Source: Liolophura sinensis
Lineage: Eukaryota > Mollusca > Polyplacophora > Chitonida > Chitonidae
Assembly: GCF_032854445.1 (NCBI RefSeq)
Contig: NC_088298.1
Location: 22,529,295 to 22,593,294 of the forward strand
Direction of reading: 5' to 3'
Length of the DNA: 64,000 nt
Positions 1 to 64,000 of the stretch are shown piece by piece. Under the pieces are notes generated by a model. That model made no database searches. It worked only from the letters and a program-made list of their open reading frames with translations, and was not told where the DNA came from. Both the position numbers and the translations under genes were made by a program. Each line of letters begins with the position of its first letter. Within the stretch, counting starts at the first letter, position 1.

Positions 1-17
1 CGTATTACTTCAGATTA

Positions 18-243
18 GAAGGCCTCTGTGAACATGGTGTTTAGCGACGCACTGTCCCTGGAGCCTGTAGCCAATGGGATCGATGTGTGTTCAAGTCCAG
101 CTCATGCTGGTTTCATGATGGTCGTGGTCCCCCCCCTTCCCCTTTCCAGATCTGCCCAGTTTCCCCCCACCATAATGCTGGCCGTGAATTATTCTTGAGT
201 ACGGCGTAAAACACTAAATAATTAAATAAATAAATAAATAAAT
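18..243 (+). mobile_element. SINE-A, tRNA-derived SINE, head on the left
   Basis: This copy begins with a tRNA-like head (GGCCTCTGTG, then a B-box-like GTTCAAGTCCAG). It runs through the conserved body (CCACCATAATGCTGGCC, TATTCTTGAGTACGGCGTAA) and ends in an AATAAATAAATA tail. It is one of only three SINE-A copies in the window on the plus strand. A short C-rich expansion interrupts the body near 130-140. Internal bases are missing compared with the best copy at 19060-19338. Confidence 0.85.
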
Positions 244-746
244 ACCTCAAATTAGATTTTTGATGGGTTGACAAGAGGTTCCAGCGTATAAGCCATTTCC
301 CTTGTACACGGCGTTAAGCCTCAAGCAAATACGTATATAAAATTGTGCTCTGAATGGAATTTTGGCTTGGCCGTAAAGATTGTGGTATCGGAACTATGAA
401 AACCGTATACATCCTACATTCATGTTGAGATTGTCAGCCAGAAATGCCACACAATGTACGACCAATATATACTTTGTGAACAAAGCCACTGCGAAACAGA
501 ACGGGAAAATCCGCATTCAGATGCCGTGTCCACAATATTAGACAGTATGCGCCGCTTATCACGCAGAGATTCGTAGGTTAACGTCCATGTAATTGGCCCT
601 TTACAACACTTGCTTAGAGTTCTTAATTGTAAATCACGTATAGTACTTAATATTTCCCTTATATTATACGTAATATAATTAAGGAGGCCCTGGCCTCGTT
701 GGTATTTAAGATTTTCGTTCAAATGTTACTTAGATAATTACTGCAG

Positions 747-1078
747 ATGTTGACATTGGCTATTTATTTATTTATTTATTTATTCATTCATTCATTTATT
801 TATTTATCGATCTATGTGTTTATTTATTTGATTGGAACTGTACACCGTATAACTCAAGTTATTCAAGAATATTTCACTTACACGACGGCGGCCGGCATTA
901 TGGCTGGAGGAAACCTGGTAGAGCCCGGAGGAAGCCCACGACCGTCTGCAGGTTTGGCAGACCTTGCCATGTAAGACCGGAGAGGAAGCCAACATGAGCT
1001 AGACTTGAACTCACAGCGATTGCATTGGTGAGGAGCTACATAGTCACTGTGCTGGGCTAGCACAATAACCACTAGGCT
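747..1078 (-). mobile_element. SINE-A copy with expanded TTTA/TTCA tail
   Basis: Read on the minus strand, the head is at about 1078 and the A-rich tail at about 760. The tail has expanded into a mixed TTTA/TTCA microsatellite of roughly 80 bp. The body motif (AAGAATATTTCACTTACACGACGG on the plus strand, in part) is well kept. Short ORFs here are translations of the SINE. Confidence 0.85.
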
Positions 1079-1080
1079 AC

Positions 1081-2030
1081 GAATTCAGTTAACAATGAAA
1101 AGACCAATACTCACGGCTATTAGAAGACAGATGATCAACGGCCTTGTGAACGACATTATCAGCAAGGAGAGAACTAGGCTGTGTTTCAGAAAACACCACA
1201 CTACACACGATCTTTGTCTCACTGAATGCACTTAGAACTTACCGCGCCTTTTAGAATCAGGTTTTTCTTTGCAGTCACAACTAGACCGGATATCGCGCTC
1301 CATCGCTGTGTACTTGTGGCACACACTTTGATATAAAGCTGATATGATAATATCGGTAACAGATGCTCTTTTTCTTTTTAGATAACATCATCTCATTATT
1401 GCGCAAAATATTATAAACAAGTGTTAACTTTAACAAATGCGTCGAAAGTATCCCACAAGACGTTTAAAGAACATAACTATATAAATTTTTAATAAAGCGA
1501 GACATCGCAGTTTAAAGCATGCAAAATCACGCACCTTGAAAAAATCGAAAGCACTACCATGTTATCGGTTTGGTCCAATCATACAGGCGCGAGTCATTTA
1601 TGTAACTAGAGAAAGCAGCTGTTTCCACTCACGTCACCCGTACGCCGTGTTGCCATTATATGCACCAGGGATATATACGAGTGACGCGACATCGTGTTTC
1701 CAATTCCTCTCACATGGCGCATCACATAGTCTCGTAAGAAATCCTTATCAGTTGCAGGCTGATTTATAGAGTTACAAAGCACTCAAGGCAAACGTTTCTG
1801 ACCGTATAGGTCAGTTTTAATTCCTCTTCCTGAGTACATTTGGCTCAGATTATGTTATTGGTTGCCTTTTCTTTTAACTTAACTTTAAAAAGAGGGTGAA
1901 GCAGCCACCACTAAAAGATTCCATGGGGCACTTAGTTTGTAGTTTCCTCCGTCCCCGCTGTTCTTTGTGACCATTGGCTGTAGGTCCATTTGCACAGTCA
2001 TACTTTTCGTAGAGGACCACTTGCCTTCTA
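1081..2030. other. No gene recognised
   Basis: Unique AT-rich sequence. The plus-strand ORF at 1536-1769 has no recognisable domain and no convincing splice context, so I treat it as chance. Confidence 0.5.
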
Positions 2031-2033
2031 CAT

Positions 2034-2350
2034 TATGAATGAATGAATGAATGAATGCATGCTTGGGGTTTAGCGTCGTATTTAACAATTTTTCAGACAT
2101 ATGACGCCGAAAAGTCATATGTGTGTACATATACTGTGTCTTCCAATGGCAGGGCGACTCCGTGCCGACAAAGTGCTGCCGCCACTGAAGTATCATGCCG
2201 AAGACACCAGACATGACACCGGGCCAACCAGTCCCGATGCCTTGCTCTAACCTGTCAGTGCTGAGCGCCAAGCGAGGCAGCAGCAAATACCCTTTTAAAA
2301 AAAATTTGGCATGACCCAACCTGTATTTGATCCATGGATCTCCCAGCGCA
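2034..2350 (-). mobile_element. SINE-B, second tRNA-derived SINE family
   Basis: The tail is a GAAT microsatellite at about 2036-2060, followed by the family signature GCTTGGGGTTTAGCGTCGTA and GAAGTATCATGCCGAAGACA. The head lies at the right end and is degenerate. The same family recurs at 30605, 44495, 45985, 46255 and 54400. The minus-strand ORF at 1885-2319 is a translation of this element. Confidence 0.8.
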
Positions 2351-2835
2351 CCATTATGACGTGCAAACGTGGTAAATCATATTTGTCGTAACTTTTTTCG
2401 TAAATGACGTCTGCTTTATAGCACGATAAGCCAACGTGATTTACCTAAACTAATTTACGTTAAGTTTTGTGAAAGTGGACCCCGTTCCTAACACGTGGAG
2501 AGGTTTGCCAGTAACATTACAAATGTCGGTGGTTTACTCCGTGCACTCCACCCAGAGAAAGGCCGCAACTGTATTTGTGGATGAGCCTTCGGTTTAGTGT
2601 TAAGCAGGAATATAAGGGTATTTGATGAAACATGTAAAATAGAGATGTTAACAGGTCGTGATCGTGTTACGAATAACGAGTGACGTCATCATTATTTGCG
2701 TGATTACATCACAGTGGGTTAATTGATATACTGAGTCAATTTGTCTTCGACTGTCTTAAGGTTTAATACCAGATTTAACTTCTGGACAAATCCTTAGTTT
2801 TGTACTTAGTCCAAATATAACTGCGTTACAGTGTA

Positions 2836-3430
2836 TTAAAGGCGAATAAAACCTAAAAATGTCATACAGTTCAGATGAAAGAGTGCGAACAGTTATTCCT
2901 AAATGTGGTTTTCAAATTTTTTTCCGAGTTTTCCTTAAGGAGAAAAAGACACTTGAAAATAATTTTTGTACGGTGGGTATTTGGCACCACCTTTTGGTAT
3001 TTAGGCCTATAGTCTTTGTTTAATAATGTCATAAGTGAGGATGTAACACAGATTTAATAAATATTTTTGCACCAGAATTTGTTCTTTTCAGCTATCAAAT
3101 GTATTAAACCTCAATTTGGATCAGATTTATATTTTTAATATGTTCATACATGTTATCATTTAGGTTAAATGCATATGTTTCGATATAAACAGCAAATTTA
3201 CATTCCAAAAAATAAATTATTAAACAAGCATCACATGCTTACTTAGAACATTATTATGCAACAACAATCAATACCTTGGTCCCAAATACCCATCATACAA
3301 AAATATTTTCAAATACCCTTTCCTTTGTAAAAAAAAAATCCAAAAAAATATTAAATATCATATTTGCAAATAAGTTTTGACGCTCTTTCATCTGATTTTG
3401 GCATCGTTTTTATGTTTTCTTCTCCTTTAA
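2836..3430. mobile_element. Non-autonomous TIR (MITE-like) element
   Basis: The ends form a long imperfect inverted repeat. The left end reads TTAAAGGCGAATAAAACC, then TTCAGATGAAAGAGTGCG. The right end reads CGCTCTTTCATCTGA, then TTTTCTTCTCCTTTAA, and matches the left end as reverse complement over about 40 bp. There is no coding capacity. A related shorter copy lies at 40926-41391, and the outer terminus is shared with the element at 9075-9638. A TA target duplication is possible but not clear. Confidence 0.65.
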
Positions 3431-3529
3431 ATATTAAATAAATCATCTGTTGTTATAGTTTGGCTTTGGGCAACTGCATTGTAGGCTGAGTTTCGCTAAA
3501 ACTATAATGCCACGCAATACCGGTAGACG

Positions 3530-3845
3530 GGACTGCAAACATCCGGGCACTTGACTCGTGCGCGGCAGCAGAAAGACGACGAGATGAAAGATTATATGGA
3601 ACGGTATAGAGAAATGGTAACAAATGGCGATATTCAGAGACGTAAGGCCGTTCATAACCAGAAACTACAGTATGTAAGACAACAGAACAATGTGCACAGC
3701 ATATATAAATTGCGAACGCCAACACAACCTGGTCGCGAAGGCCGCGAAGCAGAGTTTGGTATTAACTCCCGTGTTGTTTAGATACTGTTTTCGCCGCCGT
3801 GCTTGAGCGAGTAAGCGTGTTGGCGCGAGTACAACGGCACATGAC
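3530..3845. repeat. Dispersed repeat, copy 1 of 2 (about 310 bp)
   Basis: From the shared CATCCGGGCACTT onward this matches 60380-60690 along its length, with scattered substitutions and small indels. In this copy the plus strand is open for 76 codons (3551-3781), giving a charged peptide rich in Arg, Lys, Asp and Gln. In the other copy the frame is broken. No family is recognised; it may be an old mobile element or a retroposed fragment. Confidence 0.6.
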
Positions 3846-3849
3846 CGGG

Positions 3850-5130
3850 TGTCCGCGATCTCCAGTTTCAAGCATCCCTGTATCTTAATCGGCCAAACGC
3901 TGATTTTTACCGATTCCTGAGGTTTAAAGGAATACATTGCTCTTAAATTGCTTAATCTCTTAATTGCTCTCATATTTCAAGGCTAGACACATTCAGATTA
4001 CCTTTCCAGAAAGAATTTCTTAACTAAAAGCTATATTTTTCTCTTTATTTTTTTATGATAAAATCTTATTCAAAGCCTATCTCGCCTGGGCAAAATTCAC
4101 TTTGTTGTCGCCTTCCGGCCATTACCCATGAATCAGAGATTAATGAAATAATATGCTCAAATTTTTTTTATCACTGGTGAACATAAGGAGAAAACATTTG
4201 AATGCGTTTAACATTCTTTAAAATAATCTATAAAGATAAATGTATATACCGGTATAAAAAAAAGTATTTTTACGCATAGATTTAAGTTGTCGGTGTAGTG
4301 AACCTTACTTTATACTTTAGCTTTCTTTTACTTTAAACATTGTTTAAATATAGTTCACCAGATGGGCCGTCGCTTTAGTTACTTTTCGACATAAAAGACC
4401 GAACTTATATACGCCTTTCACATGTACAACAGTAAGCAGCATGGTTTAAATGCGAAGTAGCTTTCAGCCAGTTTCACGTCGCCTGTGAGAACGCAAAACG
4501 TGAGCGACAAGTCTGGTTTTACTTGCTCCTGCTAGTCACGTGGCTTTAAACCAGTTTCATGGGACGATTCCACAAAGCCGTTTCTGGTATTAATCAGCAC
4601 TTCGTAATCTCCTCACAGTGCTTTGTTTTCCAAACTGGAAGATGATTTAAAAAAAAAAAAAAACATCTGTTTTTTAACAGACAAATTCTGGATTTGGCTT
4701 ATAACCGGATTGATAATATGGTCGTGTGAACACACGCATTGTTATAATAGGCCTCTATTTTAAACTCGTTCAGATTTGATCCGGATTAAATTTTGACGGT
4801 GTAAACGAGTGTTATGTACCGGTATAGTCATATCTATCACAAACGAACGAGGTTCCAAGAGCAGTAAATTTAAAATGTAGGCCTACAGCTAAATGTTCAA
4901 GTAACGCAAAAGCTACGTGTAAAATTATGATAATTTATTTTTATCTGAAAGTTTCTTATCTATAATATTAGCTACGCCTGAAAAATTGTCCAAGATAAAC
5001 AGACATCAAGAACACTTAGGTTTAGATTGCCCATAGATGAAATGAACAGTTTGTTCAAATTGTATTTTCTTGAACACGATAGAAATCTTACTTTAAAAGC
5101 GATATGACCAAGGTAGGTTACATGTGTATC
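3850..5130. other. No gene recognised; AT-rich with one dispersed repeat fragment
   Basis: Around 4250-4345 a segment resembles the right ends of the repeats near 12940-13040 and 33940-34034 (CTTACTT, TAGCTTTCTTTTACTTTAA). The rest looks unique and shows no coding signal. Confidence 0.45.
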
Positions 5131-5570
5131 AGATCACATGTTAAGTGCTACAGATACCGAATATGTAGGCCTATACTCGATAAATAACTATGCATTGAAA
5201 TTTCCTAAAATTTAAAAAAAAAAAATGCGAAGAAAAAATTAAGGTTTTAAAAGTATATTCCGCATAAAGTTCAGGTGCAGCCGCTGTCAAGATACGCAGT
5301 GACGGGGAAAATCCGCACTCCTTACAGCGCATGTTATAAGATCACATGTTAAGTGCTGAAGATACCGAATATGTAGGCCTATACTCGATAAATAACTGTG
5401 CATTGAAATTTCCTAAAATTGAAAAAAAAATTTTAAAAAAATGCCCCCCCCCCCCCAAAAAAAAAAAAAATAATAAGGTTTTGAAAGTATATTCCGCATA
5501 AAGTTCAGGTGCAGCCCCTATCAAGATACGCAATGACGGGGAAAATCCGTACTCCTTACAGTGCATGTGC
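5131..5570. repeat. Tandem duplication of about 208 bp
   Basis: Both copies start with AGATCACATGTTAAGTGC, at 5131 and 5339. Both carry ATATGTAGGCCTATACTCGA and, near the end, the motif ATATTCCGCATAAAGTTCAGG. The second copy has gained a 13-base C run (5444-5456) next to poly-A runs, and the next SINE-A follows it directly. Confidence 0.85.
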
Positions 5571-5574
5571 CGCT

Positions 5575-5852
5575 CTCTATTTATTTATTTATTTGATTAG
5601 TGTTTTACGCAATACTCTCCGAATATGTCACTTATACGATGGCGGCATGCATTATGGTGGGAGGAAAGCGGACAGAGCCCCGGGGAAACCCACGACCATC
5701 ATCAGGTTGCTGCAAGACCTTCACACGTTCGGTCGCAGAGGACGCCATCATGAGCTGGACTTGAACTCACACCGACCGCACTGGTAAGAGACTCCTGAGT
5801 CATTGCGCCGCGCTGGCGTGCTAACCCCCTCGGTCATGGAGGCCTCCGCCGC
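5575..5852 (-). mobile_element. SINE-A, near full length
   Basis: Tail TTTATTTATTTATTTGATTAG on the left, body with GAATATGTCACTTATACGATGG and ATTATGGTGGGAGGAAA, head CCTCGGTCATGGAGGCCTCC on the right. On the minus strand the head reads as a tRNA-like A box (GGCC, GAGGGGGTTAGC) and B box (GAGTTCAAGTCCAGCTC). Confidence 0.9.
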
Positions 5853-5859
5853 TCTCTAT

Positions 5860-7770
5860 CACTGTATTCTCTCTATCCGCATAGTGACATCACTATATTA
5901 TAATACAGCAAATTTTGTACCCAATTCTTAAACAACGCCAACTGAGGTCACGAGTATGAGACAGGGAGTGACGTTTGATAAAAAAAAACATTATGAATGC
6001 GATCCTTTAACATTTCTGGCTTTCACAGGACGAATCCAAGTCTTAAAAAAGGTACACTTTTCTGCTGTTTTACCCTGCAGTGCTTTGGAAATGCACCTTT
6101 GCTTTATAAGAACGCAAGAAGCTCATCTTTACTTAGAAACTTTTACGTGTTACAGAAAAGAACAAGAATATAACGCTTGGTTGACATTCATTGACAACGC
6201 GGCTGGATAGTTCCAAGGTGAATGAACGGTGGAAATCCAATACATGGCATTGCTAGAATCGCATCCGGCACTTGTTTGACGCTATAAATTTGTACTTAAA
6301 AGAGGTTATACCGGTAATATTCGCCAATAGAATCGAATTTTCATCACAAATTGCTCAATTTTCTTCCTTTCAGTAAATATCAGGCTCGTATCTGTACAAA
6401 ATAGGGCCTATGGCGTTTAAATCTCTGTTAAATTTTGAGGAAAGTTATAATTCAACCAGTTTTTCAAAAATTTGGAATTTTATAACCGATTTTGAGCCGT
6501 AACACGGGCACAGACAAAGCTGGTATTTTGCGAAGGGTAATTATTTGGGTTAGATCTATTCCAAAACAATAGCAATGATTCGACTGAATATGGGCCGATT
6601 TATTTTTAACCAACAATTTCCGCTAGAGCTTCTTTAACGCCGCACTCATGAAATTTCCACTTACAGGCACAGGCGATCAGGTTATTGGCAATCACGTGAA
6701 CGACCGCCCTATAATTGATATGTCTGCCAACATCCTGACGTAAAGCAGCAAATGAGCCACTGAGTACTGGTGTCGAACTTTCAACAAGGTGGAAAACAAA
6801 TGTTTTATCGGACGGTGGCAGCGGGCCCCAAGCAAATAACTTCTTCCCAGAGGAAAACAAAAGTAGTTCCAGCTTATTTCAACATCAATTTAGGGTCATT
6901 TTGTTTTGTGGAAGGGGCTCTCTTCTTTCGGATGTAAATTTTTTCCGGTGTATTGCGGATACAGGCCAACATCGTAGCTAGAGATGATGCCGTTTCGGTG
7001 CCCGTGAGCGACTCCGTGACGATGCGGAGCTTGCAAGACGTATGATCTTGGCGTAGGGTAAATGTGCACATTCCCTCTAGTTACCACAGGTAACAGGGTG
7101 AAGGGTAGGGACTGTCCCTTTTCAAATGTAGTTTGTCATGCATGACTACATTTGACAAAGTTAGTACACCAAAGGAGCTTGGACCGTAAAAATGTAGAAT
7201 GTTCAAATTTCCACAACACCAAGATTAACCTTTTTGCGTCAAGTAAGATTGGGCTATCCGTTGGGTGTCCAGGAAGTCGAGACAGCCCGAGATTTAGCGA
7301 GACTATGTCTAGGCGCATGACAGACGGGATGAAAATCTAAACATTTCATTTTCTGAACAAAATACTGTGTATTGTCAAGGAAACTCTTACAGTCACAAAA
7401 TGTACAGACAATTATCTCCAATACATGGAATTTGTTTGTGTTTCACATCTTGTTTAAATGTGTCTCATTAGAAACATCTCCAATTTTTGCAAAATAAGTT
7501 ACATGAAAAAAAGTATAAACACAAGACACATTTGTATCCCTAAAATCGATGAAGAACAAAGCTTAAAGACACACACACGAGAAAAAATACAAAATATTTC
7601 TGATCAAACGTGATACATCTGGCCCAACTACAGTATGATGTACACTGAATAAATAAGACGAGTAAAAAAAGACGAATAAACCACTGAAAATGGGAAGAAT
7701 AAGAACCCCAAGAGAATCACCTGCCCTATACTAAGGGAGGTAACCTTTGTAATCAGCACAGCCCTCGAGT
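5860..7770. other. No gene identified; two orphan minus-strand ORFs
   Basis: Two short minus-strand ORFs stand out (6606-6860, 84 codons, ending ALAEIVG; and 6874-7071, 65 codons), because this stretch is richer in G and C than its surroundings. An acceptor-like TTTTGTTTTCCTCTGGGAAG lies just upstream of the first on the minus strand. I do not recognise the product and could not join the two with confident splice sites. They could be the last exons of an unknown gene or chance ORFs. Confidence 0.25.
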
Positions 7771-7804
7771 CCTTTGATCACAACATTTCCATGCTATTTC
7801 CGGG

Positions 7805-8290
7805 AGAGCATTTCCAGGCCATTCCATGAACGACACAATTCCTGGCCATTCCATGTGCGACACAATTCAAAGCCATTCCATGTGCGACACAATTCAAGGC
7901 CATTCCATGTGCGACACAATTCAAGGCCATTCCATGAACGACACAATTCAAGGCCATTCCATGTGCGACACAATTCAAGGCCATTCCATGTGCGACACAA
8001 TTCAAGGCCATTCCATGAACGACACAATTCAAGGCCATTCCATGTGCGACACAATTCAAGGCCATTCCATGTGCGACACAATTCAAGGCCATTCCATGTG
8101 CGACACAATTCCTGGCCATTCCATGTGCGACACAATTCCTGGCTATTCCATGAGCGATACAATTCCTGGCTATTCCATGAGCGATACAATTCCAGGCCAT
8201 TCCATGAGCGATACAATTCCAGGCCATTCCATGTGCGACATAATTCCTGGTCATTCCATGAGCGATACAATTCCAGGATATTCCACAAGT
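7805..8290. repeat. 27-bp minisatellite, about 18 units
   Basis: The unit is of the type GGCCATTCCATG(T/A)(G/A)CGACACAATTCAA. Units alternate between GTGCGAC and GAACGAC variants, and the distal third drifts to GAGCGATAC. Because 27 is a multiple of three and the unit lacks stops in several frames, long overlapping ORFs appear on both strands. These are artefacts of the repeat. Confidence 0.95.
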
Positions 8291-9074
8291 GACAATATTT
8301 ACCTCCCTTTATGGCGGATAGCCAGCTCTGTTCTTTCGTATGCCTGTGCTATATCTTTGAAGCAGAAAAGATTGTTCTTCTGTTGCATTGCTCTTTTTAA
8401 GTTGTGAAGTTTTAAGCTAGGATGAAAAAAATAGCCACATGTCCAGCATGCTGGGAAGCAATGTAGGCCTACATGTACTCATACTGATTCATGATGTTCA
8501 ATTTGGATGATACTCCATTTAACCATACCCTCCCTGACCATACGCAGGTTGCTGGCACATCTTCCCATGGGTACACGTATGTCAAGACAGAAAGTAACAT
8601 TCCTCTGAAGGTAAAGCTGCTATGGAAAACATACATTTTACACACACAAAAAAAACCACACACAAATGAAAATGTACATTGGAATCTTTCCATAAGGCAG
8701 CCATTATTAGGCCTACTGCTAATACACACACCGCACTGGATATGTGCATACATGTAGGTACTGCAGTATAAGTATGGAAATTAAAAAACGGGAAACAAAA
8801 AGATAAAGGAAATCACACATAAAAAAAATGAGAAAATGATTTTTGTAGATCTCAAATACCTACATACAATGTTAAGCCTTGACATGCAGTATCTTGTAGC
8901 ACTGGAAACTGTTCATCACAAATTACACGTATTTTGACATAACATGGCAATTCTTGACATGGTGAAAAATGCAACATTTACAAATACACTCACAGAGGAA
9001 AAAAAACATATCATAATTTTGGCCAAAAAGTAATCTGGAATACACCATCATAAATGCTGATGGAAAAGTGCAAA

Positions 9075-9638
9075 TTTAAAGGAGAAGAAAACTTAAATTA
9101 CAAATATATACCCTTGAAAAGAGTATGCCTTTCCTCATAGGTGCATGCCATAAAAATATTCTAATATGTACCTTAAGATGATAAATTATAAATAACGTCA
9201 ACGCCCAAATTCCGCTGTGCGCGGCTCCATTTTGCCTAAGAACTAATCCTGAAGTCTTCTGTGTTAGGAGGACAATTTCCATCAGAAACCTCCCAAGTGC
9301 AGCTCGTACATTTCTGGTAGAACTCTTCTTCCCTGAAGGTAGCAAACAGTACACTTCGTTTTTGCACTTGACGATCGGCAAACCAGGATGTTGGACGTAG
9401 GTTCCAAGTTTTCCGACTCTAATTGGCTGAGAGGCAACACACCCCCAGCATAAATGACAGGGTGTTACAGATGGAGGACATCATGGACTAAAAGATTTAT
9501 GCCAACTTTGCCGTTTTCAGACTTAACATGCATGGTGAGGAAAAATCGCAAAATTATGCAGCAGGCACCACCAGATAGAAAAAATGTGCTTTTTTTCAGC
9601 CTTTAGTGTCATGTTTTTAAATTTTCTTCTCCTTTAAA
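9075..9638. mobile_element. TIR (MITE-like) element of 564 bp
   Basis: Perfect outer termini TTTAAAGGAGAAGAAAA and TTTTCTTCTCCTTTAAA face each other. No coding capacity is seen; the minus-strand ORF at 9076-9381 lies inside the element and shows no domain. The terminus matches the right end of the element at 2836-3430, suggesting one superfamily, though the interiors differ. Confidence 0.7.
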
Positions 9639-9944
9639 TGTATTTTAAAAAAAGACCAATAAAATAAAAAGGTTGAAACAAAGCATCCAAGAGAATGAAC
9701 ATGTAGGTTCATGGACCAAACTATAAACATAAAAACTGTACAGAAATGACATGTGATGCCTTCCAATGTAGAAACTCTTCATACGTCCATTGAGAAATGT
9801 AGTATCAAACGGGCAAGTGTTAGAGGGTTCCAAATATAAAACTGTACCAGGGATGCGAACACTTTGAAGACTTCAAAATTTCCACGCTGTTTCAAGGTTT
9901 TTTCCATGCCAGGCTAGATGGAATATTTTTTCATTTCACTAGTT

Positions 9945-10130
9945 CTTTTTATGCCATATTGGTACTCAAGAATATTTCAATCATATGACGACTGACAGCA
10001 TCATGGGTGAGGAAAATGGACAGAGCTCGGGGAAAACCATCTGCAGGTTTCTGACAGATCTACGAGCAGATAGGAATCCAGCTTGAGCTGCACTTGACCT
10101 CGCACAGATTGCATTGGTGAAGGTTTTTCC
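9945..10130 (-). mobile_element. SINE-A, degenerate
   Basis: The motifs ACTCAAGAATATTTCAATCA, CATCATGGGTGAGGAAAATG and GCTTGAGCTGCACTTGACCT mark the body and B-box region. The T-rich tail is largely lost and the head is truncated. Confidence 0.75.
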
Positions 10131-11300
10131 TGAGCTTGAAACATTTCAAAGGCAAAGAAAACACTGAAATGAAGTGTGTAGCCGATGAGAGACTGGTCTT
10201 TCATCTCGTATACGCTTCATTTTAGAGTGGCCTTTGCCTCTAAAGTGACTTTGATTAGGGCTCTCACGTACACACAGAAATGCACTGAGCAACTTCAAAA
10301 TAAGTCAAAACATATTTTCCCAAAGAGAATCTCATTATCATATACACAGTAGCTTAGTCTTGTTCTGACTGTAGTCTCAATTCCAAGACTTTTTCAGGCC
10401 CAATTACAAAAAAACAAAAAAAAAAAAAAACAGAACAAAAAACTGATCTTCCAGGCTTTTCAGGGCCTTCCAAATTCCAGGTTTTTCAAGGTTTTCAATG
10501 TCCTAAACAAACCCTGCTTGTTACAGCCAGCCCATACCGTACCAATATTACTGAAGTCAGATCTGCATATGGTAGCCACTACTCAGTACACAGTACACAA
10601 AGCAGTCTCCATTTTCGACACCCCAGTTAATCTGGTAACAAGATTTTTAGCACACAAGTGACTTTCAATGACCTTCACCTAAATAAAGAAAAAACAGGTA
10701 TGCGTGCATAGTACCTGAGTGAAGAGATCAAAGAAAACTTGAAGAAAGCAATTTTCTCCCAAAAGTTTCCAACTTATTTTCAACAGAAGCCATTAAGTTT
10801 GCAACTTTAGTCTAGAGATGATATATACTAAGCTTCTTGAAACTTTTAAATAATGGTCTACTCAGGAACTTGTTAACAAGATTTTCAGGACATGAGTGAC
10901 CTTGACCTTGACCTTTAACCTCAGGATAACCTGTATGAAATGAATTCCCCAGGTCCACACATGGTTATATGTATGAAATATCAGAGACCTCGAGGTATAC
11001 ATGTAGGGGTCATTCCAAAGCAAAACAAGGCCATTTGGGCAGCGGCAGGTATCTGACTTCATTGGAAGTGGTGTTGCTTCACATCTGTCAGTATAAGAAG
11101 TGGCTAATAGTTCTGACATTGGTTAGACTGTTAAACTGGATATAAGTTTAATAATTCAAATGAGTGCTCTTTCAATGTACGCATTGAAGTGCATGAGATG
11201 CTTTACATCTACACCACTGCCATTTACTGGAAAAGTTTCCTCAGGTGATCCTAATATCAACCTTCACCAGTGAAATCGCTTTAGGTGTCATGTTGTGCAA
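10131..11300. other. No gene recognised
   Basis: Contains short T- and C-rich degenerate repeats around 10380-10510 (variants of CCAGGTTTTTCAAGG, also seen near 9890) and an A run at about 10409-10432. No coding signal was found. Confidence 0.4.
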
Positions 11301-11304
11301 GTAT

Positions 11305-11426
11305 TAATAAATATTTATTTATTTGAGTGGTGTTTCAGGCCATATACTCAAGAATATTTCACTTATACAACAGCAGCCAGAGTTACTGAGGGCACAAACC
11401 AGGCTGAGCTTGTGTGGGGGTGGGGT

Positions 11427-11462
<36 letters not shown>

Positions 11463-11575
11463 GGAGGGGGACGATCATTCTGCAGTTTGCTAGAAGACAC
11501 TCCCTCATACAGCCAAAAGAGGAAGTCAGCATGAACTGACTTGAACTCACAGCCACTGGATAGGCGAGAGGATCC
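11305..11575 (-). mobile_element. SINE-A carrying a 35-base G run
   Basis: Tail TATTTATTTATTTGAGTGG, body CAAGAATATTTCACTTATAC, then a G tract with 35 consecutive G at 11427-11461 inside a longer GGGGTGGGG context, then the B-box side. Its sense-strand tail supplies the first canonical AATAAA that I can see downstream of the RNF41 stop codon, about 1.4 kb away. Confidence 0.85.
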
Positions 11576-11757
11576 CGGGCAATTTAAGTAATGATAGAAA
11601 CAAAGGTTGAGACACAGTCTTCGTATTTTTCAGGTACAACTTCGTATCTCATCAGTGACCCCTGTAACCTTGGTGTTTGTTCAAGATTTCTGTACAAAAA
11701 TTGCTAGTGGTGGCAGTGATGTAAAGCGTTCATACAGAGCACAGAAAGTGCTGTAAT

Positions 11758-11965
11758 GATAGTGTTTGAATACCTGTACCCCACATGTAACTATTCAATT
11801 CCAGCTATTAGGATGACTCTTCATGTGAATCAAGTCATCTGTCATGTCAGGCGCTGAAATCAGATAGTGTTTGAATACCTGTACCCCACATGTAACTATT
11901 CAATCCAGCTATTAGGATGACTCTTCATGTGAATCAAGTCATCTGTCATGTCAGGCGCTGAATCA
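11758..11965. repeat. Tandem duplication of 105 bp
   Basis: Copies start at 11758 and 11863 with GATAGTGTTTGAATACCTGT. They differ only by a one-base change in an AATTCC/AATCC run and near the ends. Near identity suggests a recent event. Confidence 0.9.
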
Positions 11966-12719
11966 GAATTGGTTCACACCTGATTCATCTATGAATACCA
12001 CAACTAGTAGTTTTAGGCATATGGCATCTTCTTCGCACGAAAAAGCATTTTTTCATGTTCTGTCTAAATAATTTATAATATCACACAAAACACATTCAAC
12101 CTTTCCGTCCTCTGCCCAAATAAACCTATGAGCGAGGGGAGATAGCTACTGTACCTATATTATCACATTATCTCCCTTGGAAATATGGCCATCTTAATTC
12201 GAGTAACAACATTCTTTTCAAGTTTAACATCATCAATATCACATTCTCATTAGTTAACAAAATGTTAAACACTGCAGAATATCCACACAAATCAAACAGT
12301 GCAGGCAGCAGACTGCAGACTGTTTTGTACACAGCATAAAAACACTCACTGTATTTCTCTTTAGGTTTGGTATGTAAAAACGCACTTTCAGAACCATGAA
12401 AATGCCTTTAAGTGATATTTTTGAAGTTTTATAGTAAGACAATCAATCAATGTGGCCCCATAACGTGGTTGAATGAAACAGAATTAAGCAAACTGTGACA
12501 TCTGAAATATGCTAAACTTCAGGTGCAATGCAGGACTCAAGTTAGAAAAGAGACTTCATTTGGTTTCCTTTCGAAAAAAACCCCACCTCCTCCTCAAATC
12601 CTACTGGTATTGTGATTTCCCTGTCCTGCCATCTGGTGTCATGTTTCTGCGTAGTTTGTGGATTACTTCCCTTCTCCTATACCCTCTCTGATGATGAAGG
12701 CATGAATGTATATACCAGC
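11966..12719 (-). other. Probable 3' flank or 3' UTR of RNF41
   Basis: No ORF of interest. On the minus strand it directly follows the RNF41 stop. I see no canonical AATAAA here, only TATAAA variants at about 12069 and 12431. The 3' end of the transcript is therefore undetermined. Confidence 0.4.
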
Positions 12720-12823
12720 CTATTCCACTCCATGAGCAAATATCATGACTAGGCCTGGTTCTAATATCAAATCTGGAGGCATGTGCTGGTTTTCACAGGC
12801 CATCACCACAACGGCTTGTCTCC
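12720..12823 (-). CDS. RNF41: RNF41 exon 6 (C-terminus and stop)
   Basis: The acceptor TTTTTTCAG precedes the exon, which starts with GG and completes a split Gly codon from exon 5. It encodes [14 protein letters not shown], then [13 protein letters not shown] and a TAG stop at 12720-12722. This is the end of the USP8/receptor-binding domain and is almost invariant in the family. Confidence 0.95.
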
Positions 12824-15800
12824 CTGAAAAAAGAGTGAACAGAGAAATTCAGCCAATGATGGGTTAATTTCACATTCTCAAGCAAATACAGTAAATGACC
12901 CAAACATTCAGCTCAAACAGTCTATTTTTTGAGGCTCATAAATAAAAAAAAATCTATGAAATCATTTTTATGCACATTTTCAGTTGTTGGACCTGTTGAA
13001 TCTTATTTCATATTTTAGCTTTCTTCTACTTAAATACCGTACGTAATTTCTAGCAGAACTCCTCTTCACGACATTTTGCTTTTACTTTGTAGAGTTCATA
13101 CAAATCACCCTCACACAATTTTCCCATATATTATAACAGCACTGTCATTTCACAGCATTTTGCCTTTAATTTTTGCCTACAGAACTCCTCTTCACAACAT
13201 TTTGTCTTACCTTACACGTACTTTGTAATAGGCTTCTCATTTTCAACATTTTGGTTCAGTTTCTAACAGCACTCACGTTCAAAATACTTTGCATTTACTT
13301 TGTAACGGACTCTCATTCACAACATTTTCCTCAAACTGTAACAGCACTCTATTTCACAACATTTTGCCTTACTTTGTAACAGCACTCTATTTCACAACAT
13401 TTTGCCTTATTTTGTAACAGAACTCTACTTCACATTTTGCCTTACTTTGTAACAGCACTCTATTTCACAACTTTTTGCCTAAACACACTTTATTTGCAAT
13501 ACAACTGTGGTTCACAACATTTTACCTTATTTTGTAACAGGACTCTATTTCACAACATTTTGCCTTACTTTGTAACAGGACTCTATTTCACAACATTTTG
13601 CCTTACCTTGTAACAGCACTTTATTCCACAACATTTTGCCTAAACACTCTTAATCTGCAATACAACTGTAGTTCACAACATTTTGCCTTATTTTGTAACA
13701 GCCAAAAAGCACATACCAGGTATTCTCTTTGTGACATAGTTCTCGTACTGGCGTCGGTTGAGCTGGCGCGTTTCCAGTGTGCTGAGTCCAGGCGGCCACC
13801 TCCTCTCATGAGCGTTTTCCATCAGCTCATTGACGATGTGACTTGGGCAGCCGCTGTCCATCTGTGCACGTTTGATCACTGCTTGCAGCACGGCGTCAGG
13901 CGTGGAGATCATGCCACCCCAGCGTGTCACCCGCCGCAGGCTGTAAGCTGTTCAGCCACCTGCCAGAGGGACAACAAGAAAAAAAAGACAATCAATAAAA
14001 TACAAAGCAAGAAGGCACATTTGGATCAGGAGAAAAGATGCTGAAAGTCACACGACACACCTGTTTAAGTTCACTTGATGTACAATTTCCTGTTCATGAT
14101 TATATAGACATGGATGCAAGGACATCACATCACTGGTCAAGAGCAGTCATCAGCAGAGAGAGCAGTCCCATTTACCACTGAGCCAGCAAGACATGGATTC
14201 CAGGACATGACATCAATGGTCAAGCGCTAGTCGTGGACAACGACAGCAGCCCCTTATACAACTAAGCCAGCTAGAGGTGGATTCCAGAACACGACATCAA
14301 GAGGCTGCCATGTGCAGCTAGATCAAGCCCTTGGAACATTAAGCCAACAAGACTCACCTTAATACATCCGAGTTCTCCATTTCTGTCTGGATCTCCCTCA
14401 GTCGAGGGTTGGACGCCCTCAGAGACTTCATGTACTCCTGTAAACATTAAAACAGAGCTGGTCACCCTGTACACTTTTAGCTTTGTACATCGCTCACAAA
14501 CTCTCCAGCACTGGATGAAAACATCTGTTTTCCTAAAGATTGAACCCTTTATAGGCTATGCCATGTGGTCTGTACACACATGTACTTCACCTGAAGTATA
14601 GCTTTCTTCATGTTACATGTTTTTGCTTGATTGCTTGTGGCTAAGTGGAAGTCTTTTTTTGTGCAGTTTTGTTGATTACCCAAAAAAACTTAAGTGTTGA
14701 TCTGAAAATAATATTTTAGGGCCTCTGAAAGTGTATTTTTAAAAAAATTCCAGCCATATAAAAGTGAAAACATGCGATCTTTCGACACAATTTATTTATT
14801 TATTTACTTGATTCTTGTTTAATGCCATACTCAGTAAATGTTCACTTTTACAATGGCAGTCAGTTTTATGGATGGAGGAAACCCTAGAGTGACCAGGTTA
14901 AACCACTGACCTTTGGCAAGTCACTGACAAACTTTCCCACTTGTAAAGATATGCATAAAATATAGGTAACCAACAAGTACCTTAACCACCAGTCCCCGTC
15001 CTAAAGGGCCTATAAGGAGACAATATGGTGCATGGAGTTCACTCGAAGACTTCAGTGACCTGCTCTTTTTGTTGTTTTTTTTTCTTTTTTTCTCAAAAAA
15101 TCTGTAATGTTTACATCTGTGTACAAATTCTGCAGACAACATGACAAACCTTCACTAGGTGGACTTCCTGTTTGTCCTTAGTGACCATTTTTTAAAAACG
15201 GTTCTATAATGTTTATATCTGTGTACAAATTCTGCAGACAACATGACAAACCTTCACTAGGTGGACTTCCTGTTTGTCCTTAGTGACCATTTTTTAAAAA
15301 CGGTTCTATAATGTTTATATCTGTGTACAAATTCTGCAGACAACATGACAAACCTTTACTAGGTGGACTTCCTGTTTGTCCTTAGCAACCATTTTTTAAA
15401 AACGGTTCTATAATGTTTATATCTGTGTACAAATTCTGCAGACAACATGACAAACCTTCACTAGGTGGACTTCCTGTTTGTCCTTAGTGACCATTTTTTA
15501 AAAACGGTTCTATAATGTTTATATCTGTGTACAAATTCTGCAGACAACATGACAAACCTTCACTAGGTGGACTTCCTGTTTGTCCTTAGTGACCATTTTT
15601 TAAAAATGGTTCTATAATGTTTATATCTGTGTACAAATTCTGCAGACAACATGACAAACCTTCACTAGGTGGACTTCCTGTTTGTCCTTAGTGACCATTT
15701 TTTAAAAACGGTTCTATAATGTTTATATCTGTGTACAAATTCTGCAGACAACATGACAAACCTTCACTAGGTGGACTTCCTGTTTGTCCTTAGCAACCAT

Positions 15801-18800
15801 TTTTTAAAAACGGTTCTATAATGTTTATATCTGTGTACAAATTCTGCAGACAACATGACAAACCTTCAGCAGGTGGACCTCGCGTTTCAGTTCGCTGATC
15901 TGGAGTTTGTGCTCCGAGCCCTCTGTCTGTATTTCTGTTATCTTCTGTTGTTGTTGCTGCATTACAGTGCGGAGCTCGCGAACACAGTTGTGGTCCTACA
16001 AACAAACAAAAATGAATGACTTACATGTATAACAGCAGTGGTCATACAGACTGGAAAATATTTTTTTTCAAAATTCTGCATATGCTGGGAAATCAATGTT
16101 TTCCTTGAGGCACGCCAATGCTAAAATGCCTGAGACAGATACTAACAGCCCTACAACATCAATAATACCTAGTCTGTGGTTTTTTTTCAGGAATTATAAA
16201 AGTTTTAGTGTTACTTTAATATCCAACAAACGTGCTAATGGTGCACAAACAATGTTCTAAGTTAAAATCACATATTTATGTTTACCTTCATGTTGGTTTC
16301 GACATTTCACACACGTATTTCATGAGTAGATACTGTACAATAAGGCTTTTCATCATTCATAATTCATGTTAGCTATATTCTGTATAAAGTTTTGTAAACT
16401 TTGATACAATTTTTGAATTCACTTTAGAAACCTACTGCATTTAGCACAAGAATGCCACACTTCATAACAGAACAATAAACACACACCTTTCTTATCAAGG
16501 AAACCATGTACCAATTACTTGTATCAGTTAATCTCTTACTCATGCTCTTACTTGCACCGTTCACAACCTATCCTACCTTCAACTCATCTTTGGGCACAAC
16601 CAGCCCACAGCCCAGCTCACAATGGACTGGTTTTTTTGGGTTGTGCTCACATTCCTGGAGGTGTGACTGCAGCATGTCCAGTTTCACCACTGCTGTGCAC
16701 CCAAAACCGGCGTTATCACATGCGATCTGACATCGCGACAACAGGTTCCGCAGGATGCGGGGAACTGGTTTGAGCTGGTTGGGAGTGATAGGGTTGCGAT
16801 CTACAGGACAGGTGGGTTGTCGTGTCAGCCACTCTAAAATACAGGTCGAACAAAAGGCATGTTCGCACTGAGGGGCCTGAAAAGAAGCAATAAAAAACTT
16901 GCATATGAAAGTGTTGGTTAAACTGACAAAATCGAAACTGCAACACCAATAACAAAAATTGTTTCAAGCCAGTCCCTATTACTTTAATATTTATTTATTT
17001 ATTTGATTGGCGTTTTAAGCCGTACTCAAGAATATTTCACTTATATGATGGCGGCCAGCATTATGGTGGAAGGAAACTGGGCAGAACCAGGGGGGAAACC
17101 AACGACCATCCGCAGGCTGCTGACAGACCTTCTCATGTATGGCCAAAGAGACTACTTTTTAACTGTACAAAATACACGTAGCATGAACATGATAAAATGA
17201 TGGTACTGCAGAGTTACTGAGGCATATTTATTTTGTCATATTCAAAAATATTTCAGTTATGCAATGGAGACCAGTACGCTATGACAACCAACCCACAGTG
17301 TGAAAAGTGAACCATCAGCCTTTTGCAAGTAACTGTTGCACTTTTACACACGAAGCAAGAATTTTCAGCAAGTTCCATGTGAGCAGTCTATGCTGATTCA
17401 TGTACATGTATATATGTAGGGCATACTAATGGGGGGAACATGCAAAGAACATGGTCTTCCGAGAACAACAAAATGGTGAACATGTATTAGTGCTGATGAT
17501 TACTTATCGCCATCAATACTCCACGAACAACAGAGGCTGGGGAATCTCAAAACTTCCTTGCCTGAGGCCAGGTTTGAACCGACACCTGCATAAAACTAGC
17601 CAGAATTTGAAATCAGGGCATCTCATTCCCAGAGACACAGAGACACCCCCTCTGGCTAACTGTATGCTTGTGTGTCCAATGATTCAAAGACAATCCTCTT
17701 TGTTACTGTATTACTCAGGCAGCCACTGCTTACCTTGCTGAAATACTAGCGAACATACAGTTTCACATCTCACTAGACACGGTTCTTGTACATGTACATG
17801 ACTTCACCAGGCAAACCTGTACTAGAGCATATACACATACAGGTATGTAATCATGCAGTACATGTAGATATCTCATCCCTACCCACAGTCACAATCATTT
17901 ACTCATTAACACCTCTCACCACCTACCCACAGCAGACCCCATCTCTGAACAAAGCCTCCCCAAGATCCACATTTTACATATTATTTAAAACAGGCAGGTG
18001 TTTAACCAGTGTTGTATTTGGATGCCATGTACATAGACATTATTATGTCCCTGGGGATTTGTTCTCATACCTTTGTTCTCACAGCGGCACACAGTAGGTG
18101 ACTAGAGGCCTCCTACCATGTGCACCTGTGATTAACGGTCTCAACCCTATCTAAATCTACCTGTACATTTAACTGTTGCAGGGTATATACCCTTTCTTGA
18201 TCCCAAAGGGCACTTCAGGTGCATTTGTGCCTATGTAGCCAACATTTTCATCCATATTTGGGAGCACCCGGGCAATGCAATGAATCTGCTTAGTTTAAGC
18301 CCTGGTTCCTTTTTACTACCATTTTCCACCCGGCCTGTCACAGGCTGAAGTCCGTTGAATGAGCTGCCTTAACGTTTTGACGTCACATCAACAGCCACCA
18401 GTGACTGTCACGTAGATGACTGAACCAAACCCTTGACAAACACTAGCCACATGTGGCTGTTTCAACTCCTCTCTTTATATTAGCAGATTATCAGCCACAG
18501 CACCAGGAAATGGTAAATTATAAACCGTTTCACACCATGCGTGACAAGCCTTTTCTAAATGATGGCTGCAGTCCAAAACAGGTGTCAACTTTGGCCCTAC
18601 CTCTCACCTCAGCCCCACATGCAACATCCTACATATATTCCACTTGCTAAGGACAAACTAGACCTAAATTCACCTCACAGTCATTGCTAAAGCAAGAGCC
18701 ACATTTCCTTCACCACAGTTATGGGCCTTGAAAGAGTTATCGTTCCTGGATCATGTATGCACCTTAAACCTGAAAACAGGAAGCTAATGGCCGTCTGGTT

Positions 18801-20238
18801 TAGAAATGGTTTGCCATGTCATGAATACGGGGCTAGTGTACCATTATTGAATGGAATACACCTGGGACAATGCATGTGCGGGCGAGCTGAGAGGTAAGGG
18901 CCAAAGTTGACACCTGTTTTGGACTGCAAAAATCGCTTGGAAAGAACGAGAAAACGGAGCACGGCTTGTCAATGGCTGCTGCTGTGGCTATGATACTCTG
19001 CCAGTCCAGATGAAAGAGAGGAGTTGAACTAGCCACCTGGGGCTAGACAAAGACTGAAGATATTTATTTACATGTATTTATTCATTTGATTGGTGTTTTA
19101 CGCCGTACTGAAGAATATTTCACTTTTACAATGGCGGCCAGCATTATGGTCGGAGAAAATCGGGCAGAGCCCGGGGGAAACCCACAACCATCCACAGGTT
19201 GCTGCTAGACCTTCCCACTTACGGCCGGAGAGGAAGCCAGCATGAGCTGGACTTGATCTCACAGCGACCGCATTGGTGAGAGGCTCCTGAGTAATTACGC
19301 TGCGCTAGCGCGCTAACCAACTGAGCCACAGAGGCCCCCGACTGAAGATATAACAACACTAGTAATAATAATAACACTAGTAACAAATATGGGAATGTGC
19401 CAGTTCCTCTGGGCACATTTATTATTGCCCGTATTCCTTTTACGGCTTCAAGACTTTTTCCTATTATTGAACAAAGCCAGCGTTGTCAAAGCACTCACCT
19501 GCAGGGGTTCCTCCAGAACTCCACTACAGATAGGGCAGATTAACTCTTCATCAAAGCACTCACCTGCAGGGGTTCCTCCAGAACTCCACTACAGATAGGG
19601 CAGATTAACTCTTCATCAAAGCACTCACCTGCAGGGGTTCCTCCAGAACTCCACTACAGATAGGGCAGATTAACTCTTCATCAAAGCACTCACCTGCAGG
19701 GGTTCCTCCAGAACTCCACTACAGATAGGGCAGATTAACTCTTCATCAAAGCACTCACCTGCAGGGGTTCCTCCAGAACTCCACTACAGATAGGGCAGAT
19801 TAACTCTTCATCAAAGCACTCACCTGCAGGGGTTCCTCCAGAACTCCACTACAGATAGGGCAGATTAACTCTTCATCAAAGCACTCACCTGCAGGGGTTC
19901 CTCCAGAACTCCACTACAGATAGGGCAGATTAACTCTTCATCAAAGCACTCACCTGCAGGGGTTCCTCCAGAACTCCACTACAGATAGGGCAGATTAACT
20001 CTTCATCAAAGCACTCACCTGCAGGGGTACCTCCAGAACTCCACTACAGATAGGGCAGATTAACTCTTCATCAAAGCACTCACCTGCAGGGGTTCCTCCA
20101 GAACTCCACTACAGATAGGGCAGATTAACTCTTCATCAAAGCACTCACCTGCAGGGGTTCCTCCAGAACTCCACTACAGATAGGGCAGATTAACTCTTCA
20201 TCAACATCACCTTGGAATCGGTTCAATTCGTACCCCAT
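12720..20238 (-). CDS. RNF41: RNF41/NRDP1 RING E3 ubiquitin ligase, six coding exons
   Basis: Coding exons in transcript order: 20149-20238, 16577-16876, 15864-15995, 14358-14437, 13717-13959, 12720-12823. The 949 nt total is one more than a multiple of three; without the extra base in exon 5 the product is 315 aa (human is 317). The RING has C18, C21, C34, H36, C39, C42, C53 and D56, the family's C3HC3D pattern. A SIAH-type zinc finger follows ([12 protein letters not shown] to CELGCG), then a coiled segment and the C-terminal substrate/USP8-binding domain ([35 protein letters not shown]). The family ubiquitinates ErbB3, Parkin and BIRC6 in vertebrates; the substrate in this animal is unknown. 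An acceptor (TTCCAG) 4 nt upstream of the ATG, at 20243, suggests an upstream noncoding exon. Four of five introns start with tandem arrays. Identity is very secure; intactness depends on exon 5. Confidence 0.95.
13120..13700 (-). repeat. 38-bp tandem array at the 5' end of RNF41 intron 5
   Basis: On the minus strand the unit reads CTGTTACAAAGTAAGGC, then AAAATGTTGTGAAATAGAGTG. The GTAACAG marks on the plus strand fall at 13338, 13376, 13414, 13449, 13534, 13572, 13610 and 13696, so the spacing is 38 bp with two longer steps of about 85. The array begins about 17 bp inside the intron. Many units carry a GTAAGG donor-like core in the sense direction, one of them as CAAGGTAAGG. Confidence 0.9.
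13717..13959 (-). CDS. RNF41: RNF41 exon 5, with one extra base or an alternative acceptor
   Basis: The acceptor GGCAG at 13960-13964 has a strong pyrimidine tract. The exon opens with WLNSLQPA, as in the family, then shifts frame. [13 protein letters not shown] resumes one base later, because the sequence has GCGGCGGGTG where one G fewer would keep frame. Using instead the internal acceptor CTTACAG, which starts the exon at 13940, gives 224 nt and an intact frame ([10 protein letters not shown]) but drops about nine conserved residues. Donor: CCTG then GTATGT. Confidence 0.85.
14107..14357 (-). repeat. 84-bp degenerate tandem repeat at RNF41 intron 4 donor
   Basis: Three diverged units start at 14107, 14191 and about 14275 (ACATGGATGCAAGGACA, ACATGGATTCCAGGACA, AGGTGGATTCCAGAACA on the plus strand). 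Each preceding unit ends GCCAGCAAG, GCCAGCTAG or GCCAACAAG; the last runs straight into the donor ACTCAC of exon 4. Confidence 0.75.
14358..14437 (-). CDS. RNF41: RNF41 exon 4
   Basis: Acceptor TTTACAG, donor GTGAGT. The 80 nt encode [20 protein letters not shown] and ENSDVL plus two bases of a split codon. It matches the family's segment that follows HLLK and begins the C-terminal domain, but its second half is less conserved. Confidence 0.93.
14786..14935 (-). mobile_element. SINE-A variant, partial, in RNF41 intron 3
   Basis: Tail TTTATTTATTTATTTACTTG, then TTTAATGCCATACTCAG and ATGGATGGAGGAAACCCTAG. The right part follows a variant subfamily (GTGACCAGGTTAAACCAC) also seen at 42430 and 47380. 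Confidence 0.75.
15100..15863 (-). repeat. 102-bp array derived from the 3' end of RNF41 exon 3
   Basis: Unit boundaries equivalent to the exon 3 donor fall at 15150, 15252, 15354, 15456, 15558, 15660 and 15762; the next step of 102 is 15864, the true exon edge. On the minus strand each unit ends GTCCACCTAGTGAAG followed by GTTTGTCATG; the exon ends GTCCACCTGCTGAAG followed by the same intron bases. Units are nearly identical to each other but differ clearly from the exon in the last 30 coding bases. The upstream frame reads [12 protein letters not shown] against exon LKREVHLLK. Confidence 0.95.
15864..15995 (-). CDS. RNF41: RNF41 exon 3
   Basis: Acceptor TTTGTAG, donor GTTTGT (weak). The 44 codons [20 protein letters not shown] to LKREVHLLK close the SIAH-type zinc finger and form the coiled-coil-like stretch. 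Phase 0 at both ends. The 3' part of this exon is the seed of the adjacent 102-bp array. Confidence 0.95.
16577..16876 (-). CDS. RNF41: RNF41 exon 2 (RING second half and zinc finger)
   Basis: Acceptor CTTTTCAG, donor GTAGG. Exactly 100 codons, phase 0 at both ends, from [12 protein letters not shown] through [22 protein letters not shown] and [17 protein letters not shown] to PKDELK. All remaining RING ligands are present. The plus-strand ORFs opposite this exon are shadows. Confidence 0.97.
16988..17155 (-). mobile_element. SINE-A in RNF41 intron 1
   Basis: Tail TATTTATTTATTTATTTGAT, body AAGAATATTTCACTTATATG and AGCATTATGGTGGAAGGAAA; the head is missing. A weaker fragment follows at 17222-17330 (TCAAAAATATTTCAGTTATG). 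Confidence 0.85.
17331..18440 (-). other. RNF41 intron 1, unique sequence
   Basis: No coding signal, array or element recognised. The plus-strand ORFs here (17451-17741, 17786-18097) show no domain and lie inside the intron. Confidence 0.4.
18447..19035. repeat. Long inverted repeat in RNF41 intron 1
   Basis: The left arm, about 18447-18660, and the right arm, about 18825-19035, are reverse complements over long stretches. Anchors are TTCAACTCCTCTCTTT, GCAGTCCAAAACAGGTGTCA and CAACTTTGGCCCT on the left and their complements on the right. The spacer is about 165 bp. In pre-mRNA this would fold into a long imperfect hairpin. It could be a foldback element or an inverted duplication. Confidence 0.85.
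19060..19338 (-). mobile_element. SINE-A, best full-length copy
   Basis: All parts are present: tail TATTTATTCATTTGATTGG, GTTTTACGCCGTACTGAAGA, GGCGGCCAGCATTATGG, AGGAAGCCAGCATGAGCTGG, CACAGCGACCGCATTGG and head GAGCCACAGAGGCCCC. Read on the minus strand, the head shows GGCCTCTGTGGCTCAGTTGG and GAGATCAAGTCCAGCTC as A-box and B-box-like elements, so this is a tRNA-derived SINE. Confidence 0.93.
19487..20203 (-). repeat. 65-bp array derived from RNF41 exon 1 and its donor
   Basis: Eleven units with exact 65-bp spacing; donor-equivalent edges fall at 19499, 19564, 19629, 19694, 19759, 19824, 19889, 19954, 20019, 20084 and the true 20149. Each unit carries the last 50 or so coding bases of exon 1 ([17 protein letters not shown]) plus CAG followed by GTGAGTGCTTTGATG. 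I see one substitution in the whole array (the unit at 20021, GGTACC for GGTTCC). Reading past the true donor meets TAA after seven codons. Confidence 0.97.
20149..20238 (-). CDS. RNF41: RNF41 exon 1 (start codon, RING first half)
   Basis: ATG at 20238-20236, then [19 protein letters not shown] and [11 protein letters not shown], 30 codons, phase 0. C18 and C21 are the first two RING zinc ligands at the same positions as in human. The start is fixed by the conserved MGY opening. Donor CAG followed by GTGAGT is close to the U1 optimum. Confidence 0.97.
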
Positions 20239-20605
20239 TATCCTGGAACATTAGATCGGGGAAATTAATATACATTTTATTCATCTGTTCTGCCAATACT
20301 CTATAGGTGATTTCTAGCCACAATGCTTTATAGCACTTGGCCAGCCACTGGCCATTAGGTTCAGCGTATGGTTAGCCAGTTTCCCGTCCACTGTCCACTA
20401 AAAAAAAAAAAAAAAAACACTAGTGTTATCTGGACACCCTCTTTTCACCACTTTTAAGCGAAAGGAGAAAATGTAATCTGAATACCTCCCTATAAACAAA
20501 ATGGCCCCTTTCAGATTTCTGGCTAATCCCCTGGGGTCCAGGCGGCTCAGATTTTCACACACCATGAGCATCTTAATCCATCAGTCACGTCAGCACCATC
20601 ATTGA

Positions 20606-20802
20606 CATTTTTTAATTTATTTGATTGATGTCTTATACAGAACTCAAGAGTATTTCACTTCTACCACGGCGGCCAGCAGAGCCCTGGTGAAACTGAAGAC
20701 TATCCACATTTGCAGGACTTGAACTCACAGTGACCACATTGCTGAGAGGCTTCTGGGCCACTGTGCTGCGCTAGCACGCTACCCACAAGCCACAGAGGCT
20801 CG
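20606..20802 (-). mobile_element. SINE-A with internal deletion
   Basis: ACTCAAGAGTATTTCACTTC and GGCGGCCAGCAGAGCCCTGG mark the body, where the ATTATGG segment is deleted; the head ends CAAGCCACAGAGGCTC. Confidence 0.85.
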
Positions 20803-23800
20803 CTTCACTGCTTTTCATCTAGAGATGTGCACATATGTTTATAGACTGCATAACAAGTCAATCCTTCCTGCCTATCTAAGGTTCCAAATTAAGTGTGCAT
20901 CATTTGAGCCAGTGTCAGTGAAAGAAATTCTTTGAGTTCGACCCCAGAAATCTGATACTAACATATATGTACATCTAAAAGAAAAAACTGCAACACAACT
21001 GCAGCAGAACAACATGTATCACCCTAGTCTGATGAAAACATGATAACAGAACCAGAGCAGTAATGACGGAGTTTGCCTCCCAAGTATTAATAGTTGACAG
21101 CTCTTGTAGCCATGTTTACTCACTTTGACCAAAAATACCTGTCTACTGACTAGATTACATGAAGCCAGGCCCGTCCACACTGAAGACAAACCCCATACAG
21201 GTAGGTAATCAGCTCCCGTACATGTGAGGCATGTTACCATTCCCAGACAGATATCAACCAGATCAGCCTAGACAGGTCCATACCTGACATAGAGAGGTGA
21301 ATGCCACAGGCATGATGCTAATTAACCTGCCCTGTGTCTCATCTCACCTCTGGCTGACCACAGGTGAAGGTAGACCAACAGGTGTACGTGTGTGTATGCA
21401 GGTATGTGATGTAACAGTCCAGCCAGGACCAAGGTGCAGATGACTCAACTTGGTGTTGTATTATCTACAGCTACATGTATATATGTAGAGGTGTACAATG
21501 TTTGAACAACCACTAAAGGCCAGACAGGTTGACCAATACCTCAGCTCCTAAAGGCTCACCATTAGATGGCCTCTGTTATTTAATTGTTAGTTTATCATGA
21601 CCTTGTTTAGGAAAATAACCAATAATTAATAATTATTCATTTACAACAAAATCTGGATATAAACCCTCCTACTGGTCACTAGCCAACCTAAAATAAAAAT
21701 CCACACATTCTGACAGGTCAAGTCCTGCATGTGTTTTAATTATTTCCCCATAAAATTTAGATGTGAAAAGTTAATGAGAAACAAGGATTCAGTTTATTAA
21801 GAGTGCCTTAGAGTGCAGCCTTGTCCATCAACCACACCTACACCTAGCTGTAGCAACATTATGGTAACCATTTCACCTATCTGGTTGGTTGTTTATTAAT
21901 GCCATGTTCAAGAATGGTATTGGAACCAGATAACAACCGAGACAATGTATCACAAAAGTGAAAAGTAGCTGAAATACTTTAATATTTTGGACACTTTACT
22001 GTCTTTTCCTGTCAAGCATATATGTACTCAGAGGACATTATGCTGTCTATACATACTGATAAGATTATACTTGTCCTGATATTGGCAATCCCAACCAATG
22101 TCATTTTTATTTCCAAAATAAAATTCAAATAACTGAATTTTATTCAGGAATTAGGACCAGGGATTTTTCTTGCCAAGAAACCCAATTTGGACCAAATTAG
22201 AAAACATACCTTTTTCCCCATATAATATTTCAAATGATTAAAACTCAATAATAATAGTCATTTTTTGCAAAACAAAGAAAAGTTAAGATGCTTTTATAAT
22301 GAAACATATTTAAAAAGTTTCCCTGAAAAGGAGATTGTGACAGAATTTTTAAACGCCATTCACTGGGACACACACTGATACTTTTTCTAACCGCCCAAAC
22401 ACAGAGACACCTGTCTCAATAGAAAATAGTTTTAAAAGTCACTGAACTGAGTGGCAACATTAGCATTCTTAATTAAGACGACATCTACATGTATGTGTGA
22501 TTAAATTACAATACACTGGATAACCAAGCAGATGCTCACATGACAGCCGGAGTCTTGACTGGAAAATCTTTAGAATTAATTTTTCGTGCTCAACCGATCA
22601 GGCAACTTGTTCTTTCTATTCCACACCTATGATGACTCATGAAATCATCGCTATCATTGTCATTTAAGACTGGTTGCATGGCCTTGTCTTGTTAGGTTGA
22701 TTTCCGTATCATCTGGTGCAAGGCTCCGAGATTTTAGTACACCTGACTTGCAATGACAGTAGAAAGTTATTTTGATGAAGATGAAGGAAATATTTCTGTG
22801 GATTTCAACAACATTTTGATGCTGGAATGGATTTATAATTGCAGGAGTGGTAGTAAAGATTCTATTCTCTTTAATGTACACCAAAAATCTGCGTGTGCTG
22901 CCGTTTTGGAGTGGATTTTACGGCCAGCTTCGTTCCGCAAAGTGGTTCGCTTAATTTGAATTCAACAATTAAACATTGAGGCAGATAAATACAGGCATTG
23001 CAGCAAATATTTAAATCCTCCTCCTAGATTGATTTCCTACCATTTGTCCCTTTGTGGCGACATGCAGTGTAGTCAGTGTATGGTGCATAAACCCAAAATC
23101 ATGGGCAGTAAACACCATGGAAACACTACACACACATACACCTCCATGGCTGATGAACTAGGGAAACCTTCCCTTGAAAAGTAAACTGTCAAAATGTACT
23201 GTAAAGCAACACCTGCTTCCTCATTTGTGCAGAAAACAAAGGGGCATAATCGAAATAGAAAAATCTGTCGAGGGACCATGCATGTTTCACCAAAAACAGA
23301 ATAATCTCCATTAGAGGAATTTAGAAGTTGAGCTGGATAACATTACTAGATATATGGATAACAATTTCTGTTTATTTGGAAGCAACATTTCGGTATAAAT
23401 ACTAATACCGTTTTCAAGCATAGTGAACAACCATAGCAACTCTACTTATATATAAGCATATAAAGTGATTAGTGTCAACACATAGCAGTGAAGGATTAAG
23501 GGATTACAGTGAGAAAAAAGAACAATGGTAGATGTGAGCTGAAGATCAGTCAATTTTGCCAATATAGGGGATCATGTGTGCATCTCGTTCGTTATCTATG
23601 TTTCCATCAAGAGGCCTTGGGTACAATCCTGATTTTGGATGCTTCTGATGTATCACTACGCACACCGCAACTTGGAAGAAAGAACAGTCAACACTTTATC
23701 AGAGTTTCTGCATATTACTGGTGTGAATGGATTTAATGTGTGCGAATGAATGCGTATGAGTGATTGAAAGCATCCTTTTTCCTTCAATGCAAACCAGAAA

Positions 23801-25540
23801 TTGGCGTACGCGACTATTTGGCTTCTAAGGATCACTTAATTCTGATCACTGCCTTGCTGAATGGACCTACTGGATTTTTGAATTCAATGATTAAACGTTG
23901 AGGCAGGTAAATATCAGAAATTGTTAAAAATAGGCCTCAACGTTTAACTTAATTGTTGCAGCCAGAGGTTACGAGTTATGTTCGGGTCATTATCGTAACT
24001 TATAATGGTTTTGCTGCTTTTATCTGGTTTGTGCCGATGTATGTAACTGTTTTGATCTTAAACTTTTGTGTTCAGGTCAGAGAGTAAACAGAGACGTCAC
24101 ACCAAATGGTATGGGCTTACATTTTAGAACAAGCGTAAGGTTTTTGACAGCATAAATGCTTCGACGAGTCTGCTGTTGTTGTTGTTGCTAGCCGGAAAAT
24201 GAAAGTGCTTGGCCAGATAACAAGCACGTTTTATCTTACCTGCCATCAAATTTCCGTAAGGAATTAATTCCAAGAGGCTCTGGCTCAAAGAGCCAACGGC
24301 TGTAGCATCAGCCAAATCTTTGTGTGAGCTCTTTTCGTGATATATTCTGAGAAAAATGCGTTTCATTCACAGTCTTTTTAAAGTATATTTCCTCTGACGA
24401 CAGATTTGATACCCCCTGGTGGACTACAGTGTAATGACTCTTATGGGGACGTAACTCTAAATTATCAAATGCACTGACCGAGCTCCGATTCACTGTTGAA
24501 CCCATAAATTAAAAACGCATTCAAAAGCCACATTATATGGGATTGTCGTTCATATATGAGGCCTTTCACGTAATCTCCCTGAAGCATGTTAGCGCACGGA
24601 TTGGATAAAGTATAATGTACAATGTATAACCCGCATGTAGAACCTAGATACATGAATCTGATTTATATAGTCAACAGTCATGTACATACATGTATAGGCC
24701 TAGGCGCCACTGACTGCAAAGGACTTGTCCAAAATGCAGTTTGAGAAGAAAAATATATAGGCCCTGGGTACTGTTATGTACAGCAACGTGTTCATCTATC
24801 TAAAACATTGTTACAGCTGACCTGATGTTTAAAAAGGGAAAGAATTCTTAAATCCGAACCCTCCACTAACAGACATATTGCGCTGGTACGTCATATCCCC
24901 TGGGTAACATTGCTCAGTCCATAACACATCTTTGCCTGTCAATAGGCCTACATATAGAGGAATCATAATGCAGTCCACATGTACAGAAGTACACTGATTA
25001 AATTGTCAAACGTGAAGAGGGTTCATTTTTATTAGTCCCTAAAGCAAGTTAAAAAGCTGTTGATTTTTTTTTTATGATGTAAAGGCAGACAGATTTATGC
25101 ATGAAAAAAGTTTTAGTGGCTTATGAAGAACTTTGACCAGTGCAATAAACTGTTAACCAGTCAAATGAAAAATGGGGAGAACGGTGTATATGGGCTGTGT
25201 AGGTTCTGTATACGATTTGTCACACATTTTTATTTCTGACAAGAAGTCAGATCACTGTTTCAGACTATAATGTCGTCTTAGGCCTTGTTCAACATGCTTC
25301 CACCTTCGCTCCGATATAGGCCTACATTAATTGGTACCGGTAATCTCTTTAGGTGAAAAGGGACAGTGGAGGCATATAGGACTATAAGTACACGCTCCCG
25401 TATCAGTAGTAGTCCTGTATACACGTCTGCTATTACCAGGTGGGTTACTGCATGAAAACCTCGACTACATGCATGGTGAGGTATATGTTTGGGGCAATAA
25501 ATGATCACTTGCCACTGCCTACCTTCACACCAGTAGGCCT
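20803..25540. other. Upstream region of RNF41, no coding gene recognised
   Basis: Holds a possible untranslated exon near 24240 (listed separately), a possible TIR element at about 22963-23958 with ends CAACAATTAA and TTAATTGTTG followed inward by ACATTGAGGC or its complement, and a CTCF-core-like CCCCCTGGTGG near 24411. Otherwise it appears unique. Confidence 0.4.
24240..24352 (-). other. Candidate untranslated exon of RNF41
   Basis: On the minus strand a strong donor (GGCAG followed by GTAAGAT) ends at 24240, with an acceptor-like CATTTTTCTCAG near 24353. RNF41 needs a noncoding 5' exon because a splice acceptor lies 4 nt before its ATG. No direct link to RNF41 is visible, so this may equally be chance. 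Confidence 0.25.
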
Positions 25541-25544
25541 AACC

Positions 25545-25640
25545 GCTTTGGTGGCCTAATGGTTATAGAACGTCCGCCTCGAAATCGGGAGATCTAGAAT
25601 TAAAATCGGTTTGGGTCACCCCAAATGTCCTTTGATTACA
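25545..25640 (+). mobile_element. SINE-B head fragment (tRNA-like)
   Basis: GGTGGCCTAATGGTTATAGA then CGTCCGCCTCGAAATCGG resembles a tRNA A-box half. The same head in reverse complement ends the SINE-B copy at 30605-31000. The B box is decayed and the rest of the SINE is missing, so it is not a functional tRNA gene. Confidence 0.7.
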
Positions 25641-25751
25641 ACTGTTCATACATCCAACGTGTCAGTCTAATTTAACACGACAAATACATGCCCCGGATGC
25701 TTATTAACTGGGATGCAAACTGGAAGTCTCTGTTTTTCTTATTGGAGTGAA

Positions 25752-26130
25752 GATCAGACCTTACAGTCCTGGAAGAGTTGCCATATATATATGCGAACGA
25801 TCAGACCTTACAGTCCTGGAAGAGTTGCCATATATATATATGCGAACGATCAGGCCTTACAGTCCTGGAAGAGTTGCCCTATATATATGCGAACGATCAG
25901 ACCTTACAGTCCTGGAAGAGTTGCCCTATATATATGCGAACGATCAGACCTTACAGTCCTGGAAGAGTTGCCCTATATATATGCGAACGATCAGACCTTA
26001 CGTTCCTGGAAGAGTTGCCATATATATATGCGAACGATCAGACCTTACAGTCCTGGAAGAGTTGCCATATATATATGCGAACGATCAGACCTTACAGTCC
26101 TGGAAGAGTTGCCCTATATATACATGTGAA
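25752..26130. repeat. 47-bp minisatellite, eight units
   Basis: Units start GATCAGACCTTACAGTCC at 25752, 25799, 25848, 25895, 25942, 25989, 26036 and 26083. Each has GGAAGAGTTGCC(A/C), then a TATATATATGCGAAC stretch; the single 49-bp unit has one extra TA. Overlapping ORFs in all three plus frames are a by-product of the stop-free unit. Confidence 0.95.
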
Positions 26131-26633
26131 GGATTCAACAACGTATGCCCTGTCCAGTTCCTCCAGTCGTTAAGAGCAGTGCACCGTCATGCGAATGAAA
26201 TACTCTTGAGCTGGCCTACAATAAACACCCGTTAGTAAGACATGAATTAATAATTGTTTAATTTAAAGGGAACTGCATTGGATTAGGACAGCGTAGTTCA
26301 TTGCCTCTGGGTGGGGAAGTCATATATGCTAATAAAGTGACTCACGCATCAATTGGAACTGTGCTTCAGTGGCCGACTCCACAAAGCCATTTCTGTTTAA
26401 GGCGGAATATGAAAAATATTTCAGACATTACTTTTGGGTTCAGAATTTCAGAAATTTGAAATTTGAAAATGAAACCGCCTCATAAACGTTATTTTCAAGC
26501 AAGTATGTCGAAATTTCAACTTGCAGAACCAGAAACTATTTAATTAAGCACTGTGATGAGGGTTTCATTTTTGACTTCGGCCAAAACTGACTTTGCTTTT
26601 GGAATCGACCCCGTGCAGATCTTCCTTGATGTG

Positions 26634-26862
26634 TTGATTTATTTATTTGATTGCAGTTATGTGACGACGGCCAGCATTATCGTTGGAGGAAACCAAAGGA
26701 AACACACAACCATCCACAAGTTGGTAGCAGATCTTCCCACGTACGACCGAAGAAGAAGCCAACATGAGCTGGATTTGAACTCGAAGCAATCACATTAGTG
26801 ACAACTTCCCGAGTCATTGTGCCGCGCTGTCACGCTACCCACTCGCGGCCACAGAGGCCCCA
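26634..26862 (-). mobile_element. SINE-A
   Basis: Tail GATTTATTTATTTGATTG; the GTTTTACGCC segment is deleted; GACGACGGCCAGCATTATCG, AAGCCAACATGAGCTGGATT and head CGGCCACAGAGGCCCC are present. Confidence 0.85.
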
Positions 26863-26869
26863 GCAGCGT

Positions 26870-28700
26870 GTATTGAAAACTGTAGACTATATAGTTTTAG
26901 CATCATGGGAAAATAGAATAAGCAGCTGTTGGTCAAGTTACAACTTTTTATATAGAGAATTATATAGCCCTATATAACTCTAACCTGAAAACCCTCTATC
27001 AGTTCATTAAACATGCGCCTTAACAAGAGTTTAAAAAAATTCTGGTACACCAAATATCCAGATCTAAATATAACATTATACCGGTTTACCATAGAAAAGG
27101 ACAATTTTCTATAGGTGACGGGTTTATATAATGTTTACAATAACGATATATCTGCAGGCCTAAACGTACTCAAAAGCATTTCAGCTGATCAAAAACAACA
27201 CTGTTCTGGTTTCCAGAAATCACAACTCAAATACAGATAATCTTAAACCGATATATGTACTAATGAAATACGGTATTAAAAGAACAATCAACAGATAACT
27301 TCACGAAAGTAGAAACTTTCTATTTTCACTACCGTAGCTTTATTTATTTTATTTATTTAAAGTACATATATCTCCGGTCGAATTCTGCGGTGTGTGTTTT
27401 AATTTCTGTCCCCCTAAATAAGCCTTTTGAAATGGTTTTGCGGGCTCGAATCGGTCCTCTTTTCAGCATATGATACGATGGGTGAACTGGAAGAAGTCTT
27501 GGTCTCTTATTTGCTATTAACTTTTTGTTGGCTTTTATGTATCACGTAGGGCGTAACGTATAAGGAGGCAATGCTGTCATATCTGATTGGTGCTATCTCA
27601 CTGTCAAGTTCATCAATCCAAGTACAGCACAGCATGCACCACGTCCAGAACAGTCAGCCGACAACTTTTCCTTGTGCTAATCTGTAACTAAAAAGCCAAG
27701 CTCTCAGTTTATTACCATCTATTCTGGGATTGTTGATATGATCGTTGGATTGTATGCGCACACACGTTTTAATTTTTCTTGCAAGATTATTTTTGTCATA
27801 TCACCATGCTATCTAGCCCCTGGTAGAAATCTCTAAATGCTTCGTTGGGACGCCAGGCAGAAAACTTCACGCCCTCCTGTCACGTGACACAAAAAAGGAC
27901 AAAAAACAGAAACCATTATAATAAGTCCCTATTGCCACAATGTTAAGCAAGGCTCCGAACACAGCCACTTTACAGGCACCTGCTGGCATCAGGCACGAAG
28001 CCTCACCAGGTCTCTGCCTTTTCTGGCACCAGGCAGTAGGACCGTTCTGGTCACAGTAAACGCCTCTGTGGACACCAGGCCATCGTATACGTCCATTCGT
28101 ACATCATGTGGCAAAATGCCTAGATTTTCAATGGAACCTGTACATATTACGGTAAATGTCCTAAAATTTCGCCCCTGATTTGTACTTTTCACCTGATTTT
28201 GATATTTTTATTGATCTTTGTTTGGAAAGTAAAATGATATCCATCTGGAAAACTGTTAGTGTCAGCACCAAAAGTAATATCTAACCATCTTTATTTGGCT
28301 CCATAAATGCATTTTGGGGCCAAGTATTAGATCATTTACCGTAATGCCCAGTGCTGTTTCACGGGAACGCCAGGTTAAAACACAAGGGCCCAGTTGTTCA
28401 AGATGTGTATTCCACTGAAACCTGAATACCACTCTCATTTTTATGCTAAGTAAATTACAGTTTGGTGTGGACTAACATGAACAAAGGGCTTAAGTTCAAA
28501 TAATGCACTTTCGAATTACCGGGCACTGTTATTACACCCAACAATTAGAAGCGATGAACATGGTTTAGTTCAATATTGCGGCACTATATCTGTGTTGCAC
28601 GAATCTTCAGGATATCTAATTTACCTGGCAACGTTCCAGTCATTTCATATACAGGCGCGGTATTTCTATTTACAGGTAACAGTCTGTCATTTACAAGCTA
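26870..28700. other. No gene recognised
   Basis: AT-rich unique sequence with a more GC-rich patch near 27840-28110 that contains variants of CACCAGGCA in a loose, irregular repeat. No coding exon could be defined. Confidence 0.4.
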
Positions 28701-28707
28701 AATGTGT

Positions 28708-28865
28708 TGGTGTTTTATGCCGTAGCCTAGAATATTTTCGCTTATTTGACGACAACCAGCATTATGGTGGTAGGATACCTGGGATGAGGTGGACTCTCAC
28801 AGACCGCAGAGACAGGCTCCTCTGTCATGGTGATGCGTTAACGCGATAACCTATCTCTTGGCCAC
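28708..28865 (-). mobile_element. SINE-A, degenerate
   Basis: GTGTTTTATGCCGTAGCCTA, ACCAGCATTATGGTGGTAGG and CTTGGCCACCA mark the ends; the middle is deleted. Confidence 0.65.
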
Positions 28866-29021
28866 CATACTTCAGCCCACCAGGCTGAGCTCTTTAGATT
28901 GCTCCCCTTATACTAAAAGAGTACGTGAATAAAATGTTTGAAATTTACCAGGTTTGCAACCGTTATAATCGTATTACTAAACTTTCTCCCTCTATTATGT
29001 CTCGATAATCAGCGGATTTAC

Positions 29022-29945
29022 GCCACTTATTTACTTGTTTGGTGTTTTACGCCGTATTGAAGAATACTGCACTTAAACGACGATGGCCAACATTATTGTG
29101 GAAGGAAACCAGGCAGAACCCGAGGAAAACCCGCAACCACAGACAGCTAGGTTGCTGGAAGACCTTTCCACGTACGGTCGCAGAGGAAGCCAGCATGAAG
29201 CTGAGATTCCTTACATGCGGTAGCGGTATACAGTAGGCCTACGCGGTATGCGGTACGCGGCAAAAAATCGAAATAGTTAAAATAAGTTGCAATGATTCCA
29301 TAGGTACGGTCGCGGATCCGTTTTTTCATGCGGAAACGTATACGGCAAAATCGATCGCACCATGTAGCGATCGGTGCAGTATGCGTTTTCAAAACCGGAC
29401 AGGGTATCCCAAGAAATGACGTCACTGGTGGGGTGTTTCCCCGACACGTGGTCGGAACTTGTTTGAATTGTTCTCTGGTTAGACGAAAGTACTGTTGGAA
29501 TTTTTCTCCATCCAGCTGCAATTCCGAGACCAAGTTTTCGGAAAGCTCCCTGCTGAGCTCTTTGCCGCAAAATACTGTGGACCCACCATCGGTGTTTTCT
29601 CTTTTTACGCTTCTTTAGTTGCAACAACTTATATGACATTGCTATTATGGCAAGGTCTGAATCTTGCTCTCAAGCCACACGTCGTGAAATGGAGGAATGC
29701 GACATGTTTGCTCTGATAAAAACGCACCATGAATGAAAGAAAACGCATAGGTTACCGCATAAATGGAATCAGAGAAAGCGCATACCGCATGCCATATCCG
29801 CGTACCGCGTGCCGTATACCGCAAACCGCATACCGCGTATATGGAATCTCAGCTTTAGCTGGACTTAACTCACAGCTACCGCTATCGCGGTGGTAGATTC
29901 CTGGGTCATGGCGCCGTGATGGCGTGCTAACCGAGTCAGCCAATT
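29022..29945 (-). mobile_element. SINE-A interrupted by a DNA transposon
   Basis: The left part (29022-29198) runs from TTTACTTGTTTGGTGTTTTA to GAGGAAGCCAGCATGA. The right part (29855-29945) continues TTAGCTGGACTTAACTCACA to the head. Between them lies the 656-bp element at 29199-29854. This gives a clear relative age: the SINE inserted first. Confidence 0.85.
29199..29854 (-). mobile_element. PIF/Harbinger-like transposon remnant with TIRs
   Basis: The termini are AGCTGAGATTCC and GGAATCTCAGCT. The flanking triplets TGA and TTA could be a decayed 3-bp target duplication, as is usual for PIF/Harbinger. Subterminal GCGGTATGCGGTACGCGG-type repeats face each other at both ends. Two overlapping minus-strand frames carry the family's N-terminal signature: RWWVHSILRQRAQQGAF in one, then DGEKFQQYFRLTREQFKQ in the next, joined by a frameshift near 29510. 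The catalytic DDE region is absent, so the copy cannot act by itself. Confidence 0.75.
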
Positions 29946-29947
29946 GA

Positions 29948-30045
29948 ATTGATTTATTTATTAGTTTGATTTGTGTTTTACACCATACTGAAGAATATTT
30001 CACTTAAACAACGGCGGCCAGAATTATGTTGGAAGGAAACCCTAT
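29948..30045 (-). mobile_element. SINE-A 3' part only
   Basis: TTTATTTATTAGTTTGATTT then ACCATACTGAAGAATATTTC and GGCGGCCAGAATTATG; truncated after GGAAGGAAACC. It lies directly beside the previous SINE. Confidence 0.8.
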
Positions 30046-30604
30046 GCTTTACTAGCCACTCTGACATTGTATCATATACTCATCTAAAACTCCATCGGTC
30101 CAATACCTTGAATTCCTATTTCACTCACATGAGAGTGACCCATGTCTTGGAAGGGGAAAACTGGGAGACCGGAAGTAAACCAGTGACTCACGGTCTTACA
30201 ACTGGTCTTACAAATGTGGTTTACTTCTAATTGCTACAAGACTCAGGAGAACATGCAGTACAAGCAGGAAACTCTCCAAATTTTCCTGCCTGAGTCGGAA
30301 TGGAACCCACACATCCTGTGTCTAACTATTCGAACACAATCATCGTCACCCAATGGCACAAATCTCCACAATATACAATAGTACACTTTATTTATTAGGT
30401 TGTTGTTTACAGGGACACAATCGACGCTGACTGGCTGACAGTGGAGAGAGGATTACACGGTCACACTTGAATAAATCTGCCATATCGGTATCTAAAATTC
30501 AGCTCACCCTAAGCTTCGCGTAAGCATAGCCTGGACTTGCTCATCCCTCTCACTTACCAATCAGAAACCATTCTGTATCCCTTTACTGCCACATTACAGA
30601 ATTT

Positions 30605-31000
30605 TTCACTTATATATGATTGAATCACTTTTTGGGGTTTAACGTCGCACATAACACTCATTTTTTTTCCCCAGTCGTATGACTCGTGGGGTTATTAGGT
30701 GTGTAGGTCTACAACATATACAATGTGCTAAGGCGAATCCATGGCGCCAAAGTATCATGCCGAAGACACCAGACATGACACCCAGTCACAGTATACTAAC
30801 AGGGGTAAGTGAGTGCTTGGGGTTTAGCGTACTAACAGGGGCCAGCCAGTCATGTTTCCTGCTCTAACCTCCGAGTGCTGAGCGCCAAGCGAGGCAGCAA
30901 CGTGTACCATTTGTAGTCTTTGGTATGACACGACCCGGGTTTGATCCCGGGTCTTCCCACTTCCATGCGGACGCACTAACCTTTAGGCCACCAAAGCGGT
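30605..31000 (-). mobile_element. SINE-B, near full length
   Basis: TTGGGGTTTAACGTCGCACA, AGTATCATGCCGAAGACACC, GAGTGCTGAGCGCCAAGCGA and the head at the right. On the minus strand the head reads GGTGGCCTAAAGGTTAGTGC and GGGATCAAACCCGGGTC, a tRNA-like A and B box. An internal 30-bp stretch is repeated near 30780-30840. Confidence 0.85.
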
Positions 31001-32340
31001 CATTCATTTATATGATGGCGGTCAGCTATACGCCTGGAGGAAACTGGAATGCACCGGGGAAGTTGCCGATACAATCCCACATGATGTACAGATATGCATA
31101 TGTACACGTACATCATATACTTGAAAAACACGTGTTGTTCAACGACCATCAGAAGGTGCCTAGCGAACGGAAGTACCCACAAATTCACTGCCTAACGCCA
31201 GGGTCCAGAAGGAAAACACTGGTTAGAAAATCCAGAACAAAATTCATAAAAATTTTTGAATCAACGCATTCATCAAATGCATTTTATGCACTGAACTCTC
31301 ATTTCAGAATACAATAAACTTCACTTACATATTTCGGTGCGCATTTATACAGTAATTTTCACACAGTAGAGCAGGACCAATAGAAACCCTGGCCAAATAC
31401 GTAGTCAGGCCAGAACAATGTACTCGCTTTTGAGTTCATACATGCATCGGTAAAAATGTACAACATTAGAATATTGAGACGTCTTCTTCACGAGCTCCTA
31501 CTTCTATATTTACAGTTATATTACAAACAATAAGAAAGACAAAAAAAAAAAAAAAAAAAAGCTTGTAAAGTGTGGTGAAAATATATTGTATGTCAATTCA
31601 TAATTCAGTGATAACACTAAAAGCACTGTGTTTATTAACATTTGGTAATACTGAATGAAAATGCACCCAGGCATACTTCGGTCCAATTTTAATAGTTACT
31701 TGTATCAAAACTAACCTTGCCCGAACTGAACAGATCACTGGCTTGGTACGTGTCAGTCTTTACTGAGTGTAAGGTGAAAATGATAAGGGCTGGTACAGCC
31801 AGCTACTCAGTACTCAAACAGAAGTCACGTCTACATGTACACATTTTAGGTACAAGGCGACGGTAACAAAACTTTTCAAGTATATATTATAAAAGTTCAC
31901 TCCCTTTGAGATTGTGGACTGCTTTCAAAACTTGGAGGTAAATAAAGTGGGTTGCTCAATCAGAAGTTAAGTTGACAAGCTTGCAGGGTATAAGTCAAAG
32001 TATGTGCCGTAGAGAGATTTATAACTGGGTACGTTTTTCCGCGCAGTTTGGACTGGGTTTTACGTTGACTTGGCCACTGTTCTCTTGCAATTAAATGAGT
32101 TTGCCCGCTAAACATCATTGCAAAGGCAGGAATGAACAACTAAAGCTTTGGCCATAGTTATTTAGGCAGGAGAGGTTTCCCATTGTGTTGTGTTGAAGAA
32201 AGCCGCGGTGAATTCACAACATGGCATGCTCCCACAAACTCCTTGTTGCGTTCTGGACACGTAACTACGTGAATATTTATACGTCTTCACTAACCGTTTC
32301 CCCAAGAGCTGTAAATATGTATATCCTACCGTACGTGAAA
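31001..32340. other. No gene recognised
   Basis: A short SINE-A fragment at about 31008-31050 (ATGATGGCGGTCAGC, GGAGGAAACTGG), a 20-base A run at about 31541-31560, and otherwise unique sequence. Confidence 0.45.
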
Positions 32341-32344
32341 CTGG

Positions 32345-32725
32345 CAATACTGGCTTGGAAAACAATGCTGGAACTAAAAGAAGCAATATTGGCCAGTGAG
32401 AAGAAACCAGAAGCAATACTGGCTTGGAAAACAATGCTGGAACTAAAAGAAGCAATATTGGCCAGTGAGAAGAAACCAGAAGCAATACTGGCTTGGAAAA
32501 CAATGCTGGAACTAAAAGAAGCAATATTGGCCAGGGAGAAGAAACCAGAAGCAATACTGGCTTGGAAAACAATGCTGGAACTTTAAGAAGCAATATTGGC
32601 CAGTGAGGACAAACTAGAAGCAGTAATGGCTCAGAAAACAATGCCAGAACTTTATAAACAAGCAATATTGGCCAGGGTGGGCAAACCAGAAGCAACACTG
32701 GCTCGGAAAACAATATTACATGTAC
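32345..32725. repeat. 69-bp minisatellite, about 5.5 units
   Basis: Units start CAATACTGGCTTGGAAAACA at 32345, 32414, 32483 and 32552, then decay. Each unit is itself a diverged pair of roughly 34 bp halves (both contain a CAATANTGGC core). Being a multiple of three, it keeps a plus-strand frame open for 121 codons, but there is no sign that this is a gene. Confidence 0.9.
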
Positions 32726-33537
32726 ATGTAGCTTAGGAAACAAATGTTAGAGGCAATGCTACCCGCTTACCAAACAATGCTATGCAATACGGTATTGAAA
32801 TAATGCTAGGAGTAATGCTGCTTTGGGAATGCTTTGTCAGAGGTGATTTTCACATGGCACAATAGTGTTAGAAACCTGTTGATAACTCACACTAACTCCT
32901 ACACAAACGGTATTACATGTATGTTACCACTATAACAAACATGACACTTGGTTTTGCTTGAAAAAAAAAGAAAGGTCTGCACTTAATATGTGTAACAGTG
33001 TACATGTATCTGATTTGAGAACAGCAGAAAACAGGGCATGTAAAGAACATAACTTACATGTGAACAGCTAAGCCAATACGTACTTACGAGTACAATACTA
33101 CCAGAAATCCCAGAAGCCTGTTGTTCAACAGTGTATCAATATTTATCAGGGCTTTATCATCTTTTTGAATACAAGGCTACCCTGAAGGTTAAAATGACAG
33201 CAGAACGCACCGTTTTCTTCTGTGACGTTGCAGTGCGTGTGTATGTAATATACGTTTTATGAGCACACATACTCTGACTGATAATTGTGACATAATAAAG
33301 GAAGGAACAAGTGAGTTCACAGCTTTGGACTGTCTTGATACAGTTATAAGTTTTGTAAGTTCCCCCGTTAAATGAAACAAAATAGCACCTTTGGTCAGGG
33401 TAGGTCGGTATTTTTTTGCGGAAGTAGCAGGCTGCAGGTAGCTAATAATTGCCTTCTAATGAACCCTCGGATTACGACCAGGTTTAAGTCAAATTAAACC
33501 CTCGAGAAGCTTTTGAATACCTGCACCAAGATTGCTC

Positions 33538-34034
33538 TTTAGAGGAAAAGACACCCAAAAATCGAAGTAGGTTCATCATACGCACAACTTAAAACTATGC
33601 ATAAATATATTATCATAAATTTTTAGATTTTCGTGAAAAGAGATAAAGGCATTCAAACATTTGAATTCTAAGGTGGGCTTTACAGACCCTGCTGTCAGAG
33701 AACTTTTGACATCACAGGAAGTTTTTCCAACTCTTATCATGACAATGAATGTTGGAATAACTCTTTTCACCCTTGAATAAAAGATTACTGAAATAATATT
33801 CCCCAAAATTCCTTCTTTCTGGTGAACATCAGGAATAAAGGTGACGTCAGACGTCAGAGATCCTTGATACCATCAATATGGCTCATAAAACCCACCATAG
33901 TATTCACATATTTGAATGCCTTTCAGCACTCTTAAAAAAAAATCTGAAAAAATGAATAAAAGTATTTTTACACATAGTTTTTAGTTGTTCATACGCTGTA
34001 CCTTACTTCATATTTTAACTTTCTTTTACTTTAA
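33538..34034. mobile_element. Possible TIR (MITE-like) element
   Basis: The left end CTTTAGAGGAAAAGACACCC and the right end TAACTTTCTTTTACTTTAA pair imperfectly as inverted repeats. The right half has relatives near 4170-4345 and 12900-13040. No coding capacity. Confidence 0.45.
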
Positions 34035-34239
34035 TACATATATAATACAGGTCCAAGCAATCTGCAAGGCATGTTACCTCCTCCTCACTACGTTCAGTAC
34101 ATGTACAACAGAGTTCTAATGCACTGTGAAGAAACGATGAATGGCAGGAATGAACTCCATCAGTATTAACCATTTAGGAAATGCAACAAATAATATTAAA
34201 CCAATCTGTTTCATACAAATTTAACATCTGATTGATGAA

Positions 34240-34450
34240 ATTTATTTTTATTTATTTGACTGATGTTTTACGCCATACTCAAGAATATTCCACGTATCCG
34301 ATGGCGGCCAGCATTGTGGTGGGAGGAAACCGGGTAGAGCCAGGGGGAAACCCACTACCATCTGCAGGCTGCTGGCAGACCTTCCCACGTACGGCTGGAG
34401 AGGAATCCAGCATGAGCTAGACGTTAACTCACAGCCACCACATTGGTGCG
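34240..34450 (-). mobile_element. SINE-A just downstream of the CWC22 stop; possible poly(A) signal
   Basis: Tail ATTTATTTTTATTTATTTGA on the plus strand, body AAGAATATTCCACGTATCCG and ATTGTGGTGGGAGGAAACCG. The element is in the sense orientation of CWC22 and lies about 60-270 nt past its stop. Its tail supplies the first AATAAA hexamers after the stop codon, so the transcript probably ends within or just after this SINE. Confidence 0.8.
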
Positions 34451-34506
34451 ATATGATAAAAAGAAAATGTACCTAGCTTGCACCAAAGAACCCGTTGAAT
34501 TCATGT

Positions 34507-35813
34507 TTATCTCCGACGCGAAGATATCCTTGGACGTTCAGAATTTTCTTCACGCCTTCCCCTAGAGTCCCGGGGTTCTTTAGCTCTACTATCCTTGTAC
34601 CTATCGTACTCTCTATCCCTGTCTGAGTCGCGTCCGTTATCCTTATGTCTATCAGAATCTCTGTACCTATTGAAATCTGTATCATTATCTCTGGATCTAC
34701 CAGCATCCCGGCCATTATCCCTGGATCTCTCTGGTTCTCGGCCGTTATCTCTGTACCTGTCAGATTCTCTGTCATTAACTCTGGACCTATCGAAATCTCT
34801 ATCTCTGTACCTTTCAGAGTCACGGCCGTTATCTCTGTACCTCTCAGGGTCACGTCTGTTATCTCTGTACCGATCTGAATCTCGTCCATTATCTCTGGGT
34901 CTCGCATAGTCACGGTCATTATCTCGCTGTCTTCCAGAGTCCCAAAGCCTCTCTATCACATCACCCCTATCTCTTCGTCTCTCCTTCTCTACTTGTCTAT
35001 CACCTCTATCATATCTGTCTTCTCTAAGTCTATCCTTTCTTCTGTCCTCTCTTAACTCTTCCCTCGCATCCTCATAACCATCTCCCCTATCACGCTGGTC
35101 TCCTTTAGATTTGCTGGAAGCATCCCTGGACCTATCGTCTCTTCGATTATCAAGTCCTTTCTCCTCCCTTTCTTTCCCATAATCCTCAGCCTCACTGGAA
35201 TCATCGGAGTCCACACTCTCCTCTGATTCACTATCCCCACTTATCTCTTCATCTTTTCGCTTGTGTTTTGGTTTTCTCGAACTTTCCTTTTCACCTACCG
35301 CAGAATATTTGTCAGACGACCTTGAAATGTTATTTGACTTTGAACTCTTTTGCTCTTTTCTGGAGGACTGTTTGTCACTTGATCTTGAAATCTTATCATT
35401 TGACCTTGAAAGCTTTTCATCTGACCTTGACCCTCTGTCATTTCCACGTGAATGGTTGTCATCTGACCTCGGGTCAACTGACTTGGAATGTTTGTCGTAT
35501 GACTTTGAATTCTTCTCTGACCTTGAACTCTTGTCCTTTGATTTTGACCTCTTGTTATCCAACCTTGAGTTTTTGTCACGTGACCCTGAACTCTTGTCAC
35601 CTGACCTTGAAGTTTTGTCTTTGGGTCCTGCCTTCTTGTCATTAGGCCTTCTCTGTCTATCCCAGGGATCAGAATAGCTATCACGCTGGTCAGGAAAAAT
35701 GTCAGAGTCTCTAACGAGGCCATTAGCAACTGGTCCCTGCTTCTCTTTGCCTTTGTTGTTCTTCGCTGGGGAAACTTTCTTCTTTTTCTTCTTTGATCTT
35801 TCATCGTCAGAAT
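34507..35813 (-). CDS. CWC22: CWC22 exon 20 (long RS/RD-like tail)
   Basis: Acceptor GGGTTTAG; the first two bases complete an Asp codon ([13 protein letters not shown]). Residues 911-1345. First comes a run of KSxDKxSRS units, then about fifteen [11 protein letters not shown]-type units of 7-11 residues, ending RISSRRR and TAA at 34507-34509. Strong codon repetition makes long antisense ORFs, which are shadows. Confidence 0.95.
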
Positions 35814-38800
35814 CTAAACCCATGGAAAGCAGACATTCTATCAGATGGACAGCACAGCGTTTTCACAGTTATGAGCGTGTTAATACGTGTACTTGTACAC
35901 AGATGTGTGAACAACCTTGATTCATACCTATATGTTTTGTCATAAAACATGTCAGGCAAAAATGTCAACAAAATTCATGAATAAAGTATTACACAGTGAA
36001 GTTCAAATACCATAAATATTGTTTTCATGAATATCAAGCCCAATGGAGTCTCTTTCTAGTTTTAAAAGGCGTTTCTTTTTATGATTTGGGTTTGACGTCT
36101 TCCTGAAGACTTACACCGTGTAAGTTAAACCAGGGATCTGAAAGAAACGGGCGTTATCTTATTTATCGGATTGGTGTTATATGCCATACTTAAGAAATTT
36201 CATTTATATATGGCCAGAATTATGGTGGGAAGAAACTGGGTAGAGCCCGTTGGATACCCCTGACTATCCGGAGGCTGCTGACAGACCTTCCCACTTACGG
36301 GGGGAAAGGAAGCCAGCACAAGCTGGACTTTAACTCACAGCGACCGCATAGGTGAGAGGCTCATGGGTCATTGTGCCGTGCTGGCGTGCTAACCCTCTGG
36401 GTCACAGAGGCCCCATTGTGCATGTAAGTTAACTGTGTTGCCACATGATCACTGTCAACCATTTATTGCCATCCCAACCGTGTATATTCTCTGTCCAAGG
36501 AGAGAACTGAATCAACAGTTGAAATGAAAGATGGACAAGCATCCAGTCGCCCCCAAAAGACCAAGAGCATGATGAATGGTAAAGCCCTGAATGGTATTCA
36601 TATGATGGTTGTGTTTTATCTCTCCATCAGCATGTCATTCATTTCATCATTTCATTCATTTGATACAACCATTGTACAACAGCTGTCATGGAAAGGAAAC
36701 CAGCCAACCAGTTGAAATTTTGGCACATTTGTCTTAAAGTAACACTGATGAGGGACACAGAATTTTAATTCCTAAAACCCAAAAATAAGCTTTGAGATAG
36801 TATTTCAAATTTTGACTTAAGTCAGAAATGGCTTTGTGGAATCGGCCCCTGACATGTAACGAATATCTAAAATATGAAATTAGAATTCAACTGTTACTTT
36901 GAAACAAATGACAGGTCAGCATAAGGAGCCACAACCACAAGACTGGAGTTTACCTGAATCAGATTCCAAGCTGGAGTCACTGCTGTCATCAGAGTCCGAG
37001 GAGTCAGAGGAAGAGTCAGAGGAGGAGTCACTGCCTGAACTGCTATCAGAGGAGTCGGAAGATTCAGACTCCGGCTCGGCTAACTGTTTCTGCTGCATCA
37101 GCTGTTTGGACAGATTTCTCAGGTGCTCTCTCAAGTCGTCCCTATAAATGTTTAGCTGATTAGTGTTTTAACCCATACACAAGAATATTTTATTCACCCT
37201 AATTCCTCTCCACCTTTTTGCATATAAAAGAGCAACGTTCAGTGCAATTTATACATACTTTTAATTTGATTCTGAATTTTGATTCTTGAATAAACACTTT
37301 GCAAACATGCGAAAAGCTTGAAGAATCACAGAATCCAATGACCAACATATGGTGAGAAGAAACCAGACAGAAATTGTGAAAAATCCACGACCATTCCTAA
37401 AAATTATTGCAGTACTTCCACTGTCTAAACACAAAACGGTTTCTTTGCATTTTTCACACAAAAACTTCACAAAGCCACATTGTTATAAACAAATTCAGAG
37501 AGCTTTAAATTAATATATATCCCATGCATATAAATATGCACGACTTGCAAAAATGTTTGGTTTTAGAAACTTCACTTGAGAGACTACAAAATGGATTTGC
37601 ACACAAATTTTACAATATTTTGAGGAGACTGCACATAAATAATAATGGACTACAGATACTGACACAACCAAATTAATATCCACCTCTTGAAAAAAATAAA
37701 AGCGTAAGCTATTAATTAATAATATATAGATTCCATTTGGATTAAAAGGAGTTAATACTGTGCATGTTTACGATGGCTACTCAAATGTTTTCATTTTATT
37801 TCTACTTTATTTATCTGACTGATGTTTTATGTTGTACTCAAGAATATTTTACTTATACGACAGCGGCCAGCGGGAAACCGTGATAAACCCACACCCATCC
37901 GCATTTTATTTCTAATCCTAACAATACTATAATTAAAGACATACAGCAGAAAGACTAATACCAGAGCAGCAACGATGGGTGTGATGGCTGGCGACAAGTG
38001 ACTTGTAACCTTGGAGATACACGAAATCTGGTCTCTTATCAACTAATGTCAGTTAGGGTTTTATGAATAGGACCACTGGTGTCTCAATAATTGGCCATCA
38101 TTTCAATTTGGCAAATATGCTTACGTTAATCCTCCCAAGCCGATAGTGGTGAAGAAGTTGATGGCAAATCTTGTGTTCTTGGGATTGTCCCTCGGCATTA
38201 TACCTTCAAACCACACCTGAAGAGTTCTGTAAAGGGAGATAAATTGCAGTTAATAAATAATGCTTGAATCTGGTTGAACTTACACTGCAAAAATGGTAGG
38301 TTAAAACCCACTTTAAAAAATCAACCAAGCAAATGTTTAAAATACTTAAACGACAGATTTCCTGACACATGTTTCAACTTTACTCAGTGTATTTCACCTT
38401 AAAAAAAAACAAAACAATTATACAACCTTTTTTTTTTTCAATTATTTTAAAAAGTTTTTACTTTAAAGAAAAAACAAAAACTGTTTTAAAGATTGTCATT
38501 TTCTAGAAAATCCATTGATTTGAGGAACATTTAGAGTAAATCCAAACTTTAGGCTTGTGCTACGAGGTGCTAAAGGTTTACTCCCACCATACGATTTACG
38601 TGCATTTCCAGTCCCAGCTAAAATATGTTCATATATTGTGATAATCGTGCATTTTAAAATCTGTGAAAGCCATCTCTAAAATCTGTGAAAGCCATCTCTA
38701 AACGAGGAATGAATGATTATGGTTTAACGCCACAACGGCAATATTTCAGCCATATCGTGGCGATCTAAAAGAGGAAGAGTTTGTGATGTATTATGGGGCC

Positions 38801-41800
38801 ACATCATGCTTACATGCATGGCTGTAGGCTGCCAAAATATGTCTGGAATGCCCTCCCCTGAATAGCTACTGGGCAAGGCTAAGCACAATGGCGGCCTGAG
38901 AGATGTCTAAAGGTGCTTATGATTATACGGAAACACTGGTGTTGCCAGCTCATTTGGACCAATCACGTAACAATGACGAAAACCATCACACGATTGACAG
39001 GGCCAGGCTGCCAACACCTGTGTTTCCGTCTAATCATAAGTGCCTAAGCCTTTCATGTTTACCTATTAAAAACTTCTTTAACATCAAGCACTGCTGGCAG
39101 AAAAAAATATTTTACTTAACCACAAGCATAGCTCTTTCATTTCAGGTATAGGTTGTTTTACTGTGTTCTTTTTTTCTTTAAGGCTGTAAAAATTCACTTT
39201 AAGGGGCACTTGTATCCCTAAAAATGATTTTTTTTTTACGCCAGCACTTTCTGACCAGAAACAGATCATACTTCATAAATAAAAATCTTCACATTGCCCT
39301 GGTGGATGCAGATGTCCTTAGAAAATGCTAAACTTTAGCACGTTCAGGTCAAATACAGTTGCTTTTTTTTGACTTTCAAATAAACATTTTACACAACTTA
39401 CGGATCTTTTAATCTGTCATTGAGTTTGGGTAATCCCATGTATTCAGACAATTCCTGGAACAGAATCTTGACAAAGATTCGACTCGCTGATGTTGTGTCG
39501 TCTTCGTTGAGATGAACACAGCTCAGCACCTGTGAATGAAGGATAAATGGAAGGTGTTATCTCATACATGTAGGCAAATTTGCACCTGTGAATGGAGGGT
39601 AGATTTCACACATGTAGGTATATTAGCACCTGTGGATGAAGGACAGAGGAAAAGGTGTTATCTCACAGTATTTAGCACCTGTGAATGGAGGGCAGATTTC
39701 TTTTATTTGATTGTTTCAGTGCCATGCTGAAGTAGTTTTCACTTATCATATGGAAGTCAGTTTTAAGCAAACAGAGGTGTCCGCTGTTAACTGACAAAGT
39801 TTCCCTTGTGTGAAGTACAGATGTGCACACCATGTTTGTGTAGGACAAGTGGTGTTCAAAGATCGCTTGACTATTCAAATGGTCACCTCCGACCATACAT
39901 GGGAAGGTCTTCCAGCCACCTGCGGATGGACATGGGTTTCCCTCGGGTTCTACCCGGTTTCCTTCCATCAAAGGCTGGCCGCCATCATATAAGTGAAATA
40001 TTCTTGATTACGGCGTAAAACAATCAAATACATAAGTCAATACATCAAATGGTCACACAACCTTTATTGTCCTGGTATTGTCACCAAGGCCACACAAGCA
40101 GTGGGATGCAGGAATTTACAAATGGGAGGTGTTCTGTTTTAATAAGGGTATTATCACTAACAATAACTTTGAGCTTAATAAGTTAAGACTTGTGTGAATC
40201 CGCAAAACCCCAGGTCAGTTTGGTACAACACCGCGTACACCTGAATTGAGGGTGAAATTATTCACAGTGTTTTCTGTTTGACAGACTAAAACCACGTCAC
40301 CTACATCTTTAAGTGGGTGGGGAACGCTGTCAGTACAAGGAAAGATTCATTTGATTCGGCTGTTTTTTCAGACACAGTATTTCAGGACAAAGGCTGAAAA
40401 AAGCCGGCAGAGCTTGGAAAAAATCACCATAGTGATACTCGGCCATATACAAGATCAGCTTCCTGATTGGCTGATTGATGACTGAAGCTCATTTTACATG
40501 TATGCATAAACGGTAAATAACTGATGAACGCAGGCACCCCAATCTGACACTTACTCCCCAAGCTATGGCATCTGTGTGTAGGAGGTGTGAGAAAAATTTA
40601 GCCACGTTACGAAGTTTATTGGTCTCCAAGCGATGAATGGTTTCGTACTGTTCCTTGAAAATGTTCTGAAATGGCTCGATGAATTTCTTATCCACTTGAC
40701 AAAATCTCTGGAAATGAAACAAAGAGGATTATGATACTAATAAATCTTCTTATAAAGCTAGAGACAAATGTACACATGTGTAAAAGTAAAATAAAAGTGT
40801 ATTTCTGCACACGGATTGCTGAATATTTCTAGAGTCAGAATTTCTAGAGTGTCTGAATTTCTAGCAGAATTACAATACCTTTCATTTGAGGCTCGCGATA
40901 TTTCCTACTTTAAGCCCACATTTTACAAGGTGGAGAAAACAAAAGTTCAGATGAAAGAGTGTGAAAAGTTAGTTGTAAATGTGGTCTTCAATAACTGAGG
41001 ATGCTAAGGATGTAGCACATGTTTAATAAATGTATTTGCACAAGAATTTGGTCTTTTCCACAAATGTGTTCAACCAGCACTTCGATCACTTTTATGGTTT
41101 TAACATAATCACAAATATTATCATAATGCCTATTAAAGGTAAGTGTTTGGATATAAACAACAAATTCACTTTCGAATAAATTTATTAGACACCCATTACA
41201 TCCTTATTTAGAACGTTATTGAGCTAAGACTATATGTACTGCATTGTGATTCAAATACTCACCATACAAAAACATTTTCAAATATCTTTTCCTCTTAAAA
41301 GAAAAAACCTAAAAAAATATTAAAGACCATATCTGCAAATAAGCTTTTAGGCTCCATCATCTGATTATGTCATCATTTTTATGTTTTCAAGTGAGAGTTA
41401 CCTGAGCCAGAAGTCCATAAAACTTTTCGTAAGTTCTCTGTTGAGCACAGCAGTCCAGTATCATATTGCAGACTTCCACCTGATTGAACACAAACATTAT
41501 TGACCAACTGAATGATTCCATGACTGAAAGCAGGAAATGGATGAATTGTAAAAGCTGGGGAATATGTGTATGTTCAAATTTTCTTCAAGACAGCCTACAC
41601 TGCGCAACCAGCTAATGTCTACATAAATTTATATCAAAAGAAAGTGAAACAATAGGAATATTGACAAATGCACCTTAATTGACAACACTTCAGAATAAAT
41701 TTAGCATGTTTATCATTCTAAACAAGTTAACGTCACAACAGAGATAAATGCTGTCAAACTTCACGACTGGCAAAGTTGTGGGCTTTCACCAATGGGCCTG

Positions 41801-44800
41801 ATCTCTCTAATGTTCCTGGTAAATCAAACCAATGAGCCCCACTACTTGAGACAGGTCACAGTGGACTTGAGCTCGGGAAGATTGTAAACTGATGCAATGT
41901 GGCTGTCTCAAATAAGACACGCAATATGGTGGTCTACATATGGCACTTTTATACATGGGCTGATTATTTCAAATATTGAGTTTGAGTTACTGGTCAAATG
42001 AATACTATGATTTTGACAAACAACAACAACATTTTATTTATCTGATTGATGTTTTACGCCGTACTCAAGAATATTTCACTTGTGTGACATCGACCAGCAT
42101 TATGGGAGGAAACTGTGCAGAGCCCAGGGGAAACCCGTGACCATCCGCAAGTTACGAGCAAACGATATTTTCTGTTTTAATAATCCACAGATGAAATTCT
42201 CAAGTAATGAGCTTATTCTGTTTCTGTACGCATATACCTCTTGGCCTGGTTTAAGCTCCATCCTCATGATTTTGTGGGCACACTCCTCGAAGTCGAGACT
42301 GGACTGTATGGTGAGGTAGATGGTCCGACGCAGCGCCACGAGATTCGTCTCGGTCTGATCAATGATCTTCTGCTGCTCTTCCTCTGTGCAAATCACAACA
42401 CACTCATTGGTAAGGGGAGTGGCTGAGGGTTGTTTTACGACATACTTAAGAACTTTGCACTCGTAGGACGGCGGTCAGTTTTAAGAGTGTTGGAAACCAA
42501 GGTGCCCTGAGTGAACCACCAAAGTATAAGAGTGCCCAGGGTGAACCACTAGACTACAAGAGTGCCCGGGGTGAACCACCAAACTACAAGAGTCCCTAGG
42601 GTGAACCACCAGACTACAAGAGTCCCCAGGGTGAACCACCAAATTACAAGAGTGCCCAGGGTGAACCACCAAAGTACAAGAGTGCCCAGGGTGAACCACC
42701 AAAGTATAAGAGTGCCCAGGGTGAACCACTAGACTACAAGAGTGCCCGGGGTGAACCACCAAACTACAAGAGTGCCCGGGGTGAACCACCAAAGTACAAG
42801 AGTGCCCTGGGTGAACCACCAAAGTACAAGAGTGCCCAGGGTGAACCACAAGACTACATGAGAGCTCAGGGTGAACCACCAGACTACAAGAGTGCCGACA
42901 GTGAACTTAAAGGAAGCTGCAGACAAACCTTCCCACATGGGACATACAGGAAGGCACTGGTGGAAGAAAAGAAGTCATTAGCGATTGTTCAACTGTGCAG
43001 ACAGCCACATGAGCATCACCGATCACTTCTAGTCTCTAGAATCCCACAAGCAATGATCGAGACAATCCACAACTTCCCTGTCCAAGACAGGCAAATTAGA
43101 AGAGAATCAACACAAGATGATGAAGTGAAGACAGAACAGACAATTCATAAACAGGAGCAGTAATGAGGTGAATTACTCACTTATGCCATTTTTTTAACAG
43201 AAATGTTGTGGAATCTTGCATTACACGGGACCTGGGTGCTAATTTTGACTCAATAGCCCATGTTTTAACCTAGCGGCAGCGTGCTTTCTACATTAAACAT
43301 TCCTTTCACTGAAATTCTGCACTGGAAATCGTGTCCCCATTTGAGGTAACTTAGAGTAAATATACAAGTACTACATGAATCTTCTGCTGGAGTTTGTTAC
43401 CTGAATAACTGAAGAACAGCACACTAAGGGAGGTAAGTGACTTGATAATCCTCTTCACTAACAGCGCTGAGAATATGGTGGTGCTAGTATCATATTTACC
43501 TCTACTGTGCAGGGCCCGGTTGTTCAAAACTGTTTGAAGACTTAATACCAGATCTAACTTTAACCAAGTCCTCAATTTCGTACTTAGCCCAAAGGTAATT
43601 GCATAACAGTATATTAAATATGAACTAAGCCTTCTGCTGTTATACTTTAGACTTTGGTCAGCTCGATTAGTTGCTGAAGTTGTTTAAAAGTCTGAATTAC
43701 AAAACTTACTTCATACCAGTTTTAGCTAATACACTTTCCAACAACTGGGCCCAGGTTTAGGCAGGCCAAACAAAGGGGAGATAACTCACCATCATCTGCC
43801 TCTTCATCCTCGTCACTGCTGTCCTCTCCACTACCACTTCCAGACTCTCCATCAGAGCTGTCCTCATCCAGGATTTCTGTACACAACAACAACAACAACA
43901 GAGTCACGGCCTAACCAAGAGCTGGACGATAGCAAGTAGACATTAACTGATGGTAACTAGCTAATATATATGTACAGTCAACAGTGGCTTGCTGACGCAA
44001 ATTCCATGTAGCCACTAACTAGCTGATGTGCACAGACCAGCAACTACATGTAGTCTACATGATATCTGGCTGGAAATGAAAACGAACACCGAGGCTGTCC
44101 TCTCCAGTGAAAAACTGAGAAGCACCTCATCTGTTCATCCTTACACATGTAAGTTCCTCACATTTTTTCGCTCAGTCAGAGGACTTGACTGATTCAGAAA
44201 TGGGTTTTGGTAAAGTAAGAAAAACCTTACCTTTCTTCAGAGTCTTGTATTTGTCCTCATTGACAACAAAATCAGGATCAGCCTTAAAGACATCTGTAAA
44301 GTGAGAAAGCAAAATCAGAGAATTACTAAAATGTGGTTGTTAATTTAATGTTTTGAAGACACCTTAAAAACCTGATCACATTATGTTATTGTAGCAGGAG
44401 TTTTCACTGATGTGATCGGTCGCTTTTATGGCTGGACAAAACTGGAGTGCACGGGCTACATCAGCGACCCATGACAAGTTACTGGCAATTTTTATCACTT
44501 GTGCTTGGGGTTTTAATGTTGTACTGAACAATTGTCAAGTCATATGACAAGGCGTCATTATGTGTTTGTACACAGACCATGTCTTCTTTTTGTAGGGTGA
44601 GTCCATGCCACCAAAGTGCTGCAGCCACTGAAGTATCATGCCGAAGACACCCAACATAACATCCCACCCAGTCACATTTTATACTAACATCGAAGGTCTG
44701 CCAGCAACCTGCGGATGGTTGTGGGTTTCCCCTCGGCACTGCCTGGTTTCCTCCCACCATAATGCTAGCCGCTGTCGTATAAGTGAAATATTCTTGAGTA

Positions 44801-47800
44801 CTGCCTAAAACATCAATCAAATAAATAAATAAATATACCGACACCCGGCCAACCAGTAATGCTTCTTTGCTGTAACCTCTCAGTGCTGAGTTCCAAGCGA
44901 GGCAGCAACAAGTACCATTTTTAAAGTCTTTAAAAATCTTAACATCTCTCAACAGACGCTCTAACCACTAGGGCACCAAAGCAGTCCCTTTTTCGCTTGT
45001 GTGATGTACAAATACACACCATACTGGTCGAAGATAACAGGTCCAACCACTGTTTGACTGTGTTAACAGCCACATGAGCGGTGTCAACCACTGGTTGTCT
45101 GCACGACCTTGGGAAAAGCAAGACCAGGCAAATCTTCAGATTCCATGTCTACAGCCAGCTTTCTTCAAGCAGTGACACTGGTAGTTGTAATGCTGCATCA
45201 CAGGAATGCCATTCTGAAGACACCAGATACAACGTCCCACATTTGCAGTATACGTACACTGGGCAAACAGAAGCTGGCTTATCCTACTATGCTACAGAGA
45301 ACTGAGAACGTATTGATTGAAAGTAAAGATTAAACTGAGGATATCCTCTGCCTGTCTGGAACTGATCACAAGACAACTCACTACTACTAATGACAAGATT
45401 ATAGGGGGATATACTGACTGAGGATATCCTCTGCCTGTCCGGCCTCCTCCAGGGTGAGCAGATGTGTGAACTGATCGTCTTCCTCCACAAGGTCAAGGTC
45501 AGACACTACAGATGGGTGATCCTGGAAACAAAAACAGTTGACTTCTACAAATTTCTCCCACACAGAGGGAAATATCCTGTGTTAATATCATCAAGCAAAG
45601 CACAGATATCAAAAATACCAGAATTTAATTTTATATTATAAATTTTATTTGTGTTTCATGCTGGGCTCCCAAATTTTTCATATATATTTAGATTTAAGGG
45701 TGGAAAATATTGGATTACCTGGAGTAAAATACCAAAATTCAACAACACCTGATAAACCTATTAACTTAAAAAATCTCTTAGAATTTTTTCTCTTATACAC
45801 TGGTGGAACAAAGCTCAGAGAAAACCAACTGACTCTGCTTGTTATCTGACGAATCTGTTGACATAAGGAAAGAGCTAAGCCACAGAAAGACTGGTCAAGG
45901 GCAACTACTGTCATCTAAACAAAGACAGTGATGACTGCTCTCGCACCACCTACCCCCGTCACACGAGGAAGTTAATCATTTGTTGTATGTATATGTATGC
46001 TTGGGGTTTAATGTGGTACTTAATTCTTCAGTCAGATGACAAGGAGGAGTCATTAGACATTGAACATATACATGTACTTGTGGCAGGGTGAGTCGACTGA
46101 AGTATCACGCCGAAAACACCAAACATAACACCCCAAGTGTCACATTACACTGACACCGTGTTACCTTGGTCTAACCTCTGAGTGCTGAGTGCCAAGAGAG
46201 GCAGCAACAAGTACCATTTTTAAGCCTTTTGTATGACCTGTCCGGGTTTTGAGTGAGTGAGTGAGTGCTTGGGGTTTAACGTCGTACTCAACAATTTTTC
46301 AGTCATATGACGACGAAGGAATCATTAGGGTGCATGTACGTGTAATGTGCCTCCTTGTTGCAGGACGGATTTCCACCGCTCTTTTATTTAGTGCTGCTTC
46401 ACTGAGACGACTTACCGAAGGCAAGTAAGCCGCCCCGCCCGAGCCATTATACAGATACGGGTCAACCAGTCGTTGCACTATCCCCTTCATGCTGAACGCC
46501 AAGCCAGGAAGTTACAACTTCCTCTTTTAAAGTCTTAGGTGTGACTCGATCAAGGATTGATCCTGGATCTACCGGTCCCGAAGCGGACGCTCTACCAACT
46601 GTGCTATCCGGGCCGGTATCCCGGTTTTGATAAAAGGTCCCGGGTTTGACACCATTAGGTTAGCAAAACTGTCACAATCCTCTGTTGTAACAATCAGCAG
46701 GAATTACAAATTCCGCCATGAATATGATAATTCAACATCTGTTGCCTACAAAAGTCGGTTCCAAGCTGTGTACAAACACATCAGCCTCAGCTGTTAAACT
46801 GCGGTGCTTGTGAACTACGTCTTTGCTTTACGAACACAACCATACAGCAATGGTGAAATGTCTGAGCCACCAATAAAACAACACACTGATGGGACTGACT
46901 TATTCCAGGCGTTCCCCGTTCCACTGTGTCTTACCTTGAAACCATCTTTCCTGATGGCAAACATCACCTCTACCATGTACTGCACTCTCTTGTCTATCTC
47001 CCCCTCGTGTAGAATTGTACGAAGCCTCTCAAATATAGCTGTGAGGAAACAACATATGATTTGTTTATTTATAAGATTTGTGTTCACCGCCGTACTCAAG
47101 AATATTGCACTCATACAACACTATGGTGGCAAGAAACCCAAGCCGAACACAGGGGGGAACCCACGACCATCCACGAGTGGCTCGCAGACTTTCTAAGTTC
47201 CCTACCAGAGAGGAAGTCAGCATGAGCTGAACTCAAAGAGGTCGCATCCGTGAGAGGCTTAGGGGTCATTGTGCTACACTGGACCATGGAGAGCTCTAAA
47301 ACTACAGATGAATTTTAACATAAAGTCGACCAGATGCTAATCCTAGCGACACAAGTACAACACAGCTTCCATTTTATTTCTACTTTTCTGATTGTTAACA
47401 GCACACTCAGGGAATTTTTCGCTTATATGATTGAAGTCAGTGACATGGATGGAAGTAACTGACATAGATGGAAGTCACTGACATAGATGGAAGTCAATGA
47501 TATGGATGGAGGAAACCAAAGTGCCCTGGGTGAACAAGCTGACAAAGGCACGTTCCCAACATTAAGTGCTGTCCTAACAACAACTGTCCATCTGAATCAA
47601 GTTAACATCTGGTCAGATTACATTTATATTCAGGCATATTTCTCTCCAAACTGCAAGTATGACCAAACCGCTCAATTCATTTTCAATTTTCACGTCGAGA
47701 CATCATTCTGTTTCTGATCACATTTCACAGATGTTGTGAAGCATAAAACATCAGTGCCAGGCTTCTCCTCCTGGACACATAACTCAGTAAAACAGACCAG

Positions 47801-50800
47801 CTAGCATATAACACCTCACCATTTATCCCCCTTGGAGACACCTCAGTCAGTTTCTGACCACACTCTTTGAGAAAGCCAATTGCCACTTCTACTGAGTCAT
47901 CCGTCGGTGTTTCCATCAGTAAAGTCAAGATTTCCAGAGCTAGCACCTCGTGGGCCTGAAACACATTTGCTGAAGATAAGCTCATTGGTTTCATTCAGTT
48001 ATTTGATTGTTCTTTGAATGCCATTCTTAATACTTTCTTACTTTCTGTAAATCTTTAACCTTTTCAACGTCTAGAGCACGTTTTTTCAGTGGAATTTCTG
48101 CACACAATTATTATGAAATGATGATGATGATGATGCAAATGATTTCTTTGTATCAGTAAAAATGCAAGCTTCATAAAACTGAGCAAATTATTTCTCTACA
48201 CCCCACAAGGTTCTTTCACAAGCTTTCAAAACATTGGTCGCAGTGGTAGAATGAAAAGGTTGAAAAGTATGGGTTGTCAGCATTTTGGATGGCAGACACT
48301 TAAGTGCCAGGTGTATAAACCAGCATAAACCTGATATCCTCCACTATGTTCACTAACAATCAACAGGTATGTGAACTGTTATACATCAGTTTGAAATTCT
48401 ACACAATCTGAACCAATGAATGAGTGGAGAACTCTTGACAAGCCTATTAAATTTGGTGCATGCTTTCTCCCACACTAAATCATGTCAGTTCCTTCCACTG
48501 ACAGATGTCAATGTGACCAGATGAGTCACACACAGACCACTTTGTCAGTCATTCACCACATGCTGGTTGACTAGATGAGTCACACAGAGCACTTTTTCAG
48601 TCACTCACCACTTGCTGGTTGACCAGCTGAGCAACACATAGAACACTTTTTCAGTCACTCACCACTTGCTGGTTGACCAGATGAGTCACACATAGACCAC
48701 TTTGTCAGTCACTCACCACTTGCTGGTTGACCAGATGAGTCACACAGAGCACTTTTTCAGTCACTCACCACTTACTGGTTGACCAGCTGAGCAACACATA
48801 GACCACTTTGTCAGTCACTCACCACATGCTGGTTGACCAGATCAGTCACACATAGAGCACTTTTTCAGTCACTCACCACTTGTTGGTTGACCAGCTGAGC
48901 AACACAGACCACTTTTTCAGTCACTCACCACTTGCTGGTTGACCAGGTGAGCAACACACAGATGACTTTTTCAGTCACTCACCACTTGTTGGTTGACCAG
49001 GTGAGCAACACATAGACCACATTTTCAGCCACTCACCACATGCTGTTTGACCAGATGAGCAACACATAGACCACTTTTTCAGTCACTCACCACATGCTGG
49101 TTGACCAGATGAGCAACACATAGACCACTTTTTCAGTCACTCACCACATGCTGGTTGACCAGATGAGGAACTCACAGAGCACTTTTTCAGTGACTCACCA
49201 CATGCTGGTTGACTAGATGAGCAACACATAGAGCACTTTGTCAGTCACTCACCACTGTTGACCAGCTGAGCAACACATAGACCATTTTGACAGTCACCCA
49301 CCATATGCTGGTTGACCAGATGAGCAACACAGACCACTTTGACAGTCACCTACCATATGCTGGTTGACCAGCTGAGCAACACATAGACCACTTTGACAGT
49401 CACCCACCATATGCTGGTTGACCAGCTGAGCAACACATACACCACTTTGACAGTCATCCACCATATGCTGTTTGACCAGATGAGTCACACATAGACCACT
49501 TTGTCAGTCACTCACCACATGCTGCTTGACCAGATGAGCCACACACAGAGCACTTTCTTAGTCACTCAACCCATGTTGGTTGAAAAGATGAGCAACACAC
49601 ACAGGCCACTTTTTTAGTCACTCACCACATGCTGGTTGACAGATGAGTCACACATAGAACACTTTTTCAGTCACTCACCGCTTGCTGGTTGACCGGATGA
49701 GCAACACACAGACCACTTGTCAGTCACTCACCACAAGTTGGTTGACTAGATGAGCAACACAAAGACCACTTTTTCAGTCACTCACCACAAATTGGTTGAC
49801 CAGGTGAGCAACACATAGACCACTTTGTCAGTCACTCACCACTTGTTGGTTGACTACATGAGCAACATGTAGACCACTTTTTCAGACACCCACCACAAGT
49901 TGGTTGACCAAATGAGGAACACAGCACTTTTTCAGACACTCACCACTTGCTGGTTGACCAGATGTGTCACACACAGAGCACTTTTTCAGACACTCACCAC
50001 TTGCTGGTTGACCAGGTGAGCGATAAAACGAGTTGAGGACAAGCACACATTCTTGTCGTTTCTGCGGAATCCTCTTCGGAACTGGATGATCAATCGTCGC
50101 AGTATTAGCTCGCCATTCTGAGGAAACTGTTCAAATTAAGAAACACTGATATAATTATTCTACCAACTAGAAAATGTATTCATTTATTTATTTGAAAGGT
50201 GTTTTACGCTGTACCCAGGAATATTTCATTTACACCCTGATGACCAGGATTATGGTGGGAGAAAACCGAGCAGAGGCCGGGGGGAAACCCATGACCACTG
50301 CAGGTTGTTCGCAGACCTTTCCTCATACTGCTGGAGAGGAACTGGACTTGAACTCACAGCAACTGCATTGCTGAGAGGCTCTTGGGTCATTGTGCTGAGT
50401 TGGCGTGCTAAACACCCTTGGCCACAGAGATCCCGAACAGAAAAGTTTCAGCACTAAATAAAAGTTATGCTTTTTGTTTCTGGGCCTATCAAAATGACCT
50501 TTCTCACGTGGAAATTTTCTTATTTTGACTATTTTTTAATACGTGATGGGTGTTTTACAGGGTGTTCTCAGGAATATTTCTATCCTACATGCAAAAGTAC
50601 AAGAACAATCAAGAGTCCTATAGAATACAATTACACAAATGGATTTCAGGAAATTTCATCAAACATGTCAATTATCTGACCTTAGTGTTGATGATGGCCA
50701 CCAGGGCGGCGTACACTGATGTGAAGGTGGGGGAGGCAGCCTGGGCCTGGATGACTGAACGGGCCAGCAAACCTCTGAAAATAATAGTATACTAGATCAG

Positions 50801-53800
50801 TTTTTACATCAGTTCTACACACATTAAAGAAAAAAATAAACAATCATGGCATGTACAATAGAAACCCAAATATGTTCAAAATATCACACACATGCTCAAA
50901 TAACTGTTAAAAATGTTCTGCTTAATACAACTGCATTTGCATATTACGTTCTTAAAGAAAACAGCAAAATTTATCAGACCGCACATTCAAGCTACCACAC
51001 TAATAAATATCTTCTGTATCTATCACTATCAGCACTCCCTATAAAAAACTGAACAAAGTGATAGGAGGCAATAAAGGCTTGCTTATTTCATGCACAGTAC
51101 ATGCAAATCTACTAAAAAAAAAAAAAAAGGTGCAGAATAGATGTTTGAAGTTGTGACATCAAGCTGCCTGTTCACAGAGCAACACACTCTGCTGGCTCAG
51201 TGCCTTCTGAAATACATAGAAACAGGACTTCAGTTAAGAGAGTGCACCTGAAATAAAGTACACATGCAAACCAAGTCCGATTTCCACAAAATACACTTGC
51301 TGAAATAAATAGTTAGTAATATTTATTCATTTATTTCATTGAGTTTCATGCCTTAATCAACAATATGTTTAGTAATGCAATGTCTAGCTATTGGGCCTAC
51401 TGGTTTACCTTCTGGAAATACAAAAGAAATATACATACTTCATGTAAAATCTGTAGTAACTGTGCATGTTAAAATGTTTGAAATATTTATTTCTCCTTTG
51501 TCCCGCATGTAATCAAGAATATTTCATATCTGCACCGACATCCAGGTCTGCTGGTAGGACAAAATATGCCCTTTGCCACATACATGCATCTGACAAATCC
51601 TCAGATTAAACCACATTGGTACAACGTTGACTGAATGTGACAGCAACAATCCTCAACATGGCCGAGTACAGTATTGCAAATGGGCAACAGTACTCAGACA
51701 CAGCGCCCTTTGGATGTTGTCTAAGGGAAGATAATTCAGAGGTATAATTCAGGGATATATCACTGAGTAATGGGCTGTATCTCAAGAGTTATCTTCCCTT
51801 AGACAATATCCAGATGGCGCAATGCTAATCTTGGTTGTGGGCCATAACCAAAATTGTTTCCCATTGTATTACCAACAAGATTGCAGTAAAACTGGCATGA
51901 AGTTAAAACAATCTAAATTCATTATGGAAGAATATCGGTTTAGTTACAAATAATAATTTGGAGCAGACTTACCTTCCCCTGACGATGTTTTCCTGGAAAA
52001 GTTCTCTCACAATCTCTATGATGTTTGACGTGTTCACTTTGTTGATCAAACCATTGATGCTCTTCTTTAGAGCTTCCCAGGCTATTCTCTGATACTCCAC
52101 ACTGCAAATGAAAGTGAAAGCAACATAAAAGCAAAACTCAATACATAAACTGTTTATGTTCAAAACCCTTTAACTTACCCGGAATTCAATTCTTCCAGGC
52201 TCTGAAATATATATTCTCTGAAACACAGCACTGATGACTGAAGTGAAAGCAGCAAGATTTGGCGCTCTATTGCGTTCGTAATTCTGAAAAGCTACAATCC
52301 CCTCACAATTCCTTTGTGTAAGCTTCGTAACTTATTTTCACAATCAATTGTAAACTCAACTGTAGGGTATACAATGACTGTAGCTGAAACATGCAAGTGG
52401 ACCCTGAAGTCTAGCTCTCACGCTCATGACATTTGACCACCAAGGCAATAGGTCTTTCCTGTTCAGAATCTCCTGTTCCTTACCTGCTCTTGTCTGTAAT
52501 CTGCGCCTGCATCATGCGCAATCTGGCCGGGGGAATATATGCTCCTCCTGTTCGTGTTGCTAGAGTGTCGTCCGCTTTCGACTTCTTGGCTGGAGGTTGT
52601 TCCTGGCTAGTTTCCTCTTGAGCTCTTTTTCCAGCTGGTTCCTGTCTTGAAGACTCCTCAGACGGTCTCTTTCTTTCACTGAAAACAGAACAAAAAGGCA
52701 ACTGATTCAGGGAATAAAACATTTTGCAGGCTGGGAGGTTTTCTTCCATTCACGTGATGAATTTATAAAGTTACTTATACGACTGGCGTTTTGCGCTGTA
52801 CTCAAGAACTTTTCACTTATACTTCAGCAGCCACTATTATGTTGGCAGAAAACCGGGTAAAACTGGGAAAACCTGTGACAAGGGATCACATTTGGGTGTT
52901 TCCTTATACAAACAAGAGAACGTGTATATGTACACATAAGAAATGAAAAAACAGTGCCACAAACTCTTTTCTAAACCACAATTACAACAGTATGGAACAC
53001 ACAATGCAGAAAAACATAAAAAATGCTAGCAGGGCCACATCTAGAGCCATTTTAGTTCTGGAAAACGTTTGAGTACCCAAACTGCATGTAATCAAGCTGT
53101 AATAAAACTAACAAGTACTTGTAGATATGACCATTTACCAATAAAAAGTTCTCATACAAATGTCTTTCCTTCACTGATCCAGAAGCTCCCTGAACGCATC
53201 ATTTTGTTGCATTTCATAAAATTTCTTTAAGCATGCTGCCATTATATCACCAAGTTTGGGGTAAGAACCTTCAAAGCCTTTCTAGATGTGGCCATGGCTA
53301 GGCTGTGTAATTTTACTGTATACAAAAACATACTGGATGAAATGTTGCCTTGTTACTGATGGAATTGAGCTAACATATCGTAATCTGTAATATTACAAAA
53401 CGCAGAAGTGCTGAGACATTATACATCAACAGCCTGCGAGTTTCACTCTCTTTCAGTCTGGGAGGGTTTGGTAAGGGGTCAATCTGCTCACGGTGCGCAT
53501 GCCCTAGATCCCAGGAAAAGCTCTGCCAACAGACATGTGACATGATGCGGCTCTAGATGACTAACCTTACATGACAACACATGCTCCTCACAACTGCTGT
53601 TTGTTTTTACATCGTTTGTGGTTTTTGTTTTTGTTGGGGACAATCTACTTACGCTGTGTGGATGGTGAACAAAACCCAACCTCAAACTAACAGGAAGTTG
53701 AACCCTGGGATCCTGGGCATGCACACTGATGTCAGACGACACTTGCTTACGGCCGAACATCTGCCTCCTGGTTGTCTGCTTTAGCTTGTCGTCGACGATC

Positions 53801-56800
53801 CGACGAATCCCTGTTTTCTTTATCCTGGTCTCCAACGCGATTCCCTCTGCTCCGGTCTCCTTCACGGCCCCTCCTCCTGTCGTATTCTCTGTCACGCTGT
53901 CTATCATTGTGCCGATCTCCATCCCTGTCCCTACGATCTCTGCCTCTGTCTTTCTCCATATCACTTCCTCTGTTGCGCTCCCTGCTACGACTTCTACTTC
54001 TGCGTCGACCTCCAGACTCCTGATGATCCACACTCCTCCTCCTCCTTCGGTCCTCATTTCTTTTTCCTCTGTCGTCATTCCTTTCTTGCTGACGGACGTC
54101 TCGCTCCCGCCTATATTCCTTGATTTCTGGTGACCTTGACCTCTGACCTCTGTCCTGTCTGCTGTCACCTTGACCAGCCTCTGACCTTTCGTAATCCTCC
54201 CTGCCCTCCATCCTCGACTTGCGTTGATCCATCCTCCCACCTCTGTCCTCATTCTCCTCAGCTTGATTTCTCCTCTCTTTCAAACCCTTCCTGTCGTCAT
54301 AATCTTCAGACTCCTGTTCATCACTGAAACATGGAAAACAGCTTCTTATGTGTTCTCATAAAAACATCCGTCAACGATAATCACATAAAGGTGTATGTTG
54401 TATGCATGTGTGCTTGGGGTTTTACATCGTACCTTAACAATACTTCAGTCATATGAGGATAAGGTGTAATTAGATGTGTGTACGAATACTGTCTTCTTCA
54501 GGTAGGGTGGGTCCATGCCTCCAAAGCAACAAGCATCACGTTTAGGTATGACCCTACTTGGGTTTGATCCCTGGTTGCTCGACTTCAAGGCCAGCGCTCT
54601 AATGAGAAGAGTAAACTCTCTGATGAGTTACACTGGAAATGAAAGCCCAGTACCTACAGTCCATATAGCAACAAGATCAAGTTTTTGGAATTTTTTTGGC
54701 TGGAAAACTACATGTACGAGGCACCAAAGATAAAAATGCCAGCAAAATCAGTTTCATCATAAGCATATGATACTGTGAATTAAATCTGTGATCCATTAGC
54801 CAATAAGAATTCCAGGAATTCCTGTTACATCACTGACTTGGGTTGTGCATAGAAAAAATCACACAGCCCCCCCCCACCCACCCCTTGTACTGATTCAGGC
54901 ATTTTGATTGTTAATGCCATATATGAACTCAAGAGTTTGTCACTCCTACAACGGTAACCAGATTAAAGCATGGAAGAAACCAGTTATCTGGCTAATCTAC
55001 TGACTGGCTTGTTTCTTACAAACTTTACCACAGGCCTCATACAGATATGCACCTGATATTCCCAGGAGATAAGTGGTTTTCACTTGACGTTAAAACTGCA
55101 GACAGAGCAACCTACTGGAATTCTCTGCCTTTTTTGCCAGTTTGCAAGATGTTTATTCAAGCATGTTCTGAAGGCATTATTCTGTGCAGACTAATAAAAT
55201 TATATTTTTTTGTGAAGCCCTGAAACTGACCAATCCAGCCAAGGTAGTTTTGTCTAATCATAAATGTGCATAAATTGCACTGAAAGTTTCTCTTTCAAAG
55301 GTTGAGGGATTAGGGTAGTGGTTAACCGCTTAATGTCCCTGGCTAAGACCCAAAGATTAGGCTGTGAGATTAGAGGAATCTGTTAATTTCCCATGGCCGG
55401 GTTTAAACCCGCGCAATGACTATCCCTATCCTAGTGACTGAAAGAGTTAGAGAAATGTATCATCCACCTGACCCCTTATCTGGTACATTTGTAATAACAT
55501 CTTTGCTCTTGTGGTTATAGCTGAAGTGAAAGTTTGAACCTACTTTTAGTCCAAAATGTAAACGATCAACTTAAATGTGTTGTTGTTGTGACTGGACACT
55601 TTACTTCAATATTAACTGAACTTAATCTTAAAAAAGAGATATATCCTCTGGAAAACATTTTAGAAAATTATTCCATGGGCAACAACAGTTGCTGACAGTG
55701 GTTGAGGTACTTTTTCTTATCTTCTTGATATTGTTTATTTATTTTATTTGCTTGGTGTTGTACGCCGTACTCAAGAATATTTCACTTAAACGACAGCGGC
55801 CAACATTATGATGGGTGGAAACCCATGACCATGCGCAGGTTGCTGGCAGACTTTCCCACGTATTACCATCTCCTTAATAAGTCATGACCAATGCCTACTT
55901 CACTGGTGACTTAACGCCAGATACTTCACACAACTCTCAATCTTTTATTACAAGATAATTTTTCATCTGACAGTTATTTGCACCTACTGGAGTTTTGAGT
56001 TCGAACTCTTCTAGCATTTAATTAATAAAGTTCTACTGTATCATGTGACCTTGTCAAAAATGTCAGGCAACTATTTATTATATCATGGCTGTCTCCAAAA
56101 CGATTCCTCAAAAGTTATTTATATTAAACAAACAATGGAGAAAATTGAGAAGCCTTAATGTTCGTGAACATGAGAAGTTTCTAAAAGACAGAGGGGCCAT
56201 TTGTGCCCCTGGAACGCAGTGGAACAAGTGATCAGTAATCTATCATTTTTCACAAGTCACATGATACAGGAGGACTGTTTTTACCTTCCACATCAACAGA
56301 ATTCAAACTCCAAATTCATCTACTTCCAATAGTTCTCTTCACCATACAAACTGTACAAAATATTTCACCAAAGCTACCACAATGTGATTTTAAAAGGAAA
56401 AAAAAACCCAAGACCGTATGAAAGCCTTGAAGGAATCTCCGAATGCATATTATTACCTTTTATCTTCAGAAAAAGTTATTTTATTTTCTCCTTCTGCTCG
56501 AGTTGGTCTCTGAAAGAAAAAGGGGTTTGGAAATGAAAATGTAATTGAAGAGTTTGACAGAGTTTCAAATTTCAACTAAAATTTTATAAAGAAATATGTG
56601 GCCACACCTGATCGAGTGTGACCATTCATACATTCTGATTAATACAGCACTTCTTTCTCATCACTGCACATTGGTCTAAAAACAAAACAAAACAGAAAAC
56701 AAGTCAGTGAAAGAAACACGGACACACACACAAACAGGTGGTAGCGATGATGTAGAGAGCAAACTGTCGACTTGTCACTCATGATTTCCTGGAGAACTTT

Positions 56801-59800
56801 TTCAGCAAAATACCACCTTTAAGAGAACCAAAACAAAACTTCATGATTAGTGATGGTCAATTCACTTAAATCCCTGTTAAATGAACCGCTCTTGTGACGA
56901 TAAATTGTTCAACAACAAATACAATCCTAAAGACTCGAAAACACTGTTTCTTGGACATTCCCTACTTTTCATTACTCTGCAACATCTGGGATGAAATCAA
57001 AATGGGTGTGGAACTATTTTAGAAAAGTTTGAAAATTCAAGACTTAAAAAAATGGCTTACACATACAAGGGTCAAAATGTGTGGTCAATTACCCGTTTCT
57101 TTTAATATCCTCCAAACAGAAATGATGACTGCAAGTTGAGCATAGGTCATTGCAAAGATCACTTCGAATCCTGCAAGTACCGTATTTCCGCAACCTGTAC
57201 ACACGGCTCCGAGACCAGTCCAGCTTGCTGCATGATGTCACAACTCCACAACACAGCCCTGACCTATAAGCCCATAAAAGCCCATACCACGAGTAGGTTG
57301 ACTAACTTGTTTTCATATGACTCATCACTTAGCAGAAGACCTTGCAACAGGTAGTATGGGTGTAGACAATGCTCTGAGGGCTATAGACTTGTGGCATAGG
57401 ACTCTAATTCTAATTGGTGGCATGCGAAGCAGTGTGACGAAACTTAAAAACTGCACAACTATCCAACTGAATACAGAAATTCCCGAAATTCCCTAAAATT
57501 TCCACCGTGATGTGCCGAAAATGAATCGTTAGTCCAGTATGATAACAGCCGCTGTACTTCAGTCAGGGATTCCAAAACAGTGAAACCTAGGTCAAACTTT
57601 CTATTCAACACCTGTCTAACAGCAGTAAAATCGCTAACTCCTCCACAAAATCCACTAATTAACTTGGTTTATTGCTTGAGAGCTCTTTGCATCAACAGAA
57701 GCTTCCTCTCACTACTGAATCTGAACCCACGGAATCAAGGGTCATACTAGAAACCTATGCTTTCATTGGCTGTGACTGAAAAAATGACCAATGGTGTAGC
57801 AGGTATGAAATGGCTATCTATTTCAAGGTCATGTACCTGCACTGAAAGTCAAGAGCATATCTTTTTATAGACATATATCGAATGTATTGGTGGCATTTTA
57901 CGCAGTACTCAAGAATATTTCACTCATATGACGGCAGCCAGTACTGTGGTAAGAAGATGTCATAAAATGGTGATCATAAAATCACTGTGCACGGTTTGAA
58001 TATTTTGTTCACATGTGCCCATTAACAGCTTCATATTGCAACAGTTTTAAACACTGTATTGGTGAAAGGCTGCTGCCATTCCTCATCATGTTTTCTGGGA
58101 CTCACAGTCATGTGTGTCAAATTGTCTTACAGGTAACTGACAGCTTACAGAATTCATCATCGACCAATCAGATTAACTTATTTTCACTGACTCACCACTT
58201 AGAAAAAAGTGAAATCTCCTGCAAAATTTAGACCAGATGACCAGCAGTTCAAAAATTTACATATGACCACATATACAGTGATAATTATGACTTTGAACTA
58301 TGGCTTTAATACTAATACTATCGCTAGGCCTTGACACTAAACCATTTAAGTAAAACCATCATACAGTCCTGTACTGGTTGGCATATAACAATGATGTTCA
58401 CAACACCTTGTCTATTTAGCACGGGCCAAACAACAGGTGGTCGGATCGGGTCTCTTGCTGCGATTGATGTGCCCAACAAACTATGATGGAGCTGAGCAAA
58501 ACTGCGATTTGCATATCAATACCACTCAGCTGTTTAAATTTGAATCCACTCAGACAGTTGTAGATTGACACCTCCTAATTTTCATACAAAAAATGCTAGC
58601 CTATTGTTAGGTTATCAGAGCCTACATTGGTAAGGTACATGTATCTTCTAATCTAATGCAAACAAACTGGGTGAAAATGAATTTTCTTAAGCGAAGGCTC
58701 ATGCTTTACAATGTTTTGTTCAACCTATAGAAACATAAAAAAAAATCACAAATTTAATCTTCAATTATCAATTTTACAAACGGAGAACCATCGTTACTTT
58801 GATTATCAGTTTAGAAACTTTTCGTTCTACATGCTTCTTATAACCATTTTCTGAAGAAGAGAAGAACAAGTCCAAAGCAATGAGGTGTGCTTTTCGGAAA
58901 TGAATATCCTGCTAAAGATTACTCAACACCACACCACTCTGTTGCTGACGATCGCATGACTACGAGGATTGACTGCTTCACACCCTTGAGTTTAGGGCTA
59001 CAGTGCGGTCAAGTTTCGTTCAAACTGTTAATCTGCCTTAATACAAACAGTCGGGTGTTATCAGCTCAGCATTACATGTAACGTGACATGGTCTAACATC
59101 TCAAACTGTTACAGTGTTGGTGTTGAATAATGGATTTCTATTTCTTTAAACTGAATGGAAATGAATTACAGTAGAAGCAAGACTTGAGTTTTGGTTTAGT
59201 CCATTGTCTATAACTCACTGTCTTGGTTAGGTGAGTCATATTCTACGAGGCAGGCAATTTTACATACACGCTATGTGAAACAAGGAATACATGTCTAGAA
59301 CTTGAGATATATGCTTGTACGAATTTTGAATGATCAACACAAAAATGTCTTGCTGTACAGCGCTCGACAGTTGTCTTGTTCTCCACTATACATGTGCAGG
59401 AAGGAGAATATGATTACTGTTATACCTAGGAATGAACAAGGCAACCACCTGTTGTCTGTAATAGTTTTGGACATGATATTTCTTGTAAACAGTGACCAGT
59501 ATTTGTCATCTACTTCCAAACATAGTCAGCTGCACATGGCTATGCTGGCTGCCTGACAGGTGTTTTTGCTGTACCTGGTCTCGTAGCACGCGGGGATTAC
59601 ACATCTCAGACCTCCTGCAGTGTGCGATGTGTGTCTTATGGGAACAGGATTACCCCCAATCTCCCCATTTGCCTGCCATAAATTCAACCCAGACTTCTTC
59701 CTAAGTTTTACTACCCCCTGCTGGCGAAAAGGTTGTGGAAATAGGGTATACATGATTTCCGATATACAAAATGGTTGTTTGAGATATTTTATGCACTTCC

Positions 59801-61145
59801 ATATTGTTTAGCAATGACAAATGGAGTGTAATACATTTCACACCCTTGAATCACATTGCAGGACTCAATTCTTGTTGAGGTCATCATCCTGTAGAGTTCA
59901 AAATATCACACATTTTATCCCTGAAGGATAAACCTAACGTCAGAAATGTGCTTAGATCGAGATAACCAATACCAAAACACACTGACTTTTTGACTCATAC
60001 ATTCAAGTCCAGTTCCACGCATTACCTGCACTGAACTCTTCAGAGATTTTCCCACTGTTTCTTCATCACTACTTGTGATTTCCCCGCTTTCACTTCCACC
60101 GTAATCCTTCGCAATGCGAACTGGAGAGATGGCCTTTCTCTCTGCTGTTCGCCAAGAGTTACGCTTCCTGTCTCGTCCCTTGTTCCCAGACGAACTTCGG
60201 CTGCTATCGGAATCACTGTCAGATTCGTTTGCTGATGCATTCGAGGATGAATCTGATGCAGAAGAGCTGTCATGTCGTTTCCTGGAAACAGTAATAGACA
60301 GATAATGACAAATCAGTTTCTTGCTCATCAATTCCCTAAGGTAACCATGGCTCATGATGCACATTCGAGATGGGCGGACATCCGGGCACTTCGCTTGTAC
60401 GAGTCAGCAGCAAGCAGATGACAAGGTGAAAGATAAAATGGGAAAGTATAGGGAAATGAACAAGTATGGATGATATTCAGAAAAACATTGCTGATAATAA
60501 CCAGAAATTATAGTATGTATAAAGACAACAGAACAATGTACACAGCATATATAATTTGTGCACGTCAACAAAACCTGGTTATGGAAGCCGTGAAGCAGAG
60601 TTTTGTGTTGACTTCCATGTTTTTAAGACCATGTTTTCATCTTCATGTGTGAGCAAGTATGTGTGTTAGTGTGAGTAAAACAGCAAATGCTAGGCCTATT
60701 TTCACATTTATTTATCTATTTGGTGTTTTATTCCACATTCAACAATATTTCAGTTCACCAATACGATGGCAGCCAGCATGAGAGTGGGAGGAAACCAGGC
60801 AGAGCCCTGGATCACTATTTTCAAAGAGTGAGTGAGTAAGTGCTTGGGGTTTAACGCTATTTTCAAAAAAGACGGAGTGAACAGTAAGATAAATAAAGCA
60901 AAACAAACTTTATGGCCAATAACAACGTACTGCGAAGAGATATTTTTAATTCCAATACCAAGTAAAATTAGTTATAAAGAAAAATAGGCTAAATTCTTGC
61001 AAATATGTAAAAACAAAAATAGTACATGCGAAATTTGAGTGCTGAATAATATCACTGCACAACGTGTGGCACTTGTTTCAAGCAATTTCGTTCCGAAAAC
61101 CATCTGCTAACTAATTGTTATCTACGTAAAATACCTTGACGACAT
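34507..61145 (-). CDS. CWC22: CWC22 spliceosome-associated protein, 20 coding exons
   Basis: Twenty exons with consistent phases join into 4038 nt, 1345 aa plus stop (human about 908). The protein begins [11 protein letters not shown]. It has an Arg/Ser/Asp-rich N-terminal part (1-300), the [15 protein letters not shown] motif before the MIF4G domain (about 363-600: [23 protein letters not shown]), an acidic linker (617-645), an MA3 domain (about 650-770: [22 protein letters not shown]) and [12 protein letters not shown]. The last 435 residues are a low-complexity SRx[10 protein letters not shown] tail. CWC22 holds eIF4A3 in the spliceosome and loads it upstream of exon junctions to start EJC assembly. 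The tail and N-terminal arm account for the extra length. Introns hold at least eight SINEs and several arrays. Confidence 0.97.
36158..36415 (-). mobile_element. SINE-A in CWC22 intron 19
   Basis: TATTTATCGGATTGGTGTTA, CAGAATTATGGTGGGAAGAA, AGCACAAGCTGGACTTTAAC and head GGGTCACAGAGGCCCC. Near full length. Confidence 0.88.
36954..37141 (-). CDS. CWC22: CWC22 exon 19 (poly-Ser/Asp)
   Basis: Acceptor CATTTATAG, donor GTAAA. Residues 848-910: [18 protein letters not shown] then an acidic serine run ([15 protein letters not shown]), the same order as in the human protein. Confidence 0.95.
37806..37905 (-). mobile_element. SINE-A, 3' part, in CWC22 intron 18
   Basis: CTTTATTTATCTGACTGATG, TACTCAAGAATATTTTACTT and GACAGCGGCCAGC, then truncated. 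Confidence 0.82.
38125..38226 (-). CDS. CWC22: CWC22 exon 18
   Basis: Acceptor CTTTACAG, donor GTAAG. Residues 814-847: [20 protein letters not shown] then [13 protein letters not shown]; the most conserved block after the MA3 domain. Confidence 0.97.
38702..38910. mobile_element. Possible third SINE family
   Basis: GAATGAATGATTATGGTTTA then ACGCCACAACGGCAATATTT and CAGCCATATCGTGGCG form a tail-plus-core layout like SINE-B but with a different core. Only one copy was seen here. A 22-bp duplication (CTGTGAAAGCCATCTCTAAA) precedes it at about 38660-38703. Confidence 0.5.
39402..39529 (-). CDS. CWC22: CWC22 exon 17
   Basis: Acceptor ATTCACAG, donor GTAAG. Residues 772-813: [20 protein letters not shown] then [20 protein letters not shown]. 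The acceptor edge is repeated upstream (39530-39690). Confidence 0.96.
39521..39690 (-). repeat. Repeats of the CWC22 exon 17 acceptor edge
   Basis: GCACCTGTGAATGAAGG (plus strand) spans the exon 17 acceptor. It recurs as GCACCTGTGAATGGAGG, GCACCTGTGGATGAAGG and GCACCTGTGAATGGAGG at about 39584, 39627 and 39674, with partly shared spacers (GGTGTTATCTCA, ACATGTAGG). On the minus strand each copy keeps a CACAG-like acceptor followed by GTGC. Confidence 0.8.
39698..40048. mobile_element. Two SINE-A fragments facing each other
   Basis: A minus-strand tail-plus-body fragment lies at 39698-39765 (TTTATTTGATTGTTTCAGTG). A plus-strand copy lies at about 39890-40048, with CCTGCGGATGGACATGGGTT, GGCTGGCCGCCATCATATAA and GTGAAATATTCTTGATTACG. 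Opposite orientation allows partial pairing in RNA. Confidence 0.75.
40555..40707 (-). CDS. CWC22: CWC22 exon 16 (MA3)
   Basis: Acceptor ATTTCCAG, donor GTAAGT. Residues 721-771, phase 0: [51 protein letters not shown]. Confidence 0.97.
40926..41391. mobile_element. TIR (MITE-like) element, relative of 2836-3430
   Basis: Starts AAGGTGGAGAAAACAAAAGT then TCAGATGAAAGAGTG, ends CATCATCTGATTATGTCATC then TTTTTATGTTTTC. The interior matches the 2836-3430 copy along its length with deletions. Its right end lies about 10 bp from the exon 15 donor. Confidence 0.65.
41402..41479 (-). CDS. CWC22: CWC22 exon 15 (MA3)
   Basis: Acceptor CAATCAG, donor GTAACT. Residues 695-720, phase 0: [20 protein letters not shown] then YGLLAQ. 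Confidence 0.97.
42030..42165 (-). mobile_element. SINE-A, truncated, in CWC22 intron 14
   Basis: TTTTATTTATCTGATTGATG, GCCGTACTCAAGAATATTTC, CGACCAGCATTATGGGAGGA; head missing. Confidence 0.85.
42238..42383 (-). CDS. CWC22: CWC22 exon 14 (MA3 start)
   Basis: Acceptor TTTGCACAG, donor GTATATG. Residues 646-694: [49 protein letters not shown]. Confidence 0.97.
42430..42900. repeat. 30-bp minisatellite grown inside a SINE-A variant, about 14 units
   Basis: The left edge (TTGTTTTACGACATACTTAA, GGACGGCGGTCAGTTTTAAG) is SINE-A variant sequence. GTGCCCNGGGTGAACCACC, part of that variant (see 47380-47570), is then iterated every 30 bp with CTACAAGA or TACAAGA links. Long minus-strand ORFs (42481-42879) are by-products. 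It sits about 95 bp upstream of the exon 14 acceptor. Confidence 0.9.
43790..43876 (-). CDS. CWC22: CWC22 exon 13 (acidic linker)
   Basis: Acceptor GTGTACAG, donor GTGAGT. Residues 617-645: [20 protein letters not shown] then SDEDEEADD, corresponding to the human EILDEGDTDSN acidic stretch between MIF4G and MA3. Confidence 0.95.
44231..44293 (-). CDS. CWC22: CWC22 exon 12
   Basis: Acceptor CTTTACAG, donor GTAAGG. Residues 596-616: [20 protein letters not shown], with split codons at both ends that match exons 11 and 13. Confidence 0.95.
44495..44990 (-). mobile_element. SINE-B split by a plus-strand SINE-A (44691-44836)
   Basis: Left part: TGCTTGGGGTTTTAATGTTG to CAGTCACATTTTATACTAAC. Then a SINE-A in the opposite orientation (GGTCTGCCAGCAACCTGCGG, CCATAATGCTAGCCGCTGTC, tail AATAAATAAATAAATA). 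Then SINE-B resumes CGACACCCGGCCAACCAG to the head GGGCACCAAAGCAGTCCC. SINE-B is therefore older than this SINE-A copy. Confidence 0.85.
45330..45445 (-). repeat. Duplication of the CWC22 exon 11 donor end
   Basis: ACTGAGGATATCCTCTGCCT (plus strand), the last codons of exon 11 read in reverse, occurs at about 45334 inside the intron and at about 45416 at the exon itself. The copies are 82 bp apart. The intronic copy has lost the GTCAGT donor (it reads GTTTAA). Confidence 0.85.
45419..45521 (-). CDS. CWC22: CWC22 exon 11
   Basis: Acceptor TTTCCAG, donor GTCAGT (non-optimal). Residues 562-595: [20 protein letters not shown] then [14 protein letters not shown], plus one base of an Asn codon completed by exon 12. 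This donor choice is the one that keeps frame with exon 12. Confidence 0.93.
45985..46620 (-). mobile_element. Two tandem SINE-B copies; the right one has an intact head
   Basis: Copy one (about 45985-46256) runs from GTATGCTTGGGGTTTAATGT to GTATGACCTGTCCGGGTTT and lacks the head. Copy two (46255-46620) starts with a GAGT tail and ends with the complement of a tRNA-like head. On the minus strand that head reads GATAGCACAGTTGGTAGAGC and CCAGGATCAATCCTTGATCG. The head resembles a tRNA but belongs to the SINE. Confidence 0.85.
46935..47038 (-). CDS. CWC22: CWC22 exon 10 (MIF4G)
   Basis: Acceptor CCTCACAG, donor GTAAG. Residues 527-561: [20 protein letters not shown] then [14 protein letters not shown]; nearly identical to the human segment. 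Confidence 0.97.
47062..47290 (-). mobile_element. SINE-A in CWC22 intron 9
   Basis: TTTGTTTATTTATAAGATTT, CGCCGTACTCAAGAATATTG, AACCCACGACCATCCACGAG and AGGAAGTCAGCATGAGCTGA; the head is partly lost. Confidence 0.82.
47380..47570 (-). mobile_element. SINE-A variant subfamily with internal 18-bp repeats
   Basis: CTGATTGTTAACAGCACACT, TTTTTCGCTTATATGATTGA, then ATGGATGGAAGT/ACATAGATGGAAGTCACTG repeated four times, then GGAGGAAACCAAAGTGCCCT and GGGTGAACAAG. This is the variant that seeded the 30-bp minisatellite at 42430. Confidence 0.7.
47820..47958 (-). CDS. CWC22: CWC22 exon 9 (MIF4G)
   Basis: Acceptor GTGTTTCAG, donor GTGAGG. Residues 481-526: [45 protein letters not shown]. Confidence 0.97.
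48500..49997 (-). repeat. 54-bp array derived from the CWC22 exon 8 donor, about 27 units
   Basis: On the minus strand the typical unit is GCTCATCTGGTCAACCAGCA then AGTGGTGAGTGACTGAAAAA and GTGGTCTATGTGTT. The first 25 bases copy the exon end (HLVNQQV) and the next the donor GTGAGT. Spacing is mostly 54 bp with indels; the true exon edge at 49998 and the previous unit edge at 49944 are in register. Units are diverged by several percent or more, so the array is older than the 65-bp one. A sub-block at 49294-49488 has lost the in-frame TGA (GTGACTGTCAAAGTGG) and is open. Confidence 0.95.
49998..50126 (-). CDS. CWC22: CWC22 exon 8 (MIF4G)
   Basis: The acceptor TTTGAACAG is chosen over a nearer CCTCAG because it restores the conserved FPQ before NGELILRRL. 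Residues 438-480, phase 0: [43 protein letters not shown]. Donor GTGAGT, followed directly by the array of copies of this exon end. Confidence 0.95.
50178..50436 (-). mobile_element. SINE-A in CWC22 intron 7
   Basis: TTCATTTATTTATTTGAAAG, TACGCTGTACCCAGGAATAT, AGGATTATGGTGGGAGAAAA and head CTTGGCCACAGAGATCCC. Confidence 0.88.
50681..50774 (-). CDS. CWC22: CWC22 exon 7 (MIF4G)
   Basis: Acceptor TTATTTTCAG, donor GTCAG. Residues 406-437: [20 protein letters not shown] then [11 protein letters not shown]. Confidence 0.96.
51973..52101 (-). CDS. CWC22: CWC22 exon 6 (MIF4G start)
   Basis: Acceptor CATTTGCAG, donor GTAAG. Residues 363-405: [20 protein letters not shown] then [20 protein letters not shown] and RG. 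Confidence 0.97.
52484..52678 (-). CDS. CWC22: CWC22 exon 5
   Basis: Acceptor GTTTTCAG, donor GTAAG. Residues 298-362: a charged stretch ([14 protein letters not shown]) with [10 protein letters not shown], then [20 protein letters not shown] and TDKS, the hallmark segment in front of MIF4G. Confidence 0.97.
52780..52880 (-). mobile_element. SINE-A fragment in CWC22 intron 4
   Basis: GGCGTTTTGCGCTGTACTCA, AGAACTTTTCACTTATACTT and CCACTATTATGTTGGCAGAA. Confidence 0.75.
53751..54323 (-). CDS. CWC22: CWC22 exon 4 (Arg/Asp/Ser-rich N-terminal arm)
   Basis: Acceptor CATGTTTCAG, donor GTAAGC. Residues 107-297: [20 protein letters not shown], then long RD, RE and RS-rich runs ([29 protein letters not shown]), ending QEADVR. 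It corresponds to the human RDRDYFDYSRSDYEHSRRG region but is longer. Plus-strand ORFs opposite it are shadows. Confidence 0.95.
54400..54610 (-). mobile_element. SINE-B in CWC22 intron 3
   Basis: GTGTGCTTGGGGTTTTACAT, GTAGGGTGGGTCCATGCC and GACCCTACTTGGGTTTGATC; a middle segment is missing. Confidence 0.78.
54896..55045 (-). mobile_element. SINE-A variant, degenerate
   Basis: TTTTGATTGTTAATGCCATA, GAACTCAAGAGTTTGTCACT and CATGGAAGAAACCAG resemble the variant at 47380 and 14786. Confidence 0.55.
55733..55866 (-). mobile_element. SINE-A, 3' part, in CWC22 intron 3
   Basis: TTTATTTATTTTATTTGCTT, GCCGTACTCAAGAATATTTC and GACAGCGGCCAACATTATGA, then CATGCGCAGGTTGCTGGCAG. Confidence 0.86.
56457..56509 (-). 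CDS. CWC22: CWC22 exon 3 (53 nt)
   Basis: Acceptor TTTCTTTCAG, donor GTAATA. Residues 90-106: [17 protein letters not shown] plus two bases. Its phases fit exons 2 and 4 exactly, which supports this small, poorly conserved exon. Confidence 0.88.
56510..60025 (-). other. CWC22 intron 2, 3.5 kb
   Basis: Contains a SINE-A fragment at 57885-57955 (TTTTACGCAGTACTCAAGAA) and a CTCF-core-like CCCCCTGCTGGCG near 59713. No additional exon could be supported; ORFs here are isolated. Confidence 0.45.
60026..60281 (-). CDS. CWC22: CWC22 exon 2
   Basis: Acceptor CTGTTTCCAG, donor GTAATG. Residues 4-89: [85 protein letters not shown]. Serine-rich, probably disordered. Confidence 0.93.
60380..60690. repeat. 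Dispersed repeat, copy 2 of 2
   Basis: Matches 3530-3845 from CATCCGGGCACTT through GGAAGCCGTGAAGCAGAGTT and on to GTGAGCAAGTATGTGTGTTA. It lies in CWC22 intron 1 in the opposite sense to the gene. Confidence 0.6.
60704..60870 (-). mobile_element. SINE-A fragment next to a SINE-B tail fragment
   Basis: SINE-A: ATTTATTTATCTATTTGGTG, CAACAATATTTCAGTTCACC and GGGAGGAAACCAGGCAGAGC. SINE-B: GAGTGAGTGAGTAAGTGCTT then GGGGTTTAACGC. Confidence 0.78.
61135..61145 (-). CDS. CWC22: CWC22 exon 1 coding part (11 nt, start codon)
   Basis: ATG TCG TCA AG, then donor GTATTT. It encodes MSS plus two bases of an Arg codon that exon 2 completes ([11 protein letters not shown]). The choice rests on phase fit, the donor and the promoter just upstream. 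An in-frame upstream alternative was not found. Confidence 0.85.
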
Positions 61146-61440
61146 CCTTTATCTACCAGTTCAAACCGTAGATAGACAAATATCGTCTTGAGCTTTCGGT
61201 TTCTCAATTTTTCTTCAAAACTCAGACAAAAAACGTTTTACGATTTCTATCGTAAAACCCGGAAGCAGTCAGTTCTCACGCGAGAGTGTTGGCCTCACGA
61301 GCTTTTCGGGCGATGGCCAATCAAGGTGTTCCTAACTCCCGCCACATTGTCAGCATTATCCAATGAGAACGTTTGTAACTCCCGCCACATTTCGCGCCAA
61401 GTTTGTTCTCCGAATCAAAGCGACCAGAGAAAGGAGAAGG
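61146..61440. promoter_or_regulatory. Probable bidirectional promoter
   Basis: A GC-richer patch with two CCAAT motifs (ATGGCCAATCAAGG near 61315, ATTATCCAATGAGAA near 61360). There are two copies of TAACTCCCGCCACATT, near 61333 and 61376; on the minus strand they contain GGCGGGAG. There is also an E2F-like TTTCGCGCC near 61391. It lies directly upstream of the CWC22 start on one side and of a plus-strand donor (GGAGAAGG followed by GTAAGAG at 61441) on the other. No TATA box is evident. Confidence 0.65.
61300..61440 (+). other. Possible first exon of a divergent plus-strand gene
   Basis: A good donor at 61441 (GTAAGAG after GAGAAGG) faces away from CWC22. The left end of this exon is unknown. 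The ORF at 61188-61475 crosses the donor and is probably not the translated frame. Confidence 0.4.
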
Positions 61441-61474
61441 GTAAGAGAGCAGAGAATTTTTTCAAACTTTCTTA

Positions 61475-63120
61475 AATCTTAAGATTTAAGCGTATTTACT
61501 TGATGACAGACTGCACAGGAACATATTCGCTGATGATGTTGTTTCGATTTTGTGTGCTTTTTTCTCGAGTATTCCAGTTTATTTAACTTTTTTGAGTGCC
61601 ATCATCTGTTGATCGCTTTGATCAAACTGGGACCATTCTGGCAAGAGATACTTCCACTGGAATTCAGAAGAAAAAAAATGCAACACTAGGGTGTTTGTGT
61701 CGAGAAAAGCTAGTTTGGGAAAACTAGCACCCTTGTAGAGAATCATATTTTGTAAATCAGGCCGGATTGTTTTACCTCTATGCCTATTTCAGAGCCCAGA
61801 TTTGGGACATTTATGACCCCCCCTCCCCACCCTTTCTAGACCTCCCACCCCGATTCCCACCCACACTGCATTTTTAGGAATTGTTTTCTGCCGGGATGTC
61901 AATTGCTACATGTTTTATTTTCCTTGTAAAATGAATTTTTGTAGAATTATTTTATGTAGTACATCATATAATTTAAACTTTCTTGATTAACAGTGTCCTT
62001 TGTTTAAAAGGTACCTTAAAAATGCATGGACTTGTGGTAAAATTTAAACACAAAAATAATTTATATAGACTGGTTTAGCATCTATACTGTTGTACTGTTT
62101 AAATAACATTTGAATCCCATGTTTTTATATTTTCCATATATGAACCAAAAATGGTAAATTAGTGGAACTTTTTGGTCGGGTTATCATATTATTCGAGAGA
62201 TACAAGCAGTTCCAGATACCTTCTAGAGTCTCAAAATTTTGCCAGCAAGACATAAGTGAAAACAAAAGTCAGTGTGGTTTTGGAAAGTGTGAAGCCCTTT
62301 TTTGACAAATGAAAATACATGTTGACTCTATGGGTTATTTCCTCTGGCCAGAGTAGCTCTCTGGTGTGCAGGTTTGTATCTTTTATCCAAAGCCCAGGGT
62401 ATGTTTTTTTTTTTTTTTTTTTTTTTTATAAAACAGAGCTGCACACTCAGGGGGTTAGCCAGAAATGTGAGACGGAATGTCCAAACATATCACTGTTTTA
62501 GACCATTTTGTTGTATCAGGTTGTTCAGATTTCATTTTCTCCTATCTCTCCCAAGTTAAAAGTGCTGAAGACAGAGTGCCGAAATTGTTGGCACGCAAAT
62601 TTTTTATTTCACATCTGTTCCCTTGAACAGGTGCAAAGTTAGTTGGCGTACCTTATGTGTACCATGCCCTAAAATACATGCATCCTGCCCCAAAGATGTG
62701 CCCCTTTTTGGCAAATTATTAATTGATAGGCATTGGAAATTTTCACCCTGCTTTTTTTTAGTGTTTAGTGTTTTTAGTCTAGTGTTGCATCCTGCTCCTT
62801 TTGATTTCTATCCAGGGGTGTGTTTAGCCAGGGATCTCGGCTATGATATTTTAATATGAGGTTAGAGTACATCACAGCCGTGGAGAATAGCCTAGTGTGA
62901 CAAAAATCCGTGCAAAGTGAACAATACAGGCACTGACTGGGCAAAAGTGCGCAGTTGATGTTTCACAACCTCACTGTTTTGATCAGCTCACCGTCAGTTT
63001 TGGCAGGCAGAAAGCCATGTATTGATGTTAATGTGGAGGAACAAATTTGCAATTGACTAAGGGTTATGGAGCAGATTGACGGACCCCACAGTTTGTGAGA
63101 ACTGTCAAATTAAGTTTGCG
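61475..63120 (+). other. Probable first intron of the divergent gene; no gene recognised
   Basis: Unique AT-rich sequence with a 24-base T run at about 62404-62428. No repeat family or coding exon is supported. Confidence 0.4.
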
Positions 63121-63168
63121 GTAAAAAAAAGGATGGTGTCGCATGGCGGCACCATCTGCTAAATATGA

Positions 63169-63338
63169 GCCTATTTTCAACTTCAGCTAAGATTTACAGG
63201 AAAATGGTGATGTAAAGGTAAGTAGCGATCGTGCCATTATGTGTGTAAACTTTTTAGCTTTCAGAATTGCCATGCTTTATGTGTATTCAGGATGAATCTA
63301 ACGCACAGGCATCAGAATTCAACAAGAGGATAGCTCTT
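63169..63338 (+). other. Two possible small coding exons, gene unidentified
   Basis: First candidate: TTTCAACTTCAG or ATTTACAG as acceptor, ending GATGTAAAG followed by GTAAGTAG (63208). Second: TGTATTCAG, then about 49 nt ending GCTCTTT followed by GTAAGC (about 63290-63338). Joined, they read ENGDVKDESNAQASEFNKRI in one frame. An upstream MAAPSAKYEPIFNFS (63144) is in the same frame but ends at TAA, so it would need to be spliced differently. I recognise no family. Confidence 0.35.
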
Positions 63339-63339
63339 T

Positions 63340-64000
63340 GTAAGCATTATACTGGAATCTGGTCCACATAGGTCTTGGGCTCATTGTGACCAGGGATTCC
63401 TGCACATCAGTATATATAAGCCACCCTAGGGTGTGACTATTAATAGTACTAAATACTGAAATTTGCCCAGTAACATGGTTGTTTCTTTTAGGGGTTTAAT
63501 GCTCTAACATGATCCAGCAACAGCTGGTGGCCTGATGTGTGATTAGGCCTGGATGGAGATTGTTACCCAAGATAGCATCCTGCTCCTCCCCCTTCCTGTG
63601 TGAGACTGCACCCAGCAGTGCTTCTATTCCTGTGTGTTAGACTTGTTTATTTCTTAACATTCACAGTTTGAAGGGTGTCAGGTGGTAGGCTGAACAGGTG
63701 CATATCTTGGTCCAAGTTTAGATAGGGTATTAATACTGGTAAGACAACTCATCAGCATGTTGTTTTAAAAAATTAATCAGCTTGTCACTAAGACATACAA
63801 TTTAATTGAACTCCAGTCTGTAGTTTTCCGATGTTCGTACTGGGGTGCTATTTAATTGGCTTGTAGTATGACTAACAAATCTACGGCGTTTTGCAGGGTG
63901 TGAATTTCATTCAGCATATAAAGAGGCCATAAAACAGCCAAGAGTGACATTGAAGTAATTTGTGTCCAAGAACAGTTGATCCACAAGGATGTCGACTCGA
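63340..64000. other. No feature recognised
   Basis: Unique sequence to the window edge. If the divergent gene is real this is intron. Confidence 0.4.

Follow-up and report, generated by a model that had tools for sequence, protein, structure and literature searches.

Tandem arrays over splice junctions in RNF41, CWC22 and sampled genes of the chiton Liolophura sinensis: anatomy and a modest excess at donors

Arrays at intron starts in RNF41 and CWC22

The window, a 64,000-nucleotide stretch of chromosome-scale DNA of the chiton Liolophura sinensis, carries RNF41 and CWC22, both on the minus strand. RNF41 was identified by Pfam RING and USP8_interact matches and CWC22 by a Pfam MA3 match, each together with tblastn using a human protein query; the last CWC22 exon matched weakly (E 0.76). 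Offsets give the position of the array start relative to the first base of the intron, read in the direction of the gene, and a slash in a motif marks the exon–intron junction. Scanning the window for tRNAs and Rfam families gave no hits, and no inverted repeats were found in two SINE-like stretches.

Coding exon 1 of RNF41, from the ATG (20149..20238, minus strand; tblastn 83% to human RNF41 residues 1-30), is followed by a GT donor at 20148, and its final 56 nt form part of the first 65-bp unit of the intron 1 array (19486..20204; 11.1 copies; offset -56; TRF 99% matches). The units consist of the exon end and the donor CAG/GTGAGTG, so that 11 identical donors follow one another in 65-nt steps; any donor after the first, if used, leads to a stop at residue 37. 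Exon 2 (16577..16876; tblastn 68%, RING-finger Pfam match) is followed by intron 2, which has no TRF array. The final 15 nt of exon 3 (15864..15995; tblastn 50%) belong to the first 102-bp unit of the intron 3 array (15101..15878; 7.6 copies; offset -15; TRF 97% matches), whose units hold the exon end and the donor AAG/GTTTGTC; 8 donors lie in register, and use of the later ones would give a stop at residue 186.

The arrays of introns 4 and 5 begin within the intron, and neither crosses the exon–intron boundary. Exon 4 (14358..14437) has a weak tblastn match (E 0.03), AG and GT borders, and a frame that runs on into exon 5. It precedes a degenerate 84-bp array of about 3 copies (14106..14353); the TRF row (14106-14300; 2.3 copies, 79%) has its edge at +57, and a diverged first copy (14353-14304), whose local alignment score was equalled by none of 1000 shuffles, extends the array to +4. 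Exon 5 (13717..13959; Pfam USP8_interact) is 1 base too long for the conserved frame, which may be an assembly error; the joined coding sequence is 949 nt, and the frame breaks after ...LNSLQPA. The 38-bp array of intron 5 (13244..13702; offset +14) comprises two TRF rows, 13244-13641 (10.3 copies) and 13346-13702, the latter with a higher-order period of 161 bp (2.2 copies), and includes a 33-nt copy at 13388-13420. Exon 6, with the stop codon, lies at 12720..12823 (tblastn 82%). With arrays in four of its five introns, RNF41 is an outlier, and it was the sequence-only reading preceding this study that singled it out.

In CWC22, the exon at 49998..50129 (minus strand; tblastn 64% to human CWC22) runs into a 54-bp array (48514..50021; 28.2 copies; offset -24; TRF 85%), whose units consist of 24 nt of exon end and the donor GTG/GTGAGTG. 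The array contains 20 exact GTG/GTRAGT sites, the exon's own donor counted among them, and read-through leads to a stop within 4 codons. Elsewhere in the gene, an exon end with its donor is duplicated once (45334..45442), as 26-bp copies at 45417-45442 and 45334-45359 that are identical at 25 of 26 positions and spaced by 83. All straddling arrays of the window are at donors, with no acceptor case there.

This anatomy agrees with the earlier description of arrays opening RNF41 introns 1, 3, 4 and 5 and one CWC22 intron, of an array-free RNF41 intron 2, of the single CWC22 duplication, and of three arrays (RNF41 introns 1 and 3, CWC22) with exon end and donor in the unit. The arrays also look like independent events, as had been proposed: unit sequences differ between arrays in the TRF output, and the RNF41 intron 1 unit, the only one searched, had 3 DNA matches, all within its own array, in a search that skipped very common words.

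Could the assembler have expanded or collapsed the copies? The coverage is only 14x, and the frame break in RNF41 exon 5 may itself be such an error. However, HiFi reads average 8,347 b and exceed the lengths of the window arrays (0.2–1.5 kb), and thus an artefact, which the sequence-only reading had named as fatal to its idea, is extremely improbable. Private variants within units and the recurrence of the same anatomy at ten donors of nine other sampled loci also argue against it.

Frequency of straddled donors and acceptors

Frequencies were estimated from two samples, in both of which exons were chosen blind to repeats and the window itself stayed outside the counts. Sample 1 comprised 40 gene stretches (259,430 b), hand-picked only for dense kinesin, CCT and cullin exon matches and therefore biased to compact genes. 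Sample 2 comprised 116 donors, 311 b each, taken from exons of kinesin, UCH, kinase, CCT and cullin genes; it omitted rows at a Pfam domain end, most rows in which in-frame stops were numerous, and kinase rows whose long open frames marked them as single-exon genes. Nine of 86 joined introns (low splice score) and 18 of the 116 sample 2 donors (not placed) were dropped before counting. Edges without a matched neighbour, namely 61 donors and 74 acceptors in sample 1 and all 98 donors in sample 2, were set by splice consensus alone. The straddle count was limited to 60 b, and locus L001, which straddles at -97, is thus outside the ten cases reported below. The 82 TRF arrays of sample 1 make up 14% of all bases, and 24 arrays in 16 of the 77 fully placed introns cover 19% of intron bases. 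About one-fifth of the sampled intron sequence is tandem repeat.

Arrays straddled 10 of 236 donors in both samples together, against 3.3–5.1 expected at random, and inspection by eye confirmed for all ten, from nine loci outside the window, that the GT is repeated in the units. Under unit-limited random placement the ratio was 3.1 (10 vs 3.26; Poisson p 0.002–0.003; locus-bootstrap interval 1.1–5.3), and without the unit limit it was approximately 2.0 (5.1 expected). In sample 2 alone, 5/98 donors were straddled, compared with 2.1% of random intronic windows. Donor straddling thus shows a modest, 2–3 fold excess over random placement. The excess did not extend into the intron, where the sequence-only reading had expected array starts to concentrate within 20 bp of the donor: a single start (1/236) fell at 0 to +20.

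Nor are arrays special to donors, as had been suggested. The machine count gave 5 straddled acceptors of 151, against 2.1–3.2 expected at random, and three were clear by eye (L012 at 401, L024 and L026). L004 probably reflects an edge set in the wrong place, which the array adjoins without crossing, and L012 at 1818 is marginal, with 4 exon bases shared and no AG in the units. The acceptor rate is not clearly above random, so a donor bias is possible.

Arrays might be so frequent in introns that some land on donors by chance, with zero excess. Several counts come close to this: without the unit limit, 6 of 138 donors had array starts at -60..+20 (3.95 expected) and 7 at -100..+20 (5.85 expected), the five acceptors compare with 4.32 and 6.41 expected, the 77 complete introns gave 3 cases against 2.1 expected, and with a laxer TRF score 6/98 donors compare with 4.2% of random windows. 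Nevertheless, pure chance is quite unlikely, given the pooled unit-limited donors (10 observed, 3.3–3.5 expected) and the sample 2 contrast above. The claim that chance placement would rarely give such a pattern is supported in part, by the sampled donors; the window figures that inspired it are post hoc, because the hypothesis came from the window itself. By TRF edge, and with that reservation, 4 of the 19 window introns (5 in RNF41 and 14 in CWC22, counted by hand) start an array at -60..+20, compared with 11 of the 236 sampled donors (binomial p 0.010), and in RNF41 alone three of five introns do so (p 0.0009).

Origin of the arrays and of the donor excess

We consider it rather probable that the arrays reflect ordinary minisatellite birth in a minisatellite-rich genome, tolerated across splice junctions. 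A local tandem duplication would found a minisatellite, which would then grow by slippage or unequal exchange. Such a duplication over a splice junction would be tolerated by normal splicing because the copy joined to the exon retains the real splice site, while further copies would fall in the intron, free of coding constraint, and drift. Some acceptor arrays would be the mirror image of the donor case. For the donor excess, we lean weakly towards longer persistence or detectability rather than donor-specific mutation, since selection holding the exon copy would let arrays persist or stay recognisable.

The persistence idea draws on sample 1, in which straddling arrays had a median internal identity of 80.5%, compared with 88% for the others (n=10 and 72; p 0.02), two of the ten being doubtful acceptor cases. 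In the intronic copies of the CWC22 array, divergence is as high in exon-derived columns (0.102) as in columns derived from the intron (0.095). Internal matches were 82–97% in the five straddling arrays of sample 2, in windows that hold the arrays only partly, and the arrays of RNF41 introns 1 and 3 are 99 and 97% homogeneous; therefore, not all straddling arrays are old.

Some observations sit uneasily with ordinary minisatellite birth. Random placement with full tolerance does not by itself predict a 2–3 fold excess, and arrays in four of five RNF41 introns are more than the model gives without gene-level heterogeneity. In addition, genome-wide motif counts showed a stronger enrichment for arrays than for single motifs: triple CAGGTRAGT arrays had 996 matches, compared with 249 for a reversed-motif control (4.0 fold), whereas the single motif had 19,904 compared with 7,585 (2.6 fold). 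Together with acceptors that are near random by eye, these counts make some donor-specific contribution possible.

A mutational process acting specifically at donors, such as R-loop or U1-linked replication slippage at exon ends, would make arrays at this kind of site, and besides the motif enrichment it would fit the donor ratio of 2–3, the small number of clear acceptor cases and the homogeneity of the two RNF41 arrays. Within C1:1-18.84 Mb, we found 16 distinct donor-motif arrays and 4 control arrays. The genome-wide acceptor-motif arrays also fit it in showing no excess (1,716 vs 1,769 in the control), in a test that is insensitive because most matches to the short motif are probably not acceptors. 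However, the donor-motif contrast varies with normalisation: for 16 of 20 arrays, p is 0.32 by motif ratio and 0.04 by locus ratio, while motif clusters per locus give 9/53 vs 9/81 (p 0.44) and clusters of three or more members in 300 b give 7/59 vs 2/85 (p 0.03). The straddling of acceptors and the lack of excess at 0 to +20 also stand against donor-specific mutation, and in sample 1 straddling arrays are no younger than the others but more diverged. Nothing specific pointed to the R-loop or U1 mechanism proposed by the sequence-only reading, which finds little support here, and donor-specific mutation in general is unlikely.

The companion proposal, that selection retains extra donors as U1 sites, for example against premature polyadenylation or for splicing regulation, likewise finds little support. 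The persistence of 20 exact donors in the CWC22 array is what such selection would leave, and when the columns of the unit are ranked by conservation, the donor window falls in the better-kept fifth in CWC22 (10/54) and in sampled locus L031 (13/71). In contrast, it is not better kept in L033 (43/73) or L001 (72/109), and across these four arrays the copied donor columns did not consistently surpass the remaining columns in conservation. The later donors of RNF41 introns 1 and 3 and of CWC22, moreover, lead to early stops. We regard selection for U1 sites as very unlikely.

Relation to known repeats and implications

The sequence-only reading knew of no described system of this form, but the chiton arrays have the same anatomy as the mirages of amphioxus, and the kind is therefore already described. 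In the portions of the reports consulted, mirages occur in Adh3, troponin C, globins and PGBD5 and are minisatellite-like tandem duplications over the exon–intron boundary, at 5' or 3' boundaries, with units of approximately 10–160 bp and many copies carrying AG/GT signals (PMC3087553, PMC3902484). Those portions also describe inner copies under concerted evolution in one globin gene, regular mRNA splicing, and allelic or somatic copy-number instability (PMC3087553, PMC3902484). The units found here are likewise of minisatellite size (65, 102, 84, 38 and 54 bp), span the boundary in RNF41 introns 1 and 3 and in CWC22, and involve both junction types. In contrast to mirages, RNF41 introns 4 and 5 have arrays that start within the intron, and the arrays belong to a mollusc, not a cephalochordate, known from the sequence of one assembly. 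Our counts add a prevalence, approximately 4% of sampled donors and 2–3% of acceptors.

Introner elements are dispersed copies of one family that carry splice signals in introns. The chiton arrays resemble them as repeated sequence with splice signals inside introns, but each array has its own unit. We rejected this origin, as the RNF41 intron 1 unit, the one unit searched, matched nowhere else.

The arrays might mark a step on the way to the gain or lengthening of introns through tandem duplication of AG/GT-bearing segments, a model published for amphioxus globins (PMC3087553) and a potato RdRp gene (PMC4974935), as far as the parts consulted show. In the potato case, a single boundary duplication gives new splice signals (PMC4974935); the chiton arrays share the local tandem duplication over a splice boundary that supplies such signals, but consist of many copies. 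An intron of 3,773 bases in L031 holds a 3,265-base array, as lengthening would produce. However, one species was compared and no intron was demonstrated to be new, and we hold this explanation to be barely credible for these loci.

In a limited literature search, multi-copy boundary arrays were described only in amphioxus in the texts consulted (PMC3087553, PMC3902484), and no match was found on competing 5' splice sites. For earthworm metallothionein, the portion consulted reports minisatellites in intron 1 and one clone with fourth-exon duplications, and does not call them boundary repeats.

It is possible, although we would not put it as high as even, that exon ends are favoured sites for the birth or retention of arrays, 2–3 fold over the intron background, so that about 1 donor in 25 has from several to dozens of its own copies downstream of it. 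If so, and if the sampled rate holds genome-wide, natural arrays of near-identical 5' splice sites would number in the thousands; the cell would have to choose the exon-proximal copy, and the arrays would be standing feedstock for intron growth and gain. Boundary minisatellites of the amphioxus kind also occur in a second phylum, often enough for their frequency to be measured, and this is relevant to models in which introns arise by tandem duplication. On sequence alone, the finding amounts to repeat biology and a modest excess of uncertain cause. In RNF41 intron 1, eleven identical donors lie in near-identical 65-nt contexts, and all but the first truncate the protein within a few codons; such loci make the choice of the spliceosome among equal 5' splice sites directly measurable by RNA-seq.

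Arrays at the donors of RNF41 and CWC22

Our analysis revealed that tandem arrays open RNF41 introns 1, 3, 4 and 5. This gene lies on the minus strand in six coding exons (20238-20149, 16876-16577, 15995-15864, 14437-14358, 13959-13717 and 12823-12720). Tandem Repeats Finder (TRF) detected the arrays in introns 1, 3 and 5; the unit comprises the last 56 exon bases and the donor (5' splice site) in intron 1 and the last 15 exon bases and the donor in intron 3, and the intron 5 array begins 14 nt inside the intron. Intron 4 opens with a degenerate array whose first recognizable copy lies 4 nt in, and TRF found no array in intron 2. CWC22, also on the minus strand, has 15 exons by tblastn, the last one weak, with 14 introns between. 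At the start of one of these introns stand 28 units of 54 bp, whose sequence takes in 24 exon bases plus the donor; a further exon end is duplicated a single time. Other intron arrays in CWC22, e.g., 42498-42896 and 47429-47510, start hundreds of bases from a donor. The sequence-only reading had described this arrangement, with three exon-spanning units and unrelated sequences, and it was borne out: the TRF consensus sequences, compared by reading, appear mutually different.

The assembly analyzed contains 609,464,459 bases in 632 contigs, with the window at C4:22529295-22593294. With regard to an assembly artefact, the genome report gives 14x HiFi coverage and an average read length of 8,347 b for GCA_032854445.1 (PMC11068029), longer than the window arrays. 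A genome search with the USP8_interact profile gave one RNF41 locus with two exon matches, although further loci could escape this profile. RNF41 exon 5 has, within 13917-13959 (minus strand), one base too many for the conserved frame, giving a joined CDS of 949 nt; the frame is lost after LNSLQPA, and the conserved RVTRWGG resumes in a different frame. The extra base in the sole RNF41 locus found may reflect a fault in the assembly, an allelic variant or genuine damage to the gene.

Arrays at splice sites of sampled genes

The first sample consisted of 40 stretches (L001-L040; 259,430 b) set by exon matches of three families, kinesin, CCT and cullin, before any sequence was viewed; the sampled families are conserved housekeeping and signaling genes. 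It contains 82 non-overlapping arrays (TRF, period of at least 10), amounting to 14% of all bases. Joining adjacent exon matches yielded 86 introns, of which 77 were kept after a score cut; 24 arrays lie in 16 of these and cover 19% of intron bases. The published repeat table groups simple repeats, microsatellites and RNA as “other”, at just 0.08%, and lists 14% as unclassified, where much of the sampled array load may sit.

Array starts were compared with chance placement. In the 77 introns, three arrays started at -40 to +20 of donors versus 2.09 expected under uniform placement in the same introns (p = 0.35; p-values here are uncorrected, and several windows were tried), and the mirror count at acceptors (3' splice sites) was 2 versus 2.09. 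With consensus-placed edges added (138 donors, 151 acceptors), starts at -60 to +20 numbered 6 versus 3.95 expected at donors and 5 versus 4.32 at acceptors, and those at -100 to +20 numbered 7 versus 5.85 and 5 versus 6.41. In a second sample, 98 of 116 further donors could be placed; arrays starting at -60 to -1 straddled 5 of them, compared with 63 (2.1%) of 3,000 random intronic windows in the same test. At a TRF score of 30 instead of 50, starts at -60 to +20 occurred at 6 of the 98 donors versus 125 of 3,000 (4.2%) random windows. Starts at 0 to +20, the position emphasized by the sequence-only reading, were not in excess (1 at 138 donors and 0 at 151 acceptors versus about 1 expected each; 0 of 98 donors versus 25, or 0.8%, of random windows). 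TRF overlooks diverged arrays, and, as RNF41 intron 4 shows, the edges it reports can fall short of an array's actual start by tens of bases.

To straddle a donor, a duplication has to begin no more than one unit away from that donor. Under this limit, pooled donors showed 10 straddles versus 3.26 (per-locus density) or 3.48 (global density) expected, and pooled acceptors 5 (3 clear) versus 2.08, with sampled edges placed by profile matches and splice consensus and at least one acceptor edge probably misplaced; dropping the limit raises the expectations to about 5.1 and 3.2. A locus bootstrap placed the observed/expected ratio at 1.1-5.3 for donors and 0.45-4.3 for acceptors. Arrays exceed expectation modestly at donors; acceptors are affected too, at a rate not demonstrably above expectation. 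The straddle rates of 4.2% at donors and 2.0-3.3% at acceptors are too close to separate at these numbers.

Inspection by eye showed that the exon end and GT recur in the intron at 10 of 10 straddled donors. Three of the five acceptors were clear, namely L012 at 401, where a cullin exon start is repeated, L024 and L026. At the L012 acceptor at 1818, merely four exon bases are in common and the units have no AG; the L004 acceptor edge is probably misplaced, and a more plausible acceptor, at which the array ends, lies about 41 nt downstream. At L012:135-424 (L-locus coordinates are in gene orientation), the intron before a cullin exon carries copies of that exon's start and upstream sequence spaced 74 bp apart, a clear acceptor-side case. 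At L033:6088-8105, a kinesin exon end and donor occur in about 27 copies at 73-bp steps, and the genome search scored a second stretch of this array as a kinesin match of its own. The array at L031:1570-4834 begins 6 nt inside the exon and spans 46 units of 71 bp (3,265 bases), taking up the greater part of a kinesin intron of 3,773 bases.

Throughout the genome, three CAGGTRAGT motifs at 15-45 spacing matched 996 times versus 249 for the reversed motif (single motif, 19,904 versus 7,585). Among the matches listed for C1:1-18.84 Mb, 16 distinct triple-motif arrays were found versus 4 reversed (p = 0.32 or 0.04, by motif-count or locus-count normalization). In the first 100 places listed, clusters per motif locus were 9/53 versus 9/81 reversed (at least two within 700 b) and 7/59 versus 2/85 (at least three within 300 b). 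The donor-motif contrast has the same direction as the sample, with borderline, definition-dependent significance. Arrays of the acceptor motif TTTYAGG numbered 1,716 versus 1,769 reversed.

Tolerance, selection and array birth

We favor the tolerance of ordinary minisatellites across junctions over selected extra donors or a birth hot spot at donors. Selection for extra donors would be expected to leave donor columns as the best-kept part of the unit. Their conservation ranked 10/54, 13/71, 43/73 and 72/109 in four more diverged arrays and was fixed by ties in the three least diverged, so that donor columns are not consistently best kept and the suggested selection for extra U1 sites finds little support. 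Divergence in exon-derived and intron-derived columns was 0.102 and 0.095 in the CWC22 intronic copies, 0.088 and 0.108 in L033, 0.078 and 0.042 in L001, 0.045 and 0.008 in L004, and 0.011 (six columns only) and 0.066 in L031; exon-derived copies within introns are no longer under coding constraint.

A birth hot spot at donors, through donor-specific mutation, would be expected to produce young straddling arrays. In the first sample, their median internal identity was 80.5% (n = 10) versus 88% for the rest (n = 72; p = 0.02). However, this age argument is weak, because the arrays of RNF41 introns 1 and 3 (99 and 97% matches) and the second-sample straddlers (82-97%, in truncated windows) are not old.

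All eleven donors of RNF41 intron 1 read CAG/GTGAGTG, and translation predicts that any later one would lead to a stop at residue 37; all eight of intron 3 read AAG/GTTTGTC, later ones leading to a stop at residue 186. Read-through into the CWC22 array would give a stop at most four codons past the exon end. Provided that RNF41 and CWC22 function, their first donor has to be chosen with sufficient frequency. By eye, copied intronic donors look nearer to consensus than the presumed real donor in L120, another sampled locus (GTAAGC versus GTATGC), and in L023 (GTGAGA versus GTAAAA); these two provide a sharp test of exon-proximal choice.

The sequence-only reading knew of no described system of this form, but two reports describe mirages, tandem duplications of exon-intron boundaries, in amphioxus globin, Adh3, troponin C and PGBD5 (PMC3087553, PMC3902484). 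Regular splicing of Adh3, troponin C and globins is reportedly undisturbed, and the globin authors proposed an intron-gain model (PMC3087553, PMC3902484). The chiton arrays with exon-spanning units fit the anatomical definition of mirages given there. New are the phylum, as far as our literature search reached, and the prevalence figure.

Other repeats in the window

Related dispersed elements with a common core and an AT-rich tail lie at about 19080-19330, 17000-17170 and 50210-50460 (minus strand). They look like a SINE family, and tRNA and Rfam scans of the window reported no match. A 451-codon open frame (34507-35862, minus strand), located downstream of the final CWC22 exon identified, carries internal repeats of 21 and 30 bp; a Pfam search of it gave no match. 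Arrays at 7812-8285 (27 bp x 17.6) and 25752-26122 (47 bp x 7.9) lie beyond the coding spans found, with several frames open. A 104-bp tandem pair at 11758-11967, 98% alike by TRF, lies 3' of the RNF41 stop codon, possibly within the 3' UTR.
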